Of a DNA stretch of 64,000 bases, positions 1-64,000 are shown one piece after another (position 1 is the stretch's first letter; each line of letters begins with the position of its first letter). The notes beneath the pieces are model-generated. The model had not been told where the DNA came from. It did no database searches and saw nothing but the letters and a program-made list of their open reading frames with translations. Source of the stretch: Streptomyces sp. NBC_00224 (lineage in GTDB: Bacteria > Actinomycetota > Actinomycetes > Streptomycetales > Streptomycetaceae); assembly GCF_041435195.1 (NCBI RefSeq), contig NZ_CP108106.1, forward strand, positions 7,329,001-7,393,000, read 5' to 3'. The position numbers and the translations under genes are program-made.

Positions 1-1245
1 GGCGGACACCGCCGAGGGGTTGATGGCCGAGGAGGCGGGCCGGGCGTCGGCCCGCTCGCGCAGATGCATCGCGCGCAGCACCACCTCGGTGGCGAAGCGG
101 TGGTCGGGGTCGGTCAGCCGGCGCCCGAAGGCCGCGTCGAGGTTGCGCATGCGGTAGCGGACGGTCTGCGGGTGGATGTGCAGCACCTCGCCGATCTGGG
201 CGGCGGTGCCACGGGTGGCGAGCCACGCCCGTAACGTCTCGATCAGACGCTCCCGGCGGGTCGCCGTATGGCCCTGGAGCGGGGCCAGTTCACGGGCCGC
301 GAGCAGTTCCAGGAGCGCCGGGTCCGACATGAGCAGCAGGGTGACCAGATGGTCCGCACTGTGGACGACGGGCGCCTCGGTGATGATCCCGGACAGCGCG
401 AGGCCGAGCGCCTGGCGGGCCCAGCGCAGCGAGTCGGCCGCCCCGGCCAGGGACACCGTGGGCCCGGCCGCCGCGCGCGCCCCGCCGAGCGCCTGGGCGA
501 GGGCCTCGCGGCGCTCCGCGTCCAGGGCGCCCGGCACCAGCAGATACGGCTGCGGGTCCCCGAGGTCCATCAGTACGTCGCCGTGCAGGGCGGTGCGGGC
601 CGGGTGGGCGCCGGCGCTCAGCGCGACCGGGGTCAGCTCCTCCGGGAGCTGCCAGCCCGCCCGTTCGGCCAGCTCGACGAGGGTGGCCCGGGGCGTGCCG
701 CTGCCGGACGCGATCAGGCGCAGGATCTTTCTTCGCAGCTCGTCCTGGTTGTCCTCGGCCGACGCCCTGGCCTCCAGATAGCCCTCGCTCGCCAGCGCCT
801 CCAACTGGTCCATGTACGCGAACAGGGTGTCCGCGAAGGACAGCATGAAGACCGGGGAGAGGTTGTAGCGCTTGCCCACCTTCTTGGTGTGGCGCAGCGC
901 GACCCGGGCGCCGACACGGAAGGTGCCGCGCAGGGTGTCCAGGCTCCCGCCCCGGGTAGCGGCGAACCGGCCGAACGTACGGATCATCTCGTCCCGCAGC
1001 GGCGAGGCCACCGAGGGCCGCACCACCTGGTCCACGAAGATGGTCAGGCTCTGCTCGATCGCCGAGTGCACGAACCGGCCGTGCGGGCCCGCGAAGACCT
1101 CCGCGAACTCCGGGTACGCACGGATCACCTCGGCCTTGATCTCGTCGAGCAGCGGCGGGAGTTCGGGCCACATGATGGTGGCGAGCTCCCGGGGGATCGG
1201 TCCCAGCTGCTCCGAGGAGGCCGATGCGTGGAGGGCGTTCGGCAT
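1..1245 (-). CDS. PucR-type helix-turn-helix transcriptional regulator (3' end outside window)
   Basis: Reading leftwards from ATG at 1245, the frame stays open to base 1, giving 415 codons with no stop, so the C-terminus is cut by the window edge. The end visible here carries the PucR/CdaR-type HTH: a region reading IGEVLHIHPQTVRYRMRNLD is the typical recognition helix of this family, about 60 residues from the edge. The N-terminal 150 residues are mostly helical and resemble the putative sensor part seen in many Streptomyces members. The gene is divergent from the mce operon across a 724-base gap, so control of that operon is plausible but inferred. The ligand is unknown. The family call is firm; the target is not. 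Confidence 0.85.
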   Translation of the reverse strand, partial: MPNALHASASSEQLGPIPRELATIMWPELPPLLDEIKAEVIRAYPEFAEVFAGPHGRFVHSAIEQSLTIFVDQVVRPSVASPLRDEMIRTFGRFAATRGGSLDTLRGTFRVGARVALRHTKKVGKRYNLSPVFMLSFADTLFAYMDQLEALASEGYLEARASAEDNQDELRRKILRLIASGSGTPRATLVELAERAGWQLPEELTPVALSAGAHPARTALHGDVLMDLGDPQPYLLVPGALDAERREALAQALGGARAAAGPTVSLAGAADSLRWARQALGLALSGIITEAPVVHSADHLVTLLLMSDPALLELLAARELAPLQGHTATRRERLIETLRAWLATRGTAAQIGEVLHIHPQTVRYRMRNLDAAFGRRLTDPDHRFATEVVLRAMHLRERADARPASSAINPSAVSA

Positions 1246-1568
1246 GCGCGGTCCCTTTCACTGGCCGGGACGTACGGCTCGACGTTTCGGCTCGGGTGGG
1301 CGACGCACCGTGGGCCTGCTGCTGGGCCGACGTCAACTCACAACATCTGCAACATAGACCAGCCCGCGCCCGAAGGCACCAGTGCGTGCGGAGGAAATGT
1401 GTGCCCCGTGACGGGTTCTCGTTGCGGCCGGACACAAAGATGCTCGCCCCGGCACGGAAGAGGCAATGGCATTGCGTGAACGCGAGGGAAAACGTTGACC
1501 TGTGTACGAATTTTCGGGGTGCGGTCGGCCAACACGCAATAACATGCGTGCGCGTGGCGGCCGTGCGG

Positions 1569-1592
1569 CCGACGGCCGGATTCGGCCGTCGG
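1569..1592. repeat. Perfect inverted repeat, 10-bp arms with 4-base loop
   Basis: CCGACGGCCG is followed by GATT and its exact complement CGGCCGTCGG. No T-run follows on either strand, so it is not a classic intrinsic terminator of either flanking gene, which both point away. It may be an operator, the end of an unseen short transcript, or a GC-rich chance hairpin. Confidence 0.5.
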
Positions 1593-1825
1593 GTATTGCA
1601 CGGCCCGATTCCGCGCGCGTAGCGTCCTCGGTGCCCCGGGGTCGACGGCTCTCGCCGCCCCTCACGGCGGGCCGCCGCCCGCACCCCGGCGGCGCGGCCC
1701 ACGCCCCAGGGCTGCGGATCCCGGCGGGGCCCCGCGATCCGTCCCCCCGGACCGCGGGGCCCCGCTCCCGCGTGCACCGGGATCTGTGCCGCCGTTGATA
1801 AGGCGAGCGCCCGGAATTGTGGCGC

Positions 1826-1844
1826 CGGTGACAAATAATCACCG
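1826..1844. promoter_or_regulatory. Candidate operator upstream of the mce operon
   Basis: CGGTGA, then CAAATAA, then TCACCG form a perfect dyad with an AT-rich centre. It lies about 38 bases upstream of the candidate -35 of the mce operon and in the gap shared with the divergent PucR-type gene. The dyad is seen directly; binding by PucR is inference. Confidence 0.45.
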
Positions 1845-1881
1845 ACGGGCGAGGAGATCGGAGATTCGCGCGGAAGCGGTA

Positions 1882-1911
1882 TTGCGGCACTGGGTTACCC
1901 GTACATAACGT
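1882..1911 (+). promoter_or_regulatory. Candidate promoter of the mce operon
   Basis: TTGCGG at 1882-1887 and TAACGT at 1906-1911 are separated by 18 bases, a fair match to the Streptomyces HrdB-type pattern. The predicted start of transcription near 1918 leaves a leader of about 50 bases, with AGGAG in front of the ATG at 1970. The -35 match is only moderate. Confidence 0.35.
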
Positions 1912-1969
1912 CACGGCGACATCGGCCGTTCCCGGCGCCCGTAGAACCGCTATTCACAGGAGCAGAGCC

Positions 1970-3454
1970 ATGGGCGGTGCATTCGACCGGCGTGGTGCCG
2001 CTATCGCCGCCGCGCTCGGCGTGATCGCGCTTCTCCTCGGCCTTGTTCCGGCATCGGGGACAATTGCGCGGGACCGCGAGACGGGCGTTCAGGCCATTTA
2101 CGCCTGCGAGTCGGGCTCGGTGCGCCGGGCCGTCACCATCGGCTTCACCGGCGTCTATCCGCGGGGCGGCCGTCCCGGACAGCCGCTGCGGGCCGAGCGG
2201 TTCACCGTACGCCCCGAGCTGCCCCCCGACGCGGCCACCGCGCTCCTGCCCCCGGGCACCACACAGGTCTCCGGCACCGCCCGCCTCGCGGTCGAGGTCG
2301 CCCAGAACGGCACCTCGGCCCGCGCCGACTGGGCGGGGCTCACCGCGCCCGCTGCGAGCGGCCTGCGGCCGGTGTTCACGGGGGAGGTCGCGGCGATCAC
2401 GGTGGGGGCACCGGGGGAAGTGACGCTCATGGCGGGGGAGTTGACGTTGATGCTTCAGGCGACACCGGCACCGGATTCCCCATCGGGATCGGATTCCCCG
2501 TCGGGACTGGCTTCGGCTCCGGTACCGGGAACCTCGCAGTCGCCCAGCCCGTCGGGCATGCCCCAACATCCAACCCCCACAGCCCCGTTGGAGCTGCACT
2601 GCCTTCCTGTAGCAGCCCCTGGCCCGCTCCTCGCCGCCTGGACGGTGACCGGGCCCTCGGCCCCGAGCACTGCCCCCGCCTCCCCGGTCCCGTCCACGAG
2701 CGCGGACACCCAGACGCCCAAGCCCGCGATCCAGGTCGGCCCCGGCCCGCTCGCCACCGCGCCCGTCTGCCCGGCGGACCCGCCCGCCGGGGAGCTCAAC
2801 CCGAGCAGGCTGCCGAAGCCCCCGCCGGGGGCGGTCGAGGGCAGTCTGGGCGCCTCGCTCTGTGTGGTCGCCGTCGGCTACACCACCGTCCACAAGCTCG
2901 GCAGCGCGATGATCATCAACGATCCGCACGGCAGCCCCGGCCCGATGCACCTCAACCTCGGCAAGCGCACGGTCAGCGCCCCCGGCTACGACGAGTCGGA
3001 CTCGGTCGGACTGCTGCACTTCCCCGACGCCCGGTCCACGTTCCTCGTCTTTGGCTTCCAGCCCACCAGTGCCGAGGTCAGCTTCGAGCCGGAGCCGGTC
3101 ACCGTCGTCAACATCCGGCGCGGCGAGACGTTCACCACCGCCATCGCCTACCGGCAGTACCTGCGCGTCCACGACGTGAGCGTCAACGGAGTGCCGCTGG
3201 ACGTGGGGCCGCGCTGCCGCACCGCCCGGCCGTTCGACACCGTGCTGAGCGGTGCGTACAACTTCCTGACCGGCGGGGTCCTCGACGGGGAGATCACCAT
3301 CCCGCCGTTCGTCGGCTGCGGCGGCCGGGGCGAGGACCTGTCGCCGCTGTTCACCGCCGCCCTCTCCGGCCCGGGCAACGCCGTCCGGATCCGGCAGGGG
3401 CAGCTCGCGGGCGCCGGCAGCGCCCCGCCCGTCCCCGAACTGCCCCAGCGCTGA
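1970..3454 (+). CDS. Secreted protein, first gene of mce operon, DUF6801-like architecture
   Basis: This 494-residue protein starts at an ATG preceded by AGGAG and has an N-terminal hydrophobic segment (about residues 9-28) that looks like a signal sequence. The first domain (to about residue 165) begins with a Tyr-x-Cys motif near residue 42, and a second Cys (LHCLP, near 211) precedes a Pro/Ser/Thr-rich linker; both features parallel the DUF6801-like proteins at 17942-22905. The C-terminal module (about 288-485) aligns by eye with that of the protein at 17942-19273: a GFxPxxAxxxF stretch, a conserved Cys-Arg or Cys-Lys, and a GCGG/GCGA-to-SGPGN ending. Only 14 bases separate it from the ATPase gene, so it is co-transcribed with mce. 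Its function is unknown; an extracytoplasmic partner of the Mce importer is my inference. Confidence 0.85.
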   Translation: MGGAFDRRGAAIAAALGVIALLLGLVPASGTIARDRETGVQAIYACESGSVRRAVTIGFTGVYPRGGRPGQPLRAERFTVRPELPPDAATALLPPGTTQVSGTARLAVEVAQNGTSARADWAGLTAPAASGLRPVFTGEVAAITVGAPGEVTLMAGELTLMLQATPAPDSPSGSDSPSGLASAPVPGTSQSPSPSGMPQHPTPTAPLELHCLPVAAPGPLLAAWTVTGPSAPSTAPASPVPSTSADTQTPKPAIQVGPGPLATAPVCPADPPAGELNPSRLPKPPPGAVEGSLGASLCVVAVGYTTVHKLGSAMIINDPHGSPGPMHLNLGKRTVSAPGYDESDSVGLLHFPDARSTFLVFGFQPTSAEVSFEPEPVTVVNIRRGETFTTAIAYRQYLRVHDVSVNGVPLDVGPRCRTARPFDTVLSGAYNFLTGGVLDGEITIPPFVGCGGRGEDLSPLFTAALSGPGNAVRIRQGQLAGAGSAPPVPELPQR

Positions 3455-3468
3455 GGAGCCGCCTAGCC

Positions 3469-4524
3469 ATGGGAATCGACGTGGTCGTCGAGGGGCTGAC
3501 CAAGGCCTTCGGACGGCAGACCATCTGGCAGGACGTCACGCTCACCCTGCCCGCGGGCGAGATCAGCGTGATGCTCGGCCCCTCCGGCACCGGCAAGACC
3601 GTGTTCCTGAAAGCGATCGTCGGACTGCTCAGGCCGGACCGGGGCCGGGTCCTCGTCGACGGCGTCGACATGGCCAACAGCCGTGAGAAGGACATCTACG
3701 AGGCCCGCAAGCTCTTCGGGCTGCTCTTCCAGGACGGGGCGCTCTTCGGCTCGATGAGCCTCTTCGACAACATCGCCTTCCCGCTGCGCGAGCACACCAG
3801 GAAGAAGGAGTCGGAGATCCGCCGGATCGTCATGGAGCGCATGGACGTGGTGGGCCTGGCCGGAGCCGAGCGGAAGCTGCCCGGTGAGATCTCCGGCGGG
3901 ATGCGCAAACGGGCCGGTCTCGCGCGGGCGCTCGTCCTCGACCCGCAGATCATCCTCTGCGACGAGCCGGACTCCGGCCTCGATCCGGTACGCACCTCGT
4001 ACCTCTCCCAGCTGCTCATCGACATCAACACCCAGCTCGACGCGACCATGCTGATCGTCACCCACAACATCGACATCGCGACCACCGTCCCGGACAACAT
4101 GGGGATGCTGTTCTGCCGCGAGCTGGTCGCCTTCGGGCCCCGCGAGGTGCTGCTGACCAGCGAGGAGCCGGTCGTCGAGCAGTTCCTCACCGGGCGCAGG
4201 GCCGGGCCCATCGGCATGTCGGAGGAGAAGGACCGGGCGACCATCGCCGAGGAGGCCTCGCACGGCCTGGTCGTCGGCCCGCCCGTCCTGCGCACCCTGG
4301 CACCGCAGCTGGGACCCACCCCCGGCCTGCCGGTCCGCCGGGCCGTCCAGCGCCGCCGCGCCCGGGTGCGCGCGCTGCTCGACGAGCTTCCGCCCGCCGC
4401 CCGCGCGGCCGTCGAGGCGGATCTGCGGGACGCGCCGCAGCCCGCGGCGCCGGGCGGCGTCGACGGCGCCACGCTCGTACGGACAAGGCCCCTGCACACC
4501 TACGAGGGCGGGGGCCCGGCATGA
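3469..4524 (+). CDS. Mce/Mla-type ABC transporter ATPase (MceG-like)
   Basis: This 351-residue ATPase should power lipid transport through the YrbE permeases and MCE proteins. Walker A is GPSGTGKT near residue 37, the signature is ISGGMRKRAG near 143, and Walker B is IILCDEPDSGLD near 161, followed by the switch His in VTHN. The SGGMRKR form of the signature is typical of MlaF/MceG proteins. After about residue 250 there is a proline- and arginine-rich tail of about 100 residues not needed for the ATPase fold; mycobacterial MceG also has a C-terminal extension. GAGGAG lies in front of the ATG. The last bases overlap the next start codon (ATGA), so translation is coupled. In mycobacteria the ATPase is encoded away from the mce operons; here it is inside. 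Confidence 0.95.
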   Translation: MGIDVVVEGLTKAFGRQTIWQDVTLTLPAGEISVMLGPSGTGKTVFLKAIVGLLRPDRGRVLVDGVDMANSREKDIYEARKLFGLLFQDGALFGSMSLFDNIAFPLREHTRKKESEIRRIVMERMDVVGLAGAERKLPGEISGGMRKRAGLARALVLDPQIILCDEPDSGLDPVRTSYLSQLLIDINTQLDATMLIVTHNIDIATTVPDNMGMLFCRELVAFGPREVLLTSEEPVVEQFLTGRRAGPIGMSEEKDRATIAEEASHGLVVGPPVLRTLAPQLGPTPGLPVRRAVQRRRARVRALLDELPPAARAAVEADLRDAPQPAAPGGVDGATLVRTRPLHTYEGGGPA

Positions 4525-5351
4525 GCGCGCCTTCCGAGCCGGGGGCCAAGGGGGCCGTCGAGGCGCCGGTGCCACGGCCGCCGCTGCGCGTCCTCACCCC
4601 CCTGCGCGAGACCGGCAGGCTCTTCGCGCTGGGGTGGACCGTCGTACGGCTGACGTTCCGGCGGCCGTTCCAGGCGCGGGAGTTCATCGAGCAGTTCTGG
4701 TTCATCGCCAGTGTCACCATCCTGCCCGCGATGCTGGTGACGATCCCGTTCGGCGCGGTCATCGCCCTCCAAGTGGGCTCCCTCATCCAGCAGTTCGGCG
4801 CCCAGTCCTTCACCGGCGGCGCGAGCGTGCTCGTCCTCGTCCAGCAGGCCAGCCCGCTCATCGTGTCGCTGCTGATCTCCGGGGTGGCGGGCTCGGCGAT
4901 CTGCGCGGACCTCGGTGCGCGGACGATCCGCGAGGAGCTGGAGGCCATGGAGGTCATGGGCGTCTCGCCGGTGCAGCGGCTCGTCGTGCCCAGGGTCCTC
5001 GCGGTCATGTCGGTCGGGCTGCTGCTCAACGGCCTGGTGTCGGTGGTGGGGACGCTCGGCGGCTACTTCTTCGCCGTGATCGTGCAGCACGGCACCCCCG
5101 GCGCGTACCTCGCCAGTTTCTCCGCCCTCGCCCAGCTCTCCGACCTGCTGATCGGCGAACTCAAGGCGGTGCTCTTCGGGTTCATCGCCGGAGTGGTCGC
5201 CGCCTACCGGGGCCTGCACCCCAAGGGCGGGCCGAAGGGCGTGGGGGACGCGGTGAACCAGTCCGTCGTCTTCACCTTCCTGATCCTGTTCTTCGTCAAC
5301 ATGGTGCTGACGGCCCTGTACCTCCAGCTGGTCCCGGCGAAGGGGCTCTGA
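4521..5351 (+). CDS. yrbE1A: MlaE/YrbE-family ABC permease A
   Basis: This 276-residue integral membrane protein belongs to the MlaE family, with the typical segments EFIEQFWFIASVTILPAML, the substrate-path helices, and the conserved REELEAMEVMGVSPVQRLVVPR motif that couples to the ATPase. About five to six hydrophobic helices are visible. It overlaps the ATPase stop by 4 bases and ends 1 base before the second permease. YrbEA and YrbEB form a heterodimer in the cytoplasmic membrane, on which the six MCE proteins sit. Confidence 0.93.
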   Translation: MSAPSEPGAKGAVEAPVPRPPLRVLTPLRETGRLFALGWTVVRLTFRRPFQAREFIEQFWFIASVTILPAMLVTIPFGAVIALQVGSLIQQFGAQSFTGGASVLVLVQQASPLIVSLLISGVAGSAICADLGARTIREELEAMEVMGVSPVQRLVVPRVLAVMSVGLLLNGLVSVVGTLGGYFFAVIVQHGTPGAYLASFSALAQLSDLLIGELKAVLFGFIAGVVAAYRGLHPKGGPKGVGDAVNQSVVFTFLILFFVNMVLTALYLQLVPAKGL

Positions 5352-5352
5352 C

Positions 5353-6234
5353 ATGGCGCTCCTGGACCGGGCCCGCGGCCGCACCCGTACCGACACCGGA
5401 GCCGGAGCCGGAGCCGGAGCACGCGAGCCGAGCCGGCTGTTCGCCTGGCTGGACCGCCCCGGCGACGAGCTCCTGTTCTACCTCCGCGCCCTCCTCTGGA
5501 TCCCGCGCGCGGTCCGCCGTTACCCCAAGGAGGTCCAGCGCATCTTCGCCGAGGTCTCCTTCGGCACCGGCGGGCTGAGCGTCATCGGCGGCACGGTCGG
5601 CGTGATGATCGGCATCACCGTCTTCACCGGAACCGTCGTCGGCCTCCAGGGGTACGCGGCGCTCAGCCAGATCGGCACCGACGCCTTCACCGGCTTCGTC
5701 TCCGCGTACTTCAACACCCGCGAGATCGCCCCGCTGGTAGCCGCGCTCTCCCTCTCCACCACGGTGGGCGCGGGCTTCACCGCCCAGCTCGGCGCGATGC
5801 GCATCAATGAGGAGATCGACGCGCTGGAGAGCATGGGGGTGCGCTCGATGCCGTACCTCGTCTCGACGCGGATCGTGGCGGGCGCGGTGGCGATCGTCCC
5901 GCTGTACGGGATCGGGCTGCTCGGGTCGTTCCTGGCGTCCCGGATGGTCACGGTCCTCTTCAACAACCAGTCCACCGGCACCTACGACCACTACTTCCAC
6001 CTCTTCCTCGCCCCGACCGACGTGCTGCTCTCCTTCCTCAAGGTGCTGGTCTTCAGCGTCCTGGTGATCATGGCGCACTGCTATTACGGCTACCGCGCCA
6101 CCGGCGGACCGGCGGGCGTCGGCGTGGCCGTGGGCCGGTCGGTGCGGACCGCGATCGTGCTGATCAGCGTCACGGACTTCTTCCTCAGCCTGGCGCTGTG
6201 GGGCGCCACGACCACGGTGAAGGTGGCGGGATGA
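5353..6234 (+). CDS. yrbE1B: MlaE/YrbE-family ABC permease B
   Basis: This is the second permease, 293 residues, paralogous to its neighbour. It keeps the coupling helix INEEIDALESMGVRSMPYLV and the polar GTVVGLQGYAALSQIGTDAF stretch. The N-terminal 20 residues are Gly/Ala-rich from a small GGAGCC repeat in the DNA (about 5397-5420), a likely length-variable spot. It ends in an ATGA overlap with the first MCE gene. Confidence 0.93.
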   Translation: MALLDRARGRTRTDTGAGAGAGAREPSRLFAWLDRPGDELLFYLRALLWIPRAVRRYPKEVQRIFAEVSFGTGGLSVIGGTVGVMIGITVFTGTVVGLQGYAALSQIGTDAFTGFVSAYFNTREIAPLVAALSLSTTVGAGFTAQLGAMRINEEIDALESMGVRSMPYLVSTRIVAGAVAIVPLYGIGLLGSFLASRMVTVLFNNQSTGTYDHYFHLFLAPTDVLLSFLKVLVFSVLVIMAHCYYGYRATGGPAGVGVAVGRSVRTAIVLISVTDFFLSLALWGATTTVKVAG

Positions 6235-7547
6235 GCGCGCCCGTGCGGGAGAGGCCTTTCGGCACCCGGGCGAAGGAGCGCCCGGTGGACACCGTGCTCG
6301 CCCGCCGCCGCAGACTGGCCGGGCTGGTGTACCTGCTCCTGCCGATCCCCCTGATCTGGCTGTCGCTCGCCTTCTACCACCACGACTTCGAGGACACCGC
6401 CCGGGTGGTCGTGGAGGCCGGATCGGTCGGCAACGAGATGCGCCCGCAGGCCGATGTGAAGCTGCGGGGCGTGGTGATCGGGCGCGTCGAGAAGATCGAC
6501 ACGGACGGCAGGACCGCCCGGCTCACCCTCGCCATGAGGCCGGGGCAGCTGCGCCGGGTGCCCTCGGACGTATCGGCCCAGTTGCTGCCCACCACGCTCT
6601 TCGGCCAGCGGTACGTGGCGCTCGTGCCGCCCGCGCGGCCCTCCGCGCGACCGCTGGCGCCCGGCAGCGTCATCCCGAAGGACCGCAGCCGCAAAGCCGT
6701 CGAGCTGGAGACGGCGCTCAACCACCTGCTGCCGCTGCTGACCGCCGTACAGCCGCAGAAGCTGTCCGCGACGCTCACGGCCGTCTCGGACGCACTGCGC
6801 GGACGCGGCGACAAGATCGGTGCGTCACTGGCCCAACTCGACGCGTATCTGGGGAAGTTCAACCCTCAGCTGCCCGTCCTCAACCGGGACATCAAGGAGT
6901 TCGTGCGGGTGAGCGAGGGGTACGCGCAGGCGGCGCCGGATATCGTCGACGCGCTCTACGACGCGACCACCACCAGCGCCACGCTCGCCGCCGAGCAGCA
7001 CCGACTGGCGGCGGTGTACGCGTCGGTGACCACCTCGTCGCGGGACCTCACCACCTGGATCCGGCAGAACCGGGCCAACCTCATCCGGGTCACGGCCACG
7101 AGCCGCCCCTCCCTCCAGATCTTCGGCCGGTACGCCCCCGCCTTCCCCTGCACCCTGAAGACCCTTGCCGACTTCGTCCCCGCGATGGACCGCGCCCTCG
7201 GCAAGGGCACCGACGAGCCGGGGCTGCACGTCGACGTGACGGTGGTCCGGGACCGGGGTGCCTACCGGCCGGGCCATGACGCGCCGAGCTACACCGCCAC
7301 CGGCGGCCCGGCCTGCCACCCGGTCCCCTACGGCGGCCCCACGGCATCGGGCCGGGACCCGGCGAACGCTTCCCCGGCGCTCGCCACGGTCGGCGGCGGG
7401 CTCGGCGTGGCCAACTCCCCGCAGGAGAACACCCTGGTGAACGAGGTGCTCGCGGCCGGGGACAGGCGGACGCCCGACGCGCTGCCCGACTGGTCGAGCG
7501 TGTTCGCCGGGCCGGTGCTGCGGGGAGCGGAGGTGAGGCTGAAGTGA
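6231..7547 (+). CDS. mceA: MCE-family protein A
   Basis: I start this at ATG 6231, inside the upstream stop, giving 438 residues. A longer frame exists upstream, but it would overlap the permease needlessly. One membrane helix (about 28-46) is followed by the MCE domain (about 55-130; VKLRGVVIGRVEKI is the typical strand pair), then a long helical region predicted to form part of the hydrophobic tunnel. In Mce1 and Mce4 of mycobacteria the A-F proteins make a heterohexameric tube across the periplasm. The C-terminal third is Pro/Gly-rich and probably loops out. Confidence 0.93.
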   Translation: MSAPVRERPFGTRAKERPVDTVLARRRRLAGLVYLLLPIPLIWLSLAFYHHDFEDTARVVVEAGSVGNEMRPQADVKLRGVVIGRVEKIDTDGRTARLTLAMRPGQLRRVPSDVSAQLLPTTLFGQRYVALVPPARPSARPLAPGSVIPKDRSRKAVELETALNHLLPLLTAVQPQKLSATLTAVSDALRGRGDKIGASLAQLDAYLGKFNPQLPVLNRDIKEFVRVSEGYAQAAPDIVDALYDATTTSATLAAEQHRLAAVYASVTTSSRDLTTWIRQNRANLIRVTATSRPSLQIFGRYAPAFPCTLKTLADFVPAMDRALGKGTDEPGLHVDVTVVRDRGAYRPGHDAPSYTATGGPACHPVPYGGPTASGRDPANASPALATVGGGLGVANSPQENTLVNEVLAAGDRRTPDALPDWSSVFAGPVLRGAEVRLK

Positions 7548-8578
7548 ACCGGGCCCCACTCACCGGACCGCTCGTCAAGTCGGCGGTCTTCGTCCTGGTC
7601 ACCGTGCTGGCCACCACCGTGCTCGCGCTGAGCATCAGCAACACGGGCCTGGGCGACAAGGACACGTACAAGGCGTGGTTCACCGACGCCACCGGGCTCA
7701 CCGAGGGCGACTCGATACGGATCGCGGGCGTCAAGGTCGGCCAGGTCGAGTCGGTCGGCATCGTCCAACGCCGGTACGCGGAGGTGAAGTTCTCCGTGAA
7801 GCGGGGCAGGGCGCTGCCCGCCTCCAGCACCGCCTCGATCAAATACCTCAACATGGTCGGCCAGCGCTATGTCGCCCTGGAGCGCGGCACCGGCCCGCTC
7901 GGGCAGCCGCCGCTGCGGCCGGGCGGGACGATTCCGCTGCGCCGCACCTCGCCCGCGCTCGACCTCACCCAGCTGTTCAACGGCTTCCAGCCGCTCTTCC
8001 AGGGGCTCTCCCCGGCCGAGACCAACAAGCTGGCCGGCTCTGTCGTCCAGGTCCTCCAGGGCGAGGGCCCCACCGTGGAGAGCCTGGTCACCGCCATCGG
8101 GTCGGTCACCAGCACGCTCGCCGCCAAGGACACGGTGATCGGGTCGGTCGTCGACAACCTCAACACCGTGCTGCGGACGGTCAACACCCGCGAGACCCGG
8201 CTGACCGGCCTCATCGACACCCTCGACGAGCTGGTGGCGGGCCTCTCCGGCGACCGCAAGCCCATCGGGCAGGCGATCAGCTCCCTCGCCGCGCTGACCA
8301 CCAGCACCGCGGGACTGCTCGACGAGGGCCGGGCGCCGCTGCGGAGCAGCATCGACCAGCTGGGCCGGGTCTCCGCCAACCTCGCGGACAACGGGCCGCT
8401 GCTCGAACAGTTCCTGCGGCGCACCCCCGCCAAGATGCGGGCCGTCACCCGCCTTTCCTCGTACGGGAGTTGGCTCAATCTGTATCTCTGCGAGGCCAGG
8501 GTCACCGGGGTCGCCACCGACGACGGCAGCCCGCCCCCCACCGGCATCGCGATCAAGGACCAGAGGTGCCGCCGATGA
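7544..8578 (+). CDS. mceB: MCE-family protein B
   Basis: This protein has 344 residues from a GTG that overlaps the previous stop (GTGA). A membrane anchor (about 12-30) is followed by the MCE domain, recognisable from DATGLTEGDSIRIAGVKVGQV, then a long alpha-helical stretch with heptad-like repeats. The end carries LSSYGSWLNLYLCEARV, the conserved cysteine-containing C-terminal motif of the MceB/C group. It is the second subunit in A-F order. Confidence 0.93.
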   Translation: MNRAPLTGPLVKSAVFVLVTVLATTVLALSISNTGLGDKDTYKAWFTDATGLTEGDSIRIAGVKVGQVESVGIVQRRYAEVKFSVKRGRALPASSTASIKYLNMVGQRYVALERGTGPLGQPPLRPGGTIPLRRTSPALDLTQLFNGFQPLFQGLSPAETNKLAGSVVQVLQGEGPTVESLVTAIGSVTSTLAAKDTVIGSVVDNLNTVLRTVNTRETRLTGLIDTLDELVAGLSGDRKPIGQAISSLAALTTSTAGLLDEGRAPLRSSIDQLGRVSANLADNGPLLEQFLRRTPAKMRAVTRLSSYGSWLNLYLCEARVTGVATDDGSPPPTGIAIKDQRCRR

Positions 8579-9672
8579 CGTCCTTACGCATCCGACGCAT
8601 CCGACGCGTCCGCGAACAGGCGCGCAGACCGCTCGCCGAGCGGCACCCCGTGGCGATCGCCGTCGTCGGTCTGCTCGCCATGTCCCTGATCGGGCTGCTC
8701 GTCTACAACGTCAAGGCGCTGCCCTTCCTCGGCGGCGGGACGCGCTACACCGCCGACTTCAAGGAGTCGGCCGGGCTCCACCCCGGCGACGAGGTCCGCA
8801 TCGCGGGCGTGAAGGTCGGCGAGGTGAACGCGGTCGGGCTCGACGGGCCCAAGGTGAAGGTGGCCTTCACCGTCAAGGACGCCTGGGTCGGCGACGCCAG
8901 TACGGTCGGCATCGCCATCAGGACGCTCCTCGGCTCCAAGTACCTGGCGGTCGACCCGCGCGGCACCGCCGCCCAGAACCCGCACCGGCGCATCCCGATC
9001 GCCCGCACGACCTCCCCGTACGACGTGCTGGACGCGCTCGACGGACTCGGCGAGACCGTGGGCGAGCTCGACACGCGGTCGCTCGCCAAGAGCTTCGAGA
9101 CGCTCTCGGCCACCTTCAGGAAGACCCCGCCGAACGTGCACAAGGCCGTCACCGGCCTGGCCGACCTGTCGCTGACCATCGCCGGCCGCGACGAGCAGAT
9201 CACCCGGCTGCTCAAGGGCACCGACCAGGTCACCAGGACGCTGGACGGCAAGAAGGACCGGGTGCGCGGCCTGCTCGCCAACGGCGGGCAGCTCCTCGCC
9301 GAGGTCGGCTACCGCAGGGACGCCATCCACGGCCTGCTCACCGGTGCCCAGAACCTGAGCGCCCAGCTCAGCGGGGTCGTCACGGACAACCGGGCCAGGC
9401 TCGGCCCCGCACTCGACTCGCTCGACCGCGTCACGGCGGTCCTCACCAGGAACAAGGCGGGCCTCGACAGGATCCTGGCTCAGGCGGGGCCGTACTACCG
9501 CCTGGTCGGCAACACCCTGGGCAACGGCCACTGGATGGACAGCTATCTGTGCGGCCTCGTCCCCAAGACGTATCTGCCCCCGGGCAGCACACCACCGGAC
9601 GGCTGCATGCCCCCGAAGTCAGGGAGCCCGAAACCAAGGGACATGAAACCACCGAAGGGGAGCCGGAGTTGA
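8575..9672 (+). CDS. mceC: MCE-family protein C
   Basis: ATG at 8575 overlaps the preceding stop and gives 365 residues. There is an arginine-rich N-terminus, a membrane helix (about 25-45), then the MCE domain with SAGLHPGDEVRIAGVKVGEV. The helical domain ends in WMDSYLCGLVP, parallel to the MceB ending. The Pro/Lys-rich tail overlaps the start region of the next gene. Confidence 0.93.
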   Translation: MTSLRIRRIRRVREQARRPLAERHPVAIAVVGLLAMSLIGLLVYNVKALPFLGGGTRYTADFKESAGLHPGDEVRIAGVKVGEVNAVGLDGPKVKVAFTVKDAWVGDASTVGIAIRTLLGSKYLAVDPRGTAAQNPHRRIPIARTTSPYDVLDALDGLGETVGELDTRSLAKSFETLSATFRKTPPNVHKAVTGLADLSLTIAGRDEQITRLLKGTDQVTRTLDGKKDRVRGLLANGGQLLAEVGYRRDAIHGLLTGAQNLSAQLSGVVTDNRARLGPALDSLDRVTAVLTRNKAGLDRILAQAGPYYRLVGNTLGNGHWMDSYLCGLVPKTYLPPGSTPPDGCMPPKSGSPKPRDMKPPKGSRS

Positions 9673-10715
9673 GGACTTCGCGAGTCACGCTGCCCCGGCC
9701 GCGCAAGCTCCTCGTGCTCGGCATCGCCTTCGCGCTGCTGGTCGCGGCCACCGTCGCGGCCGTCGCCGTGCGTGTCCTGGGCGACGACGGCGCCCTGCAC
9801 CTCACCGCGTACTTCGACCGGACGGTCGGCGTGCACGAAGGGTCGGACCTGCGCGTCCTGGGCGTACGCGTCGGCAGTGTCGGCCGCATCCGGCCCGAGG
9901 GCAGACAGGTGCGCGTCGGCCTGAGCGTCAGGAAGGGGGTGCGGATTCCCGAGCTCGTACAGGCGGTTGTGGTCGCCCCCAGCGTGGTCTCCGGCCGCTT
10001 CGTGCAGCTCAGCCCCGCCTACAGTGGCAGCGGACCGACCCTGCCGGACGGTGCGGTCATCCCGCGCGAGCGGACCGCGACGCCGATGGAGGTCGACGAG
10101 CTGGCCAAGAGCGTCAGCGGCCTCGTCGACGCGCTCGGCCCCGGCGGCGCCAACAAGAAGGGCGCGCTCGCGGACCTCATCGACACCGGTGCCAAGAACC
10201 TGAAGGGCAACGGCGACGCCGTCGGCCGTACCGTCCAGCAGCTCGGCGGCGCCGCCAAGGTCCTCGGCGGATCCAGCGCCGACCTGGTCAGGACCGTGCG
10301 CCAACTCCAGTCGTTCGTCACGATGCTGAAGGAGAACGACGGCACGGTCCGCACCACCGAACAGCGGCTCTCCGACGTCACCACCTTCCTCGCGGGGGAG
10401 AAGGACGACCTGGCCGCCGCGCTGCGACAGCTCGGGACCGCCCTCGGCCAGGTGAAGACCTTCATCCGCGACAACCGGGGCACACTGAAGACGGACGTCG
10501 ACCGGCTCGCCACCCTCACCCGGTCACTCGTCGAGCAACGGGCGTCCCTGGGCGAGGCGTTGGACACCCTGCCGCTCGCCGCGTCCAACCTGGAGAACGC
10601 CTACGACCCGGCGACCCGCACCATCGACGGCCGTGCCGACCTCAACGAGCTCGGCCTGCTGCCGCTGCCCGCCGCCGAGACGTACGGGCGGCGCGCGCCG
10701 GGGGCCGGGCGATGA
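9669..10715 (+). CDS. mceD: MCE-family protein D
   Basis: I place the start at TTG 9669, which overlaps the mceC stop and has AAGGGGAG at good spacing. The frame is open further upstream, but that part only reads through the mceC tail. The product has 348 residues, with a membrane anchor at about 14-36, an MCE domain containing VGVHEGSDLRVLGVRVGSV, then helices. TTG starts of this kind recur in the window (58816, 57038). Confidence 0.9.
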   Translation: MRTSRVTLPRPRKLLVLGIAFALLVAATVAAVAVRVLGDDGALHLTAYFDRTVGVHEGSDLRVLGVRVGSVGRIRPEGRQVRVGLSVRKGVRIPELVQAVVVAPSVVSGRFVQLSPAYSGSGPTLPDGAVIPRERTATPMEVDELAKSVSGLVDALGPGGANKKGALADLIDTGAKNLKGNGDAVGRTVQQLGGAAKVLGGSSADLVRTVRQLQSFVTMLKENDGTVRTTEQRLSDVTTFLAGEKDDLAAALRQLGTALGQVKTFIRDNRGTLKTDVDRLATLTRSLVEQRASLGEALDTLPLAASNLENAYDPATRTIDGRADLNELGLLPLPAAETYGRRAPGAGR

Positions 10716-11887
10716 GGCGCGCGGTCGCGCGGGCCGGACTCGCGCTGTGCGCCGCGGCCGTCGTCACGGGGCTCGCGATGGTGCCGGGCGGGTGCGGTGT
10801 GCCGTCGTTCCACGGCATCGAGGACCTGCCGCTGCCCGGCGGCGCCGACCTCGGCAGCCATCCGTACCGCGTCACCGCGGTCTTCAAGGACGTGACCAGT
10901 CTCTTCCCGCAGTCGTCGGTCAAGGTCAACGACGTCGCGGTGGGCCGGGTCGAGAAGATCACGGTGAGCGGCGACGACTGGCTGGCCCGGGTGACCATGA
11001 AGGTCAACGGCAAGGTGCGCCTGCCCGCCGACGCCTACGCCAACCTGGAGCAGTCCAGCCTGCTCGGCGAGAAGTACATCCAGCTCGTCGCGCCCCAGGA
11101 CCTGGCGCCGCGCCCCGACCTCAACGACACCTCGGGCCTGCGGAACGCCGCCGCGCACGAGGTCGCGCCACTGGCGGACGGCGCGGTGATCCCGCTCGCG
11201 CGCACCAACCGCAACGCCGAGGTGGAAGAGGTCTTCGGCGCCCTGTCGATGCTGCTCAACGGCGGTGGTGTGCAGCAGATCAACACCATCACGCGCGAGC
11301 TCAACCGCGCCCTCGACGGCCGGCAGTCCTCGGCCCGTTCCGTACTCACCCGGATCGGCACCTTCGCCAAGGACCTCGACGCGCACCGCGGCGACATCAC
11401 GGACGCGCTCGGCGCCCTCGACCGGCTGTCGTCCACCGTGGCCACCCGGGACGCCCGCGTCGGCACGGTACTGGACCGGCTCGGCCCCGGCCTCAAGGTG
11501 CTCCGGGACCAGCGCGGCTCGCTCGTCACCATGCTCAGGTCCCTGGACACGCTCTCGACGGCGGCGGTCGGCACGGTCGACCGCACCAGGGCCGACATCG
11601 TCGCCGACCTGCGGGCGCTCGCGCCCACGCTGAAGGGCCTGGCCGACGCGGGCCAGAACCTGCCCGCCTCGCTCCAGGTGCTGATGACGTATCCGTTCAC
11701 CGACGAGGTGCTGAGCGGCGTCAAGGGCGACTACCTCAACGTCTATCTCAAGGTCGCCGCGGCGCCCGGCACCGTGATCCTCCCCGCGCACGGCGGAGCC
11801 GCACGGGCCGGATCCGCGCCGACCGGATCCGCGTCCACCGGGGGCGCGCTGCCGCTGCCGTCCGTCGGGGAAGGCGGTGCCCGGTGA
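10712..11887 (+). CDS. mceE: MCE-family lipoprotein E
   Basis: This 391-residue protein overlaps mceD by 4 bases. The N-terminus is a lipoprotein-type signal ending in VPGGC (Cys about 28); the residue at -3 is Pro, so the lipobox is not perfect, but MceE proteins are known lipoproteins. The MCE domain (VTSLFPQSSVKVNDVAVGRV) is followed by the coil region and a conserved PFTDEVLSGVKGDYLNVYL motif. The C-terminal 40 residues are Ala/Gly/Ser-rich. Confidence 0.92.
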   Translation: MRRAVARAGLALCAAAVVTGLAMVPGGCGVPSFHGIEDLPLPGGADLGSHPYRVTAVFKDVTSLFPQSSVKVNDVAVGRVEKITVSGDDWLARVTMKVNGKVRLPADAYANLEQSSLLGEKYIQLVAPQDLAPRPDLNDTSGLRNAAAHEVAPLADGAVIPLARTNRNAEVEEVFGALSMLLNGGGVQQINTITRELNRALDGRQSSARSVLTRIGTFAKDLDAHRGDITDALGALDRLSSTVATRDARVGTVLDRLGPGLKVLRDQRGSLVTMLRSLDTLSTAAVGTVDRTRADIVADLRALAPTLKGLADAGQNLPASLQVLMTYPFTDEVLSGVKGDYLNVYLKVAAAPGTVILPAHGGAARAGSAPTGSASTGGALPLPSVGEGGAR

Positions 11888-13125
11888 TCACCCTCGGCAC
11901 GCACCTCAAGAACCTCGCCTTCCTGCTGCTCGGCGCGCTGGTGCTCGGCTACATCGGAGTGACGTACGCGGACCTGGGACGCTTCGTCGGCGCGCCGGGC
12001 TCGTACACCGTGCGGGTCCAACTCGCGGAGACCGGCGGCCTGTTCACCGGGTCCGACGTCACCTACCGAGGCGTCGACATCGGCCGGGTCCGCAGCATCG
12101 CGCTGACCCGCGACGGCGTGGAGGCGCGGCTCGCCATCGACGACGGCACCCCGCCGATCCCCGCCGACCTGGACGCGAAGGTGGCAGGTCTTTCGGCGGT
12201 CGGCGAGCAGTACCTCGACCTCGCCCCCCGCACCGACCGGGGGCCCTACCTCCGCGACGGCGACACCGTCGCCCGCGAGGACACCAGCACACCCGCCCCC
12301 ATCACCCAACTCCTCACCGGTGTCGACTCCTTGGCGGCATCGGTGCCGACGGACGAGCTGCGCACCGCCGTCGACGAGCTCGGCAAGGCGTTCGCCAACC
12401 AGGGCTCCAACCTCCAGGTGCTCCTGGACGCGGGCAGCCAGTTCCTCAACGCCGCCGACCAGGCGCTGCCCGCCACCACCGAGCTGCTCGCCGACGGGGA
12501 GACCGTGCTGAAGACCCAGGCCGACAGCACCCGGGCCCTCACCTCCTTCGCCACCGGGGCCCGTCGACTCGCCCGGCAGCTCAAGGACTCGGACTCCGAC
12601 CTCCGCCGCGTCATCGACGAAACCCCGGGCACGGCGGACGAGTTCACCGCGCTGCTGCGAGACACCGACCCCGGTCTGAGTGTGCTGCTCGCCAACCTCA
12701 CCACCACCTCCGAGCTCCTGGTCACCCGGCAGCGCGGCATCGAGGAGCTGATGGTGCGGCTGCCCCGGGTGGCCGCCGCGGGCTCCACCGCCGTCGGGCC
12801 GGGCGGGGTGAACTTCGGCATGGTCACCACCTTCTTCAAGCCACTGCCCTGCACGAAGGGCTACGAGGGCACCCGCTACCGCAACGGCCTCGACACATCC
12901 GGGAGTACGCAGGTGAACACCGCGGCACGCTGCACCGCCCCGGCCGCGAGCGGCCAGAACGTCCGCGGCTCGGGCAACGCGCCCAAGGGGCCGCTGCCCA
13001 CACCGGCCGTGCCGGGCGCGCTGACCGGCTCCGGGTCCGGCGGGGGAGTCGGGGTGCTGGACGCGCCCTCCGTACCGCCGCAGAGCCCGACGAACCTCGC
13101 CGGTCTGCTGGGACTGGGGGAGTGA
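11884..13125 (+). CDS. mceF: MCE-family protein F
   Basis: This protein has 413 residues from GTG 11884, overlapping mceE by 4 bases. A membrane helix (about 10-27) and an MCE domain (ETGGLFTGSDVTYRGVDIGRV) are followed by a long helical region. The end includes the family motif VNFGMVTTFFKPLPCTKGYE and a second Cys (TAARC), then a low-complexity Pro/Gly/Ser tail of about 60 residues. It is the last of the six tube subunits. The next gene starts 3 bases after the stop. Confidence 0.93.
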   Translation: MITLGTHLKNLAFLLLGALVLGYIGVTYADLGRFVGAPGSYTVRVQLAETGGLFTGSDVTYRGVDIGRVRSIALTRDGVEARLAIDDGTPPIPADLDAKVAGLSAVGEQYLDLAPRTDRGPYLRDGDTVAREDTSTPAPITQLLTGVDSLAASVPTDELRTAVDELGKAFANQGSNLQVLLDAGSQFLNAADQALPATTELLADGETVLKTQADSTRALTSFATGARRLARQLKDSDSDLRRVIDETPGTADEFTALLRDTDPGLSVLLANLTTTSELLVTRQRGIEELMVRLPRVAAAGSTAVGPGGVNFGMVTTFFKPLPCTKGYEGTRYRNGLDTSGSTQVNTAARCTAPAASGQNVRGSGNAPKGPLPTPAVPGALTGSGSGGGVGVLDAPSVPPQSPTNLAGLLGLGE

Positions 13126-13128
13126 GGC

Positions 13129-13632
13129 ATGAGGCGTCGACGGCTGGTTCTGGTCCTGGGGCTGGTGCTCGCCCTGGCCCTGTGCGGGGTGTCCGGATGG
13201 TCGTACGCGCGGGCCAGGGGCGACAGCGATCTGGCGTACGCGCAGAGCCGCGACGCGGCGCTCGCCGCCGGGCGCCGCCACCTCGCCCGGCTGAACTCCC
13301 TCGACGGCCGCGACGTCGACACGGGCCTGGCCGCCTGGCTCGACGCGACGACCGGCCCGCTCCGGGACGAGCTGCGCGGGAGCCGCGCCGAGAGCGCCCG
13401 GATCCTCAAGGAGCAGGGCACCACGACCCGCGCCGAGGTCACCGACGCGGCCGTCACCGAACTCGACGACCGGTCGGGCACGGCCCGGCTGATCGCGACC
13501 GTACGGATCGAGGCCCGGCCGCGCACGGGCGGCCCGACCACCGACCGCAAACGCTTCGAGGCGGGCCTCGCGCGTACGGGCGGCGGCTGGAAGCTCACCT
13601 CCCTGACCGCCGTCGCGGTCGGGACGGGCTGA
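13129..13632 (+). CDS. Mce-associated membrane protein (type A copy 1)
   Basis: This 167-residue protein has a single N-terminal membrane helix (about 5-24) and a small SnoaL/NTF2-like domain ending in GGGWKLTSL, the typical Mce-associated (Mas) pattern. It aligns by eye with the protein at 14232-14816, sharing for example TGPLRDEL versus TGDLLKEL, GTTTRAEV versus GTTTTAKV, and AVTELDD versus AVTELDE. Mas proteins accompany mce operons in actinobacteria and support assembly or stability of the transporter; the exact role is unsettled. Confidence 0.85.
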   Translation: MRRRRLVLVLGLVLALALCGVSGWSYARARGDSDLAYAQSRDAALAAGRRHLARLNSLDGRDVDTGLAAWLDATTGPLRDELRGSRAESARILKEQGTTTRAEVTDAAVTELDDRSGTARLIATVRIEARPRTGGPTTDRKRFEAGLARTGGGWKLTSLTAVAVGTG

Positions 13633-13646
13633 CGGGAGGGGACACC

Positions 13647-14213
13647 ATGACCACGACCGAGGAGCCGGCCACCACGGCCACCGCGGCCCGCGCCGCCGAG
13701 GATCCGGCCGCCCGCAGCCCCCTGCGCCGCTTCCTGCTGCCGCTGCTCATCGCGGCCCTGGTAGCGGCGAGCGGCGTCCTGCTCCTGCTCACCGGGCAGG
13801 CGAAGCACTCCCCGGCCGCCGCCAACCGCGCGCTGACCGACCGTGCGGCGACCGACGAGGTGCTCGGCGAGGTGGGTGCGGCGGTGAGCCGCGTGTTCAG
13901 CTACGGGCCGCGGACCCTGACCCGCACCCGCGCCGACGCCCACGCGCTGCTGCGGGGACAGGCGGCGAAGGAGTACGACGCACTCTTCGGACAGGTCCAA
14001 CAGCGGGTCAGAAGCCAGGAGTTGACGCTCACCACGAGAGTCGACCGCGCCGGGGTCACCCGGCTCACCGGCACCCGCGCGGAGCTGCTGCTCTTCCTCG
14101 ACCAGACCAGTGTGCGGCGCGGCGGCAAGGAGACCACGGTGGCCGCGCAGCTCTCGGTGTCCGCCGAGCGCGACGGCGGGCACTGGCGGATCACAGCGAT
14201 CAAGGCCCGCTAG
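13647..14213 (+). CDS. Mce-associated membrane protein (type B copy 1)
   Basis: ATG at 13647 with GGGAGGGG upstream gives 188 residues. An Ala/Thr-rich cytoplasmic start leads into one membrane helix (about 28-50), then a domain with RVFSYGPRTLTRT and a TTVAAQLSVSAERDGGHWRI ending. It pairs with the protein at 14831-15508 (IFSYDHTDPARTET, TTVAAAMFAVDAVHQDGTWRI), showing duplication. The tag for this family is a Mce-associated or SnoaL-like extracytoplasmic domain. Confidence 0.85.
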   Translation: MTTTEEPATTATAARAAEDPAARSPLRRFLLPLLIAALVAASGVLLLLTGQAKHSPAAANRALTDRAATDEVLGEVGAAVSRVFSYGPRTLTRTRADAHALLRGQAAKEYDALFGQVQQRVRSQELTLTTRVDRAGVTRLTGTRAELLLFLDQTSVRRGGKETTVAAQLSVSAERDGGHWRITAIKAR

Positions 14214-14231
14214 GGCGAGTGGGGAGGTGCC

Positions 14232-14816
14232 ATGGCACGGATGACAGCGGCGGTGCGCAGACGGCCGTCGCGGACCGCGGCGACTGGCCTCGCGGCCGCG
14301 TTGGCCTGCGCGTTCGCCGTCTGGACGGGCGGTTCCTGGTACGCGGTCGCGCACGACGAGCGGGCCGCGTTCGCCCGTACCAGGGACGAGGTGCTGCAGG
14401 CGGGCGAACAGGGCGTGCAGAACATGAACACCCTCGACCACGGCGACCTCGCCCACGGCCTCGACCTCTGGGAGGAGTCGGCCACCGGCGACCTGCTCAA
14501 GGAACTCAAGGACAGCAGGAAGCAGTTCGAGCGGCAGGTCGAGAGCGCGGGGACCACGACCACCGCCAAGGTGGTCTCCGGCGCGGTCACCGAACTCGAC
14601 GAACGGGCGGGGCGGGCACGGGTGATGGTCGCGATCCGTATCACCGTGGTCGCGGCGGACCACGCGAGCAGCACCAAGGACAGCCGGATGCTCGGTGAAC
14701 TGACCCGCACCCCGGCGGGCTGGAAGCTCAGCCGACTGGGCCAGGCACCCGTCGGCGACGCGGCCGGTCCGTCCGCCACCCCGTCCGCCGGTCCGCCCAC
14801 CCCCAGCGGCAGCTGA
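14232..14816 (+). CDS. Mce-associated membrane protein (type A copy 2)
   Basis: This 194-residue protein is the second copy of the type A unit, with one membrane helix near residues 18-38 and the GWKLSRL ending. It carries an extra Pro/Ser-rich tail of about 20 residues. GGGGAGGTGCC precedes the ATG. It follows copy 1 of type B and precedes copy 2 of type B, so the order A-B-A'-B' is clear. Confidence 0.85.
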   Translation: MARMTAAVRRRPSRTAATGLAAALACAFAVWTGGSWYAVAHDERAAFARTRDEVLQAGEQGVQNMNTLDHGDLAHGLDLWEESATGDLLKELKDSRKQFERQVESAGTTTTAKVVSGAVTELDERAGRARVMVAIRITVVAADHASSTKDSRMLGELTRTPAGWKLSRLGQAPVGDAAGPSATPSAGPPTPSGS

Positions 14817-14830
14817 CCCGGAGGCCCCCG

Positions 14831-15508
14831 ATGCCGACCACCCGCCACCTCGTCAACCGGCAGCGCCGCCTGGCCGCGGCGCGCCCGCCCGCCCCACGGC
14901 CGGCCGAGCCCGAGCAGCGCCCGACGCCCGCCCCGCGCCACGCCGCACCCGCCACCCGCCCTGCCAGGCCGCCCTGGCCGCTGGTGCTCGCCGTCCTGAC
15001 CGTGCTGCTCGCCGCGTTCTCCGTCCTCGCGTACGTCCAGGGCGGGCACGGGCACCAGGACACCGCCGTGCGCAACACCGCACTGGCCGACACCGCCCGT
15101 ACCAGCGAGGTCAAGGGCGTCGTCGACGAGGCCGTGCAGGGGATCTTCTCGTACGACCACACCGACCCGGCCAGGACCGAGACGGCGGCCGCGAGCCGTC
15201 TCACCGGCGCGGCCGTCGCGCAGTACCGGACCCTGATGGGGCCGGTGCGCGAGCAGGGGCCGCGGCAGAAACTCGTGCTGACCACCACCGTCACCGACAG
15301 CGGCGTCGAGGTCATCGACGGGGGCCGCGCCCGCGTCCTGGTCTTCGCCGACCAGAGCAGCACGCGTACCGGCAAGGGCGGCGGCACCACCGTCGCCGCC
15401 GCGATGTTCGCGGTCGACGCGGTCCACCAGGACGGCACCTGGCGGATCGCCGCCCTCGACACCTTCCAGCGCGCACCGGGCACCCGGACCGACCAGGGCA
15501 AGGAGTGA
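14831..15508 (+). CDS. Mce-associated membrane protein (type B copy 2)
   Basis: This 225-residue protein is the second copy of type B. The cytoplasmic part is longer (about 50 residues, Pro/Ala/Arg-rich) before the membrane helix at about 53-73. The outer domain is collinear with that of the protein at 13647-14213. Its stop overlaps the next GTG by 4 bases. Confidence 0.85.
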   Translation: MPTTRHLVNRQRRLAAARPPAPRPAEPEQRPTPAPRHAAPATRPARPPWPLVLAVLTVLLAAFSVLAYVQGGHGHQDTAVRNTALADTARTSEVKGVVDEAVQGIFSYDHTDPARTETAAASRLTGAAVAQYRTLMGPVREQGPRQKLVLTTTVTDSGVEVIDGGRARVLVFADQSSTRTGKGGGTTVAAAMFAVDAVHQDGTWRIAALDTFQRAPGTRTDQGKE

Positions 15509-16092
15509 GAGCCGTGTTTCCTCGACAGGTGAACCGGACGGCGGCGCGCCTCGCGCTGCTCGCCGCCGTCGGCCTGGCGGCCGCCGGGTGCGGCTCCTCG
15601 GCACAGCCGCCGCCGGAGGTGGACTGGGCGGGCGGAGTCTGCGCACATCTGGCGGACAGCGGGGCCGGACTCGCGGTGCCCACGGTCGACCGGACGCAGC
15701 CGGTGCGGGCCAAGGGCCAGCTGGTCACCTTCCTCACCGCGCTCTCCCAGCGGCTCGGGGCGCTGCGCGCGGACCTGCGGAAGGACGGGGCGCCGCCGGT
15801 CGAAGGCGGCGCGGCCGCCCTCGGCACGGCCCTCGCCCATCTGGACAAGGCCCGTACGTCGGTGGGCGACGCGGTCGCCACGCTCTCCAAGGCCGAGGTC
15901 ACCGACCAGAAGTCGCTGAAGTCGGCGCTGGACGCGGCCGGTTCGTCCCTGAAGACGGTGAGCGCGTACAAGGGCCCCGCCGACGACCTGCGGGCGGACC
16001 CGAAGCTGCGGAAGGCCTTCGACGACAACCCGGACTGCGCCGAGGCCGTCGCCGCGGCCGGGGGTGGACAGGGGCCGAGCGATGGATCCTGA
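15505..16092 (+). CDS. Predicted lipoprotein in mce operon
   Basis: This protein has 195 residues from GTG 15505, which overlaps the preceding stop. The N-terminus ends in LAAAGC, a lipobox with Cys near 29. The mature part is largely helical (many Ala/Leu/Lys heptads) with a Cys near 45 and another near 178, which could pair. I do not recognise a named domain. Its place between the Mas genes and the DUF5819 gene suggests an outer-face accessory of the Mce system. The gene end overlaps the next start by 11 bases. Confidence 0.8.
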   Translation: MRAVFPRQVNRTAARLALLAAVGLAAAGCGSSAQPPPEVDWAGGVCAHLADSGAGLAVPTVDRTQPVRAKGQLVTFLTALSQRLGALRADLRKDGAPPVEGGAAALGTALAHLDKARTSVGDAVATLSKAEVTDQKSLKSALDAAGSSLKTVSAYKGPADDLRADPKLRKAFDDNPDCAEAVAAAGGGQGPSDGS

Positions 16093-16741
16093 AGCCGAGC
16101 GCCACGAAAGCCTGGCGGAGCTGTCGCGGGGGCAGCGGCTGGCCGTCGTCGTCGCCGCGGCCGCCGTCGCCGTGGGCCTGCTCGTCCACACCGGCGCGAC
16201 TTTCCTGCACCTCGCCCCGCGCAACGCGGCCACCGACGCCATCGGCGACACGGTCAACTCCTATATGGCGCCCGAGTTCTCGCAGAGCTGGCAGCTCTTC
16301 GCGCCGGACATCACCCGGACCATGACGGCGGTCGGCGCCCGCGTCGAACTGCGTACGGCGGACGGTACGACCCGGACCGGCCCCTGGCGGGACCTGACCG
16401 CGCAGGACCTGGCCGAGCTGCGCGGCAACCCGCTGCCGAGCCGTATCCGCCAGCAACTCGCCACCGCCTGGACGACGATGCTCGCCTCGCACGACGCCGA
16501 ACAGCGGCCGGTCGGCCCGGGCGGCCTCGACAGCGAGCAGTACCTCAAGCGCCTCGCCCTGTCCCGGATGCCCGCCACGCCGCGGGGCGCGCGCATCGAA
16601 CGGATCCAGTTCCGCTCGACCGACACCACCGTCCCGCCCCCGCCGTGGAAGGCGCGCGGCACCCGCACCGCGCCGGTGGTGCGGATCTATCCCTGGTGGC
16701 CGGTAAGCACAGCCGACCTCGCTCAGGGGCGTACGTCATGA
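16082..16741 (+). CDS. DUF5819-family membrane protein
   Basis: ATG at 16082 gives 219 residues. One membrane helix lies near residues 19-41, followed by an outer domain with SYMAPEFSQSWQLFAPD, which I recognise as the DUF5819 signature, and a YLKRLALSRM segment. Proteins of this group are often found directly before HTTM genes, as here (4-base overlap). Function is not established. Confidence 0.85.
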   Translation: MDPEAERHESLAELSRGQRLAVVVAAAAVAVGLLVHTGATFLHLAPRNAATDAIGDTVNSYMAPEFSQSWQLFAPDITRTMTAVGARVELRTADGTTRTGPWRDLTAQDLAELRGNPLPSRIRQQLATAWTTMLASHDAEQRPVGPGGLDSEQYLKRLALSRMPATPRGARIERIQFRSTDTTVPPPPWKARGTRTAPVVRIYPWWPVSTADLAQGRTS

Positions 16742-17970
16742 AGCCACAACCAGCCGGTGAGAAACCAGCCGGTGAGAGAGCCGAGTCGACGCTGGACCGG
16801 GTGCTCGGGCGGGCGTGCGACGCGCGCATGTGGGCCCATCAGGCCGCGGCCGTACGGATCGGCACGGCCGGGGTCTGGCTGCTGCTCCTCGTCCACGAGT
16901 TCCGGCGGCGCGAGCGGATCTGGGGGCCGGACGCCCCGTGGAGCTGGCGGCTGGCGGAGCACTCGCTCGACCGGAGCCATGCGTTCAGCGTGCTGCGCTG
17001 GTCCGGCGGCGCCTTGTGGTTCGAGGTCTTCTACATGCTCTCGGCGGCCGTCGCGACGGCGCTCCTGCTCGGCTGGCGCACCCGGACCGCCTCCCTGCTG
17101 TTCCTCATCAGCGTCCTCTCCCTCGACCACCGCAACGAGAACGTCCTCAACGCGGGCGACACCATTTTCCGCATCACGGCGGTCTACCTCGTCTTCACCC
17201 GGTGCGCCCAGGTGTGGTCGCTGGACGCGCGTCGGCGCGGGCGCGCCCCGGACGCGGGCGACCGCACGGGCGTGGTGCTGTGGTCCGGCTGCGGCCTGGT
17301 CCTCGCCTGGGCGACGCTGCTCGCGCTGCTCACCGGTGGCTGGGCGCTGCTGCTGTGGGGTTGCTGGGCGGGCCAGGCGCTGTGGCGCGGGGTGCGCGGC
17401 CGTCCGGGGGTGCGCCGCACCCTGGAGCTGATCGGCCATCTGCTGCACAACGGCGCGGTGGCGATGATGATGATCCAGCTGTGCCTGCTGTACGCGTCGG
17501 CCGGCTGGTACAAGATCCAGGGCGCGCCCTGGCAGGACGGCACCGCCGTGTACTGGTCGGCCGGGCTCGACTGGCTGGAGCCGTACCCCGCGCTCTCGCA
17601 CGCCCTCTCCTCGCACGCCCTGACCGTCCTGGCGCTGACGTACGGAACCGTGCTCGTCCAGGTCGCCTTCCCGTTCAGCCTCCTCGACCGGCGGGTCAAG
17701 AACGTCCTGCTCGCGCTGCTGTTCGCCGAGCACATCGGCATCGGGCTGCTGCTCGGGCTGCCGTACTTCTCGCTCTCGATGATCGCGGCCGACCTGGTGT
17801 TCCTGCCGACCGGGTTCCTGGTGGCGGCGGGGGAGCGCGTCGTCGGGCTGCGGCGCCGCCTGACCGGTGACGGGCGACCGGCCCCCGACGCCCGGGGCGC
17901 GGAGGCCGGTCTGGCGGCCCGCTCGGAGGAAGGGGACGGGGTCACCCCTTCTTGGCGAGCGTCATGTTGA
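16738..17970 (+). CDS. HTTM-domain polytopic membrane protein (gamma-carboxylase-like)
   Basis: This 410-residue protein has six or more hydrophobic helices. The segments AAVRIGTAGVWLLLLVHEFRR near the start, LDHRNENVLNAGDTIF in the middle and SAGWYKIQGAPWQDGTAVYW later match the HTTM (vitamin K-dependent gamma-carboxylase-like) family. Bacterial members have no agreed substrate. The ATG overlaps the DUF5819 stop, so it closes the mce operon. Its last 29 bases overlap the convergent gene at 17942-19273. Confidence 0.88.
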   Translation: MKPQPAGEKPAGERAESTLDRVLGRACDARMWAHQAAAVRIGTAGVWLLLLVHEFRRRERIWGPDAPWSWRLAEHSLDRSHAFSVLRWSGGALWFEVFYMLSAAVATALLLGWRTRTASLLFLISVLSLDHRNENVLNAGDTIFRITAVYLVFTRCAQVWSLDARRRGRAPDAGDRTGVVLWSGCGLVLAWATLLALLTGGWALLLWGCWAGQALWRGVRGRPGVRRTLELIGHLLHNGAVAMMMIQLCLLYASAGWYKIQGAPWQDGTAVYWSAGLDWLEPYPALSHALSSHALTVLALTYGTVLVQVAFPFSLLDRRVKNVLLALLFAEHIGIGLLLGLPYFSLSMIAADLVFLPTGFLVAAGERVVGLRRRLTGDGRPAPDARGAEAGLAARSEEGDGVTPSWRASC

Positions 17971-19273
17971 TCGTGTTGCCCGGGCCCGAGGTGAAGGCGC
18001 TGAGGATGTCGTTGAACGCGCCGCAGCCCTTGAGGGGCGGCAGGGTGTACGTGCCCTTCAGCTTGCCGCCGCTCAGCGGGTCGAACCTGCCCTCCGACGT
18101 GAGGTCGACGGCGGCGGGGGTGCCGGACTTGCAGTCCGCGCCGCCGCCCAGCGGGATGCCGAAGACGGCGATCTCGGGGAGCTTCACGTACATGCTGGAC
18201 TTGGTGGTGAGGTCACCGGCGGTGTTGAGCGTGCCGTTCGTCCAGCCGACCTGCTGGAACTCGATCTTCGCGGTCGCGGGGAGGAAACCGAGGATCGAGA
18301 ACTTGCCCGAGGTCGGGTTCAGCGTCAGATCGGCGTTGTACGTGCCCGAGGCGAGGTCGAAGTCGGCCTCGATGCCACCGGCCAGCGCGGCGGTCCCGTT
18401 CGCCGCCTTGATGGCCGAGCTTCCGGTGAGGCCGTAGCTCAGGTGGATGGGCGGGTTCGGGTTGGTGGGATTGGTGGGGCTAGTTGGGTTGGTGGGGTTG
18501 GTTGGACTTGTGGGGTTCGTAGGGTCGGTCGGGTTTGTTGGGTTCGTGGGGTTCGTAGGGCTTGTGGGGTTGGTCGGATTCGTAGGGTCGGTCGGATTCG
18601 TGGGGTTGGTGGGGTTGGTCGGGTTCGTGGGGTTGTTGTCCACGACCTTGAAGCGGTGCAGGGTCTTGTCCGTCGACGTCAGGGTGCACGCGGCGTCGAA
18701 CGTGTCCTTGCCCGTGACCAGTTGAACCGGCTTGCCGTTGGCGTCCCGCGCGATCATGTCGTGCAGCGAGATGTTGTTGACGTCGATGCTGCCGTCGCCG
18801 GTCTTGTCGAAGGTCAGCGGGGGCGCGTGGCCCGTGGCGATGACGCTGAAGTCGGCGGGCGGGCTGGGGATGTTGCCCTTGGCCACGTCGTTCTCGACCT
18901 TGATCCCGGAGAGCGGTCCGGACGGGGTGTTCACCGTGACGTCGGCGGTGGCCTTGCCCTCCAGGGTCCTGGCGCCGACCAGCCCCAGACCCTGCGCGGC
19001 CCGGGAGCTCACCAACGTGTTCGCGTTGATTTCGAAGGCCGGGGTCGCCTGGCCCATCGGGATCTCGGCCGGTATGTCGGCCGTGATGGTGATTTTGATC
19101 GGGTCGGCGTTGATCAGGGGGAAGACGCAGGAGTAGTCCTGCACCAGTTTGGCCGGTACCGCCGCTGCCGGGCCGGCGGCGGTGACCGACACCGTGGCGG
19201 TGACCACGCCGATGGCGGCGGTGACGGCCAGGGTGGACAGCGCCCCCTTGGTCCGCTTTCTCTGAATTCCCAT
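17942..19273 (-). CDS. Secreted DUF6801-like protein with NPT-repeat linker and unknown C-terminal module
   Basis: I start at ATG 19273 (443 residues), with GAGGGAG just upstream; a longer frame adds only a poor leader. A signal sequence (about 1-40) precedes the DUF6801-like domain (about 41-205), with Cys near 49 in YSCVFP and a second Cys near 195. Residues 211-274 are about 20 three-residue units (Asn/Asp/Ser-Pro-Thr). The C-terminal module (275-443) resembles that of the mce operon's first gene, with the same GCGA...FTSGPGN ending. No membrane anchor is seen, so it is probably released or bound non-covalently. A HrdB-like promoter lies at 19317-19345. Confidence 0.88.
   Translation of the reverse strand: MGIQRKRTKGALSTLAVTAAIGVVTATVSVTAAGPAAAVPAKLVQDYSCVFPLINADPIKITITADIPAEIPMGQATPAFEINANTLVSSRAAQGLGLVGARTLEGKATADVTVNTPSGPLSGIKVENDVAKGNIPSPPADFSVIATGHAPPLTFDKTGDGSIDVNNISLHDMIARDANGKPVQLVTGKDTFDAACTLTSTDKTLHRFKVVDNNPTNPTNPTNPTNPTDPTNPTNPTSPTNPTNPTNPTDPTNPTSPTNPTNPTSPTNPTNPNPPIHLSYGLTGSSAIKAANGTAALAGGIEADFDLASGTYNADLTLNPTSGKFSILGFLPATAKIEFQQVGWTNGTLNTAGDLTTKSSMYVKLPEIAVFGIPLGGGADCKSGTPAAVDLTSEGRFDPLSGGKLKGTYTLPPLKGCGAFNDILSAFTSGPGNTINMTLAKKG
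18452..18640 (-). repeat. Nine-base tandem repeats encoding (N/D/S)-P-T linker
   Basis: About 20 copies of a 9-base unit encode Asn-Pro-Thr with Asp or Ser variants inside the gene at 17942-19273. Codons vary between units (AAT/AAC, CCC/CCT/CCA, ACG/ACC/ACA), so the protein pattern is kept while the DNA has drifted; it is not a recent expansion. The linker is probably extended and Thr-rich, a possible O-mannosylation site. Confidence 0.85.
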
Positions 19274-19316
19274 GAGCTCCCTCTCGCAGTGATGAAGCCA
19301 TCGTGTTTCGGGTCGA

Positions 19317-19345
19317 AAACTACTGAGCGGTAAGGTGAGGGTCAA
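19317..19345 (-). promoter_or_regulatory. HrdB-like promoter of the DUF6801-like gene at 17942-19273
   Basis: On the minus strand TTGACC (19345-19340), 17 bases, then TAGTTT (19322-19317). Hexamers and spacing are identical to the promoter at 23015-23043, and a CCGAAAC follows the -10 in both. The predicted leader is about 35 bases, with GAGGGAG before the ATG. Confidence 0.7.
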
Positions 19346-19446
19346 GGTTAAATTCAGTACCGAACAACCAGGGAATTGTGAATTGGCAGCACTTGATGAA
19401 TCGGGTGGTCTTTTTTCGTGTTCCCGTGCGTGTTCCTCGCGTTGTA

Positions 19447-19479
19447 CGGACGTGATTCGGACGTGATTCGGACGTGCTG
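19447..19479. repeat. Three tandem 11-base repeats, possible operator
   Basis: CGGACGTGATT occurs twice in direct succession (19447-19457, 19458-19468), then a partial third copy (CGGACGTGCTG, 19469-19479). The 11-base step places each copy on nearly the same face of the helix. It lies just upstream of the -35 at 19501, in the gap between two divergent DUF6801-like genes. Confidence 0.55.
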
Positions 19480-19500
19480 GGAGCGGGCGTGAAATGGCCG

Positions 19501-19529
19501 TTGACCGCCATCCCCGACCTCACTACTTT
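19501..19529 (+). promoter_or_regulatory. HrdB-like promoter giving a leaderless transcript
   Basis: TTGACC (19501-19506), 17 bases, TACTTT (19524-19529). The -35 equals, and the -10 differs by one base from, the promoters of the two paralogous genes. The expected start of transcription is at or a few bases before the ATG at 19539, so the mRNA would be leaderless. Confidence 0.65.
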
Positions 19530-19538
19530 CCTTGGAGT

Positions 19539-20585
19539 ATGGGAGTTCCTAAAAACAGAACCAGGGTGAAATGCGCGCTCGGCGGCTCTGCGGCCCTCGC
19601 GCTGGCGGGCGGCGCGCTCCTCTCGTACGGGGTGGGCAGCGCGGCCGCGGTGGAGGCCCGGCTTTCGCAGACGTACGAGTGCAAGTTCCCGCTGATCGGG
19701 GCGGATTCGCTGAAGGTGGCGATCACTGCACAGCTGCCCGCCTCGGTTCCGGTGAACACCCAGACGGGCGCGATACGGATCGACGCGCTGTCCACGGTGA
19801 GCGCGCGGGCGGCGCAGGGCCTCGGGCTCGTGGGCGCGAAGACCGTGGAGGGGATCGCCTCGGCGAGCGCCACGGTGAACCTGCCGGGCGGCGACCAGCT
19901 CGACGTGGGCCTCGACACCACCGTGGCGAAAGCCGATGTGCCCGCTCCGGCCAGGGATTTCGACGTCAAGGCGTCCGGCGCGGCCCCGTCGCTCTCCTTC
20001 CGCAGACCCGGCTCGGCCACCATCGACGTCAACGCGATCACGCTGAAACTGACGGCCCGGGACGCGGCGGGCAAGGTCGTCCAACTGCCGCCCTACGAGG
20101 ACGTGTTCGAGGCGCCCTGCGTGCTCAAGCCGCCCGACCAGAACAAGACACTCCACCGCTTCACCATCACGGGCGCCGACCCGACGGGCCCGACCCCCAC
20201 CGGCCCGACCCCGTCCTCTCCACCTCCTTCCGGCCCCTCCCCGACCGGCTCCGCGACGGCCGGGCCCGGTCCGACGGGACCGTCCCCGACCGGCCCGAGC
20301 CCGACCGGGCCCGGCGGCACTCCAGGCCCGACCGGGCCCACCGGAACCGGCGGGCCCGGCTCGTCCGCCCCGCCGGCCGGCACGACCGGAGGCACCTCCG
20401 GCGGCACCGACCTGGTCACCCACGTCAACGGCCCCGGTGACGGCGGCGGCAGCCTCGCGGGCACCGGCGCCGCCGCCGCGGGCTGGCTGCTCACCGGTGC
20501 CGGAGTGCTCGGCGCCGCGGGCATCGCGGCCCTCCACCACGTGCCGCGCCGCATCCGGGGCGAGGGCGACGACGGGACCGTATGA
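19539..20585 (+). CDS. Secreted DUF6801-like protein with LAGTG sortase-type C-terminus
   Basis: ATG 19539 gives 348 residues. I prefer it to ATG 19494 because the paralogues all start MG-x-x-K/R, the conserved Cys then falls at residue 48 as in the others, and the promoter at 19501-19529 lies downstream of 19494. A signal sequence (1-38) and DUF6801-like domain (to about 215) are followed by a Pro/Gly/Thr/Ser-rich linker (about 222-300). LAGTG sits at residues 306-310, then a hydrophobic stretch and a basic tail RRIR. This is a LAXTG-type sorting signal as used by class E sortases in Streptomyces, so covalent attachment to peptidoglycan is likely. Confidence 0.88.
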   Translation: MGVPKNRTRVKCALGGSAALALAGGALLSYGVGSAAAVEARLSQTYECKFPLIGADSLKVAITAQLPASVPVNTQTGAIRIDALSTVSARAAQGLGLVGAKTVEGIASASATVNLPGGDQLDVGLDTTVAKADVPAPARDFDVKASGAAPSLSFRRPGSATIDVNAITLKLTARDAAGKVVQLPPYEDVFEAPCVLKPPDQNKTLHRFTITGADPTGPTPTGPTPSSPPPSGPSPTGSATAGPGPTGPSPTGPSPTGPGGTPGPTGPTGTGGPGSSAPPAGTTGGTSGGTDLVTHVNGPGDGGGSLAGTGAAAAGWLLTGAGVLGAAGIAALHHVPRRIRGEGDDGTV

Positions 20586-20606
20586 GCCGTACGCGTACGG
20601 CCGAAG

Positions 20607-21587
20607 TCACCCGGTCCGCCCGGCCGCCCGGCGGCGCAGCACCAGCCACACCACGACACCGGCCAGGGCGAGTCCGCTGAGGGCGACGACCGTCCAGTTC
20701 ACCGTGGCGTAGCCGATCTCGGCGCTCTCGACCAGGTTGCCCGCCGTGTCGCTGGCGGTCACCTCGACGTCCCCCCAGTCCACGAGCGGCGGCCCGACCC
20801 ACTTCTGGGTCACCTCGACGCGCTGGCCAGGCAGCAGTTCGGCGGGCAGGCGTCGCCCCGGGGGTTCGAAGGCGGTGTGCCCGAACACCCCTTTCGCGCG
20901 CAGGGTCACCTGCGGCGAGAGCATCACATTGCCGCTGTTGACCAGTGCGTACGAGATGGTCGCGGCGCGTTTCGCACCCGGTACGAGTGGTGCGGTGTAG
21001 CGGAACCTCACGTCGTCGATGCGCAGCCCTTGTACGCGGGCGCCGTTCACCTTCAGATAGACGCGGGCCCCGACGGCCTGCTGGACCGCGACCCCGTTGC
21101 CGTCGGTGCGGCCCAGACGCGTGTCGAGGGCGACGATCGCCCCCGGATGGTCGCCGGGCTCGGCGCGCTCGGGCACGGTGAGCGTGAAGGGGACGGTGAC
21201 CTCGCCGCCGCCGGGAACGGTCACCTCGGTGCGGTCCAGACGCGTCCAGGCCCCGACGCCGGTCATCCGCTCGCCCTTGTCGCGCACGGCGAATCCGCCG
21301 TCGCGCGGGGTGTTGTAGCCGTCCGTTCCATACAACTGGAAGGTCGCCGTCCGGGCGTCGAGGTTCTTCACGGTCACTTTGTCGCGCACGGTCGCGCCCC
21401 GGTCGGCGGTCATCCGGAAGTACGCCCGGGCCGGCGTGTTCGGCGCGCCCCGGTGCACCGGGAAGACCGACCAGCGGCCGTTGTCGGCGGCCTGCGCGGG
21501 AGGCGCGGGCAGCGCGGCGAACGCCGCGAGCAGCCCGAGAGCGGCGAGGAGCGGCGCCCACCGCCGCGAAGTGCTGCGCTTGCTCAT
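20607..21587 (-). CDS. WxL-interacting (DUF916-like) surface protein with C-terminal membrane anchor
   Basis: This 326-residue protein starts at ATG 21587, preceded by AGGGGGAA. A signal sequence (about 1-34) precedes a beta-rich domain (about 37-160) with TVKNLDARTATFQLYGTDGY and FTLTVPERAEPGDHPGAIVA, which fit the peptidoglycan-binding part of WxL-interacting proteins. A second Ig-like region (about 165-285) is followed by one membrane helix (about 292-313) and a basic tail RRRAAGR. It lies 76 bases after the gene of a WxL-domain protein on the same strand, the classic partner layout known from Firmicutes. The family call is from sequence pattern; the pairing is inferred. Confidence 0.82.
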   Translation of the reverse strand: MSKRSTSRRWAPLLAALGLLAAFAALPAPPAQAADNGRWSVFPVHRGAPNTPARAYFRMTADRGATVRDKVTVKNLDARTATFQLYGTDGYNTPRDGGFAVRDKGERMTGVGAWTRLDRTEVTVPGGGEVTVPFTLTVPERAEPGDHPGAIVALDTRLGRTDGNGVAVQQAVGARVYLKVNGARVQGLRIDDVRFRYTAPLVPGAKRAATISYALVNSGNVMLSPQVTLRAKGVFGHTAFEPPGRRLPAELLPGQRVEVTQKWVGPPLVDWGDVEVTASDTAGNLVESAEIGYATVNWTVVALSGLALAGVVVWLVLRRRAAGRTG

Positions 21588-21663
21588 ACGGGTTCCCCCT
21601 GAGAGCTCGTGGAGACGGAAGTGGGCCGGTCGCGGGGTGCGACCGGCCCGGGGGAGGCGCGAC

Positions 21664-22905
21664 TCACGTCAGGGTGAGGGTGAGCACGGCCTTGTAGTCG
21701 CCCGCGGCGGCCGTCGCGGGGATGTCGAGGGAGAGCGCGCCGTCCACGCTGAACTGACCGCCGGTGGCGGCCGCGTCGGGCGCCCCGGCCAGGGTGGCGC
21801 CGACGGTGCCGACGGGGCCCTCGGTCCCTGCCACGCAGTTGCTCTTGGAACCGGGGGCCGCCACGCACGCGGGCTTCCAGCTGAGCTTGTCCGCGCCGAT
21901 CGCGCCGACGGTGCCGGTCGCACCGGTGAAGTCGGTGACCTTGCCGGTCAGCGACCAGCCGGTGGCGCCGTTGCGGCCGTCCTTGACGGTGACGGTCTGA
22001 AGACTGCCGCTGGAGACGCCGCCCACGCCCTGGTTCACGGCGGAGAGGGCCACGCTGTCACCGGGCTGACTCATGGAGAGCGTGCCGGCCGCGGCCTTCA
22101 CCTGGGTGCTCAGGTTCTGCTGAGCGGTGGAACCGGAGGGTGCGGTGGGGTTGGTGGGGTTAGTGGGGTCGGTCGGGTTTGTTGGATTGGTGGGGTTGGT
22201 GGGATTCGTAGGGTTGGTCGGGTCCGTCGGGTTGGTGGGATTCGTTGGGTTCGTTGGGTTCGTGGGATTCTTCGGCACGACCTTGAAGCTCGCGAGGACC
22301 TTGTCCGTCGACTTCATCGTGCACGGCGCGTCGAACGTGTCCTTGCCCGTGACCAGCTGGATCGGCTTTCCGTTGGCGTCGCGCACGATCATGTCGTGCA
22401 GACCGATCCCGTTCACCTCGATGCGTGCGTCGCCCACCGTGTTGAACGTGAGTGAAGGCGCGTTGCCCTTGGCGTTGACCGTGAAGTCCGCGGGCGGGCT
22501 GGGAATGTTGGTCTTGTCGACCGTGTTCTCGACGCCGATTCCGGAGAGCGGTCCGTCCGGCGTGTATACCGTGACGGTCGCCGTCGCCTTGCCCTCCAGC
22601 GTCTTGCCGCCGACGAGTCCGAGCCCTTGTGCCGCCCGTGCGCTGACCTTCGTGGCCGTGTTGACCGCGAATGCGGGCGACGCCGTTCCCACTTCGATCT
22701 CGGTCGGTATCTCGGCCGTGATGGTGGCCTCGATCGGGTCGCTGCCGATCAGCGGAAATACGCAGTCGTACTGCTGGACCAGCTTTGCCGGGGCCGCCTG
22801 TGCGGTCCCGGCGCCCGCGAAGCCGAGAAGCCCCGCGACGACTCCACCGGCGGCGGCGACGGCCAGGGCGGATCTCGCCCCGGACTTTCTCTGCTGAGCT
22901 CCCAT
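21664..22905 (-). CDS. Secreted DUF6801-like protein with NPT-repeat linker and WxL domain
   Basis: This 413-residue protein starts at ATG 22905. A signal sequence (1-39) and DUF6801-like domain (about 40-205; Cys near 48 and near 196) precede about 14 units of N/D-P-T (211-253). The last 160 residues look like a WxL domain: a DGRNGATGWSLTGKVTDF stretch with the first W-x-L, and a YKAVLTLTLT ending where the second W-x-L is usual but Trp is replaced by Leu. WxL domains bind the cell wall non-covalently. The neighbour at 20607-21587 is the likely WxL-interacting partner. Confidence 0.85.
   Translation of the reverse strand: MGAQQRKSGARSALAVAAAGGVVAGLLGFAGAGTAQAAPAKLVQQYDCVFPLIGSDPIEATITAEIPTEIEVGTASPAFAVNTATKVSARAAQGLGLVGGKTLEGKATATVTVYTPDGPLSGIGVENTVDKTNIPSPPADFTVNAKGNAPSLTFNTVGDARIEVNGIGLHDMIVRDANGKPIQLVTGKDTFDAPCTMKSTDKVLASFKVVPKNPTNPTNPTNPTNPTDPTNPTNPTNPTNPTNPTDPTNPTNPTAPSGSTAQQNLSTQVKAAAGTLSMSQPGDSVALSAVNQGVGGVSSGSLQTVTVKDGRNGATGWSLTGKVTDFTGATGTVGAIGADKLSWKPACVAAPGSKSNCVAGTEGPVGTVGATLAGAPDAAATGGQFSVDGALSLDIPATAAAGDYKAVLTLTLT
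22146..22272 (-). repeat. Nine-base tandem repeats encoding (N/D)-P-T linker
   Basis: About 14 units of Asn-Pro-Thr or Asp-Pro-Thr are encoded in the gene at 21664-22905, the same linker type and the same position after the DUF6801-like domain as in the gene at 17942-19273. Codon drift between units is again visible. Confidence 0.85.
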
Positions 22906-23014
22906 GAGCTACCTCTTGTGTGTTGTACGGACAGTGCGGAACTGGCGCGAACACTCGCCCGTGAAAGGGCTTGAGGCTAGGTGAAGGGCGGAAAGTTCCG
23001 CGTTTCGGATGCGT

Positions 23015-23043
23015 AAACTACTTGCGAGTAGGGGGACGGTCAA
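23015..23043 (-). promoter_or_regulatory. HrdB-like promoter of the DUF6801-WxL gene
   Basis: Minus-strand TTGACC (23043-23038), 17 bases, TAGTTT (23020-23015), identical in hexamers and spacing to the promoter at 19317-19345; CCGAAAC follows the -10 in both. The predicted leader is about 100 bases. Confidence 0.7.
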
Positions 23044-23302
23044 GGCGCCGGATATGCAAGGGTGTCGGAGGTCCCGGTCATTCCTGTTTCTTGTCACCAC
23101 GGTGAGTACGGCCGTGCTGTTTCTTGTCTCCGCCGCACACATGCTCACCGGCGTGACAAATTCGGGAATGGAGGCGAAAGGGAACCTGAATGGAATAGGA
23201 AGGGAAAGCGATATTTCGGAAGCGGAGAGGATTCGCCCGCGTCCGTCGCCCGGTCTCGGGGGGTGATCGCGTGCCGCCTCCGACGGCCCGGCGGCGATTG
23301 CA
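23044..23302. other. Intergenic region without a supported gene
   Basis: This stretch has lower GC than its surroundings. One frame (from 23056 to 23266 on the plus strand) encodes about 70 residues with a hydrophobic segment, but its codons lack the usual third-position GC bias and no ribosome site or family resemblance is seen. I treat it as non-coding leader or spacer. Confidence 0.5.
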
Positions 23303-23336
23303 ATATGACGGCACGTCAGATATGACGGAACGTCAG
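23303..23336. promoter_or_regulatory. Tandem dyad operator upstream of the PKS cluster
   Basis: Two adjacent 17-base units (23303-23319 and 23320-23336) differ at one base. Each contains TGACG, three bases, CGTCA, so each is itself palindromic. They stand 16 bases before the ATG at 23353. Two dyads 17 bases apart suggest cooperative binding by a dimeric repressor or activator. Confidence 0.6.
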
Positions 23337-23352
23337 GAAAGGTGGGGAGCCC

Positions 23353-23763
23353 ATGGGGAAGCCGGGACGGCCGAGGAGGGCGCGGCAGGGTGCCAGGCGC
23401 CCTGGCAGCCTCTCCCCACGATCGGTAAGGTCGGCCCCGGCCGGGCGGCAGCCGGCCGCATCGACCCGCAACGCACCACGCTCGCCCCGGTCCTCCCCGT
23501 CGGGCGGCGCCGTCGAGAGTCCCCGCCCCACCGCGCGACCCCGCCCCACCGCAAGTCCCGGCAGCGGTACGAGTCACGGCACCAGCGCAAGTCCCCGTAT
23601 CAGCGCACCTCCTGGCAGTGGTACGAGCTCCACCGGCGGCCCGGCGCGGTCGGACGGCCCGCCCCCCGACCGTACGGCGGGCCCGCCGCCCCCGAGCCCG
23701 CGGCGCTCACCGCTGCCGCCACCCCCCTCGCAGCTCCATCGGTCTGATTCGGAGTGTTCATGA
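23353..23763 (+). CDS. Small Pro/Ser/Arg-rich hypothetical protein coupled to the PKS gene
   Basis: This 136-residue frame starts at ATG after AGGTGGGGAG, directly behind the tandem dyads, and its TGA overlaps the ATG of the PKS gene at 23760. Third codon positions are GC-rich. The sequence is low-complexity (Pro, Ser, Arg, Gly) with no recognisable domain and would be disordered. It may be a real leading gene, or just a translated leader that couples translation to the synthase. The ribosome site and overlap speak for it, the composition against. Confidence 0.35.
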   Translation: MGKPGRPRRARQGARRPGSLSPRSVRSAPAGRQPAASTRNAPRSPRSSPSGGAVESPRPTARPRPTASPGSGTSHGTSASPRISAPPGSGTSSTGGPARSDGPPPDRTAGPPPPSPRRSPLPPPPSQLHRSDSECS

Positions 23764-26700
23764 CGTCCGTAGCGCCGAACCCTGAACTTGTCATCGGATT
23801 GAGCCCGTTAGGCCTGCCCGACCCGCGCCCGGTCGCCGCGGTCCGCCGGGCCGGAGGACTCGGAGTGCTGGATCTCGGGGCGGGCGACCGCCGTGCCAGA
23901 GAGGCGCTCGCGCGCGTACGGCGCTGGACGGCGGACGCGTTCGCCGTCCGGGTCGGGCCGTCCTGCGCACTGACGCCGGAGGAGGTGGCCGAGGAGTGCG
24001 GCGGCGCCCTCCCGTCCGTGGTGCTGCTCGCGGCCGACGCGGACTGGAAAGTCAGTCAACTGGCCGATGAATGCCGGGTGTTGGCAGAGGTCGGGAATCG
24101 GGAGGAGGCGCGCAGGGCCGCGGCGGACGGCGCGTACGGGCTCGTGGCGCGCGGCAGCGAGTGCGGCGGCCGCAGTGGCGAGCTGAGCACGTTCGTCCTC
24201 CTCCAGGCGCTGCTCGCCGACCCGGCGTACGACCTGCCCGTGTGGGCCTGCGGGGGCATCGGTCCGCGTACGGCGGCGGCGGCCGTGGTCGGTGGCGCTG
24301 CCGGGGTCGTCCTCGACACCCAGCTGGCCCTGCTCGCCGAGTCCGGGGTCCCGGACGAGGCGGCGGCCGCGCTGCGCACGATGGACGGGTCCGAGACGAG
24401 TGTCGTCGACGGCGTCCGGGCGCTGCGGAACGCACGCACAGGCATCCAACTTCCCGTCGGCCAGGACGGTTTCCTCGCCGCCCGGTTCGCCGAGCGGTGG
24501 GGCACCGTGGCCGGAGCCGTGCGCGGGGTGCGTGAGGCGATTCTGGCCGCCGTGGGCGACCCGGCCGTGGCGCGGACCCTGGCGGCGGGCTCCGCGATGG
24601 CGGACGCGCTCGGCACCCGGCTGCCGGTCGTGCAGGGCCCGATGACCCGGGTCAGCGACCGGGCGGGCTTCGCGGCGGCCGTGGCGCGCGAAGGGGCGCT
24701 GCCGATGCTGGCACTCGCCCTGTCCGACGGCGAGCAGAGCCGCGCCCTCCTCGAACGGACCCGCGACGAACTGGGCGAACGGCCCTGGGGCGTGGGCATC
24801 CTAGGCTTCACGGACAGCAGGATCAGGGCGGAACAGCTGGCGGCCGTACGGGCGGTCCGGCCCACGCACGCGATCATCGCCGGGGGCCGCCCCTCCCAGG
24901 CGGCCGATCTGGAGGCGGCCGGAATCAAGACGTTCCTGCACGTGCCGTCGGCCACGCTGCTCACCCAGTTCATTGACATGGGCATGCGTAGGTTTGTCTT
25001 CGAAGGCGCCGAATGCGGCGGACATGTCGGACCGCGCAACAGCTTTCCGCTCTGGGAAGCACAGCTGGCGGTGGTCGAGGATTACGTGGCTCGCGCGCCC
25101 GGCACCGCGGGCGACTTCCAGGTGCTGCTCGCGGGCGGCATCCACGACGAGCGCTCCTCGGCCATGGCCGCCGCGCTCACCGCCCCGCTCGCCGCGCGCG
25201 GGGTCGCGGTCGGCGTCCTGATGGGCACCGCGTACCTCTTCACGGCCGAGGCGGTCGAATGCGGCGCGATCCAGCCGGTGTTCCAGCGCCAGGTGATCGC
25301 CGCCGGGGCCACCGCGCTCCTGGAGAGCGCCCCGGGCCACGCCACCCGCTGCGTCGCCAGCCCGTACACCGCCGACTACGCGGCCGCCCGCGCGCGCCTG
25401 CACGCCGACGGCACCCCCGGCCGCCAGGCGTGGGAGGAGCTGGAGCGGCTCAACATCGGGCGGCTGCGGATCGCCAGCAAGGGAGTCGAGCGGGAGGGCG
25501 GCGGGCTGCGGCCCGTCTCCGAGCAACGCCAGCTGGACGCGGGGATGTTCATGGCCGGGGAGGTGGCCGTGCTGCGCTCGGCGGCCACGACCGTCGGCGC
25601 GCTGCACGACGCCGTGAGCCGGGGCGCCGCCGACTTCGCCGAGCGGCGCACGGCCGAGCTGCGTGAATCCCTCGGCACGGCCGAGGACGTCGTCGAGGAG
25701 CCTGCCGCGCAGCCGCTCGACATCGCTGTCGTGGGGATGGCCTGCATGTTTCCGCAGGCCCCCGATCTGGCCACGTACTGGGCGAACGTCGTCGGCGGAG
25801 TCGACGCGGTCACCGAAGTCCCCGCCGACCGCTGGGACCCGGAGATCTACCACGACGCCACGGGCGAGCGCGCGGGTACGACCGCGTCGCGGTGGGGAGG
25901 CTTCCTGCCGCCGATTCCCTTCGACCCGTTCGCGTACGGCATCCCGCCCGCCTCGCTCGGCAGCATCGAACCCGTGCAGCTGCTCGCCCTCGAAGCGGCC
26001 CGGCGGGCGCTGGAGGACGCCGGGTACGGCGACCGGCCCTTCGACCGCTCCCGTACGTCCGTGGTCTTCGGGGCGGAATCCGGCAGCGACCTGTCCGGCG
26101 CGACCACCCTGCGCACGGTCCTGCCCGCCTATCTGGGGGAGATACCGCCCGCCGTCGAGGAGCAGCTGCCGAAGCTCACCGAGGACTCCTTCCCCGGCAT
26201 GCTCGCCAATGTCATCGCGGGCCGGATCGCCAACCGCCTCGACCTCGGCGGCGCCAACTACACGGTCGACGCCGCCTGTGCCTCCTCGCTCGCCGCGCTC
26301 GACGTCGCCTGCAAGGAACTCGCCTCCGGCACCAGCGAACTGGTGCTCTGCGGCGGCGCCGATCTGCACAACGGGATCAACGACTACCTGCTGTTCTCGT
26401 CGGTGCGCGCGCTGTCCCCGACCGGCCGTTCCCGCACGTTCGACGCCTCCGCCGACGGCACCGTGCTCGGCGAGGGCGTGGCCTGCGTCGCGCTGAAGCG
26501 CCTGGCCGACGCCGAACGGGACGGCGACCGCGTCTACGCCGTGGTCAAGGGCATCGGCAGCGCGAGCGACGGACGCTCCCTCGGGCTCACCGCGCCCCGG
26601 CCCGAGGGCCAGCGGGCCGCGCTGGAACGGGCGTACCGGGCGGCCGGGGTGTCACCCGCCCGGGTCGGCCTGGTCGAGGCACACGGCACCGGGACCGTGG

Positions 26701-29700
26701 TCGGCGACCGCACCGAACTGGCCACGCTCACCGCCGTGTTCACCGAGTCGGGCGCGGCGCCGGGCGGCTGCGCCCTCGGCTCGGTCAAGTCCCAGCTGGG
26801 CCACACCAAGTGCGCGGCGGGCCTGGCGGGCCTGATCAAGGCGGCGATGGCCCTGCACACCGGCATCACCCCGCCCACCCTCCACCTCCAGCAGCCGAAC
26901 GCGGCCTGGGACCCCGCGACCAGCCCCTTCGCCTTCCACGCCGAGGCCCGGCCGTGGGCGGCCCCGGTGGCCGAACGGATCGCCGGGGTCAGCGCGTTCG
27001 GCTTCGGCGGCACCAACTTCCACGCGGTGCTCACCGCCCACGACACGGACGCGCCACCGGCCCAGGGGTACGAGGAGTGGCCGGCCGAGCTGTTCCTGTT
27101 CCGGGGCGCGGACGCGGCGGCGGCCGGACGGGAGGCGCGGTGGCTGTTGGGCGAGCTCGGAGATCCGGGCGAGCCGGGTGAGCCGGGCACGGGCCTGCGG
27201 CTGCGGGACGCGGCGCTGGTGGCGGCCCGGCGCGCCGAGACCCGGCCCGGTCCGGTGCGGATCGCGGTCGTCGCGGAGAGCGTGGACGAGCTGCGCGGGC
27301 TGCTGCGGAAGGCGGGGGCCGGGGAGCGGGAGCGGGGGGTGTGGCTGGCGGACGGGTCCGGGGCGGTCGGGCTCTCCGGCGCGCCCGGGACGGATGCGCC
27401 CGGGACGGACGCGCCCCGAGGCAGTGCCCTCGGAGCCGACCCGAGGGTCGCCTTCCTCTTCCCCGGACAGGGCAGCCAGCGGCCGGGCATGCTCGCCGAG
27501 CTTCTCGTCGCGTTCCCGGAGGCCGCCCAACTGGTGCGGCAGGGCGGGGCGTACGCCCATGCGCTCTATCCGCCGAAGGACTTCGACCCGGGTGCGGCCG
27601 ACCGCCGGCAGGAGACGCTGAAGGACACCCGGATGGCACAACCCGCCCTGGGAATAGTCGGGTTGACGGCAAGTCACATACTGGAGTGGGCAGGCGTACG
27701 GCCCGACATGGCGGGCGGGCACTCCTACGGGGAACTGGTGGCCCTGGCGGCAGCCGGATCCCTGACCCCGGACGCGCTGCTCGATCTGAGCGCCCGCCGG
27801 GCCGAGTCGATCCTTGATTCGCTCGGGGAGGACCCCGGCGCCATGGCGGCGGTCACGGCCGCCCCCGCCGAAGTGGAGCGCGCCCTCACCGAGGCGGGGC
27901 TGAGGGACCGGGTCGTCGCCGCCAACCGCAACGGCCCCCGGCAGACCATCGTCTCGGGCCCCACCGCGCTGGTGGACGAGGCGATGGACCACCTCCGGAG
28001 CGCGGGACACCACGTGCGGCGCCTCCCGGTCGCCTGCGCCTTCCACAGCCCGCTGGTCGCCGGTGCGGGCGAACGGTTCGCCCCGGTCCTGGCCCGGCAC
28101 ACGGTCAGGGCACCGGAGTTCCCGGTCTGGGCCAATCGGACGGCCGCCGTCTATCCGGCCCGGCCCGATGGCGTACGCGCCGAACTGGCCGCGCAGATCG
28201 GTTCCCCGGTGCGGTTCGCCGAGCAGGTCGAGGCGATGTACACGGCGGGGGCACGCATCTTCGTCGAGGCGGGCCCGGGCACGGTGCTCACCGGCCTCGT
28301 CGGCCAGATCCTGGGCGACCGCCCGCACCTGGCGGTCGCCTGCGAGCCCCGCCCCGGCGCCGGGCTGCGCGGCCTGCTGGAGTCGCTGGCGCGGCTCGCG
28401 GTCGCGGGTGTGCCGGTACGCGCCGGGCGACTCCTCCAGGGCCGGGGCGCGGTGACGGCGCGGCCGGAGCCGCCCGGCTGGACCGTGGACGGCCAACTGG
28501 TCCGCACCCGCTCCGGCGACCTGCTGCCCGGAGCCCTGCAACCGGCCCGACGGGTCAGTCTGGAGACGAGCACGGTGACGCGCGACAGCGACGCCCAGCA
28601 CGAACTCATCGCGGACTTCCTGCGCACGACGCGCGAGCTGGTGGCGGCCCAACGGGACGTGCTGCTCACGCACTTGGGGGCGACGGGCGCCGCCGCCTCC
28701 CCGCCACCGGTCCCTCCTCGTACGGACGCCGCTCCGCAGGCCGTGCCCCTGGCCGTGTCCCCGGCCGCGTCCGAGGAGGCCCCGCCCGCTGAGGCTCCGC
28801 GTCCGGTCGTGGTGGACATCGAGCAGGCCGTGCTCACCGTCATCAGTGAACGCACCGGCTATCCGGCCGACATGATCGAACCCGATCTGGACCTCGAAGC
28901 GGACCTGAGCATCGACTCCATCAAGCGCACCGAGATCGTCGGCGAGCTGGCCCGCCACCTCGCGGGAACCCGTACGTTCGACGACGCGGAGATGGAGGAG
29001 CTGTCCCGGGCCCGTACGGTCGCCGCGATCACGGCGTGGATCGCCGGGAAAGAGCCGCCCGAGCTGATGCCCGAGCCGAAGTCCGAGCCCAAGCCCGAGC
29101 CCGCGACTGCCGAACCCGAGCCGGTCCACGGCGTCGCCCCGCGCCGCTTCCTCCTTGAGGAGACGCCCCTCGACCTGCCGCCCACCCTGCCGGACGCCTC
29201 CCTCCACGGCAGGCGCTTCGCCCTGCTCGGGGGCGGTGCCACCGCCGAGGAACTGGCGGCCCGGCTGGTGGACAGGGGAGCGGAGGCCGTCGCGTACGAC
29301 ACCGACCGGCGGCTCGACCCGGCCGACGGCCCCCTCGACGGGATCTTCCACCTGGGGGCCGTCGTCCCCGCGGCCCCGTCGGACGGCGGCGGGGCGCTGC
29401 TCCCCGGGGCCTTCGAGGTCTTCCGGGCCGCCCTGCGCCTCGCACCCCGGTGGCTGATCTGCGGCAGGACCGCGCCCGGCGCCGGAGAGGACGCGGGGGC
29501 GGGCCTGCACGGGCTGTTCCGGACCATCGGGCGGGAGTACGGCGACATCGCCGCCCGTGTCGTGGACCTCGACCCGGCGGCCACGGCCGGGCAGCGGGCC
29601 GACTTCCTGCTGGCCGAGCTGTGCGCCGAGGACCGTGCCCCCGTCGTCGTGCGCACCGCCGCCGGGCGGTACGGGTACGCGCTCGTCGAGCGCGGCCTCG

Positions 29701-30614
29701 GCGGTCTGGCGCGGACCGGCGCGGGGCCCGCCGGGGACGGGGCCGCCGAAGCGGCGGCGCTCGGGCTCGACCGGGACTCCGTCGTCGTACTCGCCGGGGG
29801 CGCGCGCGGCATCACCGCCGACTTCGCCCTGGCGCTCGCGGCGGCCTCCCACTGCCGGATCGAGCTCCTCGGCAGGACCCCGCTGCCCAGCGCACCCGAG
29901 GACCCGGAGCTCGCGGGCGCCGCCGACGCGGCCGCACTGCGGGCGCTGCTCGCCGCCCGGGGCGACCTGGCCCCCGCCGCCATCGAGCGCGAGGTCAGGA
30001 ACGTCCTCGCGGGCCGTGAAGTCGCCCACACCCTCGACCGGTTGGGACGGCTCGGCAGTCCCGCCGCGTACCGCGTCGCCGACATGTGCGACGGCGGGGC
30101 CGTGGCCCAGGCCGTCAAGGAGATCCAGGCGGAGCACGGGCGCATCGACGTGGTGGTGTACGCGGCGGGTGTGATCGAGGACCGGCTCATCGAGGAGAAG
30201 GACCCCGAGTCGTTCCGGCGGGTGTACGCGACGAAGGTGGACGGCGCCCGCGCGCTGCTCGACGCCGCGTCCCAGCTGCCCCACGGCCCCCGGACGGCCG
30301 TGCTGTTCGGCAGCGTCTCCGCCGTACTCGGCAACCGGGGGCAGTGCGACTACGCCGCCGCCAACGACGCGCTCGCGGGCCTCGGCGAGCGGTGGGCGCG
30401 GCGCACCGGGCGGCGGGCGCTGACCGTGCACTGGGGGCCGTGGGCGCCGTCCGCGGTGCACGGCGGCATGGTCACCCCGCACCTCGCCCGCGAGTACGCC
30501 CGGCGCGGTGTGGCCCTCATCGACCGCGAGGAGGGGGCGCTCGCCCTGCTGCGGGAGCTGGCCTGGGGCGACGAGTCGGCCACGTCCGTCGTCTACACGG
30601 CATCGGGTTGGTGA
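23760..30614 (+). CDS. Pfa/hgl-type polyketide/lipid synthase: tandem NMO/ER barrels-KS-AT-ACP-KR
   Basis: I start at ATG 23760, which has GGAG at 5 bases; the product has 2284 residues. Residues about 1-590 hold two nitronate-monooxygenase-like FMN barrels, the fold of PfaD enoyl reductases: the first with GSECGGRSG (about 131), the second with GAECGGHVG (about 419). KS spans about 652-1095 with Cys in DAACASS (about 840) and both His (EAHGTGT, GHTKCAAG). AT (about 1229-1527) has GHSYGE at 1320. One ACP (about 1684-1763) has Ser 1720 in SIDSIKR, the Pfa-type motif. KR (about 2004-2284) keeps the GGARGI site and the Ser/Tyr/Asn residues of GSVSAV and DYAAAND. The next gene supplies DH and PPTase. 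The product is unknown. Confidence 0.9.
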   Translation: MTSVAPNPELVIGLSPLGLPDPRPVAAVRRAGGLGVLDLGAGDRRAREALARVRRWTADAFAVRVGPSCALTPEEVAEECGGALPSVVLLAADADWKVSQLADECRVLAEVGNREEARRAAADGAYGLVARGSECGGRSGELSTFVLLQALLADPAYDLPVWACGGIGPRTAAAAVVGGAAGVVLDTQLALLAESGVPDEAAAALRTMDGSETSVVDGVRALRNARTGIQLPVGQDGFLAARFAERWGTVAGAVRGVREAILAAVGDPAVARTLAAGSAMADALGTRLPVVQGPMTRVSDRAGFAAAVAREGALPMLALALSDGEQSRALLERTRDELGERPWGVGILGFTDSRIRAEQLAAVRAVRPTHAIIAGGRPSQAADLEAAGIKTFLHVPSATLLTQFIDMGMRRFVFEGAECGGHVGPRNSFPLWEAQLAVVEDYVARAPGTAGDFQVLLAGGIHDERSSAMAAALTAPLAARGVAVGVLMGTAYLFTAEAVECGAIQPVFQRQVIAAGATALLESAPGHATRCVASPYTADYAAARARLHADGTPGRQAWEELERLNIGRLRIASKGVEREGGGLRPVSEQRQLDAGMFMAGEVAVLRSAATTVGALHDAVSRGAADFAERRTAELRESLGTAEDVVEEPAAQPLDIAVVGMACMFPQAPDLATYWANVVGGVDAVTEVPADRWDPEIYHDATGERAGTTASRWGGFLPPIPFDPFAYGIPPASLGSIEPVQLLALEAARRALEDAGYGDRPFDRSRTSVVFGAESGSDLSGATTLRTVLPAYLGEIPPAVEEQLPKLTEDSFPGMLANVIAGRIANRLDLGGANYTVDAACASSLAALDVACKELASGTSELVLCGGADLHNGINDYLLFSSVRALSPTGRSRTFDASADGTVLGEGVACVALKRLADAERDGDRVYAVVKGIGSASDGRSLGLTAPRPEGQRAALERAYRAAGVSPARVGLVEAHGTGTVVGDRTELATLTAVFTESGAAPGGCALGSVKSQLGHTKCAAGLAGLIKAAMALHTGITPPTLHLQQPNAAWDPATSPFAFHAEARPWAAPVAERIAGVSAFGFGGTNFHAVLTAHDTDAPPAQGYEEWPAELFLFRGADAAAAGREARWLLGELGDPGEPGEPGTGLRLRDAALVAARRAETRPGPVRIAVVAESVDELRGLLRKAGAGERERGVWLADGSGAVGLSGAPGTDAPGTDAPRGSALGADPRVAFLFPGQGSQRPGMLAELLVAFPEAAQLVRQGGAYAHALYPPKDFDPGAADRRQETLKDTRMAQPALGIVGLTASHILEWAGVRPDMAGGHSYGELVALAAAGSLTPDALLDLSARRAESILDSLGEDPGAMAAVTAAPAEVERALTEAGLRDRVVAANRNGPRQTIVSGPTALVDEAMDHLRSAGHHVRRLPVACAFHSPLVAGAGERFAPVLARHTVRAPEFPVWANRTAAVYPARPDGVRAELAAQIGSPVRFAEQVEAMYTAGARIFVEAGPGTVLTGLVGQILGDRPHLAVACEPRPGAGLRGLLESLARLAVAGVPVRAGRLLQGRGAVTARPEPPGWTVDGQLVRTRSGDLLPGALQPARRVSLETSTVTRDSDAQHELIADFLRTTRELVAAQRDVLLTHLGATGAAASPPPVPPRTDAAPQAVPLAVSPAASEEAPPAEAPRPVVVDIEQAVLTVISERTGYPADMIEPDLDLEADLSIDSIKRTEIVGELARHLAGTRTFDDAEMEELSRARTVAAITAWIAGKEPPELMPEPKSEPKPEPATAEPEPVHGVAPRRFLLEETPLDLPPTLPDASLHGRRFALLGGGATAEELAARLVDRGAEAVAYDTDRRLDPADGPLDGIFHLGAVVPAAPSDGGGALLPGAFEVFRAALRLAPRWLICGRTAPGAGEDAGAGLHGLFRTIGREYGDIAARVVDLDPAATAGQRADFLLAELCAEDRAPVVVRTAAGRYGYALVERGLGGLARTGAGPAGDGAAEAAALGLDRDSVVVLAGGARGITADFALALAAASHCRIELLGRTPLPSAPEDPELAGAADAAALRALLAARGDLAPAAIEREVRNVLAGREVAHTLDRLGRLGSPAAYRVADMCDGGAVAQAVKEIQAEHGRIDVVVYAAGVIEDRLIEEKDPESFRRVYATKVDGARALLDAASQLPHGPRTAVLFGSVSAVLGNRGQCDYAAANDALAGLGERWARRTGRRALTVHWGPWAPSAVHGGMVTPHLAREYARRGVALIDREEGALALLRELAWGDESATSVVYTASGW

Positions 30615-30615
30615 G

Positions 30616-33600
30616 ATGACCGACGACAGGCAAACCGTGGGGGAGCGTCAAGTCCCCGTCGCCATCGTCGGCATGGCGGTCCTGCTGCCCGGCGCCAAGG
30701 ACCTGGACGCGTACTGGCGCAACCTCGTCGACGGTGTGGACGCCGTACGGGAAGTGCCCGAAGGGCGCTGGGACCCGGTGTACTACCGGCCCGGCGACCC
30801 CGGCGGCGCCGCCGACCGGATCTACTGCCGGCGCGGCGGCTTCGTCGACGGCCTCGCCGAGGTCGACGCCGCCCGCTTCGGCATCATGCCGAGCTCGGTC
30901 GCGGGCACCGAGCCCGACCAGCTCATCGCGCTCTCGGTCGCGGCCCGGGCGATCGCGGACGCGGGCGGCGAGGAGCGGCTGCCCGAGCGCGGCCGCGTCG
31001 GGGTGGTCCTGGGCCGGGGCGGATACCTCAACCCGGGCCTCGTCCGCCTCGACCAACGGGTGCGCACCGCACACCAGTTGACGCACACCCTGGGCGAGCT
31101 GCTGCCCCACCTCGCCCAGGACCAGCTCGACCGGGTGCGGGCCGCCTTCACCGAGACGCTGGGGCCCGAGCACCCGGAGTCGGCCATCGGGCTCGTCCCC
31201 AACCTGGCGGCGTCCCGCATCGCCAACCGGCTGGACCTGCGGGGCCCGGCGTACACGGTGGACGCGGCCTGCGCGTCCTCGCTGATCGCGGTCGACCAGG
31301 CGGTCGGCGAACTGGCCTCGGGCCGCTGCGACCTGATGCTCGCGGGCGGGGTCCACCACTGCCACGACATCACGCTGTGGAGCGTCTTCGCCCAGCTGCG
31401 CGCCCTCTCGCCGAGCCAGCGCAGCCGCCCTTTCCACGCGGCGGCCGACGGCATCCTCATCGGCGAGGGCACCGGTGTCGTCGCCCTCAAGCGCCTCGCG
31501 GACGCCGAACGCGACGGCGACCGCGTATACGCGGTGATCCGTGGCACCGGCGTCGCGGGCGACGGCCGGGCCGCCGGGCTGATGAACCCCGACCCGGGCG
31601 GCCAGACCCGCGCGGTCCGCCACGCCTGGCGGGCGGCGGGCCTCGACCCGCGCGACCCCGGCTCCCTCGGCCTCCTCGAAGCCCACGGCACCGGCACCCC
31701 GGCGGGCGACGCGGCCGAACTGGCCACCCTGGCCGAGGTGTTCGGGCCGGGCGTGGAGGGCGCGGCCGCGCCCGTCATCGGCTCGGTGAAGTCGATGATC
31801 GGCCACTGCATGCCCGCGGCGGGTGTCGCCGGACTGGTGAAGGCGGCCCTCGCCGTGCACCACGCGACCCTGCTGCCGACCCTGCACTGCGAGGATCCGC
31901 ACCCCGCCCTCGCCCGCACCCGGTTCCGCCCGGCGGCGGTCGCCCGCCCGTGGGAGGGGCCGCTGCGCCGGGCCGCCGTCAACGCGTTCGGGTTCGGCGG
32001 GATCAACGCCCATGTGGTCCTTGAGCAGGCACCGGGAGCCGTGCCCGCCCCGCGCCGGGCGGCCGTGCGCGAACCGGAGCGGGTGCTGCGGCTGAGCGCG
32101 GACACGGCGGAGGGCCTGGCGCGGCTCCTGGACGCGGACGACGCGACGGTACGGGAGCGGGGCGCCGCCCCGTATCCGCAGGACACGCGGGGAACCCCCG
32201 CCGCCCGGCTCGGCATCGTCGATCCGACCGCCAAGCGGCTGGCGCTCGCCCGTCGGGCGGTGGCCCAGGGCCGCCCGTGGCGCGGCCGCAGCGACGTGTG
32301 GTTCGCCCCGCGCCCGTTGCTCGGGACGGCGGGCGGGGGCAAGGTGGCGTTCGTCTTCCCCGGTCTGGAGGCCGAGTTCGCGCCCCGGGTGGACGAGGTG
32401 GCCGAGCACTACGGGCTGCGGCTGCCGGGCCGTACGTACACCGAGGCGACCGATGTCGCCCGGCACGGGCTCGGCGTCCTGCGCGTCGGCCGGGTCCTCG
32501 ACGAAGCCCTGCGCGTGCTCGGCGTCCGGCCCGACGGGGTCGCCGGACACAGCGTCGGGGAGTGGACGGCGATGATCGCGGGCGGCATGTTCGCGGCCGG
32601 CGAGGCGGACGACTTCTTCGCCTCCTTCGACCCCGACTCGCTCCGGGTGCCCGGGCTGGCGTTCGCGGCGATCGGCGCCCCGGCGGCCCGGGTGAGCGAG
32701 GCGCTCACCGACTGGCCTGATCTCGTCCTCTCGCACGACAACTCGCCCGGCCAGTCGATGGTGTGCGGCCCGGAGCAGCCGGTCGAGGAGTTCGCGGCGA
32801 AGCTCCGGGCCGAGCGGGTGATCTGCCAGGTGCTCCCGTTCCGCTCCGGCTTCCACACGCCGATGCTCGCCCCGTATCTGGGCCCCATGAAGCGGGGAGT
32901 GGACGCGGCGGAGATCCTCCCGCAGCGCGTGCCGGTCTGGTCCGGCACCACGGCGGCCCCGTTCCCGGCCGACCCCGACGAGGTCCGCGCCCTGTTCGTC
33001 CGCCACCTCCTGGAGCCGGTACGGTTCCGGCCGCTCGTCGACGCCATGTACGCGGCGGGCTTCCGCGCCTTCGTCCAGGTGGGCACGGGCCGTCTGACCT
33101 CGTTGATCGACGACACCCTCAAGACCCGCGACCATCTGACGCTGTCCGCCAACTCGCCCCGGCGCGGCGGGCTCGCGCAGCTGCTGCGCGTGGAGACGGG
33201 GCTGTGGGCGGAGGGGTACGCGCTCTCACCCGCCCGGCGGGCCGGGCCGCGCTCCGCCACCGCCCCGATCCCCCTCGACCTGGGAGCCGCGCTGGTCCCC
33301 CTCGACCCCCACCGCCTGGAGGAGTTACGTGCCGAGCTGAGCCCTCGTACCGGGGGAGGGGTGGAACACCCCATATCCACCAGCCTGTTGGGGGAGCCGC
33401 TCACCCGCCGCCACCCCGTCGCCGCCGAGCTCGACGCGCTGATGCGGGAGACGGCGGACAGCGTGAAGGCCGTACTGGAGGCGGCGACGGTCCCGCCGAG
33501 GCCGACCACCGGCACCCCGGCCGCACCGCGACCCGAGCCGGCCACCCCACCCCTCGAACACCGCACCCGGCTCCGCGTGTCCACCGCCGACATGCCCTAC

Positions 33601-35112
33601 CTCCTCGACCACTGCTTCTTCCCGCAGCGGCCCGGCTGGCCCGATCCCGCCGACCGGCACCCCGTCGTCCCCGCCACCACCGTCCTGCACCATCTGATGG
33701 CCGCCGCCGAGCGGGCCGCGCCCGGGCACCGGGCCGTCGCCGTCCACGACGTGCGGCTGGAGAAGTGGGTCAACGCCATTCCGGCCGTGGACGTGACGAT
33801 CACCGCCCGGCCGGAAGGCCCCGGGCGGTGGGCCGTCGCGTTCGGGCCGTACGCCCGCGCGAGCGTCCACCTGGCCCCCGCCTATCCGGCCCCGCCGCCC
33901 GCGCCACCGCTGGACGCGGCCGACGAGCGCCCGCCCGGCATCGCGGCGGCCCAGCTGTACGAGGACCGGTGGATGTTCCACGGGCCCGCCTTCCAGGGCG
34001 TCACCGCGCTGCGAGGGATCGGCCCCGGCCACGTCCGGGGCACGATCACCACACCATCCGCGCCGGGCGCGCTCCTCGACAACGTGGGCCAACTCCTCGG
34101 CTACTGGCTGATGTCGACCCACCCCACCCGGACCGTGATCTTCCCCGTCGCCCTGGCGGCGGCCCGCTTCTTCGGGCCGCACCCGCCCACCGGCACCCCC
34201 GTCGACTGCCACGCCGTCATCACCTCGCTCACCGAGGACACCCTCCTCGCCGACGTCCGGCTCACGCTGCCCGACGGGACGGTGTGGGCGGAGCTCTCGG
34301 GCTGGCGCGACCGCCGGTTCTCCGGGCTCGACGCACGCAGGTCCGGCGGCTACCCGGAACACCTCGCCCTCGCCGAGGCCCGGCCCGGCGGCTGGTGCCT
34401 GCTGCGGGACGTGTGGCCGGACCTGGCCTCCCGCGACCTGCTGATGCGCATGCAGCTCGGCCGGGCCGAGCGCGAGGCGTACGAGACGAGACCGCCGCGC
34501 GGCCGTCGGCAGTGGCTGCTCGGCCGGATCGCCGCCAAGGACGCGGTACGGCGGTGGCTGTGGAAGCGCGGCGAGGGCGCGGTGTTCCCGGCCGAGATCG
34601 AGATCGTGAACGAGGAGTCGGGGCGACCCCGTGCCGTGGGGGTGCACGGCCGTACGCTCCCGGCGCTCGACCTGTCCCTCGCCCACCGGGGTGATCTGGC
34701 CGTCGCTCTCGTACGCCCCGCGCGCCCCGGCGCGTACCCGAACGGCGTCGGTATCGACATCGAAGAGATCGCGGACCGCACCCCCGAGACCCACCGCGTC
34801 GCCCTCGGCCCCCGCGAACTCGGCCTCCTCGACCGGCTCGTCACCGGGACCGGGGAGTCCGAGGCCCTGTGGTTCACCCGGTTCTGGGCGGCCAAGGAGG
34901 CCGCCGCAAAGGCGAAGGGCACCGGGTTCGGCGGGCGGCCGCACGCCTTCGAAGTGACCGACGCGGCCCCCGGCGTGAGCGGTGAGGCACCCCACTCCCT
35001 CACCGTCACCGTCGACGGCCGCCCCCACCACATCCATTGCACGCTCGTCGACCCCACCCATGTCGTGGCCTGGACCACGTCTGCGACGCCCCTCAAGGAG
35101 AACACCCAGTGA
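30616..35112 (+). CDS. Pfa/hgl-type synthase partner: KS-AT-DH-PPTase
   Basis: This 1498-residue protein starts 1 base after the previous stop. KS (about 14-475) has Cys 219 in DAACASS, and both His (EAHGTGTP, MIGHCMPAAG), so it looks catalytic rather than a chain-length factor that lacks Cys. AT (about 576-835) has GHSVGEW with Ser about 646. A hotdog dehydratase region (about 994-1240) has LLDHCFFP with a candidate His and a second-half DNVGQLL with a candidate Asp. A 4'-phosphopantetheinyl transferase (about 1245-1492) shows GIDIEEI and FWAAKEAAAKAKG. The PPTase probably activates the ACPs of this cluster in cis. Together the two proteins contain all steps for a reduced or polyene chain. 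Confidence 0.9.
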   Translation: MTDDRQTVGERQVPVAIVGMAVLLPGAKDLDAYWRNLVDGVDAVREVPEGRWDPVYYRPGDPGGAADRIYCRRGGFVDGLAEVDAARFGIMPSSVAGTEPDQLIALSVAARAIADAGGEERLPERGRVGVVLGRGGYLNPGLVRLDQRVRTAHQLTHTLGELLPHLAQDQLDRVRAAFTETLGPEHPESAIGLVPNLAASRIANRLDLRGPAYTVDAACASSLIAVDQAVGELASGRCDLMLAGGVHHCHDITLWSVFAQLRALSPSQRSRPFHAAADGILIGEGTGVVALKRLADAERDGDRVYAVIRGTGVAGDGRAAGLMNPDPGGQTRAVRHAWRAAGLDPRDPGSLGLLEAHGTGTPAGDAAELATLAEVFGPGVEGAAAPVIGSVKSMIGHCMPAAGVAGLVKAALAVHHATLLPTLHCEDPHPALARTRFRPAAVARPWEGPLRRAAVNAFGFGGINAHVVLEQAPGAVPAPRRAAVREPERVLRLSADTAEGLARLLDADDATVRERGAAPYPQDTRGTPAARLGIVDPTAKRLALARRAVAQGRPWRGRSDVWFAPRPLLGTAGGGKVAFVFPGLEAEFAPRVDEVAEHYGLRLPGRTYTEATDVARHGLGVLRVGRVLDEALRVLGVRPDGVAGHSVGEWTAMIAGGMFAAGEADDFFASFDPDSLRVPGLAFAAIGAPAARVSEALTDWPDLVLSHDNSPGQSMVCGPEQPVEEFAAKLRAERVICQVLPFRSGFHTPMLAPYLGPMKRGVDAAEILPQRVPVWSGTTAAPFPADPDEVRALFVRHLLEPVRFRPLVDAMYAAGFRAFVQVGTGRLTSLIDDTLKTRDHLTLSANSPRRGGLAQLLRVETGLWAEGYALSPARRAGPRSATAPIPLDLGAALVPLDPHRLEELRAELSPRTGGGVEHPISTSLLGEPLTRRHPVAAELDALMRETADSVKAVLEAATVPPRPTTGTPAAPRPEPATPPLEHRTRLRVSTADMPYLLDHCFFPQRPGWPDPADRHPVVPATTVLHHLMAAAERAAPGHRAVAVHDVRLEKWVNAIPAVDVTITARPEGPGRWAVAFGPYARASVHLAPAYPAPPPAPPLDAADERPPGIAAAQLYEDRWMFHGPAFQGVTALRGIGPGHVRGTITTPSAPGALLDNVGQLLGYWLMSTHPTRTVIFPVALAAARFFGPHPPTGTPVDCHAVITSLTEDTLLADVRLTLPDGTVWAELSGWRDRRFSGLDARRSGGYPEHLALAEARPGGWCLLRDVWPDLASRDLLMRMQLGRAEREAYETRPPRGRRQWLLGRIAAKDAVRRWLWKRGEGAVFPAEIEIVNEESGRPRAVGVHGRTLPALDLSLAHRGDLAVALVRPARPGAYPNGVGIDIEEIADRTPETHRVALGPRELGLLDRLVTGTGESEALWFTRFWAAKEAAAKAKGTGFGGRPHAFEVTDAAPGVSGEAPHSLTVTVDGRPHHIHCTLVDPTHVVAWTTSATPLKENTQ

Positions 35113-35462
35113 CCACCAGCGAACGGCCGCCCGGCCCCGTCCCGCTCGCCCCGCCGGACGAGGAGCAGGTGCTGGCCGAGATCGCCGGGCTGATCGTGGA
35201 GGTGCTCGGGGACTACGCCCCCGACCCCGCCGACATCCGCCCCGAGACCCTGTTCGGCGACGATCTGGAGTTGGAGAGCATCGACCTCGTCATGCTGTCC
35301 GGACATCTCCAGGAGCGGTACGGCGAACAGGTCAACTTCGCCGAGTTCGTGGCTTCTCTGGAGATCGACGAGGTCATCGCGCTGTCCGTCGGACGGCTCG
35401 TCGACCATGTCCTGCACAGCCTCGGCGCAGCCCCGGAAGCGGGAGCCGCTCCATGGTCATGA
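35109..35462 (+). CDS. Free-standing acyl carrier protein
   Basis: This 117-residue protein starts at GTG 35109, overlapping the synthase stop. The carrier motif is LFGDDLELESIDLVML with Ser about 57. It is the second ACP of the cluster; the first is inside the synthase. It may carry the finished chain to the hydrolase or glycosyltransferase, or a starter unit. Its end overlaps the next start by 10 bases. Confidence 0.88.
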   Translation: MTTSERPPGPVPLAPPDEEQVLAEIAGLIVEVLGDYAPDPADIRPETLFGDDLELESIDLVMLSGHLQERYGEQVNFAEFVASLEIDEVIALSVGRLVDHVLHSLGAAPEAGAAPWS

Positions 35463-36310
35463 TCCGCGCGAACGGTCTCGGCCTGCACGTCCAGCGGCTG
35501 CGCCCGCCCCACCGACGGCCGGACGCGACCGTGGTGTTCGTCCACGGCGCCTTCATCGACAGCCTCGCCAGCTACTACTTCACCCTCGGCCCCAAGTTCG
35601 CCGAGGCCGGGTTCGACGCCGTCATGTACGACCTGCGGGGACACGGCCGCAGCGAACGCCCGCCCAGCGGCTACGCCCTGGAGCACTTCACCGCCGATCT
35701 CGACGCACTGCTCGACGAACTGGGCATCGCCCACCCCGTCCACCTCGTCGGCAACTCCTTCGGCGGCACCGTCGCCCTCGACTTCGTCGTCCACCGGCCC
35801 GATCGCGTCGCCACCGTCACCGTGGTCGAGTCGGGGCCCGCCAGCCGGGCCTGGTCGCACACGATGACGTCCGCCCTGCGCCACGCCGGGGACATGGGGG
35901 ACGACGAGGCGCTGGTGTGGTTCACCGAGCAGTACGGGACGCTCTCCTCGACCCGGACCGGCGACGCCCGCCACGACGCGCACATCCGCCGCCTGGGCCG
36001 GGCCGCCGCCAAGCTCGTACGCGCCACCACCATCGCCGAGGACATGCCCACCGGGCGGGTGCTCACCGACGAACAGCTGGGCGGGGTGCGCTGTCCGGTG
36101 CTGCTGGTCAACGGGCAGGAGGGGCTGGTGGCGGCCGAGTCCGCCCGGCTGCGGTCGCTGCTGCCGCACTGCCGGGTCGCGGTGGTGCCGGGGCAGAAGC
36201 ACTCGGTCCTGGTCGAGGCCTCCGACGCGGTCGGGCGGCTCGCCCTGGACTGGGTCCGCGAGCACGCCGGGGCCGCGCCCGAGCCCAGTGGACCGCGGCC
36301 GGTCCGGTGA
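35453..36310 (+). CDS. Alpha/beta-fold hydrolase, probable chain-release enzyme
   Basis: This 285-residue protein starts at ATG 35453 with GGGAG upstream. It has the oxyanion segment VFVHGAF, the nucleophile elbow GNSFGG (Ser about 101) and a late His in GQKHSV; the acid residue is less clear (Glu in NGQEG, where Asp is usual). The fold fits esterases, haloperoxidase-like hydrolases and thioesterases. Within this operon, release or editing of the acyl chain is likely, by inference. Confidence 0.85.
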   Translation: MVMIRANGLGLHVQRLRPPHRRPDATVVFVHGAFIDSLASYYFTLGPKFAEAGFDAVMYDLRGHGRSERPPSGYALEHFTADLDALLDELGIAHPVHLVGNSFGGTVALDFVVHRPDRVATVTVVESGPASRAWSHTMTSALRHAGDMGDDEALVWFTEQYGTLSSTRTGDARHDAHIRRLGRAAAKLVRATTIAEDMPTGRVLTDEQLGGVRCPVLLVNGQEGLVAAESARLRSLLPHCRVAVVPGQKHSVLVEASDAVGRLALDWVREHAGAAPEPSGPRPVR

Positions 36311-37503
36311 GCCGCTTCCTGTTCGTGGTGCCGCCGCTGACCGGCCACATCAACCCGGCGGCCGCCGTCGCCGCCGAGCTGACCGCCCGGGGCCACGAGG
36401 TGGCGTGGGCGGGGCGGCCCGCGATCGTCGAGCGGCTGGTGGGGGAGCGGCCCCGGGTGTACGGGTGTGCCGGGCCCGACCACCTCGCGGGACGGCCGCC
36501 GCAGCTGCGCGGAGTGGCGGCGCTGAAGTTCCTGTGGGCCGACTTCCTCGGCCCGCTCGCCGAGGCGATGGCACCCGGGGTGGCGGCGGCGATCGCCGCG
36601 TTCCGGCCGGACGTGGTGGTGGCCGACCAGCAGACCGTGGCGGGCGCCCTGGTGGCGGAGCGGCTCGGCGTACCCTTCGCGACCTCGTCGACCACGTCGG
36701 CCGAACTCACCGACAGCATGGCCGGAATGCCGGGCGTGCACAGCTGGCTCACCGGGCTGCTCGGCGAGCTGAGACAGCGCATCGGCGATCCGGCCGCCAC
36801 CCACGACCCGCGCTTCTCCCCGGCCCTCACCCTCGCTTTCACCACCCCGGAGCTGACCGGCCCGTACACCACGCCCCAGACGGATCTGCGCTTCGTCGGA
36901 CCGGCGCTGGCCGCCCGGCGCTCCGCCTCCGGGGACTTCCCCTGGCAGTGGCTGGACCTGGCGCCGGGGACGGCGGCCGTCCTGATCACACTGGGGACGG
37001 CCAACACCGACGCGGGCGGCCGCTTCCTCACCGAGGCCGTCGCGGCGGTCCGGGCCCGCACCGGCCGGCTGCGGGCGGTGGTCTGCGACCCCGGCGGGCT
37101 GCTCGGGGCGGTGCCGACCGGGCCCGAGGTGCTGGTCAGGGCGGAGCTGCCGCAAGTCGCCCTGCTGGAGCGGATGTCGGCGGTCGTCTGCCACGCGGGG
37201 CACAACACCGTCACCGAGGCGCTGTGGCACGGGGTACCGCTGGTGGTCGCGCCGATCCGGGACGACCAGCCGGTCGTGGCGGCCCAAGTGGTGGGCGCCG
37301 GGGCCGGGTTGAGGGTGAAGTTCGCGCGGGCGGGGCGCGAGCAGATCGGCGCGGCCCTGGACGCGGTGGTGACCGAGCCCGGCTACCGGGACGCGGCCCG
37401 ACGCGTCCGGGACGCCTTCCGCGCCGCCGGCGGCGAGTCGGCCGCCGCCACGCACCTCGAAAAGCTCGCCGCCGCGGCACCCGTCGCGGCACAACCCCGA
37501 TAG
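36307..37503 (+). CDS. Glycosyltransferase, MGT/UGT type (GT1)
   Basis: This 398-residue protein starts at GTG overlapping the hydrolase stop. The N-terminal PPLTGHINPAAAVAAEL and the C-terminal block AVVCHAGHNTVTEALWHGVP...RDDQPVVAAQVV are the acceptor and nucleotide-sugar binding signatures of GT1 enzymes of the macrolide and zeaxanthin glycosyltransferase kind. It should attach a sugar to the hydroxyl of a small or lipid product. In this operon the obvious acceptor is the synthase product. Confidence 0.9.
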   Translation: MSRFLFVVPPLTGHINPAAAVAAELTARGHEVAWAGRPAIVERLVGERPRVYGCAGPDHLAGRPPQLRGVAALKFLWADFLGPLAEAMAPGVAAAIAAFRPDVVVADQQTVAGALVAERLGVPFATSSTTSAELTDSMAGMPGVHSWLTGLLGELRQRIGDPAATHDPRFSPALTLAFTTPELTGPYTTPQTDLRFVGPALAARRSASGDFPWQWLDLAPGTAAVLITLGTANTDAGGRFLTEAVAAVRARTGRLRAVVCDPGGLLGAVPTGPEVLVRAELPQVALLERMSAVVCHAGHNTVTEALWHGVPLVVAPIRDDQPVVAAQVVGAGAGLRVKFARAGREQIGAALDAVVTEPGYRDAARRVRDAFRAAGGESAAATHLEKLAAAAPVAAQPR

Positions 37504-37525
37504 AGCCCGACAGAGAGGGACGCAC

Positions 37526-38584
37526 ATGCCCGACAGCGAACGGATCGCCGACCTCCGCCCGTCGTACCAGGACGAGCTGGCCCGTGGCACGGGCCGCTTC
37601 TTCCTGCCGGCGCGCACCGACTGCCCGTGGTGCCTGGGCACTGACCTGCGCCGCAAGTTCCGCACCACGGACCTCATCCAGGGCAAACCCGGCGAGTTCG
37701 TCCTCGACCAGTGCCGCGGCTGCGGTCACATCTTCCAGAACCCGCGGCTGAGCCAGGAGGGCCTGGACTTCTACTACCGGGACTTCTACGACGGCCTCGG
37801 CGCGGAGACCACCGCCAAGATGTTCGAGGGCAACGGCAGCAAGAAGCGGTTCCGGCGCAGCGCCCGGGCGCTGCGCCGGGTCGCCCTGCCCGGCCGGTGG
37901 CTGGACGTCGGCACCTCGCTCGGCCACTTCTGCGCCACCGCCAAAGAGGTGCTGCCCGACACCAGGTTCGACGGTCTCGACATGGGCGAGGGCGTCGAGC
38001 TCGCGGCCAAGGAGGGCCGGATCGAGGAGGCCTATCGGGGTCTCTTCGTGGACGTCGCGGAAGAGATGGCGGGCCGCTACGACGCGGTCAGCATGTTCCA
38101 CTACCTGGAGCACACCCTCGACCCGCATCGCGAACTCGCCGCCGCGCACCGGGCGTTGGCGCCAGGCGGCCATCTGCTGATCGAGGTCCCCGACCCCGAG
38201 TCGCTGTCGGGGCGGCTGCTCGGCCGGCTCTGGCTGCCCTGGTTCCAGCCCCAGCACCTGAACCTCGTCCCGATGGGCAACCTGTGCCGGCGGCTGCGCG
38301 ACCTCGGCTTCACCGTCGAGGTGGCCGAGCGGCGCGACGCCCACATCCCCGCCGACCTGGTGTGCGCCACCTGGTTCCTGTTCGACCGGCTGCTGCCGCG
38401 CGACGACGCGCCCTGGCGGTCCCGCCGCCCAGGCCGCGCCGCACGGGCCGTCCGGTTCGCGCTGGTGTGGGCGGCCGTGCCGGTGCTGATCGCGGTGTAC
38501 GGACTCGACCAGCTGCTCAACCCGCTGGTGCGGCGGACCCGCTTCTCCAACGCGTACCGGGTGATCGCCCGCCGCGACGGGTGA
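37526..38584 (+). CDS. Class I SAM-dependent methyltransferase with zinc-ribbon start and membrane tail
   Basis: This 352-residue protein begins with two Cys-x-x-Cys pairs (TDCPWCLG and QCRGCGHIFQNPRL), a zinc-ribbon start common in methyltransferases acting on sugars or glycans. The SAM site is LDVGTSLGHF (about 128) with an acidic strand end at LDMG, and SMFHYLEHTLDP as motif IV. Near the C-terminus a hydrophobic stretch (AVPVLIAVYGLDQLLNP) may bind the membrane. It lies 22 bases after the glycosyltransferase and may methylate its sugar. It ends 9 bases before a convergent gene. Confidence 0.88.
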   Translation: MPDSERIADLRPSYQDELARGTGRFFLPARTDCPWCLGTDLRRKFRTTDLIQGKPGEFVLDQCRGCGHIFQNPRLSQEGLDFYYRDFYDGLGAETTAKMFEGNGSKKRFRRSARALRRVALPGRWLDVGTSLGHFCATAKEVLPDTRFDGLDMGEGVELAAKEGRIEEAYRGLFVDVAEEMAGRYDAVSMFHYLEHTLDPHRELAAAHRALAPGGHLLIEVPDPESLSGRLLGRLWLPWFQPQHLNLVPMGNLCRRLRDLGFTVEVAERRDAHIPADLVCATWFLFDRLLPRDDAPWRSRRPGRAARAVRFALVWAAVPVLIAVYGLDQLLNPLVRRTRFSNAYRVIARRDG

Positions 38585-38593
38585 GCGCGCCGG

Positions 38594-39664
38594 TCACCCG
38601 CCCGACAGCACCTGGGCCAGGTCGTAGCGGACCGGTTCCTCCAGCTGGGTGTACGTACAGCTGTCGGGGGACCGGTCCGGGCGCCAGCGGCGGAACTGGG
38701 CGGTGTGCCGGAAGCGGTCGCCCTCCATGTGGTCGTAGGCCACCTCGCACACCCGCTCCGGCCGCAGCGCCACCCACGACAGGTCCTTCTTGCCGGTCCA
38801 GCGGCTCTGCGCGCCCGGCAGCCGGGCGCCCTCGTGGGCGGCCTCGTCCAGCCAGGCCGCCCAGGGGTGCCCGCCGCCCACCGGGTCGTCCATCAGGAGC
38901 GGCGCCAGCTCCTCGACGAGCTCGGCCCGCCGCTTCATCGGGAAGGCCGCGCAGACGCCGACGTGCTGGAGGGCGCCGGAGCCGTCGTACAGGCCGAGCA
39001 GGAGCGAGCCGACGATCGGGCCGCTCTTGTGGAAGCGGTAGCCCGCCACCACCGCGTCGGCCGTGCGCTCGTGCTTGATCTTGTACATCAGCCGGGCGTC
39101 CGGGCGGTAGCGCAGATCGAGCGGCTTGGCCACCACCCCGTCGAGCCCGGCGCCCTCGTACCGCTCGAACCACTCCTGGGCCTCTTCGGCGTCCGTGGTG
39201 GCGGGCGCCAGGTGCACCGGCGCCGTGACGCCCTCCAGGGCCCCGGCCAGGGCCGCCCGGCGCTCGCTCAGCGGGGCGTCGAGCAGCGAGTCGTCCCCGA
39301 GGGCCAGCAGGTCGAAGGCGACGAAGCTGGCCGGGGTCCGCTCGGCCAGCAGGTTCACCCGGGAGGCGGCCGGGTGGATGCGCTCGGTGAGCCGGTCGAA
39401 GTCGAGGCGGCCCTCGTGGACGATGACGATCTCGCCGTCCACCACACAGCGCTGCGGCAGCCGCTCCTTGAGGGCCTCGGCGAGCTCGGGGAAGTAGCGG
39501 GTCAGCGGCTTGCCGTTGCGGCTGCCGATGACGATCTCGTCGCCGTCGCGGTGCACGATCGCACGGAAGCCGTCCCACTTCGCCTCGTACTGCATCCCGG
39601 GCGGAATCCTGGCGACCGACTTGGCGAGCATCGGCTTCACGGGCGGCATCACCGGCAGATCCAT
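38594..39664 (-). CDS. ligC: ATP-dependent DNA ligase LigC
   Basis: I start at ATG 39664 (MDLPVMPPV, 356 residues), the typical LigC N-terminus; a GTG five codons earlier has no better ribosome site. The active Lys is in YEAKWDGFRA (about residue 34). Further nucleotidyltransferase motifs are VDGEIVI, LLALGDDSLL, GLDGVVAKP and KIKHERTADAVVAG, and an OB-fold end follows. It is divergent from a Prim-PolC gene as in mycobacteria, where the pair has been linked to gap filling in excision repair rather than main NHEJ. Confidence 0.93.
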   Translation of the reverse strand: MDLPVMPPVKPMLAKSVARIPPGMQYEAKWDGFRAIVHRDGDEIVIGSRNGKPLTRYFPELAEALKERLPQRCVVDGEIVIVHEGRLDFDRLTERIHPAASRVNLLAERTPASFVAFDLLALGDDSLLDAPLSERRAALAGALEGVTAPVHLAPATTDAEEAQEWFERYEGAGLDGVVAKPLDLRYRPDARLMYKIKHERTADAVVAGYRFHKSGPIVGSLLLGLYDGSGALQHVGVCAAFPMKRRAELVEELAPLLMDDPVGGGHPWAAWLDEAAHEGARLPGAQSRWTGKKDLSWVALRPERVCEVAYDHMEGDRFRHTAQFRRWRPDRSPDSCTYTQLEEPVRYDLAQVLSGG

Positions 39665-39729
39665 GCCATTGATTCTCACCGGACTGTGCCGATATGCGCC
39701 ATTTGCGGCTCACGCCTACCGTGGCCTGC

Positions 39730-40752
39730 ATGGGCACGAGCAAGGGCGAGGCCGTCGAGCTGGACGTGGCCGGACGGGCCGTCCGGCTGTCCAACCCGAA
39801 CAAGGTGTACTTCCCGGAGCGCGGCTACACCAAGCTGGACGTGGCCACGTACTACCTGGCCGTCGCCGACGGGATCACCCGCGCCCTGCGCGACCGCCCG
39901 ACCACCCTGGAGCGCTACCCCGACGGCGTCGACGGCGAGTCCTTCTTCCAGAAGCGCGCCCCCAAGAACCTGCCCGAGTGGATCCCGACCGCCCGTATCT
40001 CCTTCCCCAGCGGCCGCCACGCCGACGAGATCTGCCCGACCGAGCCCGCCGCCGTCCTGTGGGCCGCCAACCTGGGCTGCCTCACCTTCCACCCGTGGCC
40101 GGTGCGGCGCGAGGCCACCGACCACCCGGACGAACTCCGCATCGACCTGGACCCCCAGCCCGGCACCGACTTCGACGACGCGGTCCCGGTCGCCCACGAA
40201 CTGCGCGCCCTGCTGGACGAGTCGGGCATCCGGGGCTGGCCCAAGACGTCCGGCGGCCGTGGCATCCACGTCTTCGTCCCGATCGAGCCCCGCTGGACCT
40301 TCACCGAGGTGCGCCGCTGCGCCATCGCCCTCGGGCGCGAGCTGGAGCGGCGCATGGCGGGGAAGGTCACCACCGCGTGGTGGAAGGAGGAGCGCGGCGA
40401 GCGGATCTTCGTGGACTACAACCAGACGGCCCGCGACCGCACCATCGCCTCCGCGTATTCGGTCCGCCCCAAGCCGCACGCCCCGGTCTCCGCGCCGCTG
40501 CGCTGGGACGAGCTCGACGACGTCCACCCCGAGGACTTCGACCTGAAGACCATGCCCGCGCGGTACGCCGAGGTGGGAGACATCCACGCGGACATGGAGG
40601 ACCACGCCTTCGGCCTGGAGCCACTGCTCGAATTGGCCGCCCGCGACGAGCACGAACACGAGCTGGGCGACATGCCGTACCCGCCGGACTACCCCAAGAT
40701 GCCGGGGGAGCCCAAGCGGGTACAGCCGAGCCGCGCCAAGAAAGAGTCCTAG
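39730..40752 (+). CDS. Prim-PolC: LigD-type archaeo-eukaryotic primase/polymerase
   Basis: This 340-residue stand-alone polymerase resembles the polymerase domain of LigD: LSNPNKVYFPERGYTKLDVA at the start, DLDPQPGTDFDD carrying the two metal-binding Asp, a SGGRGIHVFVPI motif, and DYNQTARDRTIASAYSVRP near the end. ATG 39730 is chosen because TACCGT, a possible -10, sits 7 bases before it, making a leaderless mRNA likely, and no better ribosome site is seen upstream. No Ku gene is in the window. Confidence 0.92.
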   Translation: MGTSKGEAVELDVAGRAVRLSNPNKVYFPERGYTKLDVATYYLAVADGITRALRDRPTTLERYPDGVDGESFFQKRAPKNLPEWIPTARISFPSGRHADEICPTEPAAVLWAANLGCLTFHPWPVRREATDHPDELRIDLDPQPGTDFDDAVPVAHELRALLDESGIRGWPKTSGGRGIHVFVPIEPRWTFTEVRRCAIALGRELERRMAGKVTTAWWKEERGERIFVDYNQTARDRTIASAYSVRPKPHAPVSAPLRWDELDDVHPEDFDLKTMPARYAEVGDIHADMEDHAFGLEPLLELAARDEHEHELGDMPYPPDYPKMPGEPKRVQPSRAKKES

Positions 40753-40765
40753 GCCCGCATCGCCC

Positions 40766-42973
40766 CTAGAGCTCCTTGATCCGGATGTCGCGGTACGAGA
40801 TCACATCCGTCGCACTGTGCACCTGGAGCCCGATGTAGCCCGCGTCGAAGCGGCGCCCGTCCGTGCCCGGGTCGTCGCTCCTGGGCGGTGCGAACACCTG
40901 CCCGCCGGTGTTGTCGAACTCGTTGATCAGCACACCGTTGCGCAGCACCGAGTAGTGCTGGCCGACCACCCGGATCTCGTAGTCGTTCCAGGTGCCCTTC
41001 GGGGTGACGCCCGCCCCCGCCAGGCCCACCCGGTCGAAGCCGTAGACCGAACCCGTCTTGTACATGTCGCCGTCGGGGCGGTCGAGGACCTGCACCTCGT
41101 GGCCGTACTTGATGGCGACCCACTCGGGGCGCGGCTCCTCCGGATGGTCGTGGACCCAGGGGAAGCGCACGAACACCCCGCTGTTGGCGTTGCCGGTGCC
41201 CGGGGCGTCGTCCCGCCAGCGCAGCTTCAGCGAGAAGTCCTCGTACGTGCGCTGCGCGAACCACAGCATGCCGAGGCCGTCCTTCGAGGTGCCGCTGGTC
41301 ATCGAGCCGTCGGCGTTGAGCGCGAAGGAACCGCCGCCCACCTGCTGCCACTTGTCGAACGACGTCCTCGTGCCGTCGAACAGGTCGCGGTAGCCGGTGT
41401 GCTGCCCCGGCGCGCCGATGCCCGACTGCCGGGCGGCCGTCCGGATCCGCTTCTGCTCGCGCTGGTCGATCAGCCCCTCGGCCACGAGCTTCGCCAGCAC
41501 ACCGTCGACGTGCTTGAGGAAGAGCGCGGTCGACGACCAGTCCTTCTCGTCCTCGATGAGCTCGCCCACGGTGCACCGGTTGCGCGCGACCCGGTTCGGC
41601 ACGCCCGAGTCGACCGTGCCCACGATCACCGTGAGGCGCTCGTCGTGCTCGGGGCAGTGCGGCGCCGGGACCCCGCCGCCCTCCGCCACGGTGAACGCCG
41701 TCCGCGCGGCCGGCGAGGTGTTGCCCGCCTTGTCGCTCGCGCGGTACGCCACGGTGTGGCGGCCCACCCGGTCGACGACCACGGGCGCGGAGTACGCGAG
41801 GTAGGGGCCCTCGTCCAGCGAGTACTCGATCTTCTCGACACCCGACTCGGTGTCGCTCGCGCTCACCGTCACCTTGGCGCTGTCGAGGTAGGCGCCGTCC
41901 GAGTTCTTCGCGCCGCTCACCTCCACCCCGGTGGTCGGCGGAGTACGGTCCCGCACCGGCGGTGCCACCACCGTGAACGCGGCGGTCTTCTCGGCCGCCG
42001 TGTTGCCCGCCCGGTCGGCGGCCCGGTAGCGCACCCGGTGCGCGCCCGGCTCGTGGACCATCACCGGCCCCGCGTACGGCTGCCAGGCGGCGCCGTCCGC
42101 GAGCGCGTACTCGATGGAGGCGACGCCCGACCCGGTGTCGGAGGCGGAGACGGTGACCGTCGCCATGCCCACGTACGCGCCGTCGGCGTCGGTCTCGCCC
42201 GTCACCGTCGCCGAGGTCTCCGGCGGCGCCTTGTCGTCCGTCGGCGGCGCGGCCACCGCGAACGTCACGCTCTTCTCGGCGGCGGTGTTGCCCGCCTTGT
42301 CGGTCGCCCGGTAGCGCACGGTGTGGCTGCCGAGCTCATGGACCATGAACGCCGTGGTGTACGGCTGCCAGGCGCCGTCCGCGAGCGCGTACTCGACGCG
42401 GTCGACGCCCGACCCCGCGTCGGTCGCGGTCAGGGTGACCGTGGCCATCCCGATGTAGGCGCCGTCCGTGTTCCGGTCGCCGTCGACCTTCGCCGCCGTC
42501 TCGGGCGCGGTGGTGTCGCCGCCCCCGCCGTCCGTGACGGTCAGAATCCCCTGCATCTGGCCGTGGCCGGGAATGGTGCAGTGGTAGAGGTAGCGGCCCG
42601 GCGTCAGAGTGACCTCGGCGGTGTGCCGGCCGCCCTGGTCGTCGGCCGGGTTGGCGAGGATGTTCAGCGGTACGTCGTGGTTGTACTCGGGGTCGGAGAC
42701 GTCGAACGTCAGGGTGTGCGGCATGCCGGTGGTGTTGCCGGTGGCCCTGCTGTTCTCGAAGACGACCGTGGCCTTGCCCGCCACGGCCGTGGCGGGCGCC
42801 GAGGTGTACTTGGTGATGTCGTCGCCCGCCGTCCAGGTGAGCACCTGATCGGCCGCGACGGCTCTGCGGGCGGCCGGTGTTCCCTGCGCCCCGGCCGGGC
42901 TCAGCCCGACGACCAGCAGCAGCGCGGTGAACAGCGCGGCCCACACTCCCGGCGCCTTGCGGAGTCCGCTCAC
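40766..42973 (-). CDS. Secreted cupredoxin - OmpL47 repeats - DUF1080 (3-keto-glycoside hydrolase-like) protein
   Basis: This 735-residue protein starts at GTG overlapping the upstream stop, with GAGGAGGG at fair spacing. After a signal (1-30) comes a blue-copper domain (about 42-150) with all four type-1 ligands visible: His in MPHTLTF, then Cys, His and Met in HCTIPGHGQM. Three OmpL47/Ig-like repeats follow (about 157-428), each with GVxxxEY-x-L and YRAxDxAGNT. A helical stretch (about 440-525) leads to DUF1080 (about 528-735; DLFDGT, NANSGVFVRF, EVQVLDRPD, YEIRVVG). DUF1080 proteins include 3-keto-disaccharide hydrolases. It forms an operon with the ThuA-dehydrogenase gene and may accept its electrons. 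Confidence 0.88.
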   Translation of the reverse strand: MSGLRKAPGVWAALFTALLLVVGLSPAGAQGTPAARRAVAADQVLTWTAGDDITKYTSAPATAVAGKATVVFENSRATGNTTGMPHTLTFDVSDPEYNHDVPLNILANPADDQGGRHTAEVTLTPGRYLYHCTIPGHGQMQGILTVTDGGGGDTTAPETAAKVDGDRNTDGAYIGMATVTLTATDAGSGVDRVEYALADGAWQPYTTAFMVHELGSHTVRYRATDKAGNTAAEKSVTFAVAAPPTDDKAPPETSATVTGETDADGAYVGMATVTVSASDTGSGVASIEYALADGAAWQPYAGPVMVHEPGAHRVRYRAADRAGNTAAEKTAAFTVVAPPVRDRTPPTTGVEVSGAKNSDGAYLDSAKVTVSASDTESGVEKIEYSLDEGPYLAYSAPVVVDRVGRHTVAYRASDKAGNTSPAARTAFTVAEGGGVPAPHCPEHDERLTVIVGTVDSGVPNRVARNRCTVGELIEDEKDWSSTALFLKHVDGVLAKLVAEGLIDQREQKRIRTAARQSGIGAPGQHTGYRDLFDGTRTSFDKWQQVGGGSFALNADGSMTSGTSKDGLGMLWFAQRTYEDFSLKLRWRDDAPGTGNANSGVFVRFPWVHDHPEEPRPEWVAIKYGHEVQVLDRPDGDMYKTGSVYGFDRVGLAGAGVTPKGTWNDYEIRVVGQHYSVLRNGVLINEFDNTGGQVFAPPRSDDPGTDGRRFDAGYIGLQVHSATDVISYRDIRIKEL

Positions 42974-45486
42974 CGTGCCGCCCTCCTCGCCAGTGCGGAG
43001 GCGGCCGGAGTCGCGGCGCCGCCCTGGTAAGTGATGTGCCACAGTGCCGACTTGGCGTCCGAGGTGAAGAAGCCGCGCCCGTAGTCGAGGACGTACAGCG
43101 AGCCGTCCGGGGCGAACTTCCAGTCCATCAGATTGCGGATGCCGTCCGCGCCCACCGGGATGATCTTCTTCAGCGACTCGGCGTGCACCGGAAGCCCGCC
43201 CCTGCCGACCGTCTTCGGGTCGGTGAGGACCGCGTGGCGCGGCTGGTCGCCGTCGTAGAAGTCGCCCACGAACCACTTGCCGTCCCAGTACGCGGGCCAT
43301 GCGCCGGGCCCGGCCGAGGCCGCGTCGTACCGGTAGACGGGGCCGTTCATGGTCGCCTGCCCGCCGCCCTTGAGCCACGGCAGCAGCAGCTTCTGCTCAC
43401 TGGTCCGGTAGCTCGGCACACCGGCCGCGTCGCGCGGATAGTCGGGGCCGCCGCCCTGCGGCGAGTACCAGATGGTGTTGCCGGTGACCGGCGGCAGGTT
43501 CACCAGGCCGTCGTTGTTGGGCGACTCGTTTTTGGGGTGGTCGCAGTCGTACCAGCCCAGCGGCTTGGCCGGGTCCGGCAGATTGCGGTCGCGGTAGGGC
43601 TGCTTGTTGCCCATGCAGTACGGCCAGCCGTGGTTGCCCGCCCGGGTGATGGCCGCGAACGTGTCGTACTTGGCCGGGCCCCAGGTCGTCGACGGCTCCC
43701 CGGCGTCCGGGCCGACCCATCCCGCGTACAGGACGTCGGTCGACTTGTCGACGAAGATGCGCGCCGGGTTGCGCACGCCCATCACATAGATCTCCCCGCG
43801 CGTCCTGCCGCCGCCCTCGTCCGGCTCCTCGCCGGTGAAGAGGTTGCCCGCCGGGAGCGTGTAGCTGCCGTCGGGCTCGGGGTGGACGCGCAGGATCTTG
43901 CCGTTGAGGTTGTGGGTGTTCCCGGCGGTGCGGCGGGCGTCCGCGAACGAGAGGCCCTTGTAGCGGGGCTCGGGGTTGTTGCCCGAGTAACCGTCGCTGA
44001 ACCGCGAGGAGTTGTTGTCGCCGGTGGCGATGTAGAGGTTGCCTTTGGAGTCCCAGGTCATCCCGCCGCCCGCGTGGCAGCAGCTGTGGATCTGTACGGG
44101 CCAGCTGAGCAGCACTTTCTCGCTGCCGAGGTCCAGTTTGTTGGTGGCGAGATCGAGCGTGAAGCGGGAGACGCGGCGCTCGCCCGTCTGCGTGTCGCGG
44201 TTGATCCGGGAGTGCGGGGTGTAGTGCAGATACACCCAGCCGTTCTGCTCGAACTTCGGGTCGAGCTCGATGCCTACCAAGCCCTCCTCGACCTTGACCA
44301 GTTCGTCGCCGCCGCCCTTGTTGCCGAAGACGGTGAGCGCGCCCGCGAGGGTCACCTTGCCCGTCTTCGGGTCGTAGACGTGGATCTGGCCCTGGCCCTT
44401 GCCGACGTCGGGGCTGTTCCAGTCGGTGACGACCGGCGCGCCGGCGTCGCCGCCGCCCCGGCCGATGTAGAGCACCCGTCCGTCGGGCGCGACCACCAGG
44501 CCGTGCGGCTCGCCGATCTGGTCGGACTGCCCGGGCTGGTTGGGCTTGGTGACGCGCTCGGCCGTGTAGTTGGCGTCGATGGTGGCCTTGCAGTCCGCGC
44601 GCGAGAGACGGGTGGTCCACTGGAGGGCGCCGCGCAGATGCGCGCGGAAGTCGGTCTCGTCGAAGGAGGAGACCGTACCGCCCATGGCGGTGTAGAAGGA
44701 CCGGCCGCCGTCGTAGTCGCGGCACCAGGAGACCGGGTGGTCCCAGCCGTTGGCGCCCTCGCCCGGTCTGTACGTCAGCTCGCGCACCCGGGCCACGGTG
44801 TGCACCTGGCCGGACGGGTTCCTGGCCCAGTTGAACCACCGGTCCGGGCGCTTCCACTCCAGTGGGAGCGAGGCGGTGGCCGGGTGGCGGCGGTCGCCGA
44901 CCTCGACGACGGCCCGCTGGACGTCGGCCGGGCTCTTCGCGGGCCGGGCGCCCACGAGCCCGGTGAACCAGTCCGAGTACGGCTCGGTGCGGGCCGCGTC
45001 GTGGATGCCGAGGAAGCCGCCGCCCGCCTCCATATAGGCCTCCAGGCCCGCCTCCTGCTCGGGGTCGAGCACATCGCCGCCGCCGGTCAGGAAGACGACG
45101 GCGTTGTAGGTGCCGAGCCGTGCGGCACTGGTGAAGACCGACGCGTCGGCGCTCGCTTCCGTCCTGAACCGCCCCTCGGCAGGGCCGGTCCGGCCGATCC
45201 GCTCGATCGCCGCGATACCCGCGTCCACGGTCGGGGACTCGTCCGTCGCCGAGGCGTGGAAGACCAGCACCTTGACGTCGGCGCTGCCGGGCGGCGACGG
45301 CACGGACAACGTTGTCGCGGGGTGTACCCGCTGCGGTCCGGGCTGGTCGGGTGTCGGCGTCGCGGCCGCCGGTGTCGTACCGCCGCCGAGCAGGGACGCG
45401 GCCAGGGCGCCGGCCGCGAGGGCCATCGCCGGGCCGTGCCGCCGTAAGTGCCGGGATCTCGACCTCTGGTGTGGTGCGCGGTGCAT
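42970..45486 (-). CDS. Secreted ThuA-like - PQQ-type sugar dehydrogenase fusion
   Basis: This 838-residue protein has ATG 45486 as likely start, after a GGGGTGGG stretch; the frame is open upstream. A signal (about 1-43) precedes a ThuA-like domain (about 55-285; VLVFHASA, GGFLGIHDAA, WCRDYDGGRSFYTAMGG). From about 300 to 830 lies a beta-propeller of the soluble glucose/sorbosone dehydrogenase kind (EPHGLVVAPDGRVLYIGRGG, GLVGIELDPKF, SCCHAGGGMTWDSKGNLYIA, ITRAGNHGWPYC). ThuA of rhizobia works in keto-disaccharide metabolism. The fusion suggests oxidation and rearrangement of a sugar outside the cell; the substrate is unknown. Confidence 0.88.
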   Translation of the reverse strand: MHRAPHQRSRSRHLRRHGPAMALAAGALAASLLGGGTTPAAATPTPDQPGPQRVHPATTLSVPSPPGSADVKVLVFHASATDESPTVDAGIAAIERIGRTGPAEGRFRTEASADASVFTSAARLGTYNAVVFLTGGGDVLDPEQEAGLEAYMEAGGGFLGIHDAARTEPYSDWFTGLVGARPAKSPADVQRAVVEVGDRRHPATASLPLEWKRPDRWFNWARNPSGQVHTVARVRELTYRPGEGANGWDHPVSWCRDYDGGRSFYTAMGGTVSSFDETDFRAHLRGALQWTTRLSRADCKATIDANYTAERVTKPNQPGQSDQIGEPHGLVVAPDGRVLYIGRGGGDAGAPVVTDWNSPDVGKGQGQIHVYDPKTGKVTLAGALTVFGNKGGGDELVKVEEGLVGIELDPKFEQNGWVYLHYTPHSRINRDTQTGERRVSRFTLDLATNKLDLGSEKVLLSWPVQIHSCCHAGGGMTWDSKGNLYIATGDNNSSRFSDGYSGNNPEPRYKGLSFADARRTAGNTHNLNGKILRVHPEPDGSYTLPAGNLFTGEEPDEGGGRTRGEIYVMGVRNPARIFVDKSTDVLYAGWVGPDAGEPSTTWGPAKYDTFAAITRAGNHGWPYCMGNKQPYRDRNLPDPAKPLGWYDCDHPKNESPNNDGLVNLPPVTGNTIWYSPQGGGPDYPRDAAGVPSYRTSEQKLLLPWLKGGGQATMNGPVYRYDAASAGPGAWPAYWDGKWFVGDFYDGDQPRHAVLTDPKTVGRGGLPVHAESLKKIIPVGADGIRNLMDWKFAPDGSLYVLDYGRGFFTSDAKSALWHITYQGGAATPAASALARRAAR

Positions 45487-45683
45487 GTGGTCACCCACCC
45501 CTCGTTGGTCACAGCAACAGCGGACGAAGCTAGACCTCTTTCGACGGTTCGCCAAGAGATAAGGCTCGATGCGGACCAACTTTGTCCTGGATGTGGATAA
45601 ACGAAGATCCTCCGGCTACGGTACGGGCGTCCCGGGGGCCCCAGAGGCCCCGTCAATCTCCGTACGGATGTGGGGAGTTCGGC

Positions 45684-46667
45684 ATGGACAGACGCGGGTT
45701 CAACCGCCGGATGCTGGCGGGCGGGGCGATGGCGGCGACCGGGGTGACATCGTTGTCGACGACTGCCGCCCGGGCGCCGGAGGCCGTTGCGGCCGGGGAC
45801 CCGCCGCCCAGGACCGCACCGACGGGCGGCCAGGTCCGCCATCTGCGGCTGTACGCCGAGGAGATGGCGGGCGGGGGCATGGGCTACGGCCTGGAGAAGG
45901 GCCGCGCGACCGTGCCGGGCCCGCTGATCGAGCTCGTCGAGGGCGACACCCTCCACGTCGAGTTCGAGAACGCCCTGGACGTCCCGGTGAGCCTGCACGC
46001 GCACGGCGTGGACTACGACACCGCGAGCGACGGCACGGCGCTCAATCGCAGCGCCGTGGAGCCCGGCGGAACCCGGACGTACACCTGGCGCACCCACGCT
46101 CCCGGCCGCCGCGCGGACGGCACTTGGCGGCCCGGCAGCGCGGGCTACTGGCACTACCACGACCATGTGGTGGGCACCGAGCACGGCACCGGCGGCATCC
46201 GCAAGGGGCTGTACGGCGGGGTGGTGGTGCGGCGCAAGGGCGACGTCCTGCCCGACCGCACGTTCACCGTCGTCTTCAACGACATGACCGTCAACAACAG
46301 GCAGGGCCACCAGAGCCCGGACTTCCGGGCAACGGTCGGCGACCGCGTCGAGTTCCTGGTGATCACGCACGGCGAGTACTACCACACGTTCCACATCCAC
46401 GGGCATCGCTGGGCGGACAACCGGACGGGCCTGCTGACCGGCCCGGACGACCCGAGCCGGGTGATCGACACGAAGATCACCGGCCCCGCCGAGTCGTTCG
46501 GCTTCCAGGTCCTCGCGGGCGAGCACGTCGGCGCGGGCGCCTGGATGTACCACTGTCATGTACAGAGCCACTCCGACATGGGTATGGCCGGGCTGTTCCT
46601 GGTCGCCAAGCCGGACGGCACGATTCCGGGGTACGACCCGCACGACCCGCACGACCCGCACCACTAG
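45684..46667 (+). CDS. Small two-domain laccase (multicopper oxidase, SLAC type)
   Basis: ATG 45684, with GGGGAG 7 bases upstream, gives 327 residues beginning [11 protein letters not shown], a twin-arginine signal. Copper ligands are all visible: [22 protein letters not shown] and [13 protein letters not shown]. Only two cupredoxin domains are present, as in SLAC of S. coelicolor, which works as a homotrimer outside the cell. The last residues are a DPH repeat (four-fold Asp-Pro-His), possibly metal-binding. It is divergent from the sugar dehydrogenase gene across 197 bases and converges on the IclR gene with a 9-base gap. Confidence 0.93.
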
Positions 46668-46676
46668 GGCCTGCCG

Positions 46677-47426
46677 TTACGCGGTGGGCGGGCGGCGCTC
46701 GGCCGGGGGCAGCAGCAGTATCTCCAGGGCCTGGGCGCACGCGCGCGCCTGCGCCAGGAACCAGGCGCCGCGCTCGTCCGCCATCACCGTGGGCGCCGCC
46801 CGCAGCGAGAGGGCGAAGCGGGCGTGGCCGGAGCGGTCGAGGACCGGCACGGCGAGCGTGCGCGTCCCGTACGCGCTGCCGTACGCGCCGATGGGGGCCG
46901 TCTCGCTCTCCTCGCGCGCGAAGCCGTCGGCCCGTACGTCCGCCAACTCATCGTCCAGGGCCGCCACCTCGTCCGGCCGGGGCCAGGCGAGCAGCACCCG
47001 GCCCGGCGCGGTCGAGCGCAGCGGGCGGCGCAGCCCGGCCATCGGGGGAACCGGGCCGCCCGCGACGGTCACCACGTGCGGGCCGCTGCGCAGCGCGAGG
47101 TCGGCGGCGGCGCCGGTCCGCGCGGCCAGGTCGGCCAGCTCGGGAGCGGCCAGGTGCAGCCCGCGCTGGTGGTACGAGAGGCGGCCGAGCTCGGTCATGG
47201 CGGGACCGAGCCGGTAGCGCGCGGTCCGCACGTCCTGCTCCAGGAAGCCCGCCCCGACGAGCGTCCGGGCCAGCCGGTGCGCGGTGGAGACGGGTAACCC
47301 CAGCCGCCGGGAGAGATCGGACGCGCTGAGTTCGGGGCCGTTGTCGTGGAAGGAGTGCAGCACCTCCAGGGCGCGCTGCACGGCCTGCGCGCCGGTCGGT
47401 GTGCGCACCGTGGTGGCGTCGGTCAT
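46677..47426 (-). CDS. IclR-family transcriptional regulator
   Basis: This 249-residue protein starts at ATG 47426 after AGGGAG. The N-terminal winged helix (AVQRALEVLHSFHDNG, LSASDLSRRLGLPVSTAHRL) is followed by the effector domain (PGRVLLAWPRPDEV, FAREESETAPIGAYGSAYG, LAVPVLDRSGHARFALSL), the order of IclR proteins. The ligand is unknown. It is divergent from the WhiB-like gene and could control the laccase or its own promoter. Confidence 0.9.
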   Translation of the reverse strand: MTDATTVRTPTGAQAVQRALEVLHSFHDNGPELSASDLSRRLGLPVSTAHRLARTLVGAGFLEQDVRTARYRLGPAMTELGRLSYHQRGLHLAAPELADLAARTGAAADLALRSGPHVVTVAGGPVPPMAGLRRPLRSTAPGRVLLAWPRPDEVAALDDELADVRADGFAREESETAPIGAYGSAYGTRTLAVPVLDRSGHARFALSLRAAPTVMADERGAWFLAQARACAQALEILLLPPAERRPPTA

Positions 47427-47505
47427 ATCGGCTCCCTGCCGGGTCGTGATCGTCGAAGGCACCACACTACGGCCGGGCCATCTGGTCGCTCAGGGCAACG
47501 GCAAA

Positions 47506-47530
47506 GGCGGCCGGAACCGCTCCGGCCGCC
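47506..47530. repeat. Perfect inverted repeat, 10-bp arms, in divergent region
   Basis: GGCGGCCGGA, loop ACCGC, TCCGGCCGCC. It is terminator-like without a T-run and lies between two genes transcribed away from each other, where a terminator is not expected. It may be an operator for the IclR protein or end a small RNA. Confidence 0.45.
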
Positions 47531-47712
47531 GTCCTGATCAAGAGCGAGCCGCAGGGCGGGGCGGGGGAGTGGACGGGCGGGGCGCGTGCGGTCGAGGGGC
47601 TTCGCGGCAGCCGTAATCGGCCAAAGATCGCGTGGTGGGAGGTGATCGCTTGACGCGGGCGGCGCGGGGCGTTCAACGATCATTGACCGGACGTTGATCT
47701 GGCCGGTCCAGC

Positions 47713-47988
47713 ATGGATGTCATGTCGATCAACACCACCATCGCCGGGCAGGAACTCGCCTGGCAGGAGACCGCGTTGTGCGCCCAGGCGGGGCCCGAGT
47801 TCTTCTTCCCCGCTCCCGGGAGCTCGACGCGGGAGGCCAAGCAGCTCTGCGGCAGCTGTGAGGAACGCCAGGCCTGCCTGGAGTACGCGCTGGCGAACGA
47901 CGAGCGGTTCGGCGTCTGGGGCGGCCTCTCCGAGCAGGAGAGACTCCAGCTCCAGCGCAGCCGCGAACTCCAGCGCAGCCGGGCCTGA
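47713..47988 (+). CDS. WhiB-family (Wbl) iron-sulfur transcriptional regulator
   Basis: This 91-residue protein shows the four Cys of Wbl proteins: one in ALCAQAG (about 23), then CGSCEERQAC (about 46, 49, 55), followed by GVWGG and a Gln/Arg-rich basic tail. Wbl proteins bind a [4Fe-4S] cluster and work with the principal sigma factor. The N-terminus is uncertain: ATG 47713 or ATG 47722; neither has a good ribosome site. The tail holds a short direct repeat (LQRSRELQRSR). A hairpin at 48002-48032 follows. Confidence 0.9.
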   Translation: MDVMSINTTIAGQELAWQETALCAQAGPEFFFPAPGSSTREAKQLCGSCEERQACLEYALANDERFGVWGGLSEQERLQLQRSRELQRSRA

Positions 47989-48001
47989 CAGACCGAGCCA
48001 C

Positions 48002-48032
48002 GAACCCGGCCGCCTCAGGAACGGCCGGGTTC
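48002..48032 (+). terminator. Hairpin downstream of the WhiB-like gene
   Basis: GAACCCGGCCG at 48002-48012, a 9-base loop, and its exact complement CGGCCGGGTTC at 48022-48032. It starts 14 bases after the stop codon. There is no strong T-run, as usual for Streptomyces terminators. Confidence 0.65.
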
Positions 48033-48152
48033 CGCCGGCGGACGCGCGTGCCCGTTTCGGGGGCGGGCCGCGCGTCCGCGCTCTGGCACGTCCGGCCCCG
48101 GCGGGTCATGCTGGGCGGGGTGAAGACCCAACGTCACGGCCTGGAGGGCGTG

Positions 48153-49754
48153 TTGAGGACAGCGGGCGGCACGGCGGATCGCACGTACGACTACATCGTG
48201 GTGGGGGCGGGTTCGGCGGGCTGTGTGCTCGCGGCGCGGCTCTCCGAGGACCCCGGCGTCCGGGTCGCGCTCGTCGAGTCGGGGCCACGCGACCGCAAAC
48301 CGGAGATCCGCATCCCCGCCGCCTTCCCGAAGCTCTTCAAGACCTCGTACGACTGGGACTTCACCACCGCGAAGCAGGAGGGGCTCGGCGGGCGCGAGCT
48401 CTACTGGCCGCGCGGCCACACCCTCGGCGGCTCCTCGTCCATCAACGCCATGATGTGGGTCCGCGGCCACCGCGCCGACTACGACGCGTGGGCCGAGGCC
48501 GCCGGGCCCGAGTGGGCGTACGACGAGTTCGTCCGGTACTTCCGCCGGGCCGAGCGCTGGACGGGCCCGGCGCCCCGGGACTCGGTGTACGGCACGGAAG
48601 GGCCGCTGTGGATCTCGCCGCTGCGCGACCCCAGCCCGCTCACCTTCGCCTTCCTCGCGGCCTGTCACGACCGCGGCATCACCGGGCTGAGGGAGCTCAA
48701 CGGCCCCGACCACTCCGGGTACGCGACGACTCCCGTGAACCAGAAGAAGGGGCGCCGATGGAGCGCCGCCGACGGCTATCTCAAACCCGCCGCGCACCGC
48801 CCCAATCTGGACATCATCACCCAGACCCGGGTGCGCGGGCTGGAGTTCGAGGGGACCAGGGTCACCGGAGTCCTCGCGGAGGGCGCCCCTGGCACCCTCA
48901 CCGCAAGCCGCGAGGTCATCCTCAGCGCGGGCGCCATCGGCTCGCCGCACCTGCTGATGCTCTCCGGGATCGGCGACCCCGAGCGGCTGCGGGAGGCCGG
49001 GGTCGAGGTCAAGGTGGCGTCGCCGGACGTCGGCCGCCACCTCCAGGACCACCTCGCGTACGCGGTGACCGTGCGCTGCCCCGAGCCCGTCACGCTCACC
49101 GGCGCCGACACGCTGCCCAACCTCGGCCGCTTCCTGCTGCGCGGCCGGGGGCCGCTGACCTCCAACCTCGGGGAGGCCGTCGCGTTCGTGCGCACCCGGC
49201 CCGGCCTGGCGGCGCCCGACATCGAGCTGATCTTCGCCCCGGCGCCGTTCGTCGACCACGGCCTCACCCCGCCCACCGAGCACGGCGTCACCATCGGGGT
49301 CGTCCTGCTCCAGCCCGCCGGCGAGGGCCGCATCGACCTGGGCGGGACGGCCGCCACCACCCCGCCCCGGATCGACCCCGGCTATCTCACCGCCGAGGAG
49401 GACCTGCGCCGACTGATGGTGGGGGTGCGCCGGGCGGAGCAGCTGCTCGCGACCCCGGCCCTGGCCGAGCACACCGGAGGGCCGCTGGCGCCCTACCCGG
49501 GCGTCGTCGACGACGAGGCGCTCGCGGCGGCGGTGCGCGGCTCCGCCGAGACGCTGTACCACCCGGTGGGCACCTGCCGGATGGGCAGCGACGAGGGCTC
49601 GGTCACCGACCCCCGGCTCCGCGTGCGCGGCGCCGAGGGTCTGCGGGTGGTCGACGCCTCCGTCATGCCGCGCATCACCCGCGGCCACACGCACGCCCCG
49701 ACGGTCGCCCTCGCCGAGAAGGCGGCGGAGCTGATCCGGGAGGACGCGCGGTAG
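48153..49754 (+). CDS. GMC-family FAD oxidoreductase (choline/alcohol dehydrogenase-like)
   Basis: I suggest TTG 48153, with GGAGGG at 4 bases, giving 533 residues starting just before the FAD site YDYIVVGAGSAGCVLAARL; ATG 48108 is an alternative. The GMC signatures PRGHTLGGSSSINAM and SAGAIGSPHLLMLSGIG are clear, and the catalytic region YHPVGTCRMG holds the His, with the end HAPTVALAEKAAELI. It oxidises an alcohol; choline dehydrogenase and oxidase are the nearest well-known relatives, but the substrate cannot be read from sequence. It stands alone between the WhiB-like gene and the convergent desaturase gene. Confidence 0.9.
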   Translation: MRTAGGTADRTYDYIVVGAGSAGCVLAARLSEDPGVRVALVESGPRDRKPEIRIPAAFPKLFKTSYDWDFTTAKQEGLGGRELYWPRGHTLGGSSSINAMMWVRGHRADYDAWAEAAGPEWAYDEFVRYFRRAERWTGPAPRDSVYGTEGPLWISPLRDPSPLTFAFLAACHDRGITGLRELNGPDHSGYATTPVNQKKGRRWSAADGYLKPAAHRPNLDIITQTRVRGLEFEGTRVTGVLAEGAPGTLTASREVILSAGAIGSPHLLMLSGIGDPERLREAGVEVKVASPDVGRHLQDHLAYAVTVRCPEPVTLTGADTLPNLGRFLLRGRGPLTSNLGEAVAFVRTRPGLAAPDIELIFAPAPFVDHGLTPPTEHGVTIGVVLLQPAGEGRIDLGGTAATTPPRIDPGYLTAEEDLRRLMVGVRRAEQLLATPALAEHTGGPLAPYPGVVDDEALAAAVRGSAETLYHPVGTCRMGSDEGSVTDPRLRVRGAEGLRVVDASVMPRITRGHTHAPTVALAEKAAELIREDAR

Positions 49755-49843
49755 CGGGGTTCAGCGGGTCCGGCAGCCGAAGGCCGGGCGGCCGGGCTCG
49801 CGCCGAACGGAGCGAGCCGGGCCCACGCGCCGGGCCGTGGCCG

Positions 49844-50818
49844 TCAGGCCTTGCCGCGGGCCAGCATCCGGGCCTTGCGCGCGGCGAGCTTCTCGTCGAA
49901 CTTGCTCGCCTCCGCGTCGAGGCCGCCCATGTACAGGCCGAGTTCCTCCTGCGCCTTGAGACCCTCCGGGCCGAGCCCGTCGATCTCCAGGACCTTCAGG
50001 AAGCGCAGCACGGGCTGGATCACGTCGTCGTGGTGGATGCGCACGTTGTAGATCTCGCCGATCGCCATCTGCGCGGCGGCCCGCTCGAAGCCCGGCATGC
50101 CGTGGCCGGGCATCCGGAAGCCGACGACCACGTCGCGTACCGCCTGCATGGTCAGGTCGGGAGCCATCTCGAAGGCCGCGCCGAGCAGGTTGCGGTAGAA
50201 GACCATGTGCAGGTTCTCGTCGGTGGCGATCCGCGCCAGCATGCGGTCGCAGACCGGGTCGCCCGACTGGTGGCCGGTGTTCCGGTGCGAGATGCGGGTA
50301 GCGAGCTCCTGGAAGGCCACGTACGCGACGGAGTGCAGCATCGAGTGCCGGTTGTCGGACTCGAACCCCTCCGACATGTGCGCCATACGGAACTGCTCCA
50401 GCTTGTCCGGGTCCACGGCGCGAGAGGCGAGCAGGTAGTCACGCATCACGATGCCGTGCCGGCCCTCCTCGGCGGTCCAGCGGTGCACCCAGGTGCCCCA
50501 GGCGCCGTCGCGCCCGAAGAGGCTGGCGATCTCGTGGTGGTAGCTCGGCAGGTTGTCCTCGGTGAGGAGGTTCACCACGAGCGCGATCTTGCCTATGTCC
50601 GTGACCTTGGACTGCTGCGGCTCCCACGCCTCGCCGTCCTCGAAGAGGCCGGGGAAGTTGCGTGCGTCCGACCACGGCACGTAGTCGTGCGGCATCCAGT
50701 CCTTGGCCACCTTGAGGTGCCGGTTGAGCTCCTTCTCGACGACCTCCTCCAGCGCGTACAGCAGTCGGGCGTCGGTCCACACGTCCGAACTGCCGAGGTG
50801 GGGAGAGGTGATCGTCAC
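49844..50818 (-). CDS. desA: Acyl-ACP (stearoyl-type) desaturase
   Basis: This 324-residue protein starts at GTG 50818. The di-iron ligands are in HHEIASL, EEGRHGIVM and DENLHMVF, the soluble plant-type desaturase pattern that also includes mycobacterial DesA proteins. It introduces a double bond into ACP-bound fatty acids and so adjusts membrane fluidity. The promoter at 50885-50913 overlaps palindromic sites (50856-50888), so repression by a TetR-type fatty-acid sensor is likely, though none is encoded next to it. Confidence 0.93.
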   Translation of the reverse strand: MTITSPHLGSSDVWTDARLLYALEEVVEKELNRHLKVAKDWMPHDYVPWSDARNFPGLFEDGEAWEPQQSKVTDIGKIALVVNLLTEDNLPSYHHEIASLFGRDGAWGTWVHRWTAEEGRHGIVMRDYLLASRAVDPDKLEQFRMAHMSEGFESDNRHSMLHSVAYVAFQELATRISHRNTGHQSGDPVCDRMLARIATDENLHMVFYRNLLGAAFEMAPDLTMQAVRDVVVGFRMPGHGMPGFERAAAQMAIGEIYNVRIHHDDVIQPVLRFLKVLEIDGLGPEGLKAQEELGLYMGGLDAEASKFDEKLAARKARMLARGKA

Positions 50819-50855
50819 GAGGGTGCTCCAGGGGGACGGGGAGAGGGGACGGGCT

Positions 50856-50888
50856 ACCTACGGCTACGTAGGTTACGAGACCGTAGGT
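50856..50888. promoter_or_regulatory. Operator of the desaturase gene
   Basis: ACCTACG (50856-50862), GCTA, CGTAGGT (50867-50873) form a perfect dyad. A third half-site CGTAGGT lies at 50882-50888 and overlaps the -10. The arrangement fits a dimeric repressor at the start of transcription. Confidence 0.65.
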
Positions 50889-50913
50889 TAAGCGCGCAGT
50901 AAGCCCCAGCCAA
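50885..50913 (-). promoter_or_regulatory. Promoter of the desaturase gene
   Basis: Minus-strand TTGGCT (50913-50908), 17 bases, TAACCT (50890-50885). The predicted start of transcription near 50878 falls between the half-sites of the operator. Confidence 0.55.
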
Positions 50914-50993
50914 GTCCCGCCCTCCTCCCCCTCGACTACTCTCCGTTATTTCAGCAGGCCATAGCGGGCCACTCGGAGACAAGTCGGACATCC

Positions 50994-52634
50994 TCAGCTG
51001 CCTTCCCTCACCTCCTCGGCCGTCGTGTCGCGCAGCCCGCCGTCGAGCAGCAGCCACCGGGTGACCCCGATCGACTCCAGGAACGGCACGTCGTGGCTCG
51101 CCACGATCAGGGCGCCCTCGAAGGCGGTCAGCGCGTCGGTGAGCCGCCGCACGCTCGCCATGTCCAGGTTGTTCGTCGGCTCGTCCAGCATCAGGAGCCG
51201 CGGCGCGGGCTCGGCGAGCAGCAGCGCGGCGAGCGAGGCCCGGAAGCGCTCGCCCCCCGAGAGGGTCCCGGCCGGACGGTCGGCCCGGGCCCCCTTGAAC
51301 AGGAAGCGGGCGAGCCGCGCCCGGATCGCGTTGCCGGTGGCGCCGGGCGCGTACCGCGCCACGTTCTCCACCACGCTCAGCTCGTCGTCCAGCACATCGA
51401 GACGCTGCGGCAGGAACCGCAGCGGCACGTGCACCTCCGCCTCGCCGGCCGCCGGTGCGAGCTGCCCGGCGAGCGCCCGCAGCAGGGTCGTCTTGCCGGC
51501 CCCGTTGCGGCCGACGAGCGCGATCCGCTCCGGCCCGTGGATCTCCAGGTTGCCCAACGCCCGCTCCGCGTACGGCAGCCGGAGGTCACGCAGGGTCAGG
51601 ACGGTCTGGCCCGGGTGGACCTTGGTGTACGGGAGCTCGATGCGGATCTCGTCGTCGTCCCGGACCGCGTCGACGGCCTCGTCGAGCCGGCCCCGGGCCT
51701 GGGCGAGGCGCTCGGTCTGCAGGATGCGGTGCTTGCCCGCCGACACCTGGGCATCGCTCCTGCGGCCGTTGGCGACGATCTTCGGCACCCGCTTGTTCTC
51801 GTAGCTCTTCTGGGCGAACCGCTTGCGCCGGGCCAACTTGACGTGGGTGTCCGTGAGTTCGCGCTTCTGCCGCTGGACGTCGGCCTCGGCGGTCCGCACC
51901 ATCCGCTCGGCCGCCTCCTGCTCCACGGCCAGCGCCTCCTCGTACGCCGAGAAGTTGCCGCCGTACCAGGACACCTCGCCGTCGTGCAGATCCGCGATCT
52001 GGTCGACCCGGTCGAGGAGTTCACGGTCGTGGCTCACCACGACCATCACGCCGGGCCAGGCCGCGACCGCGTCGTAGAGCCGCCGACGGGCCCGCAGATC
52101 CAGGTTGTTGGTCGGCTCGTCGAGCAGCAGGACGTCGGGGCGGCGCAACAGCAGCGCGGCAAGACGCAGCAGCACCGACTCGCCGCCGGAGAGCTCCCCG
52201 ATGGTCCGGTCGAGACCGACTGCGTCCAGGCCGAGCTGTCCGAGCGCCGCCCGGGCCCGCTCCTCCACGTCCCAGTCGTCGCCGACCGCCGTGAAGTGCT
52301 CCTCGCGGGTGTCGCCCGCCTCGATGGCGTGCAGCGCGGCCCGTACCCGGTCGATGCCGAGGGCCTCGTCGACCCGCATACCGGTGGCCAGGGTCAGGTT
52401 CTGCGGCAGATAGCCGATCTCGCCCGCCGCCGCGACCCGGCCGCCGACCGGGGTGAGTTCACCGGCGAGCAGGCGCAACAGCGTTGACTTTCCTGATCCG
52501 TTGAGGCCGATCAGACCGGTGCGGCCGGGGCCGACGGCCAGCTGGAAGCCGTCGAACACCGAGGTGCCGTCGGGCCAGGCGAAGGTGAGGTCGGAGCAGT
52601 TGATGTGCGTCGAGGACGCGGAGTAAGTAGACAT
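50994..52634 (-). CDS. ABC-F ATPase, ribosome-protection or translation-factor type
   Basis: This 546-residue protein has two nucleotide-binding domains and no membrane part. Walker A motifs are GLNGSGKST (about 43) and GRNGAGKTT (about 370); signatures are LSGGE in both halves; both Walker B motifs read LLLDEPTNN or LMLDEPTNN. The linker between the halves (about 235-320) is charged and helical and would reach the ribosome P-site. ABC-F proteins relieve antibiotic-stalled ribosomes. GGGAG precedes the ATG. The long leader with a WblC/WhiB7-like promoter and attenuator-like pairing supports antibiotic-induced expression. Confidence 0.93.
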   Translation of the reverse strand: MSTYSASSTHINCSDLTFAWPDGTSVFDGFQLAVGPGRTGLIGLNGSGKSTLLRLLAGELTPVGGRVAAAGEIGYLPQNLTLATGMRVDEALGIDRVRAALHAIEAGDTREEHFTAVGDDWDVEERARAALGQLGLDAVGLDRTIGELSGGESVLLRLAALLLRRPDVLLLDEPTNNLDLRARRRLYDAVAAWPGVMVVVSHDRELLDRVDQIADLHDGEVSWYGGNFSAYEEALAVEQEAAERMVRTAEADVQRQKRELTDTHVKLARRKRFAQKSYENKRVPKIVANGRRSDAQVSAGKHRILQTERLAQARGRLDEAVDAVRDDDEIRIELPYTKVHPGQTVLTLRDLRLPYAERALGNLEIHGPERIALVGRNGAGKTTLLRALAGQLAPAAGEAEVHVPLRFLPQRLDVLDDELSVVENVARYAPGATGNAIRARLARFLFKGARADRPAGTLSGGERFRASLAALLLAEPAPRLLMLDEPTNNLDMASVRRLTDALTAFEGALIVASHDVPFLESIGVTRWLLLDGGLRDTTAEEVREGS

Positions 52635-52675
52635 GGATGTCTCCCGGTTGCGGGGAAGGGCGGGGGCAACGGGAA

Positions 52676-52797
52676 CTGAGACACCGGTGTCAGGGCAGCA
52701 GGAGAAAAGAAAAGAGGCCCTGGTCGTGGAGGACGGCTCGGAGGCAGGTCACACCGCGCGCGCGACACGGAAGGGAGTGCGCGAAACGGTGTCTCAG
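52676..52797 (-). promoter_or_regulatory. Attenuator-like leader of the ABC-F gene
   Basis: CGGTGTCTCAG (52787-52797) and CTGAGACACCG (52676-52686) are perfect 11-base complements about 100 bases apart in the leader. The second arm can alternatively fold on itself (GACACCGGTGTC, 52680-52691). A pyrimidine and T-rich stretch on the transcript lies between (52716-52701). A tiny reading frame sits just before the first arm. These mutually exclusive pairings are typical of ribosome-mediated attenuation, but no strong terminator stem is visible directly before the T-rich part. Confidence 0.45.
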
Positions 52798-52802
52798 GTG
52801 CC

Positions 52803-52814
52803 TCAGACGAGCAA
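52803..52814 (-). CDS. Candidate three-codon leader peptide upstream of the ABC-F gene
   Basis: TTG-CTC-GTC-TGA would encode Met-Leu-Val. GGAG stands 7 bases before the TTG. It lies about 30 bases after the predicted start of transcription and directly before the first arm of the attenuator-like pairing. It is too short for any family test, so it rests only on position and the ribosome site. Confidence 0.3.
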   Translation of the reverse strand: MLV

Positions 52815-52850
52815 CGTCCTACTCCGATCGACGACAACAGGGCCGAGATG

Positions 52851-52880
52851 AACGTACGACGTGACGTCGGCCGTGTGCAA
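52851..52880 (-). promoter_or_regulatory. Promoter of the ABC-F gene, WblC/WhiB7-like
   Basis: Minus-strand TTGCAC (52880-52875), 18 bases, TACGTT (52856-52851). An AT-rich TAAATCG lies immediately upstream of the -35, the position of the AT-hook recognition patch in WhiB7-dependent promoters. The leader to the start codon would be about 210 bases. Confidence 0.5.
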
Positions 52881-52935
52881 ACGATTTACGGCACGCGGTT
52901 GATCGGCGCGGCGGCGGGTGTCGGCGGCGGGGCCG

Positions 52936-53352
52936 TCAGCGCGCGTCGCGCAGCAGCGTGGCGAGGTCCTCGTCGAGGTCGAGGTAGTGGTGCTCGTGGC
53001 CGGGGGGCACCATCAGCTGGGTGCGCTTGAGGAAGCGGCGCAGCTCGGAGGTGCGGATGTGCACCATCGCGGTGCCCTCGGGTGCGTGGAACTCCACGAC
53101 CGTGCGGTCGAACCCGTACGGCCGGACCCGGACGTCGCCCATCCCCGCCGAGGTGTCGACCCCCGCCTCAAGGAGTTCGCGCGCGAACGCCCAGCAGACC
53201 TCCACCCCTTCGAGGGTGGCGGGCGCGGGGAAGACCATCCGCACGGCGAACGGGTCCTCGCGGTCGTAGCTCAGCACCGCGGGGACGGTCTGCACCCGCG
53301 GGTCGGACGCGATCAGGCGGGCCTCGACGGCTTGCTCGATGACAGTGGACAA
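52936..53352 (-). CDS. ssgD: SsgA-like sporulation/cell-division regulator (SsgD-like)
   Basis: This 138-residue protein starts at TTG 53352 with AGGGGAG at 7 bases. SsgA-family features are PAVLSYDREDPFAVRMVF, VCWAFARELLEAG, GDVRVRP and the ending with LDLDEDLATLL. SsgA-like proteins exist only in sporulating actinomycetes and guide septum or lateral-wall synthesis. The N-terminus (MSTVIEQ) and the neighbourhood recall SsgD of S. coelicolor; that specific name is from memory of the family, not a search. Confidence 0.85.
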   Translation of the reverse strand: MSTVIEQAVEARLIASDPRVQTVPAVLSYDREDPFAVRMVFPAPATLEGVEVCWAFARELLEAGVDTSAGMGDVRVRPYGFDRTVVEFHAPEGTAMVHIRTSELRRFLKRTQLMVPPGHEHHYLDLDEDLATLLRDAR

Positions 53353-53560
53353 CGCCCTGCTCCCCTAACCTCACGACCGGGTACTTCTCTTCCTGCTGTT
53401 CACGAAGACGGCAGAAAACACGGTTGCGTGCACAGGAGCCGAGGGTGAGCTGTGTCACCTGATCGCTACGTGTGCGTCACTTACCGGTGCGTCACCGCGC
53501 GTTCTTACGCGGTGCTTAACGGGCTCCGGATTGATGTCGGTACGGTCGAATTTCGCCCTC

Positions 53561-53589
53561 TGGACGCCCCTCGCGCGGTCGGCTAGCTT
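53561..53589 (+). promoter_or_regulatory. Promoter giving a leaderless transcript
   Basis: TGGACG (53561-53566), 17 bases, TAGCTT (53584-53589). The ATG at 53598 begins 8 bases after the -10, so the mRNA should start at or next to the ATG. No ribosome site exists upstream of that ATG, in agreement. Confidence 0.55.
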
Positions 53590-53597
53590 CCAGCGCC

Positions 53598-54695
53598 ATG
53601 AAGCCCATGGGGAAGACGAGACGCATGCTGTCGGTGGGCCTGGCCGGGGTGGCGCTGGCGGCCGCGCTGACCGCACCGGCCCAGGCGCACGGCCACGGCG
53701 GGGACCACGGCGACGGCAGCCCGGCACCTGCCTGGCAGCTGACACAGACCGGTACGGACGCCCGGTTCCGCGGGCTCGCGGCGGTCAGCCGGAGCACCGC
53801 GTGGGTGGCCGGTACGAAGGGCACGGTGCTGCGGACCGCCGACGGCGGGCGCACTTGGCGCGATGTCTCGCCTCCGGGCGCGGGCGAGCTGGAGTTCCGC
53901 GATGTGGAGGCCTTCGACGGACGGCGGGCCGTGGTGCTGGCCATCGGCGAGGGCGAGGCGTCCCGGGTCTACCGGACCGAGGACGGCGGAGCCACCTGGA
54001 AGGAGTCGTTCCGCAACCCCGACCCCAAGGCGTTCTACGACTGCCTCACCTTCTTCGACCACCGCCACGGCCTGGCGGTGAGCGACCCGGTCGACGGCAA
54101 GTACCGCATCCTGTCCACCGCCGACGGCGGCCGCTCCTGGAAGGTGCTGCCGAATGCCGGGATGCCCGACGCGCAGCCCGGCGAGGCCTCCTTCGCGGCG
54201 AGCGGCCAGTGCCTGGTGAGCTCCGGGCCGCACGACGTGTGGCTGGCCACCGGCGGCGCCGCCACCGCGCGCGTCCTGCACTCCGCCGACCGCGGCCTGA
54301 CCTGGACGGCGGCCGCGTCGACGGTCCCGGCCGGGGACCCGGCGCGCGGCGTCTTCGGGCTCGCCTTCCGCGACCGTACGCACGGGATCGCGGTCGGCGG
54401 CGACTACCGGGCCGGACAGGCCTCGCCGCGGGCGGCCGAGGTCACCGGCAACGGCGGCCGCAGCTGGCTCCCGGCGGCGGCCCCGGTCGCGGCCTACCGC
54501 TCCGGCGTCGCCTGGCTGCCGCACAGCCGGTCGGCCGCGCTCGCGGTGGGCCCCACCGGCACCGACGCGACCACCGACGGCGGCCGCACCTGGCGCACCG
54601 TCGACACCGGCTCGTACGACACCGTGGACTGCGCGCCCGACCGCGGCTGCTGGGCGTCGGGCGAGAAGGGAAGGGTGGCCCGGCTGGCCCGCTAG
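53598..54695 (+). CDS. Secreted BNR/Asp-box beta-propeller protein
   Basis: This 365-residue protein has a signal sequence (about 1-30) followed by His-rich HGHGGDHGDG. Six Asp-box repeats are visible (ADGGRTW, EDGGATW, ADGGRSW, ADRGLTW, GNGGRSW, TDGGRTW), each at a beta-turn of a propeller blade. Similar proteins are annotated as oxidoreductases or photosystem-assembly-like, without proof; no sialidase active-site set is evident. The role is unknown, probably extracellular. ATG 53607 is an alternative start. Its stop overlaps the end of the convergent YciI gene. Confidence 0.85.
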   Translation: MKPMGKTRRMLSVGLAGVALAAALTAPAQAHGHGGDHGDGSPAPAWQLTQTGTDARFRGLAAVSRSTAWVAGTKGTVLRTADGGRTWRDVSPPGAGELEFRDVEAFDGRRAVVLAIGEGEASRVYRTEDGGATWKESFRNPDPKAFYDCLTFFDHRHGLAVSDPVDGKYRILSTADGGRSWKVLPNAGMPDAQPGEASFAASGQCLVSSGPHDVWLATGGAATARVLHSADRGLTWTAAASTVPAGDPARGVFGLAFRDRTHGIAVGGDYRAGQASPRAAEVTGNGGRSWLPAAAPVAAYRSGVAWLPHSRSAALAVGPTGTDATTDGGRTWRTVDTGSYDTVDCAPDRGCWASGEKGRVARLAR

Positions 54696-54991
54696 GCGGG
54701 CAATTCCTGCCGGAAAGCGGCGAGTTCGGGGGCGACCCTGGTCGCGTAGAACTCGGTGATCCGGTACGCGCAGACGCCGTTGACGCTGAAGGGGTCGGTC
54801 GCCGTGATCTTCTCGATCGCCGCGCGATCGTCCCCGACGGCCAGGATGATCCCGCCCTCGCGGGGCTCCTTGCGACCGGAGGCGATGAACACCCCGGCCT
54901 CGTACTGCCCGTTCAGCCAGACGACGTGCTCGGCGAGCAGCTCGTCGACGCGCTCGATGGGGGCGGTGTAGGTCAGGTCCAGTATGAACAT
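54692..54991 (-). CDS. YciI-family protein
   Basis: This 99-residue protein starts at ATG 54991 (MFILDLTYTAPIERVDELL). RVDELLAEHVVWLNGQYEAG and FIASGRKEPREGG, with a conserved His and Asp, fit the YciI/dimeric ferredoxin-like fold; members act in small-molecule turnover or are of unknown role. Longer frames upstream run antisense to the endonuclease V gene and are not real. Confidence 0.88.
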   Translation of the reverse strand: MFILDLTYTAPIERVDELLAEHVVWLNGQYEAGVFIASGRKEPREGGIILAVGDDRAAIEKITATDPFSVNGVCAYRITEFYATRVAPELAAFRQELPA

Positions 54992-55031
54992 GATCGTCAG
55001 GCTACTCCGGCCCGCGTCTAGGCTGAGGGGC

Positions 55032-55736
55032 ATGGTGACGCTCACAGAGATCCCCGAGGGCTGGCCCGTCGACGAGGCGGGGGCGCTGGCCGTGCAGGAC
55101 GAACTGCGCGGCCGGGTCGTGCTCGACGAGCCCGGACCGCCGCCCGGCGCCGGTCTGGTCACGGGCGTGGACGTGGCGTACGACGACGAGCGGGACGTCG
55201 TCGCGGCGGCCGCCGTCGTCCTGGACGCGGCCACCCTGGAGGTCGTCGAGGAGTCCACCGCCGTCGGCCGGGTCGCCTTCCCGTACGTGCCCGGGCTGCT
55301 CGCCTTCCGGGAGATCCCCACGGTCCTGGCGGCCCTGGGCGCGCTGGCCTGCGACCCCGGCCTGGTGGTCTGCGACGGGTACGGGCTCGCCCACCCGCGC
55401 CGCTTCGGCCTCGCCTCCCACCTCGGCGTCCTCACCGGGCTTGCGGTGATCGGCGTCGCCAAGAACCCGTTCACCTTCGCGTACGAGCAGCCGGGCGCCC
55501 GGCGCGGTGAGGCTTCGGCGCTGGTGGCCGGGCAGGGCGAGGAGGTCGGCCGGGCGCTGCGCACCCAGGACGCCGTCAAGCCGGTGTTCGTCTCCGTCGG
55601 ACACCGGGTGAGCCTGGACAACGCCTGCGCCCACGTCCTGCGACTGACCCCGCGCTACCGCCTCCCGGAGTCGACGCGCAGGGCGGACGCGTTGTGCAGG
55701 GAGGCCCTGCGGACGGCGCTGCATCGCACCCCCTAG
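55032..55736 (+). CDS. nfi: Endonuclease V (deoxyinosine 3'-endonuclease)
   Basis: This 234-residue enzyme cuts DNA near deaminated adenine. Motifs: metal-binding Asp in GVDVAYDD, the YVPGLLAFRE wedge/active-site Glu, and VCDGYGLAHPRRFGLASHLGV with the second Asp and His. ATG 55032 is preceded by GAGGGG very closely; TAGGCT at 55019-55024 could be a -10 for a leaderless mRNA. GTG 55035 is the alternative. Confidence 0.92.
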   Translation: MVTLTEIPEGWPVDEAGALAVQDELRGRVVLDEPGPPPGAGLVTGVDVAYDDERDVVAAAAVVLDAATLEVVEESTAVGRVAFPYVPGLLAFREIPTVLAALGALACDPGLVVCDGYGLAHPRRFGLASHLGVLTGLAVIGVAKNPFTFAYEQPGARRGEASALVAGQGEEVGRALRTQDAVKPVFVSVGHRVSLDNACAHVLRLTPRYRLPESTRRADALCREALRTALHRTP

Positions 55737-55805
55737 GGGCGCGGGGAACTGCGCGACCAGCCACGCACGGTCCGCAGCCGAAATCCAGCGCCCCCAGCGG
55801 AGCGC

Positions 55806-57038
55806 CTAGCGCTGCGCGGCCACCCGAAAACGGATTCCCGCCTTCTGAATCCGGTCCAGCAGGGCGTCGCCCATCGCCGTGACGGTCGTCAACTGGCCCG
55901 ACGCCGGAGGCAGTTCGTCGAACGCCAGGCTCAGCGCGCCCTCCGCGAGGATCTTCGCGGTCTCGCCGTACCCCGGGTCGCCGCCCGAGACCTCGGTGAA
56001 CACCCGGCGCCCGCCGCCCTCGCCGACGAAGCGCAGCGAGAACCAGCTGCGGTCGCGGCGCTCCTGGTCGGGGCCGCTGCCCGGCTCGTAACGGTTGATC
56101 AGCCACCGCCGCGCGGCGGGCAGTTGGGCCACGCCGAACGCCGCGCCCGCCCCGGCCACCGCGCCGAGCGCCAGCGGCAGCCGCCGCACGGCCGCGAAGT
56201 GGCGGTAGCGGAAGTCGGGGCCGTAGCGGGCGCTCGCCGAGGCCGAGCGGGCCACCACCATCGGGTCGAGGACCGGCAGCGGCAGCGCCCAGGCGCCCGT
56301 CTCGCGGCTGAAGTGCGGTGTGCCCAGCGGGGCACGGGCCCGGCGTCCGACGAGCCGGGGCTCGTGCAGCCGCCGCTCCCGGGCCGCCCGCAGCTGCTGC
56401 GGGCCGCGCCCCATCGCGGTGAGCGCGGAGGCCAGGGTGCCGCCGGAGAACGTCGCGTTGGAGCGTACGAAGCCGTCCACGCGCAGCGGCACGCCCTCGG
56501 GCAGCTGCTGGACCGTGTAGTACACACCCAGGTCGCACGGCACCGAGTCGAAGCCGCAGGCGTGCACCAGGCGCGCGCCGGTCTCCCGGGCCCGCGCGTC
56601 GTGGCGTACGTACATCGTGTCCACGAACTCCGGCTCGCCGGTCAGATCGAGGTAGTCGGTCCCCGCCTCGGCGCACGCGGCGACCAGGCCCTCGCCGTAC
56701 CAGACGTACGGGCCGACCGTGGTGGCCACCACCCGCGCGGACTCGGCGAGCGCGCGCAGCGACTCGGGGTCGGCCGAGTCCGCGGTGATCAGGGGGAGCG
56801 AGGCGCACGCCGGGTCGATCGCGGCCAGCCGCTCGCGCAGCCGCTCCAATTTGGCGGCCGACCGCCCGGCCAGCGCCCAGCGGCACCCCTGGGGCGCGTG
56901 CGCGGCCAGATACTCCGCCGTGAGGGTGCCCACGAAGCCCGTGGCCCCGAACAGCACGATGTCGTACGGCCTCGCCGCCCGCTGCGCCTTCTGCTCCGCC
57001 GACCGCTCTGACCGTTGCGACTGTTCCGACCGTTCCAA
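55806..57038 (-). CDS. Saccharopine dehydrogenase-like NAD(P)-binding protein (trans-acting enoyl reductase type)
   Basis: I choose TTG 57038, because GGAGG stands 8 bases upstream; the frame is open for 30 codons more but there without a ribosome site. The 410-residue product has a Rossmann site YDIVLFGATGFVGTLTAEYL, followed by TVGPYVWYGEGLVAACAEAG and HACGFDSVPCDLG. Mycobacterial relatives include the trans-acting enoyl reductase of phthiocerol lipids; saccharopine chemistry is unlikely. A substrate in Streptomyces is not known. Confidence 0.87.
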   Translation of the reverse strand: MERSEQSQRSERSAEQKAQRAARPYDIVLFGATGFVGTLTAEYLAAHAPQGCRWALAGRSAAKLERLRERLAAIDPACASLPLITADSADPESLRALAESARVVATTVGPYVWYGEGLVAACAEAGTDYLDLTGEPEFVDTMYVRHDARARETGARLVHACGFDSVPCDLGVYYTVQQLPEGVPLRVDGFVRSNATFSGGTLASALTAMGRGPQQLRAARERRLHEPRLVGRRARAPLGTPHFSRETGAWALPLPVLDPMVVARSASASARYGPDFRYRHFAAVRRLPLALGAVAGAGAAFGVAQLPAARRWLINRYEPGSGPDQERRDRSWFSLRFVGEGGGRRVFTEVSGGDPGYGETAKILAEGALSLAFDELPPASGQLTTVTAMGDALLDRIQKAGIRFRVAAQR

Positions 57039-57155
57039 GGGGATTTCCTCCGCTTCTGCCCCGGTCGCGCTCCCGCGCCGTTGTCGGTGGCTGAGGCTAG
57101 CGTGAGAAGCGGTGTCACGGGTGATCAAGGTCGCGGGTGATCAAGGAGGACGGAC

Positions 57156-57539
57156 ATGGGAGCACCGCCGAAGGCCGCGCTGGCGAAAAGGGAGAAGGTG
57201 CGGACGTTCGCCCTGGGGCTGCCGGGGGCCGTCGAGGAGTACCCCTGGGGCGAGACCGTGGTCAAGGTCAACAAGAAGATCTTCGTCTTCCTCGGCGTCG
57301 GTGACGGCAACTATCCGCTGGGCATGGGCGTCAAGCTGACGGACGAGGCCACGCACGCGCACGCCCTGACCTCACCGGGCGCCCAGCCGTCCGGGTACGG
57401 CCTGGGCAAGTCGGGCTGGGTGCAGGTGCCGCTGGCCGAGAAGGGCGCGCCGAGGGCGGATCTGCTCTGTGAATGGGTGGAGGAGAGCTATCGGGCGATC
57501 GCCACGAAGAAGCTGATCGCGGAGCTCGACGCCGGCTGA
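57156..57539 (+). CDS. MmcQ/YjbR-family protein
   Basis: This 127-residue protein starts after an ideal AGGAGG. Typical features are VRTFALGLPGAVEEYPWGE, a VNKKIFVFLGV strand, a KLTDEA stretch, SGWVQVPL and a VEESYRAIATKKLI helix. These small CyaY-like fold proteins may bind DNA; no firm role is known. It is divergent from the gene at 55806-57038. Confidence 0.9.
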   Translation: MGAPPKAALAKREKVRTFALGLPGAVEEYPWGETVVKVNKKIFVFLGVGDGNYPLGMGVKLTDEATHAHALTSPGAQPSGYGLGKSGWVQVPLAEKGAPRADLLCEWVEESYRAIATKKLIAELDAG

Positions 57540-57577
57540 GCCGGGCCGGTGGAACACTGGCGGACCACTCGGTAAAA

Positions 57578-57591
57578 ACCAAGCGCTTGCT
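57578..57591. promoter_or_regulatory. TetR-type operator resembling the KstR2 motif
   Basis: ACCAAGCGCTTGCT fits AnCAAGnnCTTGnT, the 14-base motif described for KstR2 in mycobacteria. It lies 12 bases upstream of the candidate -35 of the beta-oxidation operon. Confidence 0.5.
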
Positions 57592-57603
57592 CGCGCAAGG
57601 GGC

Positions 57604-57650
57604 TTGTGCGAAGTGGAACGTGTTCTTAGCATCACTGATGTTACATCAGT
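57604..57650 (+). promoter_or_regulatory. Promoter and palindromic operator of the beta-oxidation operon
   Basis: TTGTGC (57604-57609), 17 bases, TAGCAT (57627-57632). A perfect palindrome ACTGATGT-T-ACATCAGT (57634-57650) covers the predicted start of transcription near 57639, as expected for a repressor site. The palindrome is unambiguous; the promoter is a fair match. Confidence 0.6.
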
Positions 57651-57673
57651 TGTGTCACAGTGCTGGGGGCTCG

Positions 57674-58819
57674 ATGACAGGTTCAGGGAACGGCCCGCTC
57701 ACCGGGGTGCGCGTGGTCGAGCTGGCGGGGATCGGGCCCGGCCCGTTCGCCGCGATGCTCCTGGCCGACCTCGGCGCCGATGTGGTCAGGGTCGACCGCC
57801 CCGGCGGCGCGGGCCTGGCCGTCGACCCCGCGTACGACCTGACCAACCGCAACAAGCGCTCCGTACTGATCGACCTGAAGTCCGAGGACGGCCCCCGCCG
57901 CGTCCTCGACCTGGTCGAACGGGCCGACGTCCTCGTCGAGGGCTACCGCCCGGGCGTCGCCGAGCGTCTCGGCGTCGGGCCCGGGGAGTGCCTGGCCCGC
58001 AACCCGAAGCTGGTCTACGGACGGATGACCGGCTGGGGCCAGGACGGCCCGCTCGCCGCCCGCGCCGGACACGACATCGCGTACATCGCCGTCACCGGCA
58101 CCCTCGGCATGATCGGCAGGCCGGACGAGGGCCCGGCCGTCCCCGCCAACCTCGTGGGCGACTACGCGGGCGGCTCGCTCTATCTCGTCGTCGGCGTCCT
58201 CGCCGCTCTCCAGCACGCCCGGACGACGGGGGAGGGGCAGGTCGTGGACGCCGCGATCGTGGACGGCGCCGCCCACCTCGCCACCATGATCCACGGCATG
58301 ATGGCGGCCGGTGGCTGGCAGGACCGGCGCGGCGCCAACCTGCTCGACGGAGGCTGCCCGTTCTACGGCACCTACGAGACCTCCGACGGTCAGTACATGG
58401 CCGTCGGTTCTCTGGAGCAGCAGTTCTACGACGAGTTCAGCCGCCTCCTGGGGCTCGACGCGGTCGCCCCGGCCCGTAAGGACCTGGCCCGGTGGGACGA
58501 GCTGCGCACCGCCATCGCCGAGCGGTTCCGCACCCGTACGCGCGAGGAGTGGACGGCCGTCTTCGAGGGGTCGGACGCGTGCGTGGCGCCCGTGCTCTCG
58601 CTCCGCGAGGCGCCCGCCCACCCCCATCTGGCCGCCCGCGCCACCTTCGTCGAGCACGGCGGCCTCACCCAGCCGGCGCCCGCGCCCCGGTTCTCGGCCA
58701 CCCCCGGCTCCGTCCGCCGTCCGCCCGCCCTGCCCGGCGCCGACACCGCCGAGGTCGCCCGCGACTGGGGCGTGCCGGAGCTGGTCGGCGGCGAGTCCAC
58801 CAAGGAGAACGACAGTTGA
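57674..58819 (+). CDS. CaiB/BaiF CoA-transferase family protein, alpha-methylacyl-CoA racemase-like
   Basis: This 381-residue protein starts at ATG 57674 after GGGGG. LTGVRVVELAGIGPGPFAAMLLADLGADVVRVDRP is split here into its typical pieces: the start block, the LADLGADV block and the VDRP end. MTGWGQDGPLAARAGHDIAY, with the His/Asp expected in alpha-methylacyl-CoA racemases, favours racemase over CoA transfer. Racemases let (2R)-methyl-branched acyl-CoAs enter beta-oxidation, which fits the following genes. The stop overlaps the next TTG. Confidence 0.87.
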   Translation: MTGSGNGPLTGVRVVELAGIGPGPFAAMLLADLGADVVRVDRPGGAGLAVDPAYDLTNRNKRSVLIDLKSEDGPRRVLDLVERADVLVEGYRPGVAERLGVGPGECLARNPKLVYGRMTGWGQDGPLAARAGHDIAYIAVTGTLGMIGRPDEGPAVPANLVGDYAGGSLYLVVGVLAALQHARTTGEGQVVDAAIVDGAAHLATMIHGMMAAGGWQDRRGANLLDGGCPFYGTYETSDGQYMAVGSLEQQFYDEFSRLLGLDAVAPARKDLARWDELRTAIAERFRTRTREEWTAVFEGSDACVAPVLSLREAPAHPHLAARATFVEHGGLTQPAPAPRFSATPGSVRRPPALPGADTAEVARDWGVPELVGGESTKENDS

Positions 58820-59958
58820 AGCGGCAGATCTTCACCCCCGAGCACGACGCCTTCCGCGAGAGTGTCCGCACCTTCCTCGCCAAGGAGGTCCTGCCGCACT
58901 ACGAGCAGTGGGAGAAGGACGGCATCGTCTCGCGCGAGGCCTGGCTGGCCGCCGGGCGCCAGGGGCTGCTGGGCTTTGCGGTGGAAGAGGAGTACGGGGG
59001 CGGCGGCAACGCCGACTTCCGCTACAGCGTGGTCCTCGCCGAGGAGTTCACCCAGGCCGGCGCGGCGGGCCTCGCGCTCGGGCTGCACAACGACATCATC
59101 GGGCCGTATCTGACCGGGCTCGCCACCGAGGAGCAGAAGCGGCGCTGGCTGCCGGGCTTCTGCGACGGCTCCCTGATCACGGCGATCGCGATGACCGAGC
59201 CCGGCGCCGGATCCGACCTCCAGGGCATCGCCACGCACGCCGAGGACAAGGGCGACCACTGGCTGCTCAACGGCTCCAAGACGTTCATCTCCAACGGCAT
59301 CCTCGCGGACCTGGTGATCGTCGTCGCGAGGACCACGCCCGAGGGCGGCGCCCACGGGCTCTCCCTGCTCGTCGTCGAGCGGGGCATGGAAGGCTTCGAG
59401 CGCGGCCGCAACCTCGACAAGATCGGCCAGAAGTCCCAGGACACGGCCGAGCTGTTCTTCAACGACGTACGGGTTCCCAAGGAGAACCTCCTCGGCGAGC
59501 TCAACGGCGCCTTCGTCCATCTGATGACGAACCTGGCGCAGGAGCGCATGGCCATCGCCGTCGCCGGGATCGCCGCCGCCGAACACCTGCTGGAGATCAC
59601 CACGCGGTACGTGAAGGAGCGCGAGGCCTTCGGGCGGCCGCTGGCCACCAAGCAGCACATCCGCTTCGAGATCGCCGAGATGGCCACCGAGTGCGCTGTC
59701 ACCCGTTCGTTCCTCGACCGCTGCATCGTGGATCACTCGAACGGGGAACTCGACGCCGTGCACGCCTCGATGGCCAAGTGGTGGGCCACCGAGCTCCAGA
59801 AGCGCACCGCCGACCGCTGTCTGCAACTGCACGGCGGCTACGGCTATATGACCGAGTACCGCGTCGCCAGGGCTTTCACGGACGGACGCATCCAGACCAT
59901 CTACGGCGGGACCACCGAGATCATGAAGGAGATCATCGGTCGTTCCCTCCTCGGCTAA
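58816..59958 (+). CDS. Acyl-CoA dehydrogenase
   Basis: This protein has 380 residues from TTG 58816, which overlaps the previous stop and has AGGAG upstream. FAD/acyl-CoA signatures are ITAIAMTEPGAGSDLQGI and QLHGGYGYMTEY, and the catalytic Glu is in YGGTTEIMKEI. It carries out the first oxidation step of beta-oxidation. Chain-length preference cannot be told. It follows the racemase gene and precedes the thiolase by 21 bases. Confidence 0.93.
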   Translation: MKRQIFTPEHDAFRESVRTFLAKEVLPHYEQWEKDGIVSREAWLAAGRQGLLGFAVEEEYGGGGNADFRYSVVLAEEFTQAGAAGLALGLHNDIIGPYLTGLATEEQKRRWLPGFCDGSLITAIAMTEPGAGSDLQGIATHAEDKGDHWLLNGSKTFISNGILADLVIVVARTTPEGGAHGLSLLVVERGMEGFERGRNLDKIGQKSQDTAELFFNDVRVPKENLLGELNGAFVHLMTNLAQERMAIAVAGIAAAEHLLEITTRYVKEREAFGRPLATKQHIRFEIAEMATECAVTRSFLDRCIVDHSNGELDAVHASMAKWWATELQKRTADRCLQLHGGYGYMTEYRVARAFTDGRIQTIYGGTTEIMKEIIGRSLLG

Positions 59959-59979
59959 CCCTCCTTGAAAGGCTTTTCA

Positions 59980-61194
59980 GTGAGCACCGAAGCGTATGTG
60001 TACGACGCGATCCGCACCCCGCGCGGCCGGGGCAAGGCCAACGGCTCCCTGCACGGCACCAAGCCGATCGACCTCGTCGTCGGCCTGATCCACGAGATCC
60101 GGGCGCGCTTCCCCGACCTCGACCCGGCGGCGATCGACGACATCGTCCTCGGCGTGGTCGGCCCGGTCGGCGACCAGGGCTCCGACATCGCCCGGATCGC
60201 GGCGATCGCGGCCGGGCTGCCGGACACCGTCGCCGGAGTCCAGGAGAACCGCTTCTGTGCCTCGGGCCTGGAGGCCGTCAACCTGGCCGCCGCCAAGGTC
60301 CGTTCGGGCTGGGAGGACCTGGTGCTCGCGGGCGGCGTCGAGTCGATGTCGCGGGTGCCGATGGCCTCGGACGGCGGCGCCTGGTTCGCCGACCCGATGA
60401 CCAACTTCGACACCAACTTCGCCCCGCAGGGCATCGGCGCCGACCTCATCGCCACGATCGAGGGCTTCTCGCGGCGCGACGTCGACGAGTACGCGGCACT
60501 CTCCCAGGAGCGGGCCGCCGAGGCCTGGAAGGACGGCCGCTTCGCCCGGTCCGTCGTCCCCGTCAAGGACCGCAACGGCCTGGTCGTCCTCGACCACGAC
60601 GAGCACATGCGCCCCGGCACCACCGCCGACTCGCTCGCGTCCCTGAAGCCGTCGTTCGCCGCCATCGGGGACATGGGCGGCTTCGACGCGGTGGCGCTCC
60701 AGAAGTACCACTGGGTGGAGAAGATCGACCACGTCCACCACGCGGGCAACTCCTCCGGCATCGTCGACGGCGCCGCCCTGGTCGCCATCGGCTCGCGCGA
60801 GGTCGGCGAGCGCTACGGCCTCACCCCGCGCGCCCGGATCGTCTCGGCGGCCGTCTCCGGCTCCGAGCCGACCATCATGCTCACCGGCCCCGCCCCCGCC
60901 ACCCGCAAGGCGCTCGCCAAGGCCGGGCTCACCATCGACGACATCGACCTCGTCGAGATCAACGAGGCGTTCGCCGGAGTGGTGCTGCGCTTCGCCCGGG
61001 ACATGGGCCTCTCGCTCGACAAGATCAACGTCAATGGCGGCGCCATCGCCCTGGGCCACCCGCTGGGCGCCACCGGCGCGATGATCCTCGGCACGCTCGT
61101 CGACGAGCTGGAGCGCCGCGACCAGCGCTACGGCCTGGCCACGCTGTGCGTGGGCGGCGGGATGGGCATCGCCACCGTCGTCGAGCGTCTCTGA
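59980..61194 (+). CDS. fadA: Acetyl-CoA C-acyltransferase (thiolase)
   Basis: GTG 59980, with GAAAGG at 7 bases, gives 404 residues. Nucleophilic Cys is in [13 protein letters not shown] (about 91), with NEAFAGVVL, the His in [15 protein letters not shown] and the second Cys in LCVGGGMG. It removes acetyl-CoA in the last step of beta-oxidation and is the beta subunit partner of the FadB protein encoded 41 bases downstream. Confidence 0.93.
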
Positions 61195-61235
61195 CCGTCC
61201 TCTTCCCGGCCAACCCCGTTACGGAGCAGCATCAC

Positions 61236-63425
61236 ATGACCGAGAGCACGACCATCCGCTGGGAACAGGACGAGACCGGCGTCGTCACCCTGGTCCTCGA
61301 CGACCCCAACCAGTCCGCCAACACGATGAACCAGGCCTTCAAGGACTCCATCGCGGCGATCGCCGACCGCGCCGAGGCCGAGAAGGACTCCATCCGGGGC
61401 ATCGTCTACACCTCCGCCAAGAAGACGTTCTTCGCGGGCGGCGACCTCAAGGACATGATCCAGGTCGGCCCGGAGAACGCGCAGCAGGCCTTCGACACCG
61501 GCACCGCCATCAAGAACTCGCTGCGCCGCATCGAGACCCTGGGCAAGCCGGTCGTCGCCGCCATCAACGGCGCGGCGCTCGGCGGCGGTTACGAGATCGC
61601 GCTCGCCAGCCACCACCGCATCGCGCTCGACGCCCCCGGCTCCAAGATCGGCCTGCCCGAGGTGACGCTGGGCCTGCTCCCGGCGGGCGGCGGCGTGACC
61701 CGTACCGTACGGCTGATGGGCATCGCGGACGCGCTCCTCAAGGTGCTGCTCCAGGGCACCCAGTACTCCCCGCAGCGGGCCCTTGAGAACGGCCTGGTGC
61801 ACGAGGTCGCGGCGACGCCCGAGGAGATGCTCGCCAAGGCCCGCGCCTTCATCGACGCCCACCCCGAGTCCCAGCAGCCCTGGGACGTCCCGGGCTACCG
61901 GATCCCGGGCGGCACCCCGTCGAACCCGAAGTTCGCCGCCAACCTGCCCGCCTTCCCGGCCAACTTGAAGAAGCAGCTGAACGGCGCCCCCTACCCGGCC
62001 CCGCGCAACATCCTCGCGGCCGCCGTCGAGGGCTCCCAGGTCGACTTCGAGACCGCGCTGACCATCGAGGCCCGCTACTTCACCGAGCTGGTCACCGGCC
62101 AGACCGCGAAGAACATGATCCAGGCGTTCTTCTTCGACCTCCAGGCCGTCAACTCCGGCGCCAACCGGCCCAAGGGCATCGAGCCGCGCCCGGTCCGCAA
62201 GGTCGCCGTCCTCGGCGCCGGCATGATGGGCGCGGGCATCGCGTACTCGTGCGCCCGGGCCGGCATCGAGGTCGTCCTCAAGGACGTCTCGCTGGAGGCC
62301 GCGCAGAAGGGCAAGGCGTACTCGGAGAAGCTCCTCGCCAAGGCGCTCTCCCGGGGCCGCACCACCGAGGCCAAGCGCGACGAGCTGCTCGCCCGGATCA
62401 TCCCCACCGCCACCCCGCAGGACCTGGCGGGCTGCGACGCGGTGATCGAGGCGGTCTTCGAGAGCACCGAGCTCAAGCACAAGGTGTTCCAGGAGATCCA
62501 GGACATCGTCGAGCCCGACGCGCTGCTCTGCTCCAACACCTCGACCCTGCCGATCACCGGCCTGGCCGAGGGCGTCTCACGCCAGGCCGACTTCATCGGG
62601 CTGCACTTCTTCTCGCCCGTCGACAAGATGCCGCTCGTCGAGATCATCAAGGGCGAGCGCACCGGCGAGGAGGCGCTGGCCCGCGCCTTCGACCTGGTCC
62701 GCCAGATCAGGAAGACCCCGATCGTGGTGAACGACTCGCGCGGCTTCTTCACCTCGCGGGTCATCGGCCAGTTCATCAACGAGGGCGTCGCGATGCTCGG
62801 CGAGGGTGTCGAGCCCGCGTCGATCGAACAGGCGGCGGGCCAGGCGGGCTACCCCGCCAAGGTGCTCTCGCTGATGGACGAGCTGACCCTCACCCTGCCC
62901 CGCAAGATCCGCGACGAGACGCGGCGGGCGGTCGAGGAGGCCGGCGGCGTCTGGCCCGGCCACCCGGCGGACGCGGTCATCGACCGCATGGTCGACGAGT
63001 TCGGCCGTACCGGCCGCAGCGGTGGCGGGGGCTTCTACGAGTACGACGGCGACGGCAAGCGCGTCCGGCTCTGGCCGGGGCTGCGCGAGCACTTCGGCAA
63101 GCCGGGCGCGGAGGTCCCGTTCGAGGACATGAAGGAGCGGATGCTCTTCGCGGAGTCGCTCGACACCGTCCGCCTCTTCGAGGAGGGCGTGCTCACCTCG
63201 GTCGCCGACGCCAACATCGGCTCCATCATGGGCATCGGCTTCCCGGCCTGGACGGGCGGCGTGATCCAGTACATCAACGGCTACGAGGGCGCCGAGGGGC
63301 GCGTCGGCCCGGCCGGATTCGTGGCCCGCGCCCGCGAGCTGGCCGAGCGCTACGGCGACCGGTTCCTGCCGCCCGCGCTGCTCGTGGAGAAGGCGGAGAA
63401 GGGCGAGAAGTTCGCCGACGCGTAA
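61236..63425 (+). CDS. fadB: FadB: enoyl-CoA hydratase / 3-hydroxyacyl-CoA dehydrogenase
   Basis: This 729-residue bifunctional protein has a crotonase domain (about 10-190; oxyanion AGGDLKDM and NGAALGGGYEIALA, with the catalytic Glu region GLPEVTLGLLPAGGGV). The NAD-binding dehydrogenase follows (about 325-505; VAVLGAGMMGAGIAYSCA, HFFSPVDKMPLVEII with the catalytic His), then the C-terminal dehydrogenase domain. GGAG stands 9 bases before the ATG. It forms the multienzyme complex with the thiolase. A strong hairpin follows the stop. Confidence 0.94.
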   Translation: MTESTTIRWEQDETGVVTLVLDDPNQSANTMNQAFKDSIAAIADRAEAEKDSIRGIVYTSAKKTFFAGGDLKDMIQVGPENAQQAFDTGTAIKNSLRRIETLGKPVVAAINGAALGGGYEIALASHHRIALDAPGSKIGLPEVTLGLLPAGGGVTRTVRLMGIADALLKVLLQGTQYSPQRALENGLVHEVAATPEEMLAKARAFIDAHPESQQPWDVPGYRIPGGTPSNPKFAANLPAFPANLKKQLNGAPYPAPRNILAAAVEGSQVDFETALTIEARYFTELVTGQTAKNMIQAFFFDLQAVNSGANRPKGIEPRPVRKVAVLGAGMMGAGIAYSCARAGIEVVLKDVSLEAAQKGKAYSEKLLAKALSRGRTTEAKRDELLARIIPTATPQDLAGCDAVIEAVFESTELKHKVFQEIQDIVEPDALLCSNTSTLPITGLAEGVSRQADFIGLHFFSPVDKMPLVEIIKGERTGEEALARAFDLVRQIRKTPIVVNDSRGFFTSRVIGQFINEGVAMLGEGVEPASIEQAAGQAGYPAKVLSLMDELTLTLPRKIRDETRRAVEEAGGVWPGHPADAVIDRMVDEFGRTGRSGGGGFYEYDGDGKRVRLWPGLREHFGKPGAEVPFEDMKERMLFAESLDTVRLFEEGVLTSVADANIGSIMGIGFPAWTGGVIQYINGYEGAEGRVGPAGFVARARELAERYGDRFLPPALLVEKAEKGEKFADA

Positions 63426-63434
63426 GCGAGGGGC

Positions 63435-63465
63435 GAGGGGCCGGGGACGACGTCCCCGGCCCCTC
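63435..63465. terminator. Bidirectional hairpin terminator after fadB
   Basis: GAGGGGCCGGGGAC (63435-63448), loop GAC, and the exact complement to 63465: a 14-bp perfect stem 10 bases after the fadB stop. Its right arm overlaps the stop codon of the convergent regulator, so it may serve both genes. There is no T-run. Confidence 0.75.
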
Positions 63466-64000
63466 AGTCTCCTCGTTCCGGCTCTTCCGCTTCCGCGCGG
63501 AACGCCGCCCGCAGCTCCTCCTTGAGCGACCGCTGGAACGCCGTGACCAGCGCCTGCACCACCATGGGCTGCATATGGGCCGACAGCGACCGCATCGCCG
63601 CCACATGGTCGGGGTCCGACTCCCGCTCCCGGTACGGGTTCCACACCTCGTCCCGGAACAGCCGCGTCAGCTCGTGCGCGGCCGAGCGGGTGTGTTCGAG
63701 CAGTACGGTCCGCGCCGCCAGGATCGTCTCGTGGGCGATCGGCACGTCAAGCAGCTGCACCCCGAGCGCGAGCAGGCCCGGGTCGACCAGGAACGCGTCG
63801 GTCGTCCCCTCGGTCCGCTCAAGGACGCTCATCGCGGCCAGCCGGTCGACGTCCGTGTCGGACAGTGCCCGCCCGGCCCGCCGCTCCAGCTCGGCCCGGG
63901 TCGCCTCCTCGGCCGCGTCCGGGGCCCAGGAGGCGACCACGGCGCGGTGGATGGCCAGGTCGTGCGCGCTGAGATCGGGCGGCAGCTGCTCCAGATAGCG
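63464..64000 (-). CDS. Probable MerR-family regulator, C-terminal part (5' end outside window)
   Basis: The frame is open from the right edge to TGA at 63464, giving 179 codons. The visible part is all helical: RYLEQLPPDLSAHDLAIH at the edge, ELERRAGRALSDTDVDRLAAM, and FLVDPGLLALGVQLLDVPIAHETI, then a helical tail. This resembles the effector half of a group of actinomycete MerR-like regulators, but the DNA-binding half is not in the window, so the family is a judgement from pattern. It may regulate the adjacent beta-oxidation operon. Confidence 0.6.
   Translation of the reverse strand, partial: RYLEQLPPDLSAHDLAIHRAVVASWAPDAAEEATRAELERRAGRALSDTDVDRLAAMSVLERTEGTTDAFLVDPGLLALGVQLLDVPIAHETILAARTVLLEHTRSAAHELTRLFRDEVWNPYRERESDPDHVAAMRSLSAHMQPMVVQALVTAFQRSLKEELRAAFRAEAEEPERGD

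What the first reader, a model, noticed from the sequence alone, without database searches (positions are those of the whole stretch)
1970..22905. Mce locus bracketed by one family of secreted proteins with exchangeable C-terminal tails
The first gene of the mce operon and three genes just beyond its end encode secreted proteins that share an N-terminal plan: a signal sequence, Tyr-x-Cys near residue 42-49, a second Cys before a low-complexity linker. Their tails differ: an unknown module shared by two of them (1970-3454 and 17942-19273), a sortase-type LAGTG (19539-20585) and a WxL domain (21664-22905). The same binding domain thus seems to be delivered free, covalently anchored and wall-bound around a lipid importer. 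I infer an extracellular lipid or sterol capture system that hands cargo to the Mce tube.
Basis: partly seen in the sequence, partly recalled or inferred. Interest (0 to 1): 0.75.

Follow-up and report, generated by a model that had tools for sequence, protein, structure and literature searches.

The report
Surface barrel proteins beside Mce transporter
A lipid-transporter gene cluster in a soil bacterium is flanked by four related secreted proteins, two of which carry an unnamed, probably barrel-shaped domain that travels with this branch of transporters in several bacterial families and may help lipids enter or leave them.

Summary
All four proteins match Pfam DUF6801 above its cut-off and are the only matches in the 9.18 Mb genome. 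Tails: an unnamed module shared by two (profile E 8e-21), LAGTG, and a borderline WxL with a WxLIP-like gene between. Of 35 other DUF6801-bearing genomes in a family sample, 28 have it 2.6-3.4 kb from the Mce permease; four further mce loci carry a homologue that Pfam misses, so 33 of 44 mce-bearing genomes have it there. The other 11 show none; their loci group apart in a 43-locus permease tree.

Best reading: extracytoplasmic lipid-handling partner of one Mce clade. Lipid binding, direction and cargo are unproven; sterol has no specific support.

The parts
1970..3454 (+). Head gene: secreted DUF6801 + C-terminal barrel-module protein (P0001), 14 bp before the Mce ATPase gene
   Evidence: PF20611 E 4.4e-11; AF2 mean pLDDT 87; head position in other genomes
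2843..3415 (+). C-terminal barrel module of the head gene (residues 292-482)
3469..4524 (+). Mce ATPase (MceG/Mkl type)
   Evidence: ABC_tran E 3.4e-28
4521..5351 (+). YrbEA permease
   Evidence: MlaE E 1.3e-63
5353..6234 (+). YrbEB permease
   Evidence: MlaE E 2.8e-61
6198..7547 (+). MceA
   Evidence: MlaD and Mce4_CUP1
7544..8578 (+). MceB
   Evidence: MlaD and Mce4_CUP1
8575..9672 (+). MceC
   Evidence: MlaD E 6.5e-16
9549..10715 (+). MceD (start codon not settled)
   Evidence: MlaD E 8.9e-14
10712..11887 (+). MceE
   Evidence: MlaD E 1.3e-19
11884..13125 (+). MceF
   Evidence: MlaD E 1.9e-18
13129..16092 (+). Four small genes (13129, 14232, 14831, 15505), putative Mce-associated proteins
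   Evidence: homologues after MceF in other loci; the Mas label is by position, no strong Pfam match
16064..17970 (+). DUF5819 gene and HTTM gene ending the run
   Evidence: PF19136 E 1.2e-46; PF05090 E 4.4e-8
17942..19273 (-). Secreted DUF6801 + barrel module, second subfamily (P0004)
   Evidence: PF20611 67.5 bits; module profile match E 7.7e-21
19539..20585 (+). DUF6801 with LAGTG sortase-type tail (P0003)
   Evidence: PF20611 82.3 bits; LAxTG in the four homologues found; 10 sortase matches in the genome
20607..21587 (-). WxLIP-like protein with C-terminal hydrophobic stretch (P0006)
   Evidence: WxLIP_PGBD 22.4 bits, cut-off 27.3; 7 of 7 members match at E<0.1, best 2.7e-9
21664..22905 (-). 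DUF6801 with WxL-like tail (P0005)
   Evidence: PF20611 75 bits, WxL 28.6 bits, cut-off 25; only WxL match in the genome
23754..30614 (+). PUFA-synthase-like protein: NMO (ER-type), KS, AT, ACP, KR
   Evidence: homologue beside the block in L077-L080, L082 and L084
30508..35112 (+). PUFA-synthase-like protein: KS, AT, DH, phosphopantetheinyl transferase

Best explanation
The 1970 protein is the prototype of an unrecognised extracytoplasmic partner of one clade of actinobacterial Mce transporters. Its constant part is a C-terminal module predicted as a beta-barrel of the eight-stranded type; its DUF6801 beta-sandwich is a frequent but optional N-terminal partner. Shown: homology, the place of the gene at or near the head of mce loci, co-occurrence, clade restriction in the loci sampled, predicted folds. 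Inferred: the barrel sits at the outer (portal) end of the Mce tube and shields a lipid on its way into or out of the tube. In this Streptomyces clade the unit is duplicated and DUF6801 has further anchors (sortase LAGTG, WxL-like tail plus WxLIP-like partner), so that it is presented free, covalently wall-bound and non-covalently wall-bound around the transporter.
Against: No binding, interaction or expression data. Without coordinates I could not tell whether the barrel interior is hydrophobic; several strands are amphipathic in the alignment, which does not decide it. Whole-model Foldseek gave no E<1e-3; a shared fold shows no function. Six mce-bearing genomes have no module copy within 15 kb of MlaE (three of them only on other contigs), two have no MlaE, and 22 of the 65 module matches counted are not within 15 kb. 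Of 44 mce-bearing genomes in the family sample, 11 show no such gene at their mce loci. In some genomes the gene is divergent from the operon (L068), so co-transcription is not universal.
Confidence: 0.55

Rival explanations
1. The system handles a lipid made next door: the PUFA-type synthase at 23754-35112 makes a long-chain lipid, and Mce plus the DUF6801/barrel proteins export, place or recycle it in the wall. It is not scavenging of outside sterols.
For: Synthase domains NMO-KS-AT-ACP-KR and KS-AT-DH-PPTase. A homologue beside the DUF6801 block in 5 of 6 Streptomyces loci fetched by the second-subfamily search, and beside a DUF6801/barrel cluster in Herbihabitans (57% identity), whose fetched stretch shows no mce gene although the genome has MlaE. 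A PKS2-like stretch (53%) lies on the same 20 kb as the head gene and mce in L104.
Against: L081 has the block without the synthase in the stretch held. Only 8 of 60 loci over 5 kb gave any synthase hit at E 1e-20, one of them weak (36%, L099), so most mce loci with the head gene show none nearby. The six loci were chosen by the second-subfamily module, not at random. Synteny may reflect recent common descent.
Confidence: 0.25
2. Sterol or lipid capture system: DUF6801 binds sterol outside and hands it to Mce.
For: mce linkage; weak Foldseek similarity of the DUF6801 model to NPC2 and RhoGDI, which bind sterol and prenyl groups (recalled). Mce4_CUP1 Pfam matches carry 'cholesterol' only as a family name.
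Against: The DUF6801 model matches other Ig-like sandwiches as well (arrestin, ApaG); the best match is an uncharacterised C. diphtheriae protein, 3lso. DUF6801 occurs without MlaE and on an fn3-bearing protein.
Confidence: 0.1
3. Structural role: the barrel/DUF6801 proteins cap or stabilise the Mce tube in the thick wall and bind no lipid.
For: Same linkage and clade data; wall anchors and WxL/WxLIP-like parts.
Against: Most head-position proteins whose sequence I printed end in the module without a visible wall anchor (two with LPATG, L074 and L075); that is weak evidence.
Confidence: 0.15
4. The genes downstream of mce are an ordinary surface-adhesion island that only happens to lie there.
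For: WxLIP-like relatives of P0006 occur in 71 of 121 family genomes, so that part is common; DUF6801 occurs on a large fn3 protein.
Against: The block lies beside mce genes in L077-L081 and beside mce-associated genes at a contig end in L082; all four DUF6801 matches of the genome are here; parallel DUF6801/barrel clusters lie beside mce in Actinomadura L085, L094, L098 and in G419.
Confidence: 0.1

Closest known systems
Actinobacterial Mce transporters (Mce1/Mce4; Streptomyces mce6 with SCO2422 ATPase)
   Same: Two YrbE, six Mce proteins, Mkl-type ATPase upstream of yrbE (PMC1810536, passages seen)
   Different: A secreted barrel/DUF6801 gene directly upstream of the ATPase, not mentioned in the passages of that paper that I saw
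LucB (Mce1 accessory subunit)
   Same: An accessory protein of one Mce transporter (PMC9882608, passages seen)
   Different: LucB is a membrane protein encoded away from mce1 (by its locus tag); the barrel proteins are secreted and mce-linked
WxL gene clusters of Firmicutes (WxL plus DUF916/DUF3324 WxLIP)
   Same: WxL-like tail and a WxLIP-like partner with a C-terminal hydrophobic stretch (PMC10599100, passages seen)
   Different: The N-terminal cargo is DUF6801; WxL match borderline, second WxL motif missing; next to a lipid transporter
Corynebacterial HtaA/ChtA hemophores feeding HmuTUV
   Same: Logic only: one binding domain on several surface proteins thought to deliver to an ABC importer (PMC12494546, passages seen)
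   Different: No homology shown; different transporter and no known ligand
Eight-stranded barrels OmpW, NspA, OmpA, OprG, and DynF
   Different: No PDB sequence match better than E 0.58; OmpW, NspA, OmpA and OprG are outer-membrane proteins

Membership tests
Actinobacterial Mce locus | ATPase, two YrbE permeases, six MCE-domain proteins | tested here: met
DUF6801 (PF20611) | Pfam gathering score in all four proteins | tested here: met
   43.6-82.3 bits against 26
WxL domain (PF13731) | Pfam gathering score | tested here: inconclusive
   28.6 bits whole protein, 18.8 without linker, cut-off 25; of four homologues scanned singly two are over and two under the cut-off; 8 of 8 members at E<0.1, best 2e-10
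WxL domain (PF13731) | two Trp-x-Leu motifs | tested here: not met
   WSL invariant; the second conserved Trp is followed by xP, not xL; so WxL-like only
WxL-interacting protein (PF06030) | Pfam gathering score for the window protein | tested here: not met
   22.4 against 27.3 bits; 7 of 7 members match at E<0.1, best 2.7e-9; WxLIP-like only
Sortase substrate | LPxTG-type motif, hydrophobic stretch, basic tail, sortase in genome | tested here: met
   LAGTG and tail by eye; LAxTG in the four homologues found; 10 PF04203 matches. That class E sortases read LAxTG is recalled; anchoring itself was not tested
OmpW/OmpA-type or calycin-like barrels | sequence-level relationship | tested here: inconclusive
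   no PDB sequence match better than E 0.58; fold match only
Lipid-binding protein | bound lipid | not testable with these tools
   needs purification and lipid analysis
PUFA-type lipid synthase | KS, AT, ACP, KR, DH, ER-type NMO, PPTase domains | tested here: met
   that PfaD-type ER falls in the NMO family is recalled; product not tested

The most novel reading that the evidence does not exclude
A whole lipid pathway is encoded side by side: a PUFA-type synthase makes a lipid, a clade-specific Mce machine moves it across the membrane, and a new family of secreted barrels with interchangeable DUF6801 anchors receives or delivers it in the cell wall. It would be an Mce system for an endogenous lipid in an ordinary monoderm bacterium, with the missing extracytoplasmic carrier identified.
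Probability: 0.22. Interest if true: 0.82.

Novelty: new variant of a known kind. Interest (0 to 1): 0.66.

Why it matters
How lipids reach or leave the outer end of the Mce tube is open; the Mce1 authors allow for 'additional unknown factors' (PMC9882608, passages seen). A barrel family without a Pfam or NCBIfam model, found in 32 of 34 cases in mce-bearing genomes and often placed at the head of one clade of mce loci, is a concrete candidate, and it can be tested in Streptomyces.

Tried and rejected

Limits: the tree holds 43 loci; 10 of the 33 head-gene loci of the family sample are in it, and those from other families were chosen because they carry the module or DUF6801 (L115 excepted). 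Genome searches score a capped number of first-look candidates per genome (in the class searches; 18), so counts can be too low. Absence of the head gene in the 11 genomes refers to stretches of up to 20 kb; L113 has only 566 bases upstream of the ATPase hit. The 28 linked genomes rest on a DUF6801 match near MlaE; the module was confirmed by profile only in those whose loci I held. Rows dropped: the split lesser pieces of G394 and G477 were not entered again (their genomes are counted), and the two sub-cut-off DUF6801 rows at the foot were not entered (their genomes are counted). Entry mechanism, direction and cargo are inference.

Full report
WHAT IS THERE. The window holds a complete actinobacterial mce operon: ATPase (3469), two MlaE permeases (4521, 5353), six MCE proteins (6198 to 13125), followed by small genes, a DUF5819 gene and an HTTM gene. 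Its first gene, 1970-3454, ends 14 bases before the ATPase gene. Beyond the last gene lie four surface-protein genes, 17942-22905: three on the minus strand, one on plus.

THE TAILS. The 1970 and 17942 proteins share a C-terminal module: BLASTP E 1e-10, and 99.3% probability, E 7.7e-21 when each subfamily is compared as a profile. No credible Pfam family in 45 copies (one stray match at 0.0078) and no NCBIfam family in 45. 19539-20585 ends in LAGTG, a hydrophobic stretch and a basic tail; the four homologues found at that place read LAGTG, LAGTG, LAATG and LASTG; the genome has ten sortase matches. 21664-22905 ends in a WxL-like domain: over the Pfam cut-off as a whole protein but not as an isolated domain; all 8 members of its alignment match at E<0.1, yet the second conserved Trp is not in a WxL motif. 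Between them, 20607-21587 is WxLIP-like: below cut-off in the window, but all 7 members match at E<0.1, best 2.7e-9. So the block resembles a Firmicutes WxL cluster (PMC10599100, passages seen) carrying DUF6801 as cargo. WxLIP-like relatives are common in the family, 71 of 121 genomes, so that part is not specific to mce.

LINKAGE OF DUF6801 TO MCE. In a sample of 121 family genomes, 36 have DUF6801 and 44 have MlaE, own genome included in both. Of the 35 others with DUF6801, 28 have it 2.6-3.4 kb from MlaE; five have no MlaE; two (G049, G102) have it far away. Four mce loci without a nearby Pfam match (G049, G057, G065, G074) do carry a homologue of the 1970 protein at the same place, its DUF6801 part too divergent for Pfam or cut by a contig end. 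With the own genome, 33 of 44 mce-bearing genomes have it at an mce locus. The mce loci of the remaining eleven genomes were fetched (L057-L064, L108-L113) and show none, with the reservation that L113 has little upstream sequence. In L068 the gene is divergent from the operon. Five further same-genus genomes of the class sample have DUF6801: three within 3.3-5.1 kb of MlaE, two without MlaE. In other families, 24 genomes of the class sample have DUF6801; in 8 it lies within 12 kb of MlaE, in 11 it does not although MlaE exists, and 5 have no MlaE. In G203 and G380 the gene directly before the ATPase is DUF6801 with an LPATG sortase-type tail: the same place, another anchor.

THE MODULE THAT TRACKS MCE. 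A profile of 45 module copies finds it in 34 of 393 class genomes. MlaE is in 129 of 393 but in 32 of these 34 (Fisher p 5.5e-15). In 26 of 34 it lies within 15 kb of MlaE, where about 0.8 are expected by chance; six have both but not within 15 kb (G203, G351, G422 on the same contig; G308, G344, G388 on others); two have no MlaE (G223, G270). Of 65 matches counted, 43 are within 15 kb. In Actinosynnema (L088) and in G372, G246 and G394 (L100, L101, L106) the gene before yrbEA or before the ATPase carries the module with no DUF6801 match. A YrbEA+B tree of 43 loci puts the 25 module-bearing loci on one side of one branch with 100/99 support (0 of 500 label shuffles as low); the 11 main loci without it from the family sample fall with L114 in another starred group, and three divergent extra loci (L109, L111, L112) elsewhere. 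The rows from other families were picked because they carry the module or DUF6801, except L115, so this is support for clade restriction, not a census.

THE DOWNSTREAM BLOCK ELSEWHERE. A scan of named genomes with the 17942-type protein gave 23 loci. YrbE or Mce genes lie in the fetched flank of 10 (L077-L081, L085, L088, L094, L096, L098); L082 shows mce-associated genes up to a contig end; the other 12 show none, or only a weak associated or generic ATPase hit. Of 14 of these genomes searched whole, including those 12, all 14 have MlaE. L077-L082, all Streptomyces, have the WxLIP-like gene and further DUF6801 genes in the block; a LAxTG gene is seen in four (L077, L080-L082) and not in L078 and L079. 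Actinomadura loci and G419 carry parallel clusters of several DUF6801/module genes next to mce.

HOW IT MOST LIKELY WORKS. Shown: homology, position, co-occurrence, clade restriction in the sample, predicted folds. Inferred: because Streptomyces has no outer membrane (recalled), a secreted barrel is best read as a soluble container, placed at the outer end of the Mce tube, whose entry step is unexplained in Mce1 (PMC9882608, passages seen). Anchored DUF6801 siblings would concentrate or position cargo in the wall. Direction and cargo are open. Next to the block lies a two-protein PUFA-type lipid synthase; a homologue sits beside the block in 5 of 6 Streptomyces loci (not seen in L081) and beside a DUF6801/module cluster in Herbihabitans; a further synthase-like stretch lies on the mce-bearing 20 kb of G326 (L104). 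It was not seen near most head-gene mce loci held here. This makes an endogenous lipid a serious alternative to scavenged sterol, for which I found no specific support.

PRINT. DUF6801 is named in no paper of the searched library. Among the titles listed by searches on Streptomyces mce and on Mce accessory factors (20 of 60, 20 of 22, 15 of 24 and 15 of 370 papers; titles and starts of abstracts seen) none speaks of a secreted mce-head protein. The 2007 survey of mce operons names the ATPase upstream of Streptomyces yrbE in the passages that I saw (PMC1810536). The 2013 Streptomyces mce paper is not held. Secondary lipid synthases of unknown product in Streptomyces are described in PMC3098273 (passages seen), whose main text has no word beginning with 'mce'.

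VERDICT. Observation confirmed; interpretation partly supported and shifted from DUF6801 to the unnamed barrel module. A new variant of a known kind: Mce systems with a clade-specific secreted barrel partner.

Noticed in passing
23754-35112: Two-gene PUFA-type lipid synthase next to the block; the first gene has a homologue beside it in 5 of 6 Streptomyces loci.
   Followed up: partly
16064-17970: DUF5819 and HTTM genes close the mce run; homologues are seen at that end in L077-L082. Role unknown.
   Followed up: no
L073:1510-14957: G419 has five DUF6801-bearing open frames in 14 kb beside an mce locus, one of 1248 residues with two DUF6801 and the barrel module.
   Followed up: partly
L086:7355-10507: Protein of 1051 residues: two DUF6801, five fn3, barrel module; long proteins with DUF6801 at one end and the module at the other also in Actinokineospora and Amycolatopsis loci (L087, L090, L091, L095, L097) with no Mce gene in the stretch held.
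   Followed up: partly
L111, L112: G007 carries two very divergent mce loci with the ATPase gene after the second YrbE on long branches.
   Followed up: no
G203, G308, G351, G422: Genomes of about 3 Mb in family f22 with 5 to 8 DUF6801 matches each, several in tandem on one open frame.
   Followed up: no
38594-40752: DNA ligase and LigD-type primase genes side by side, perhaps an end-joining pair.
   Followed up: no
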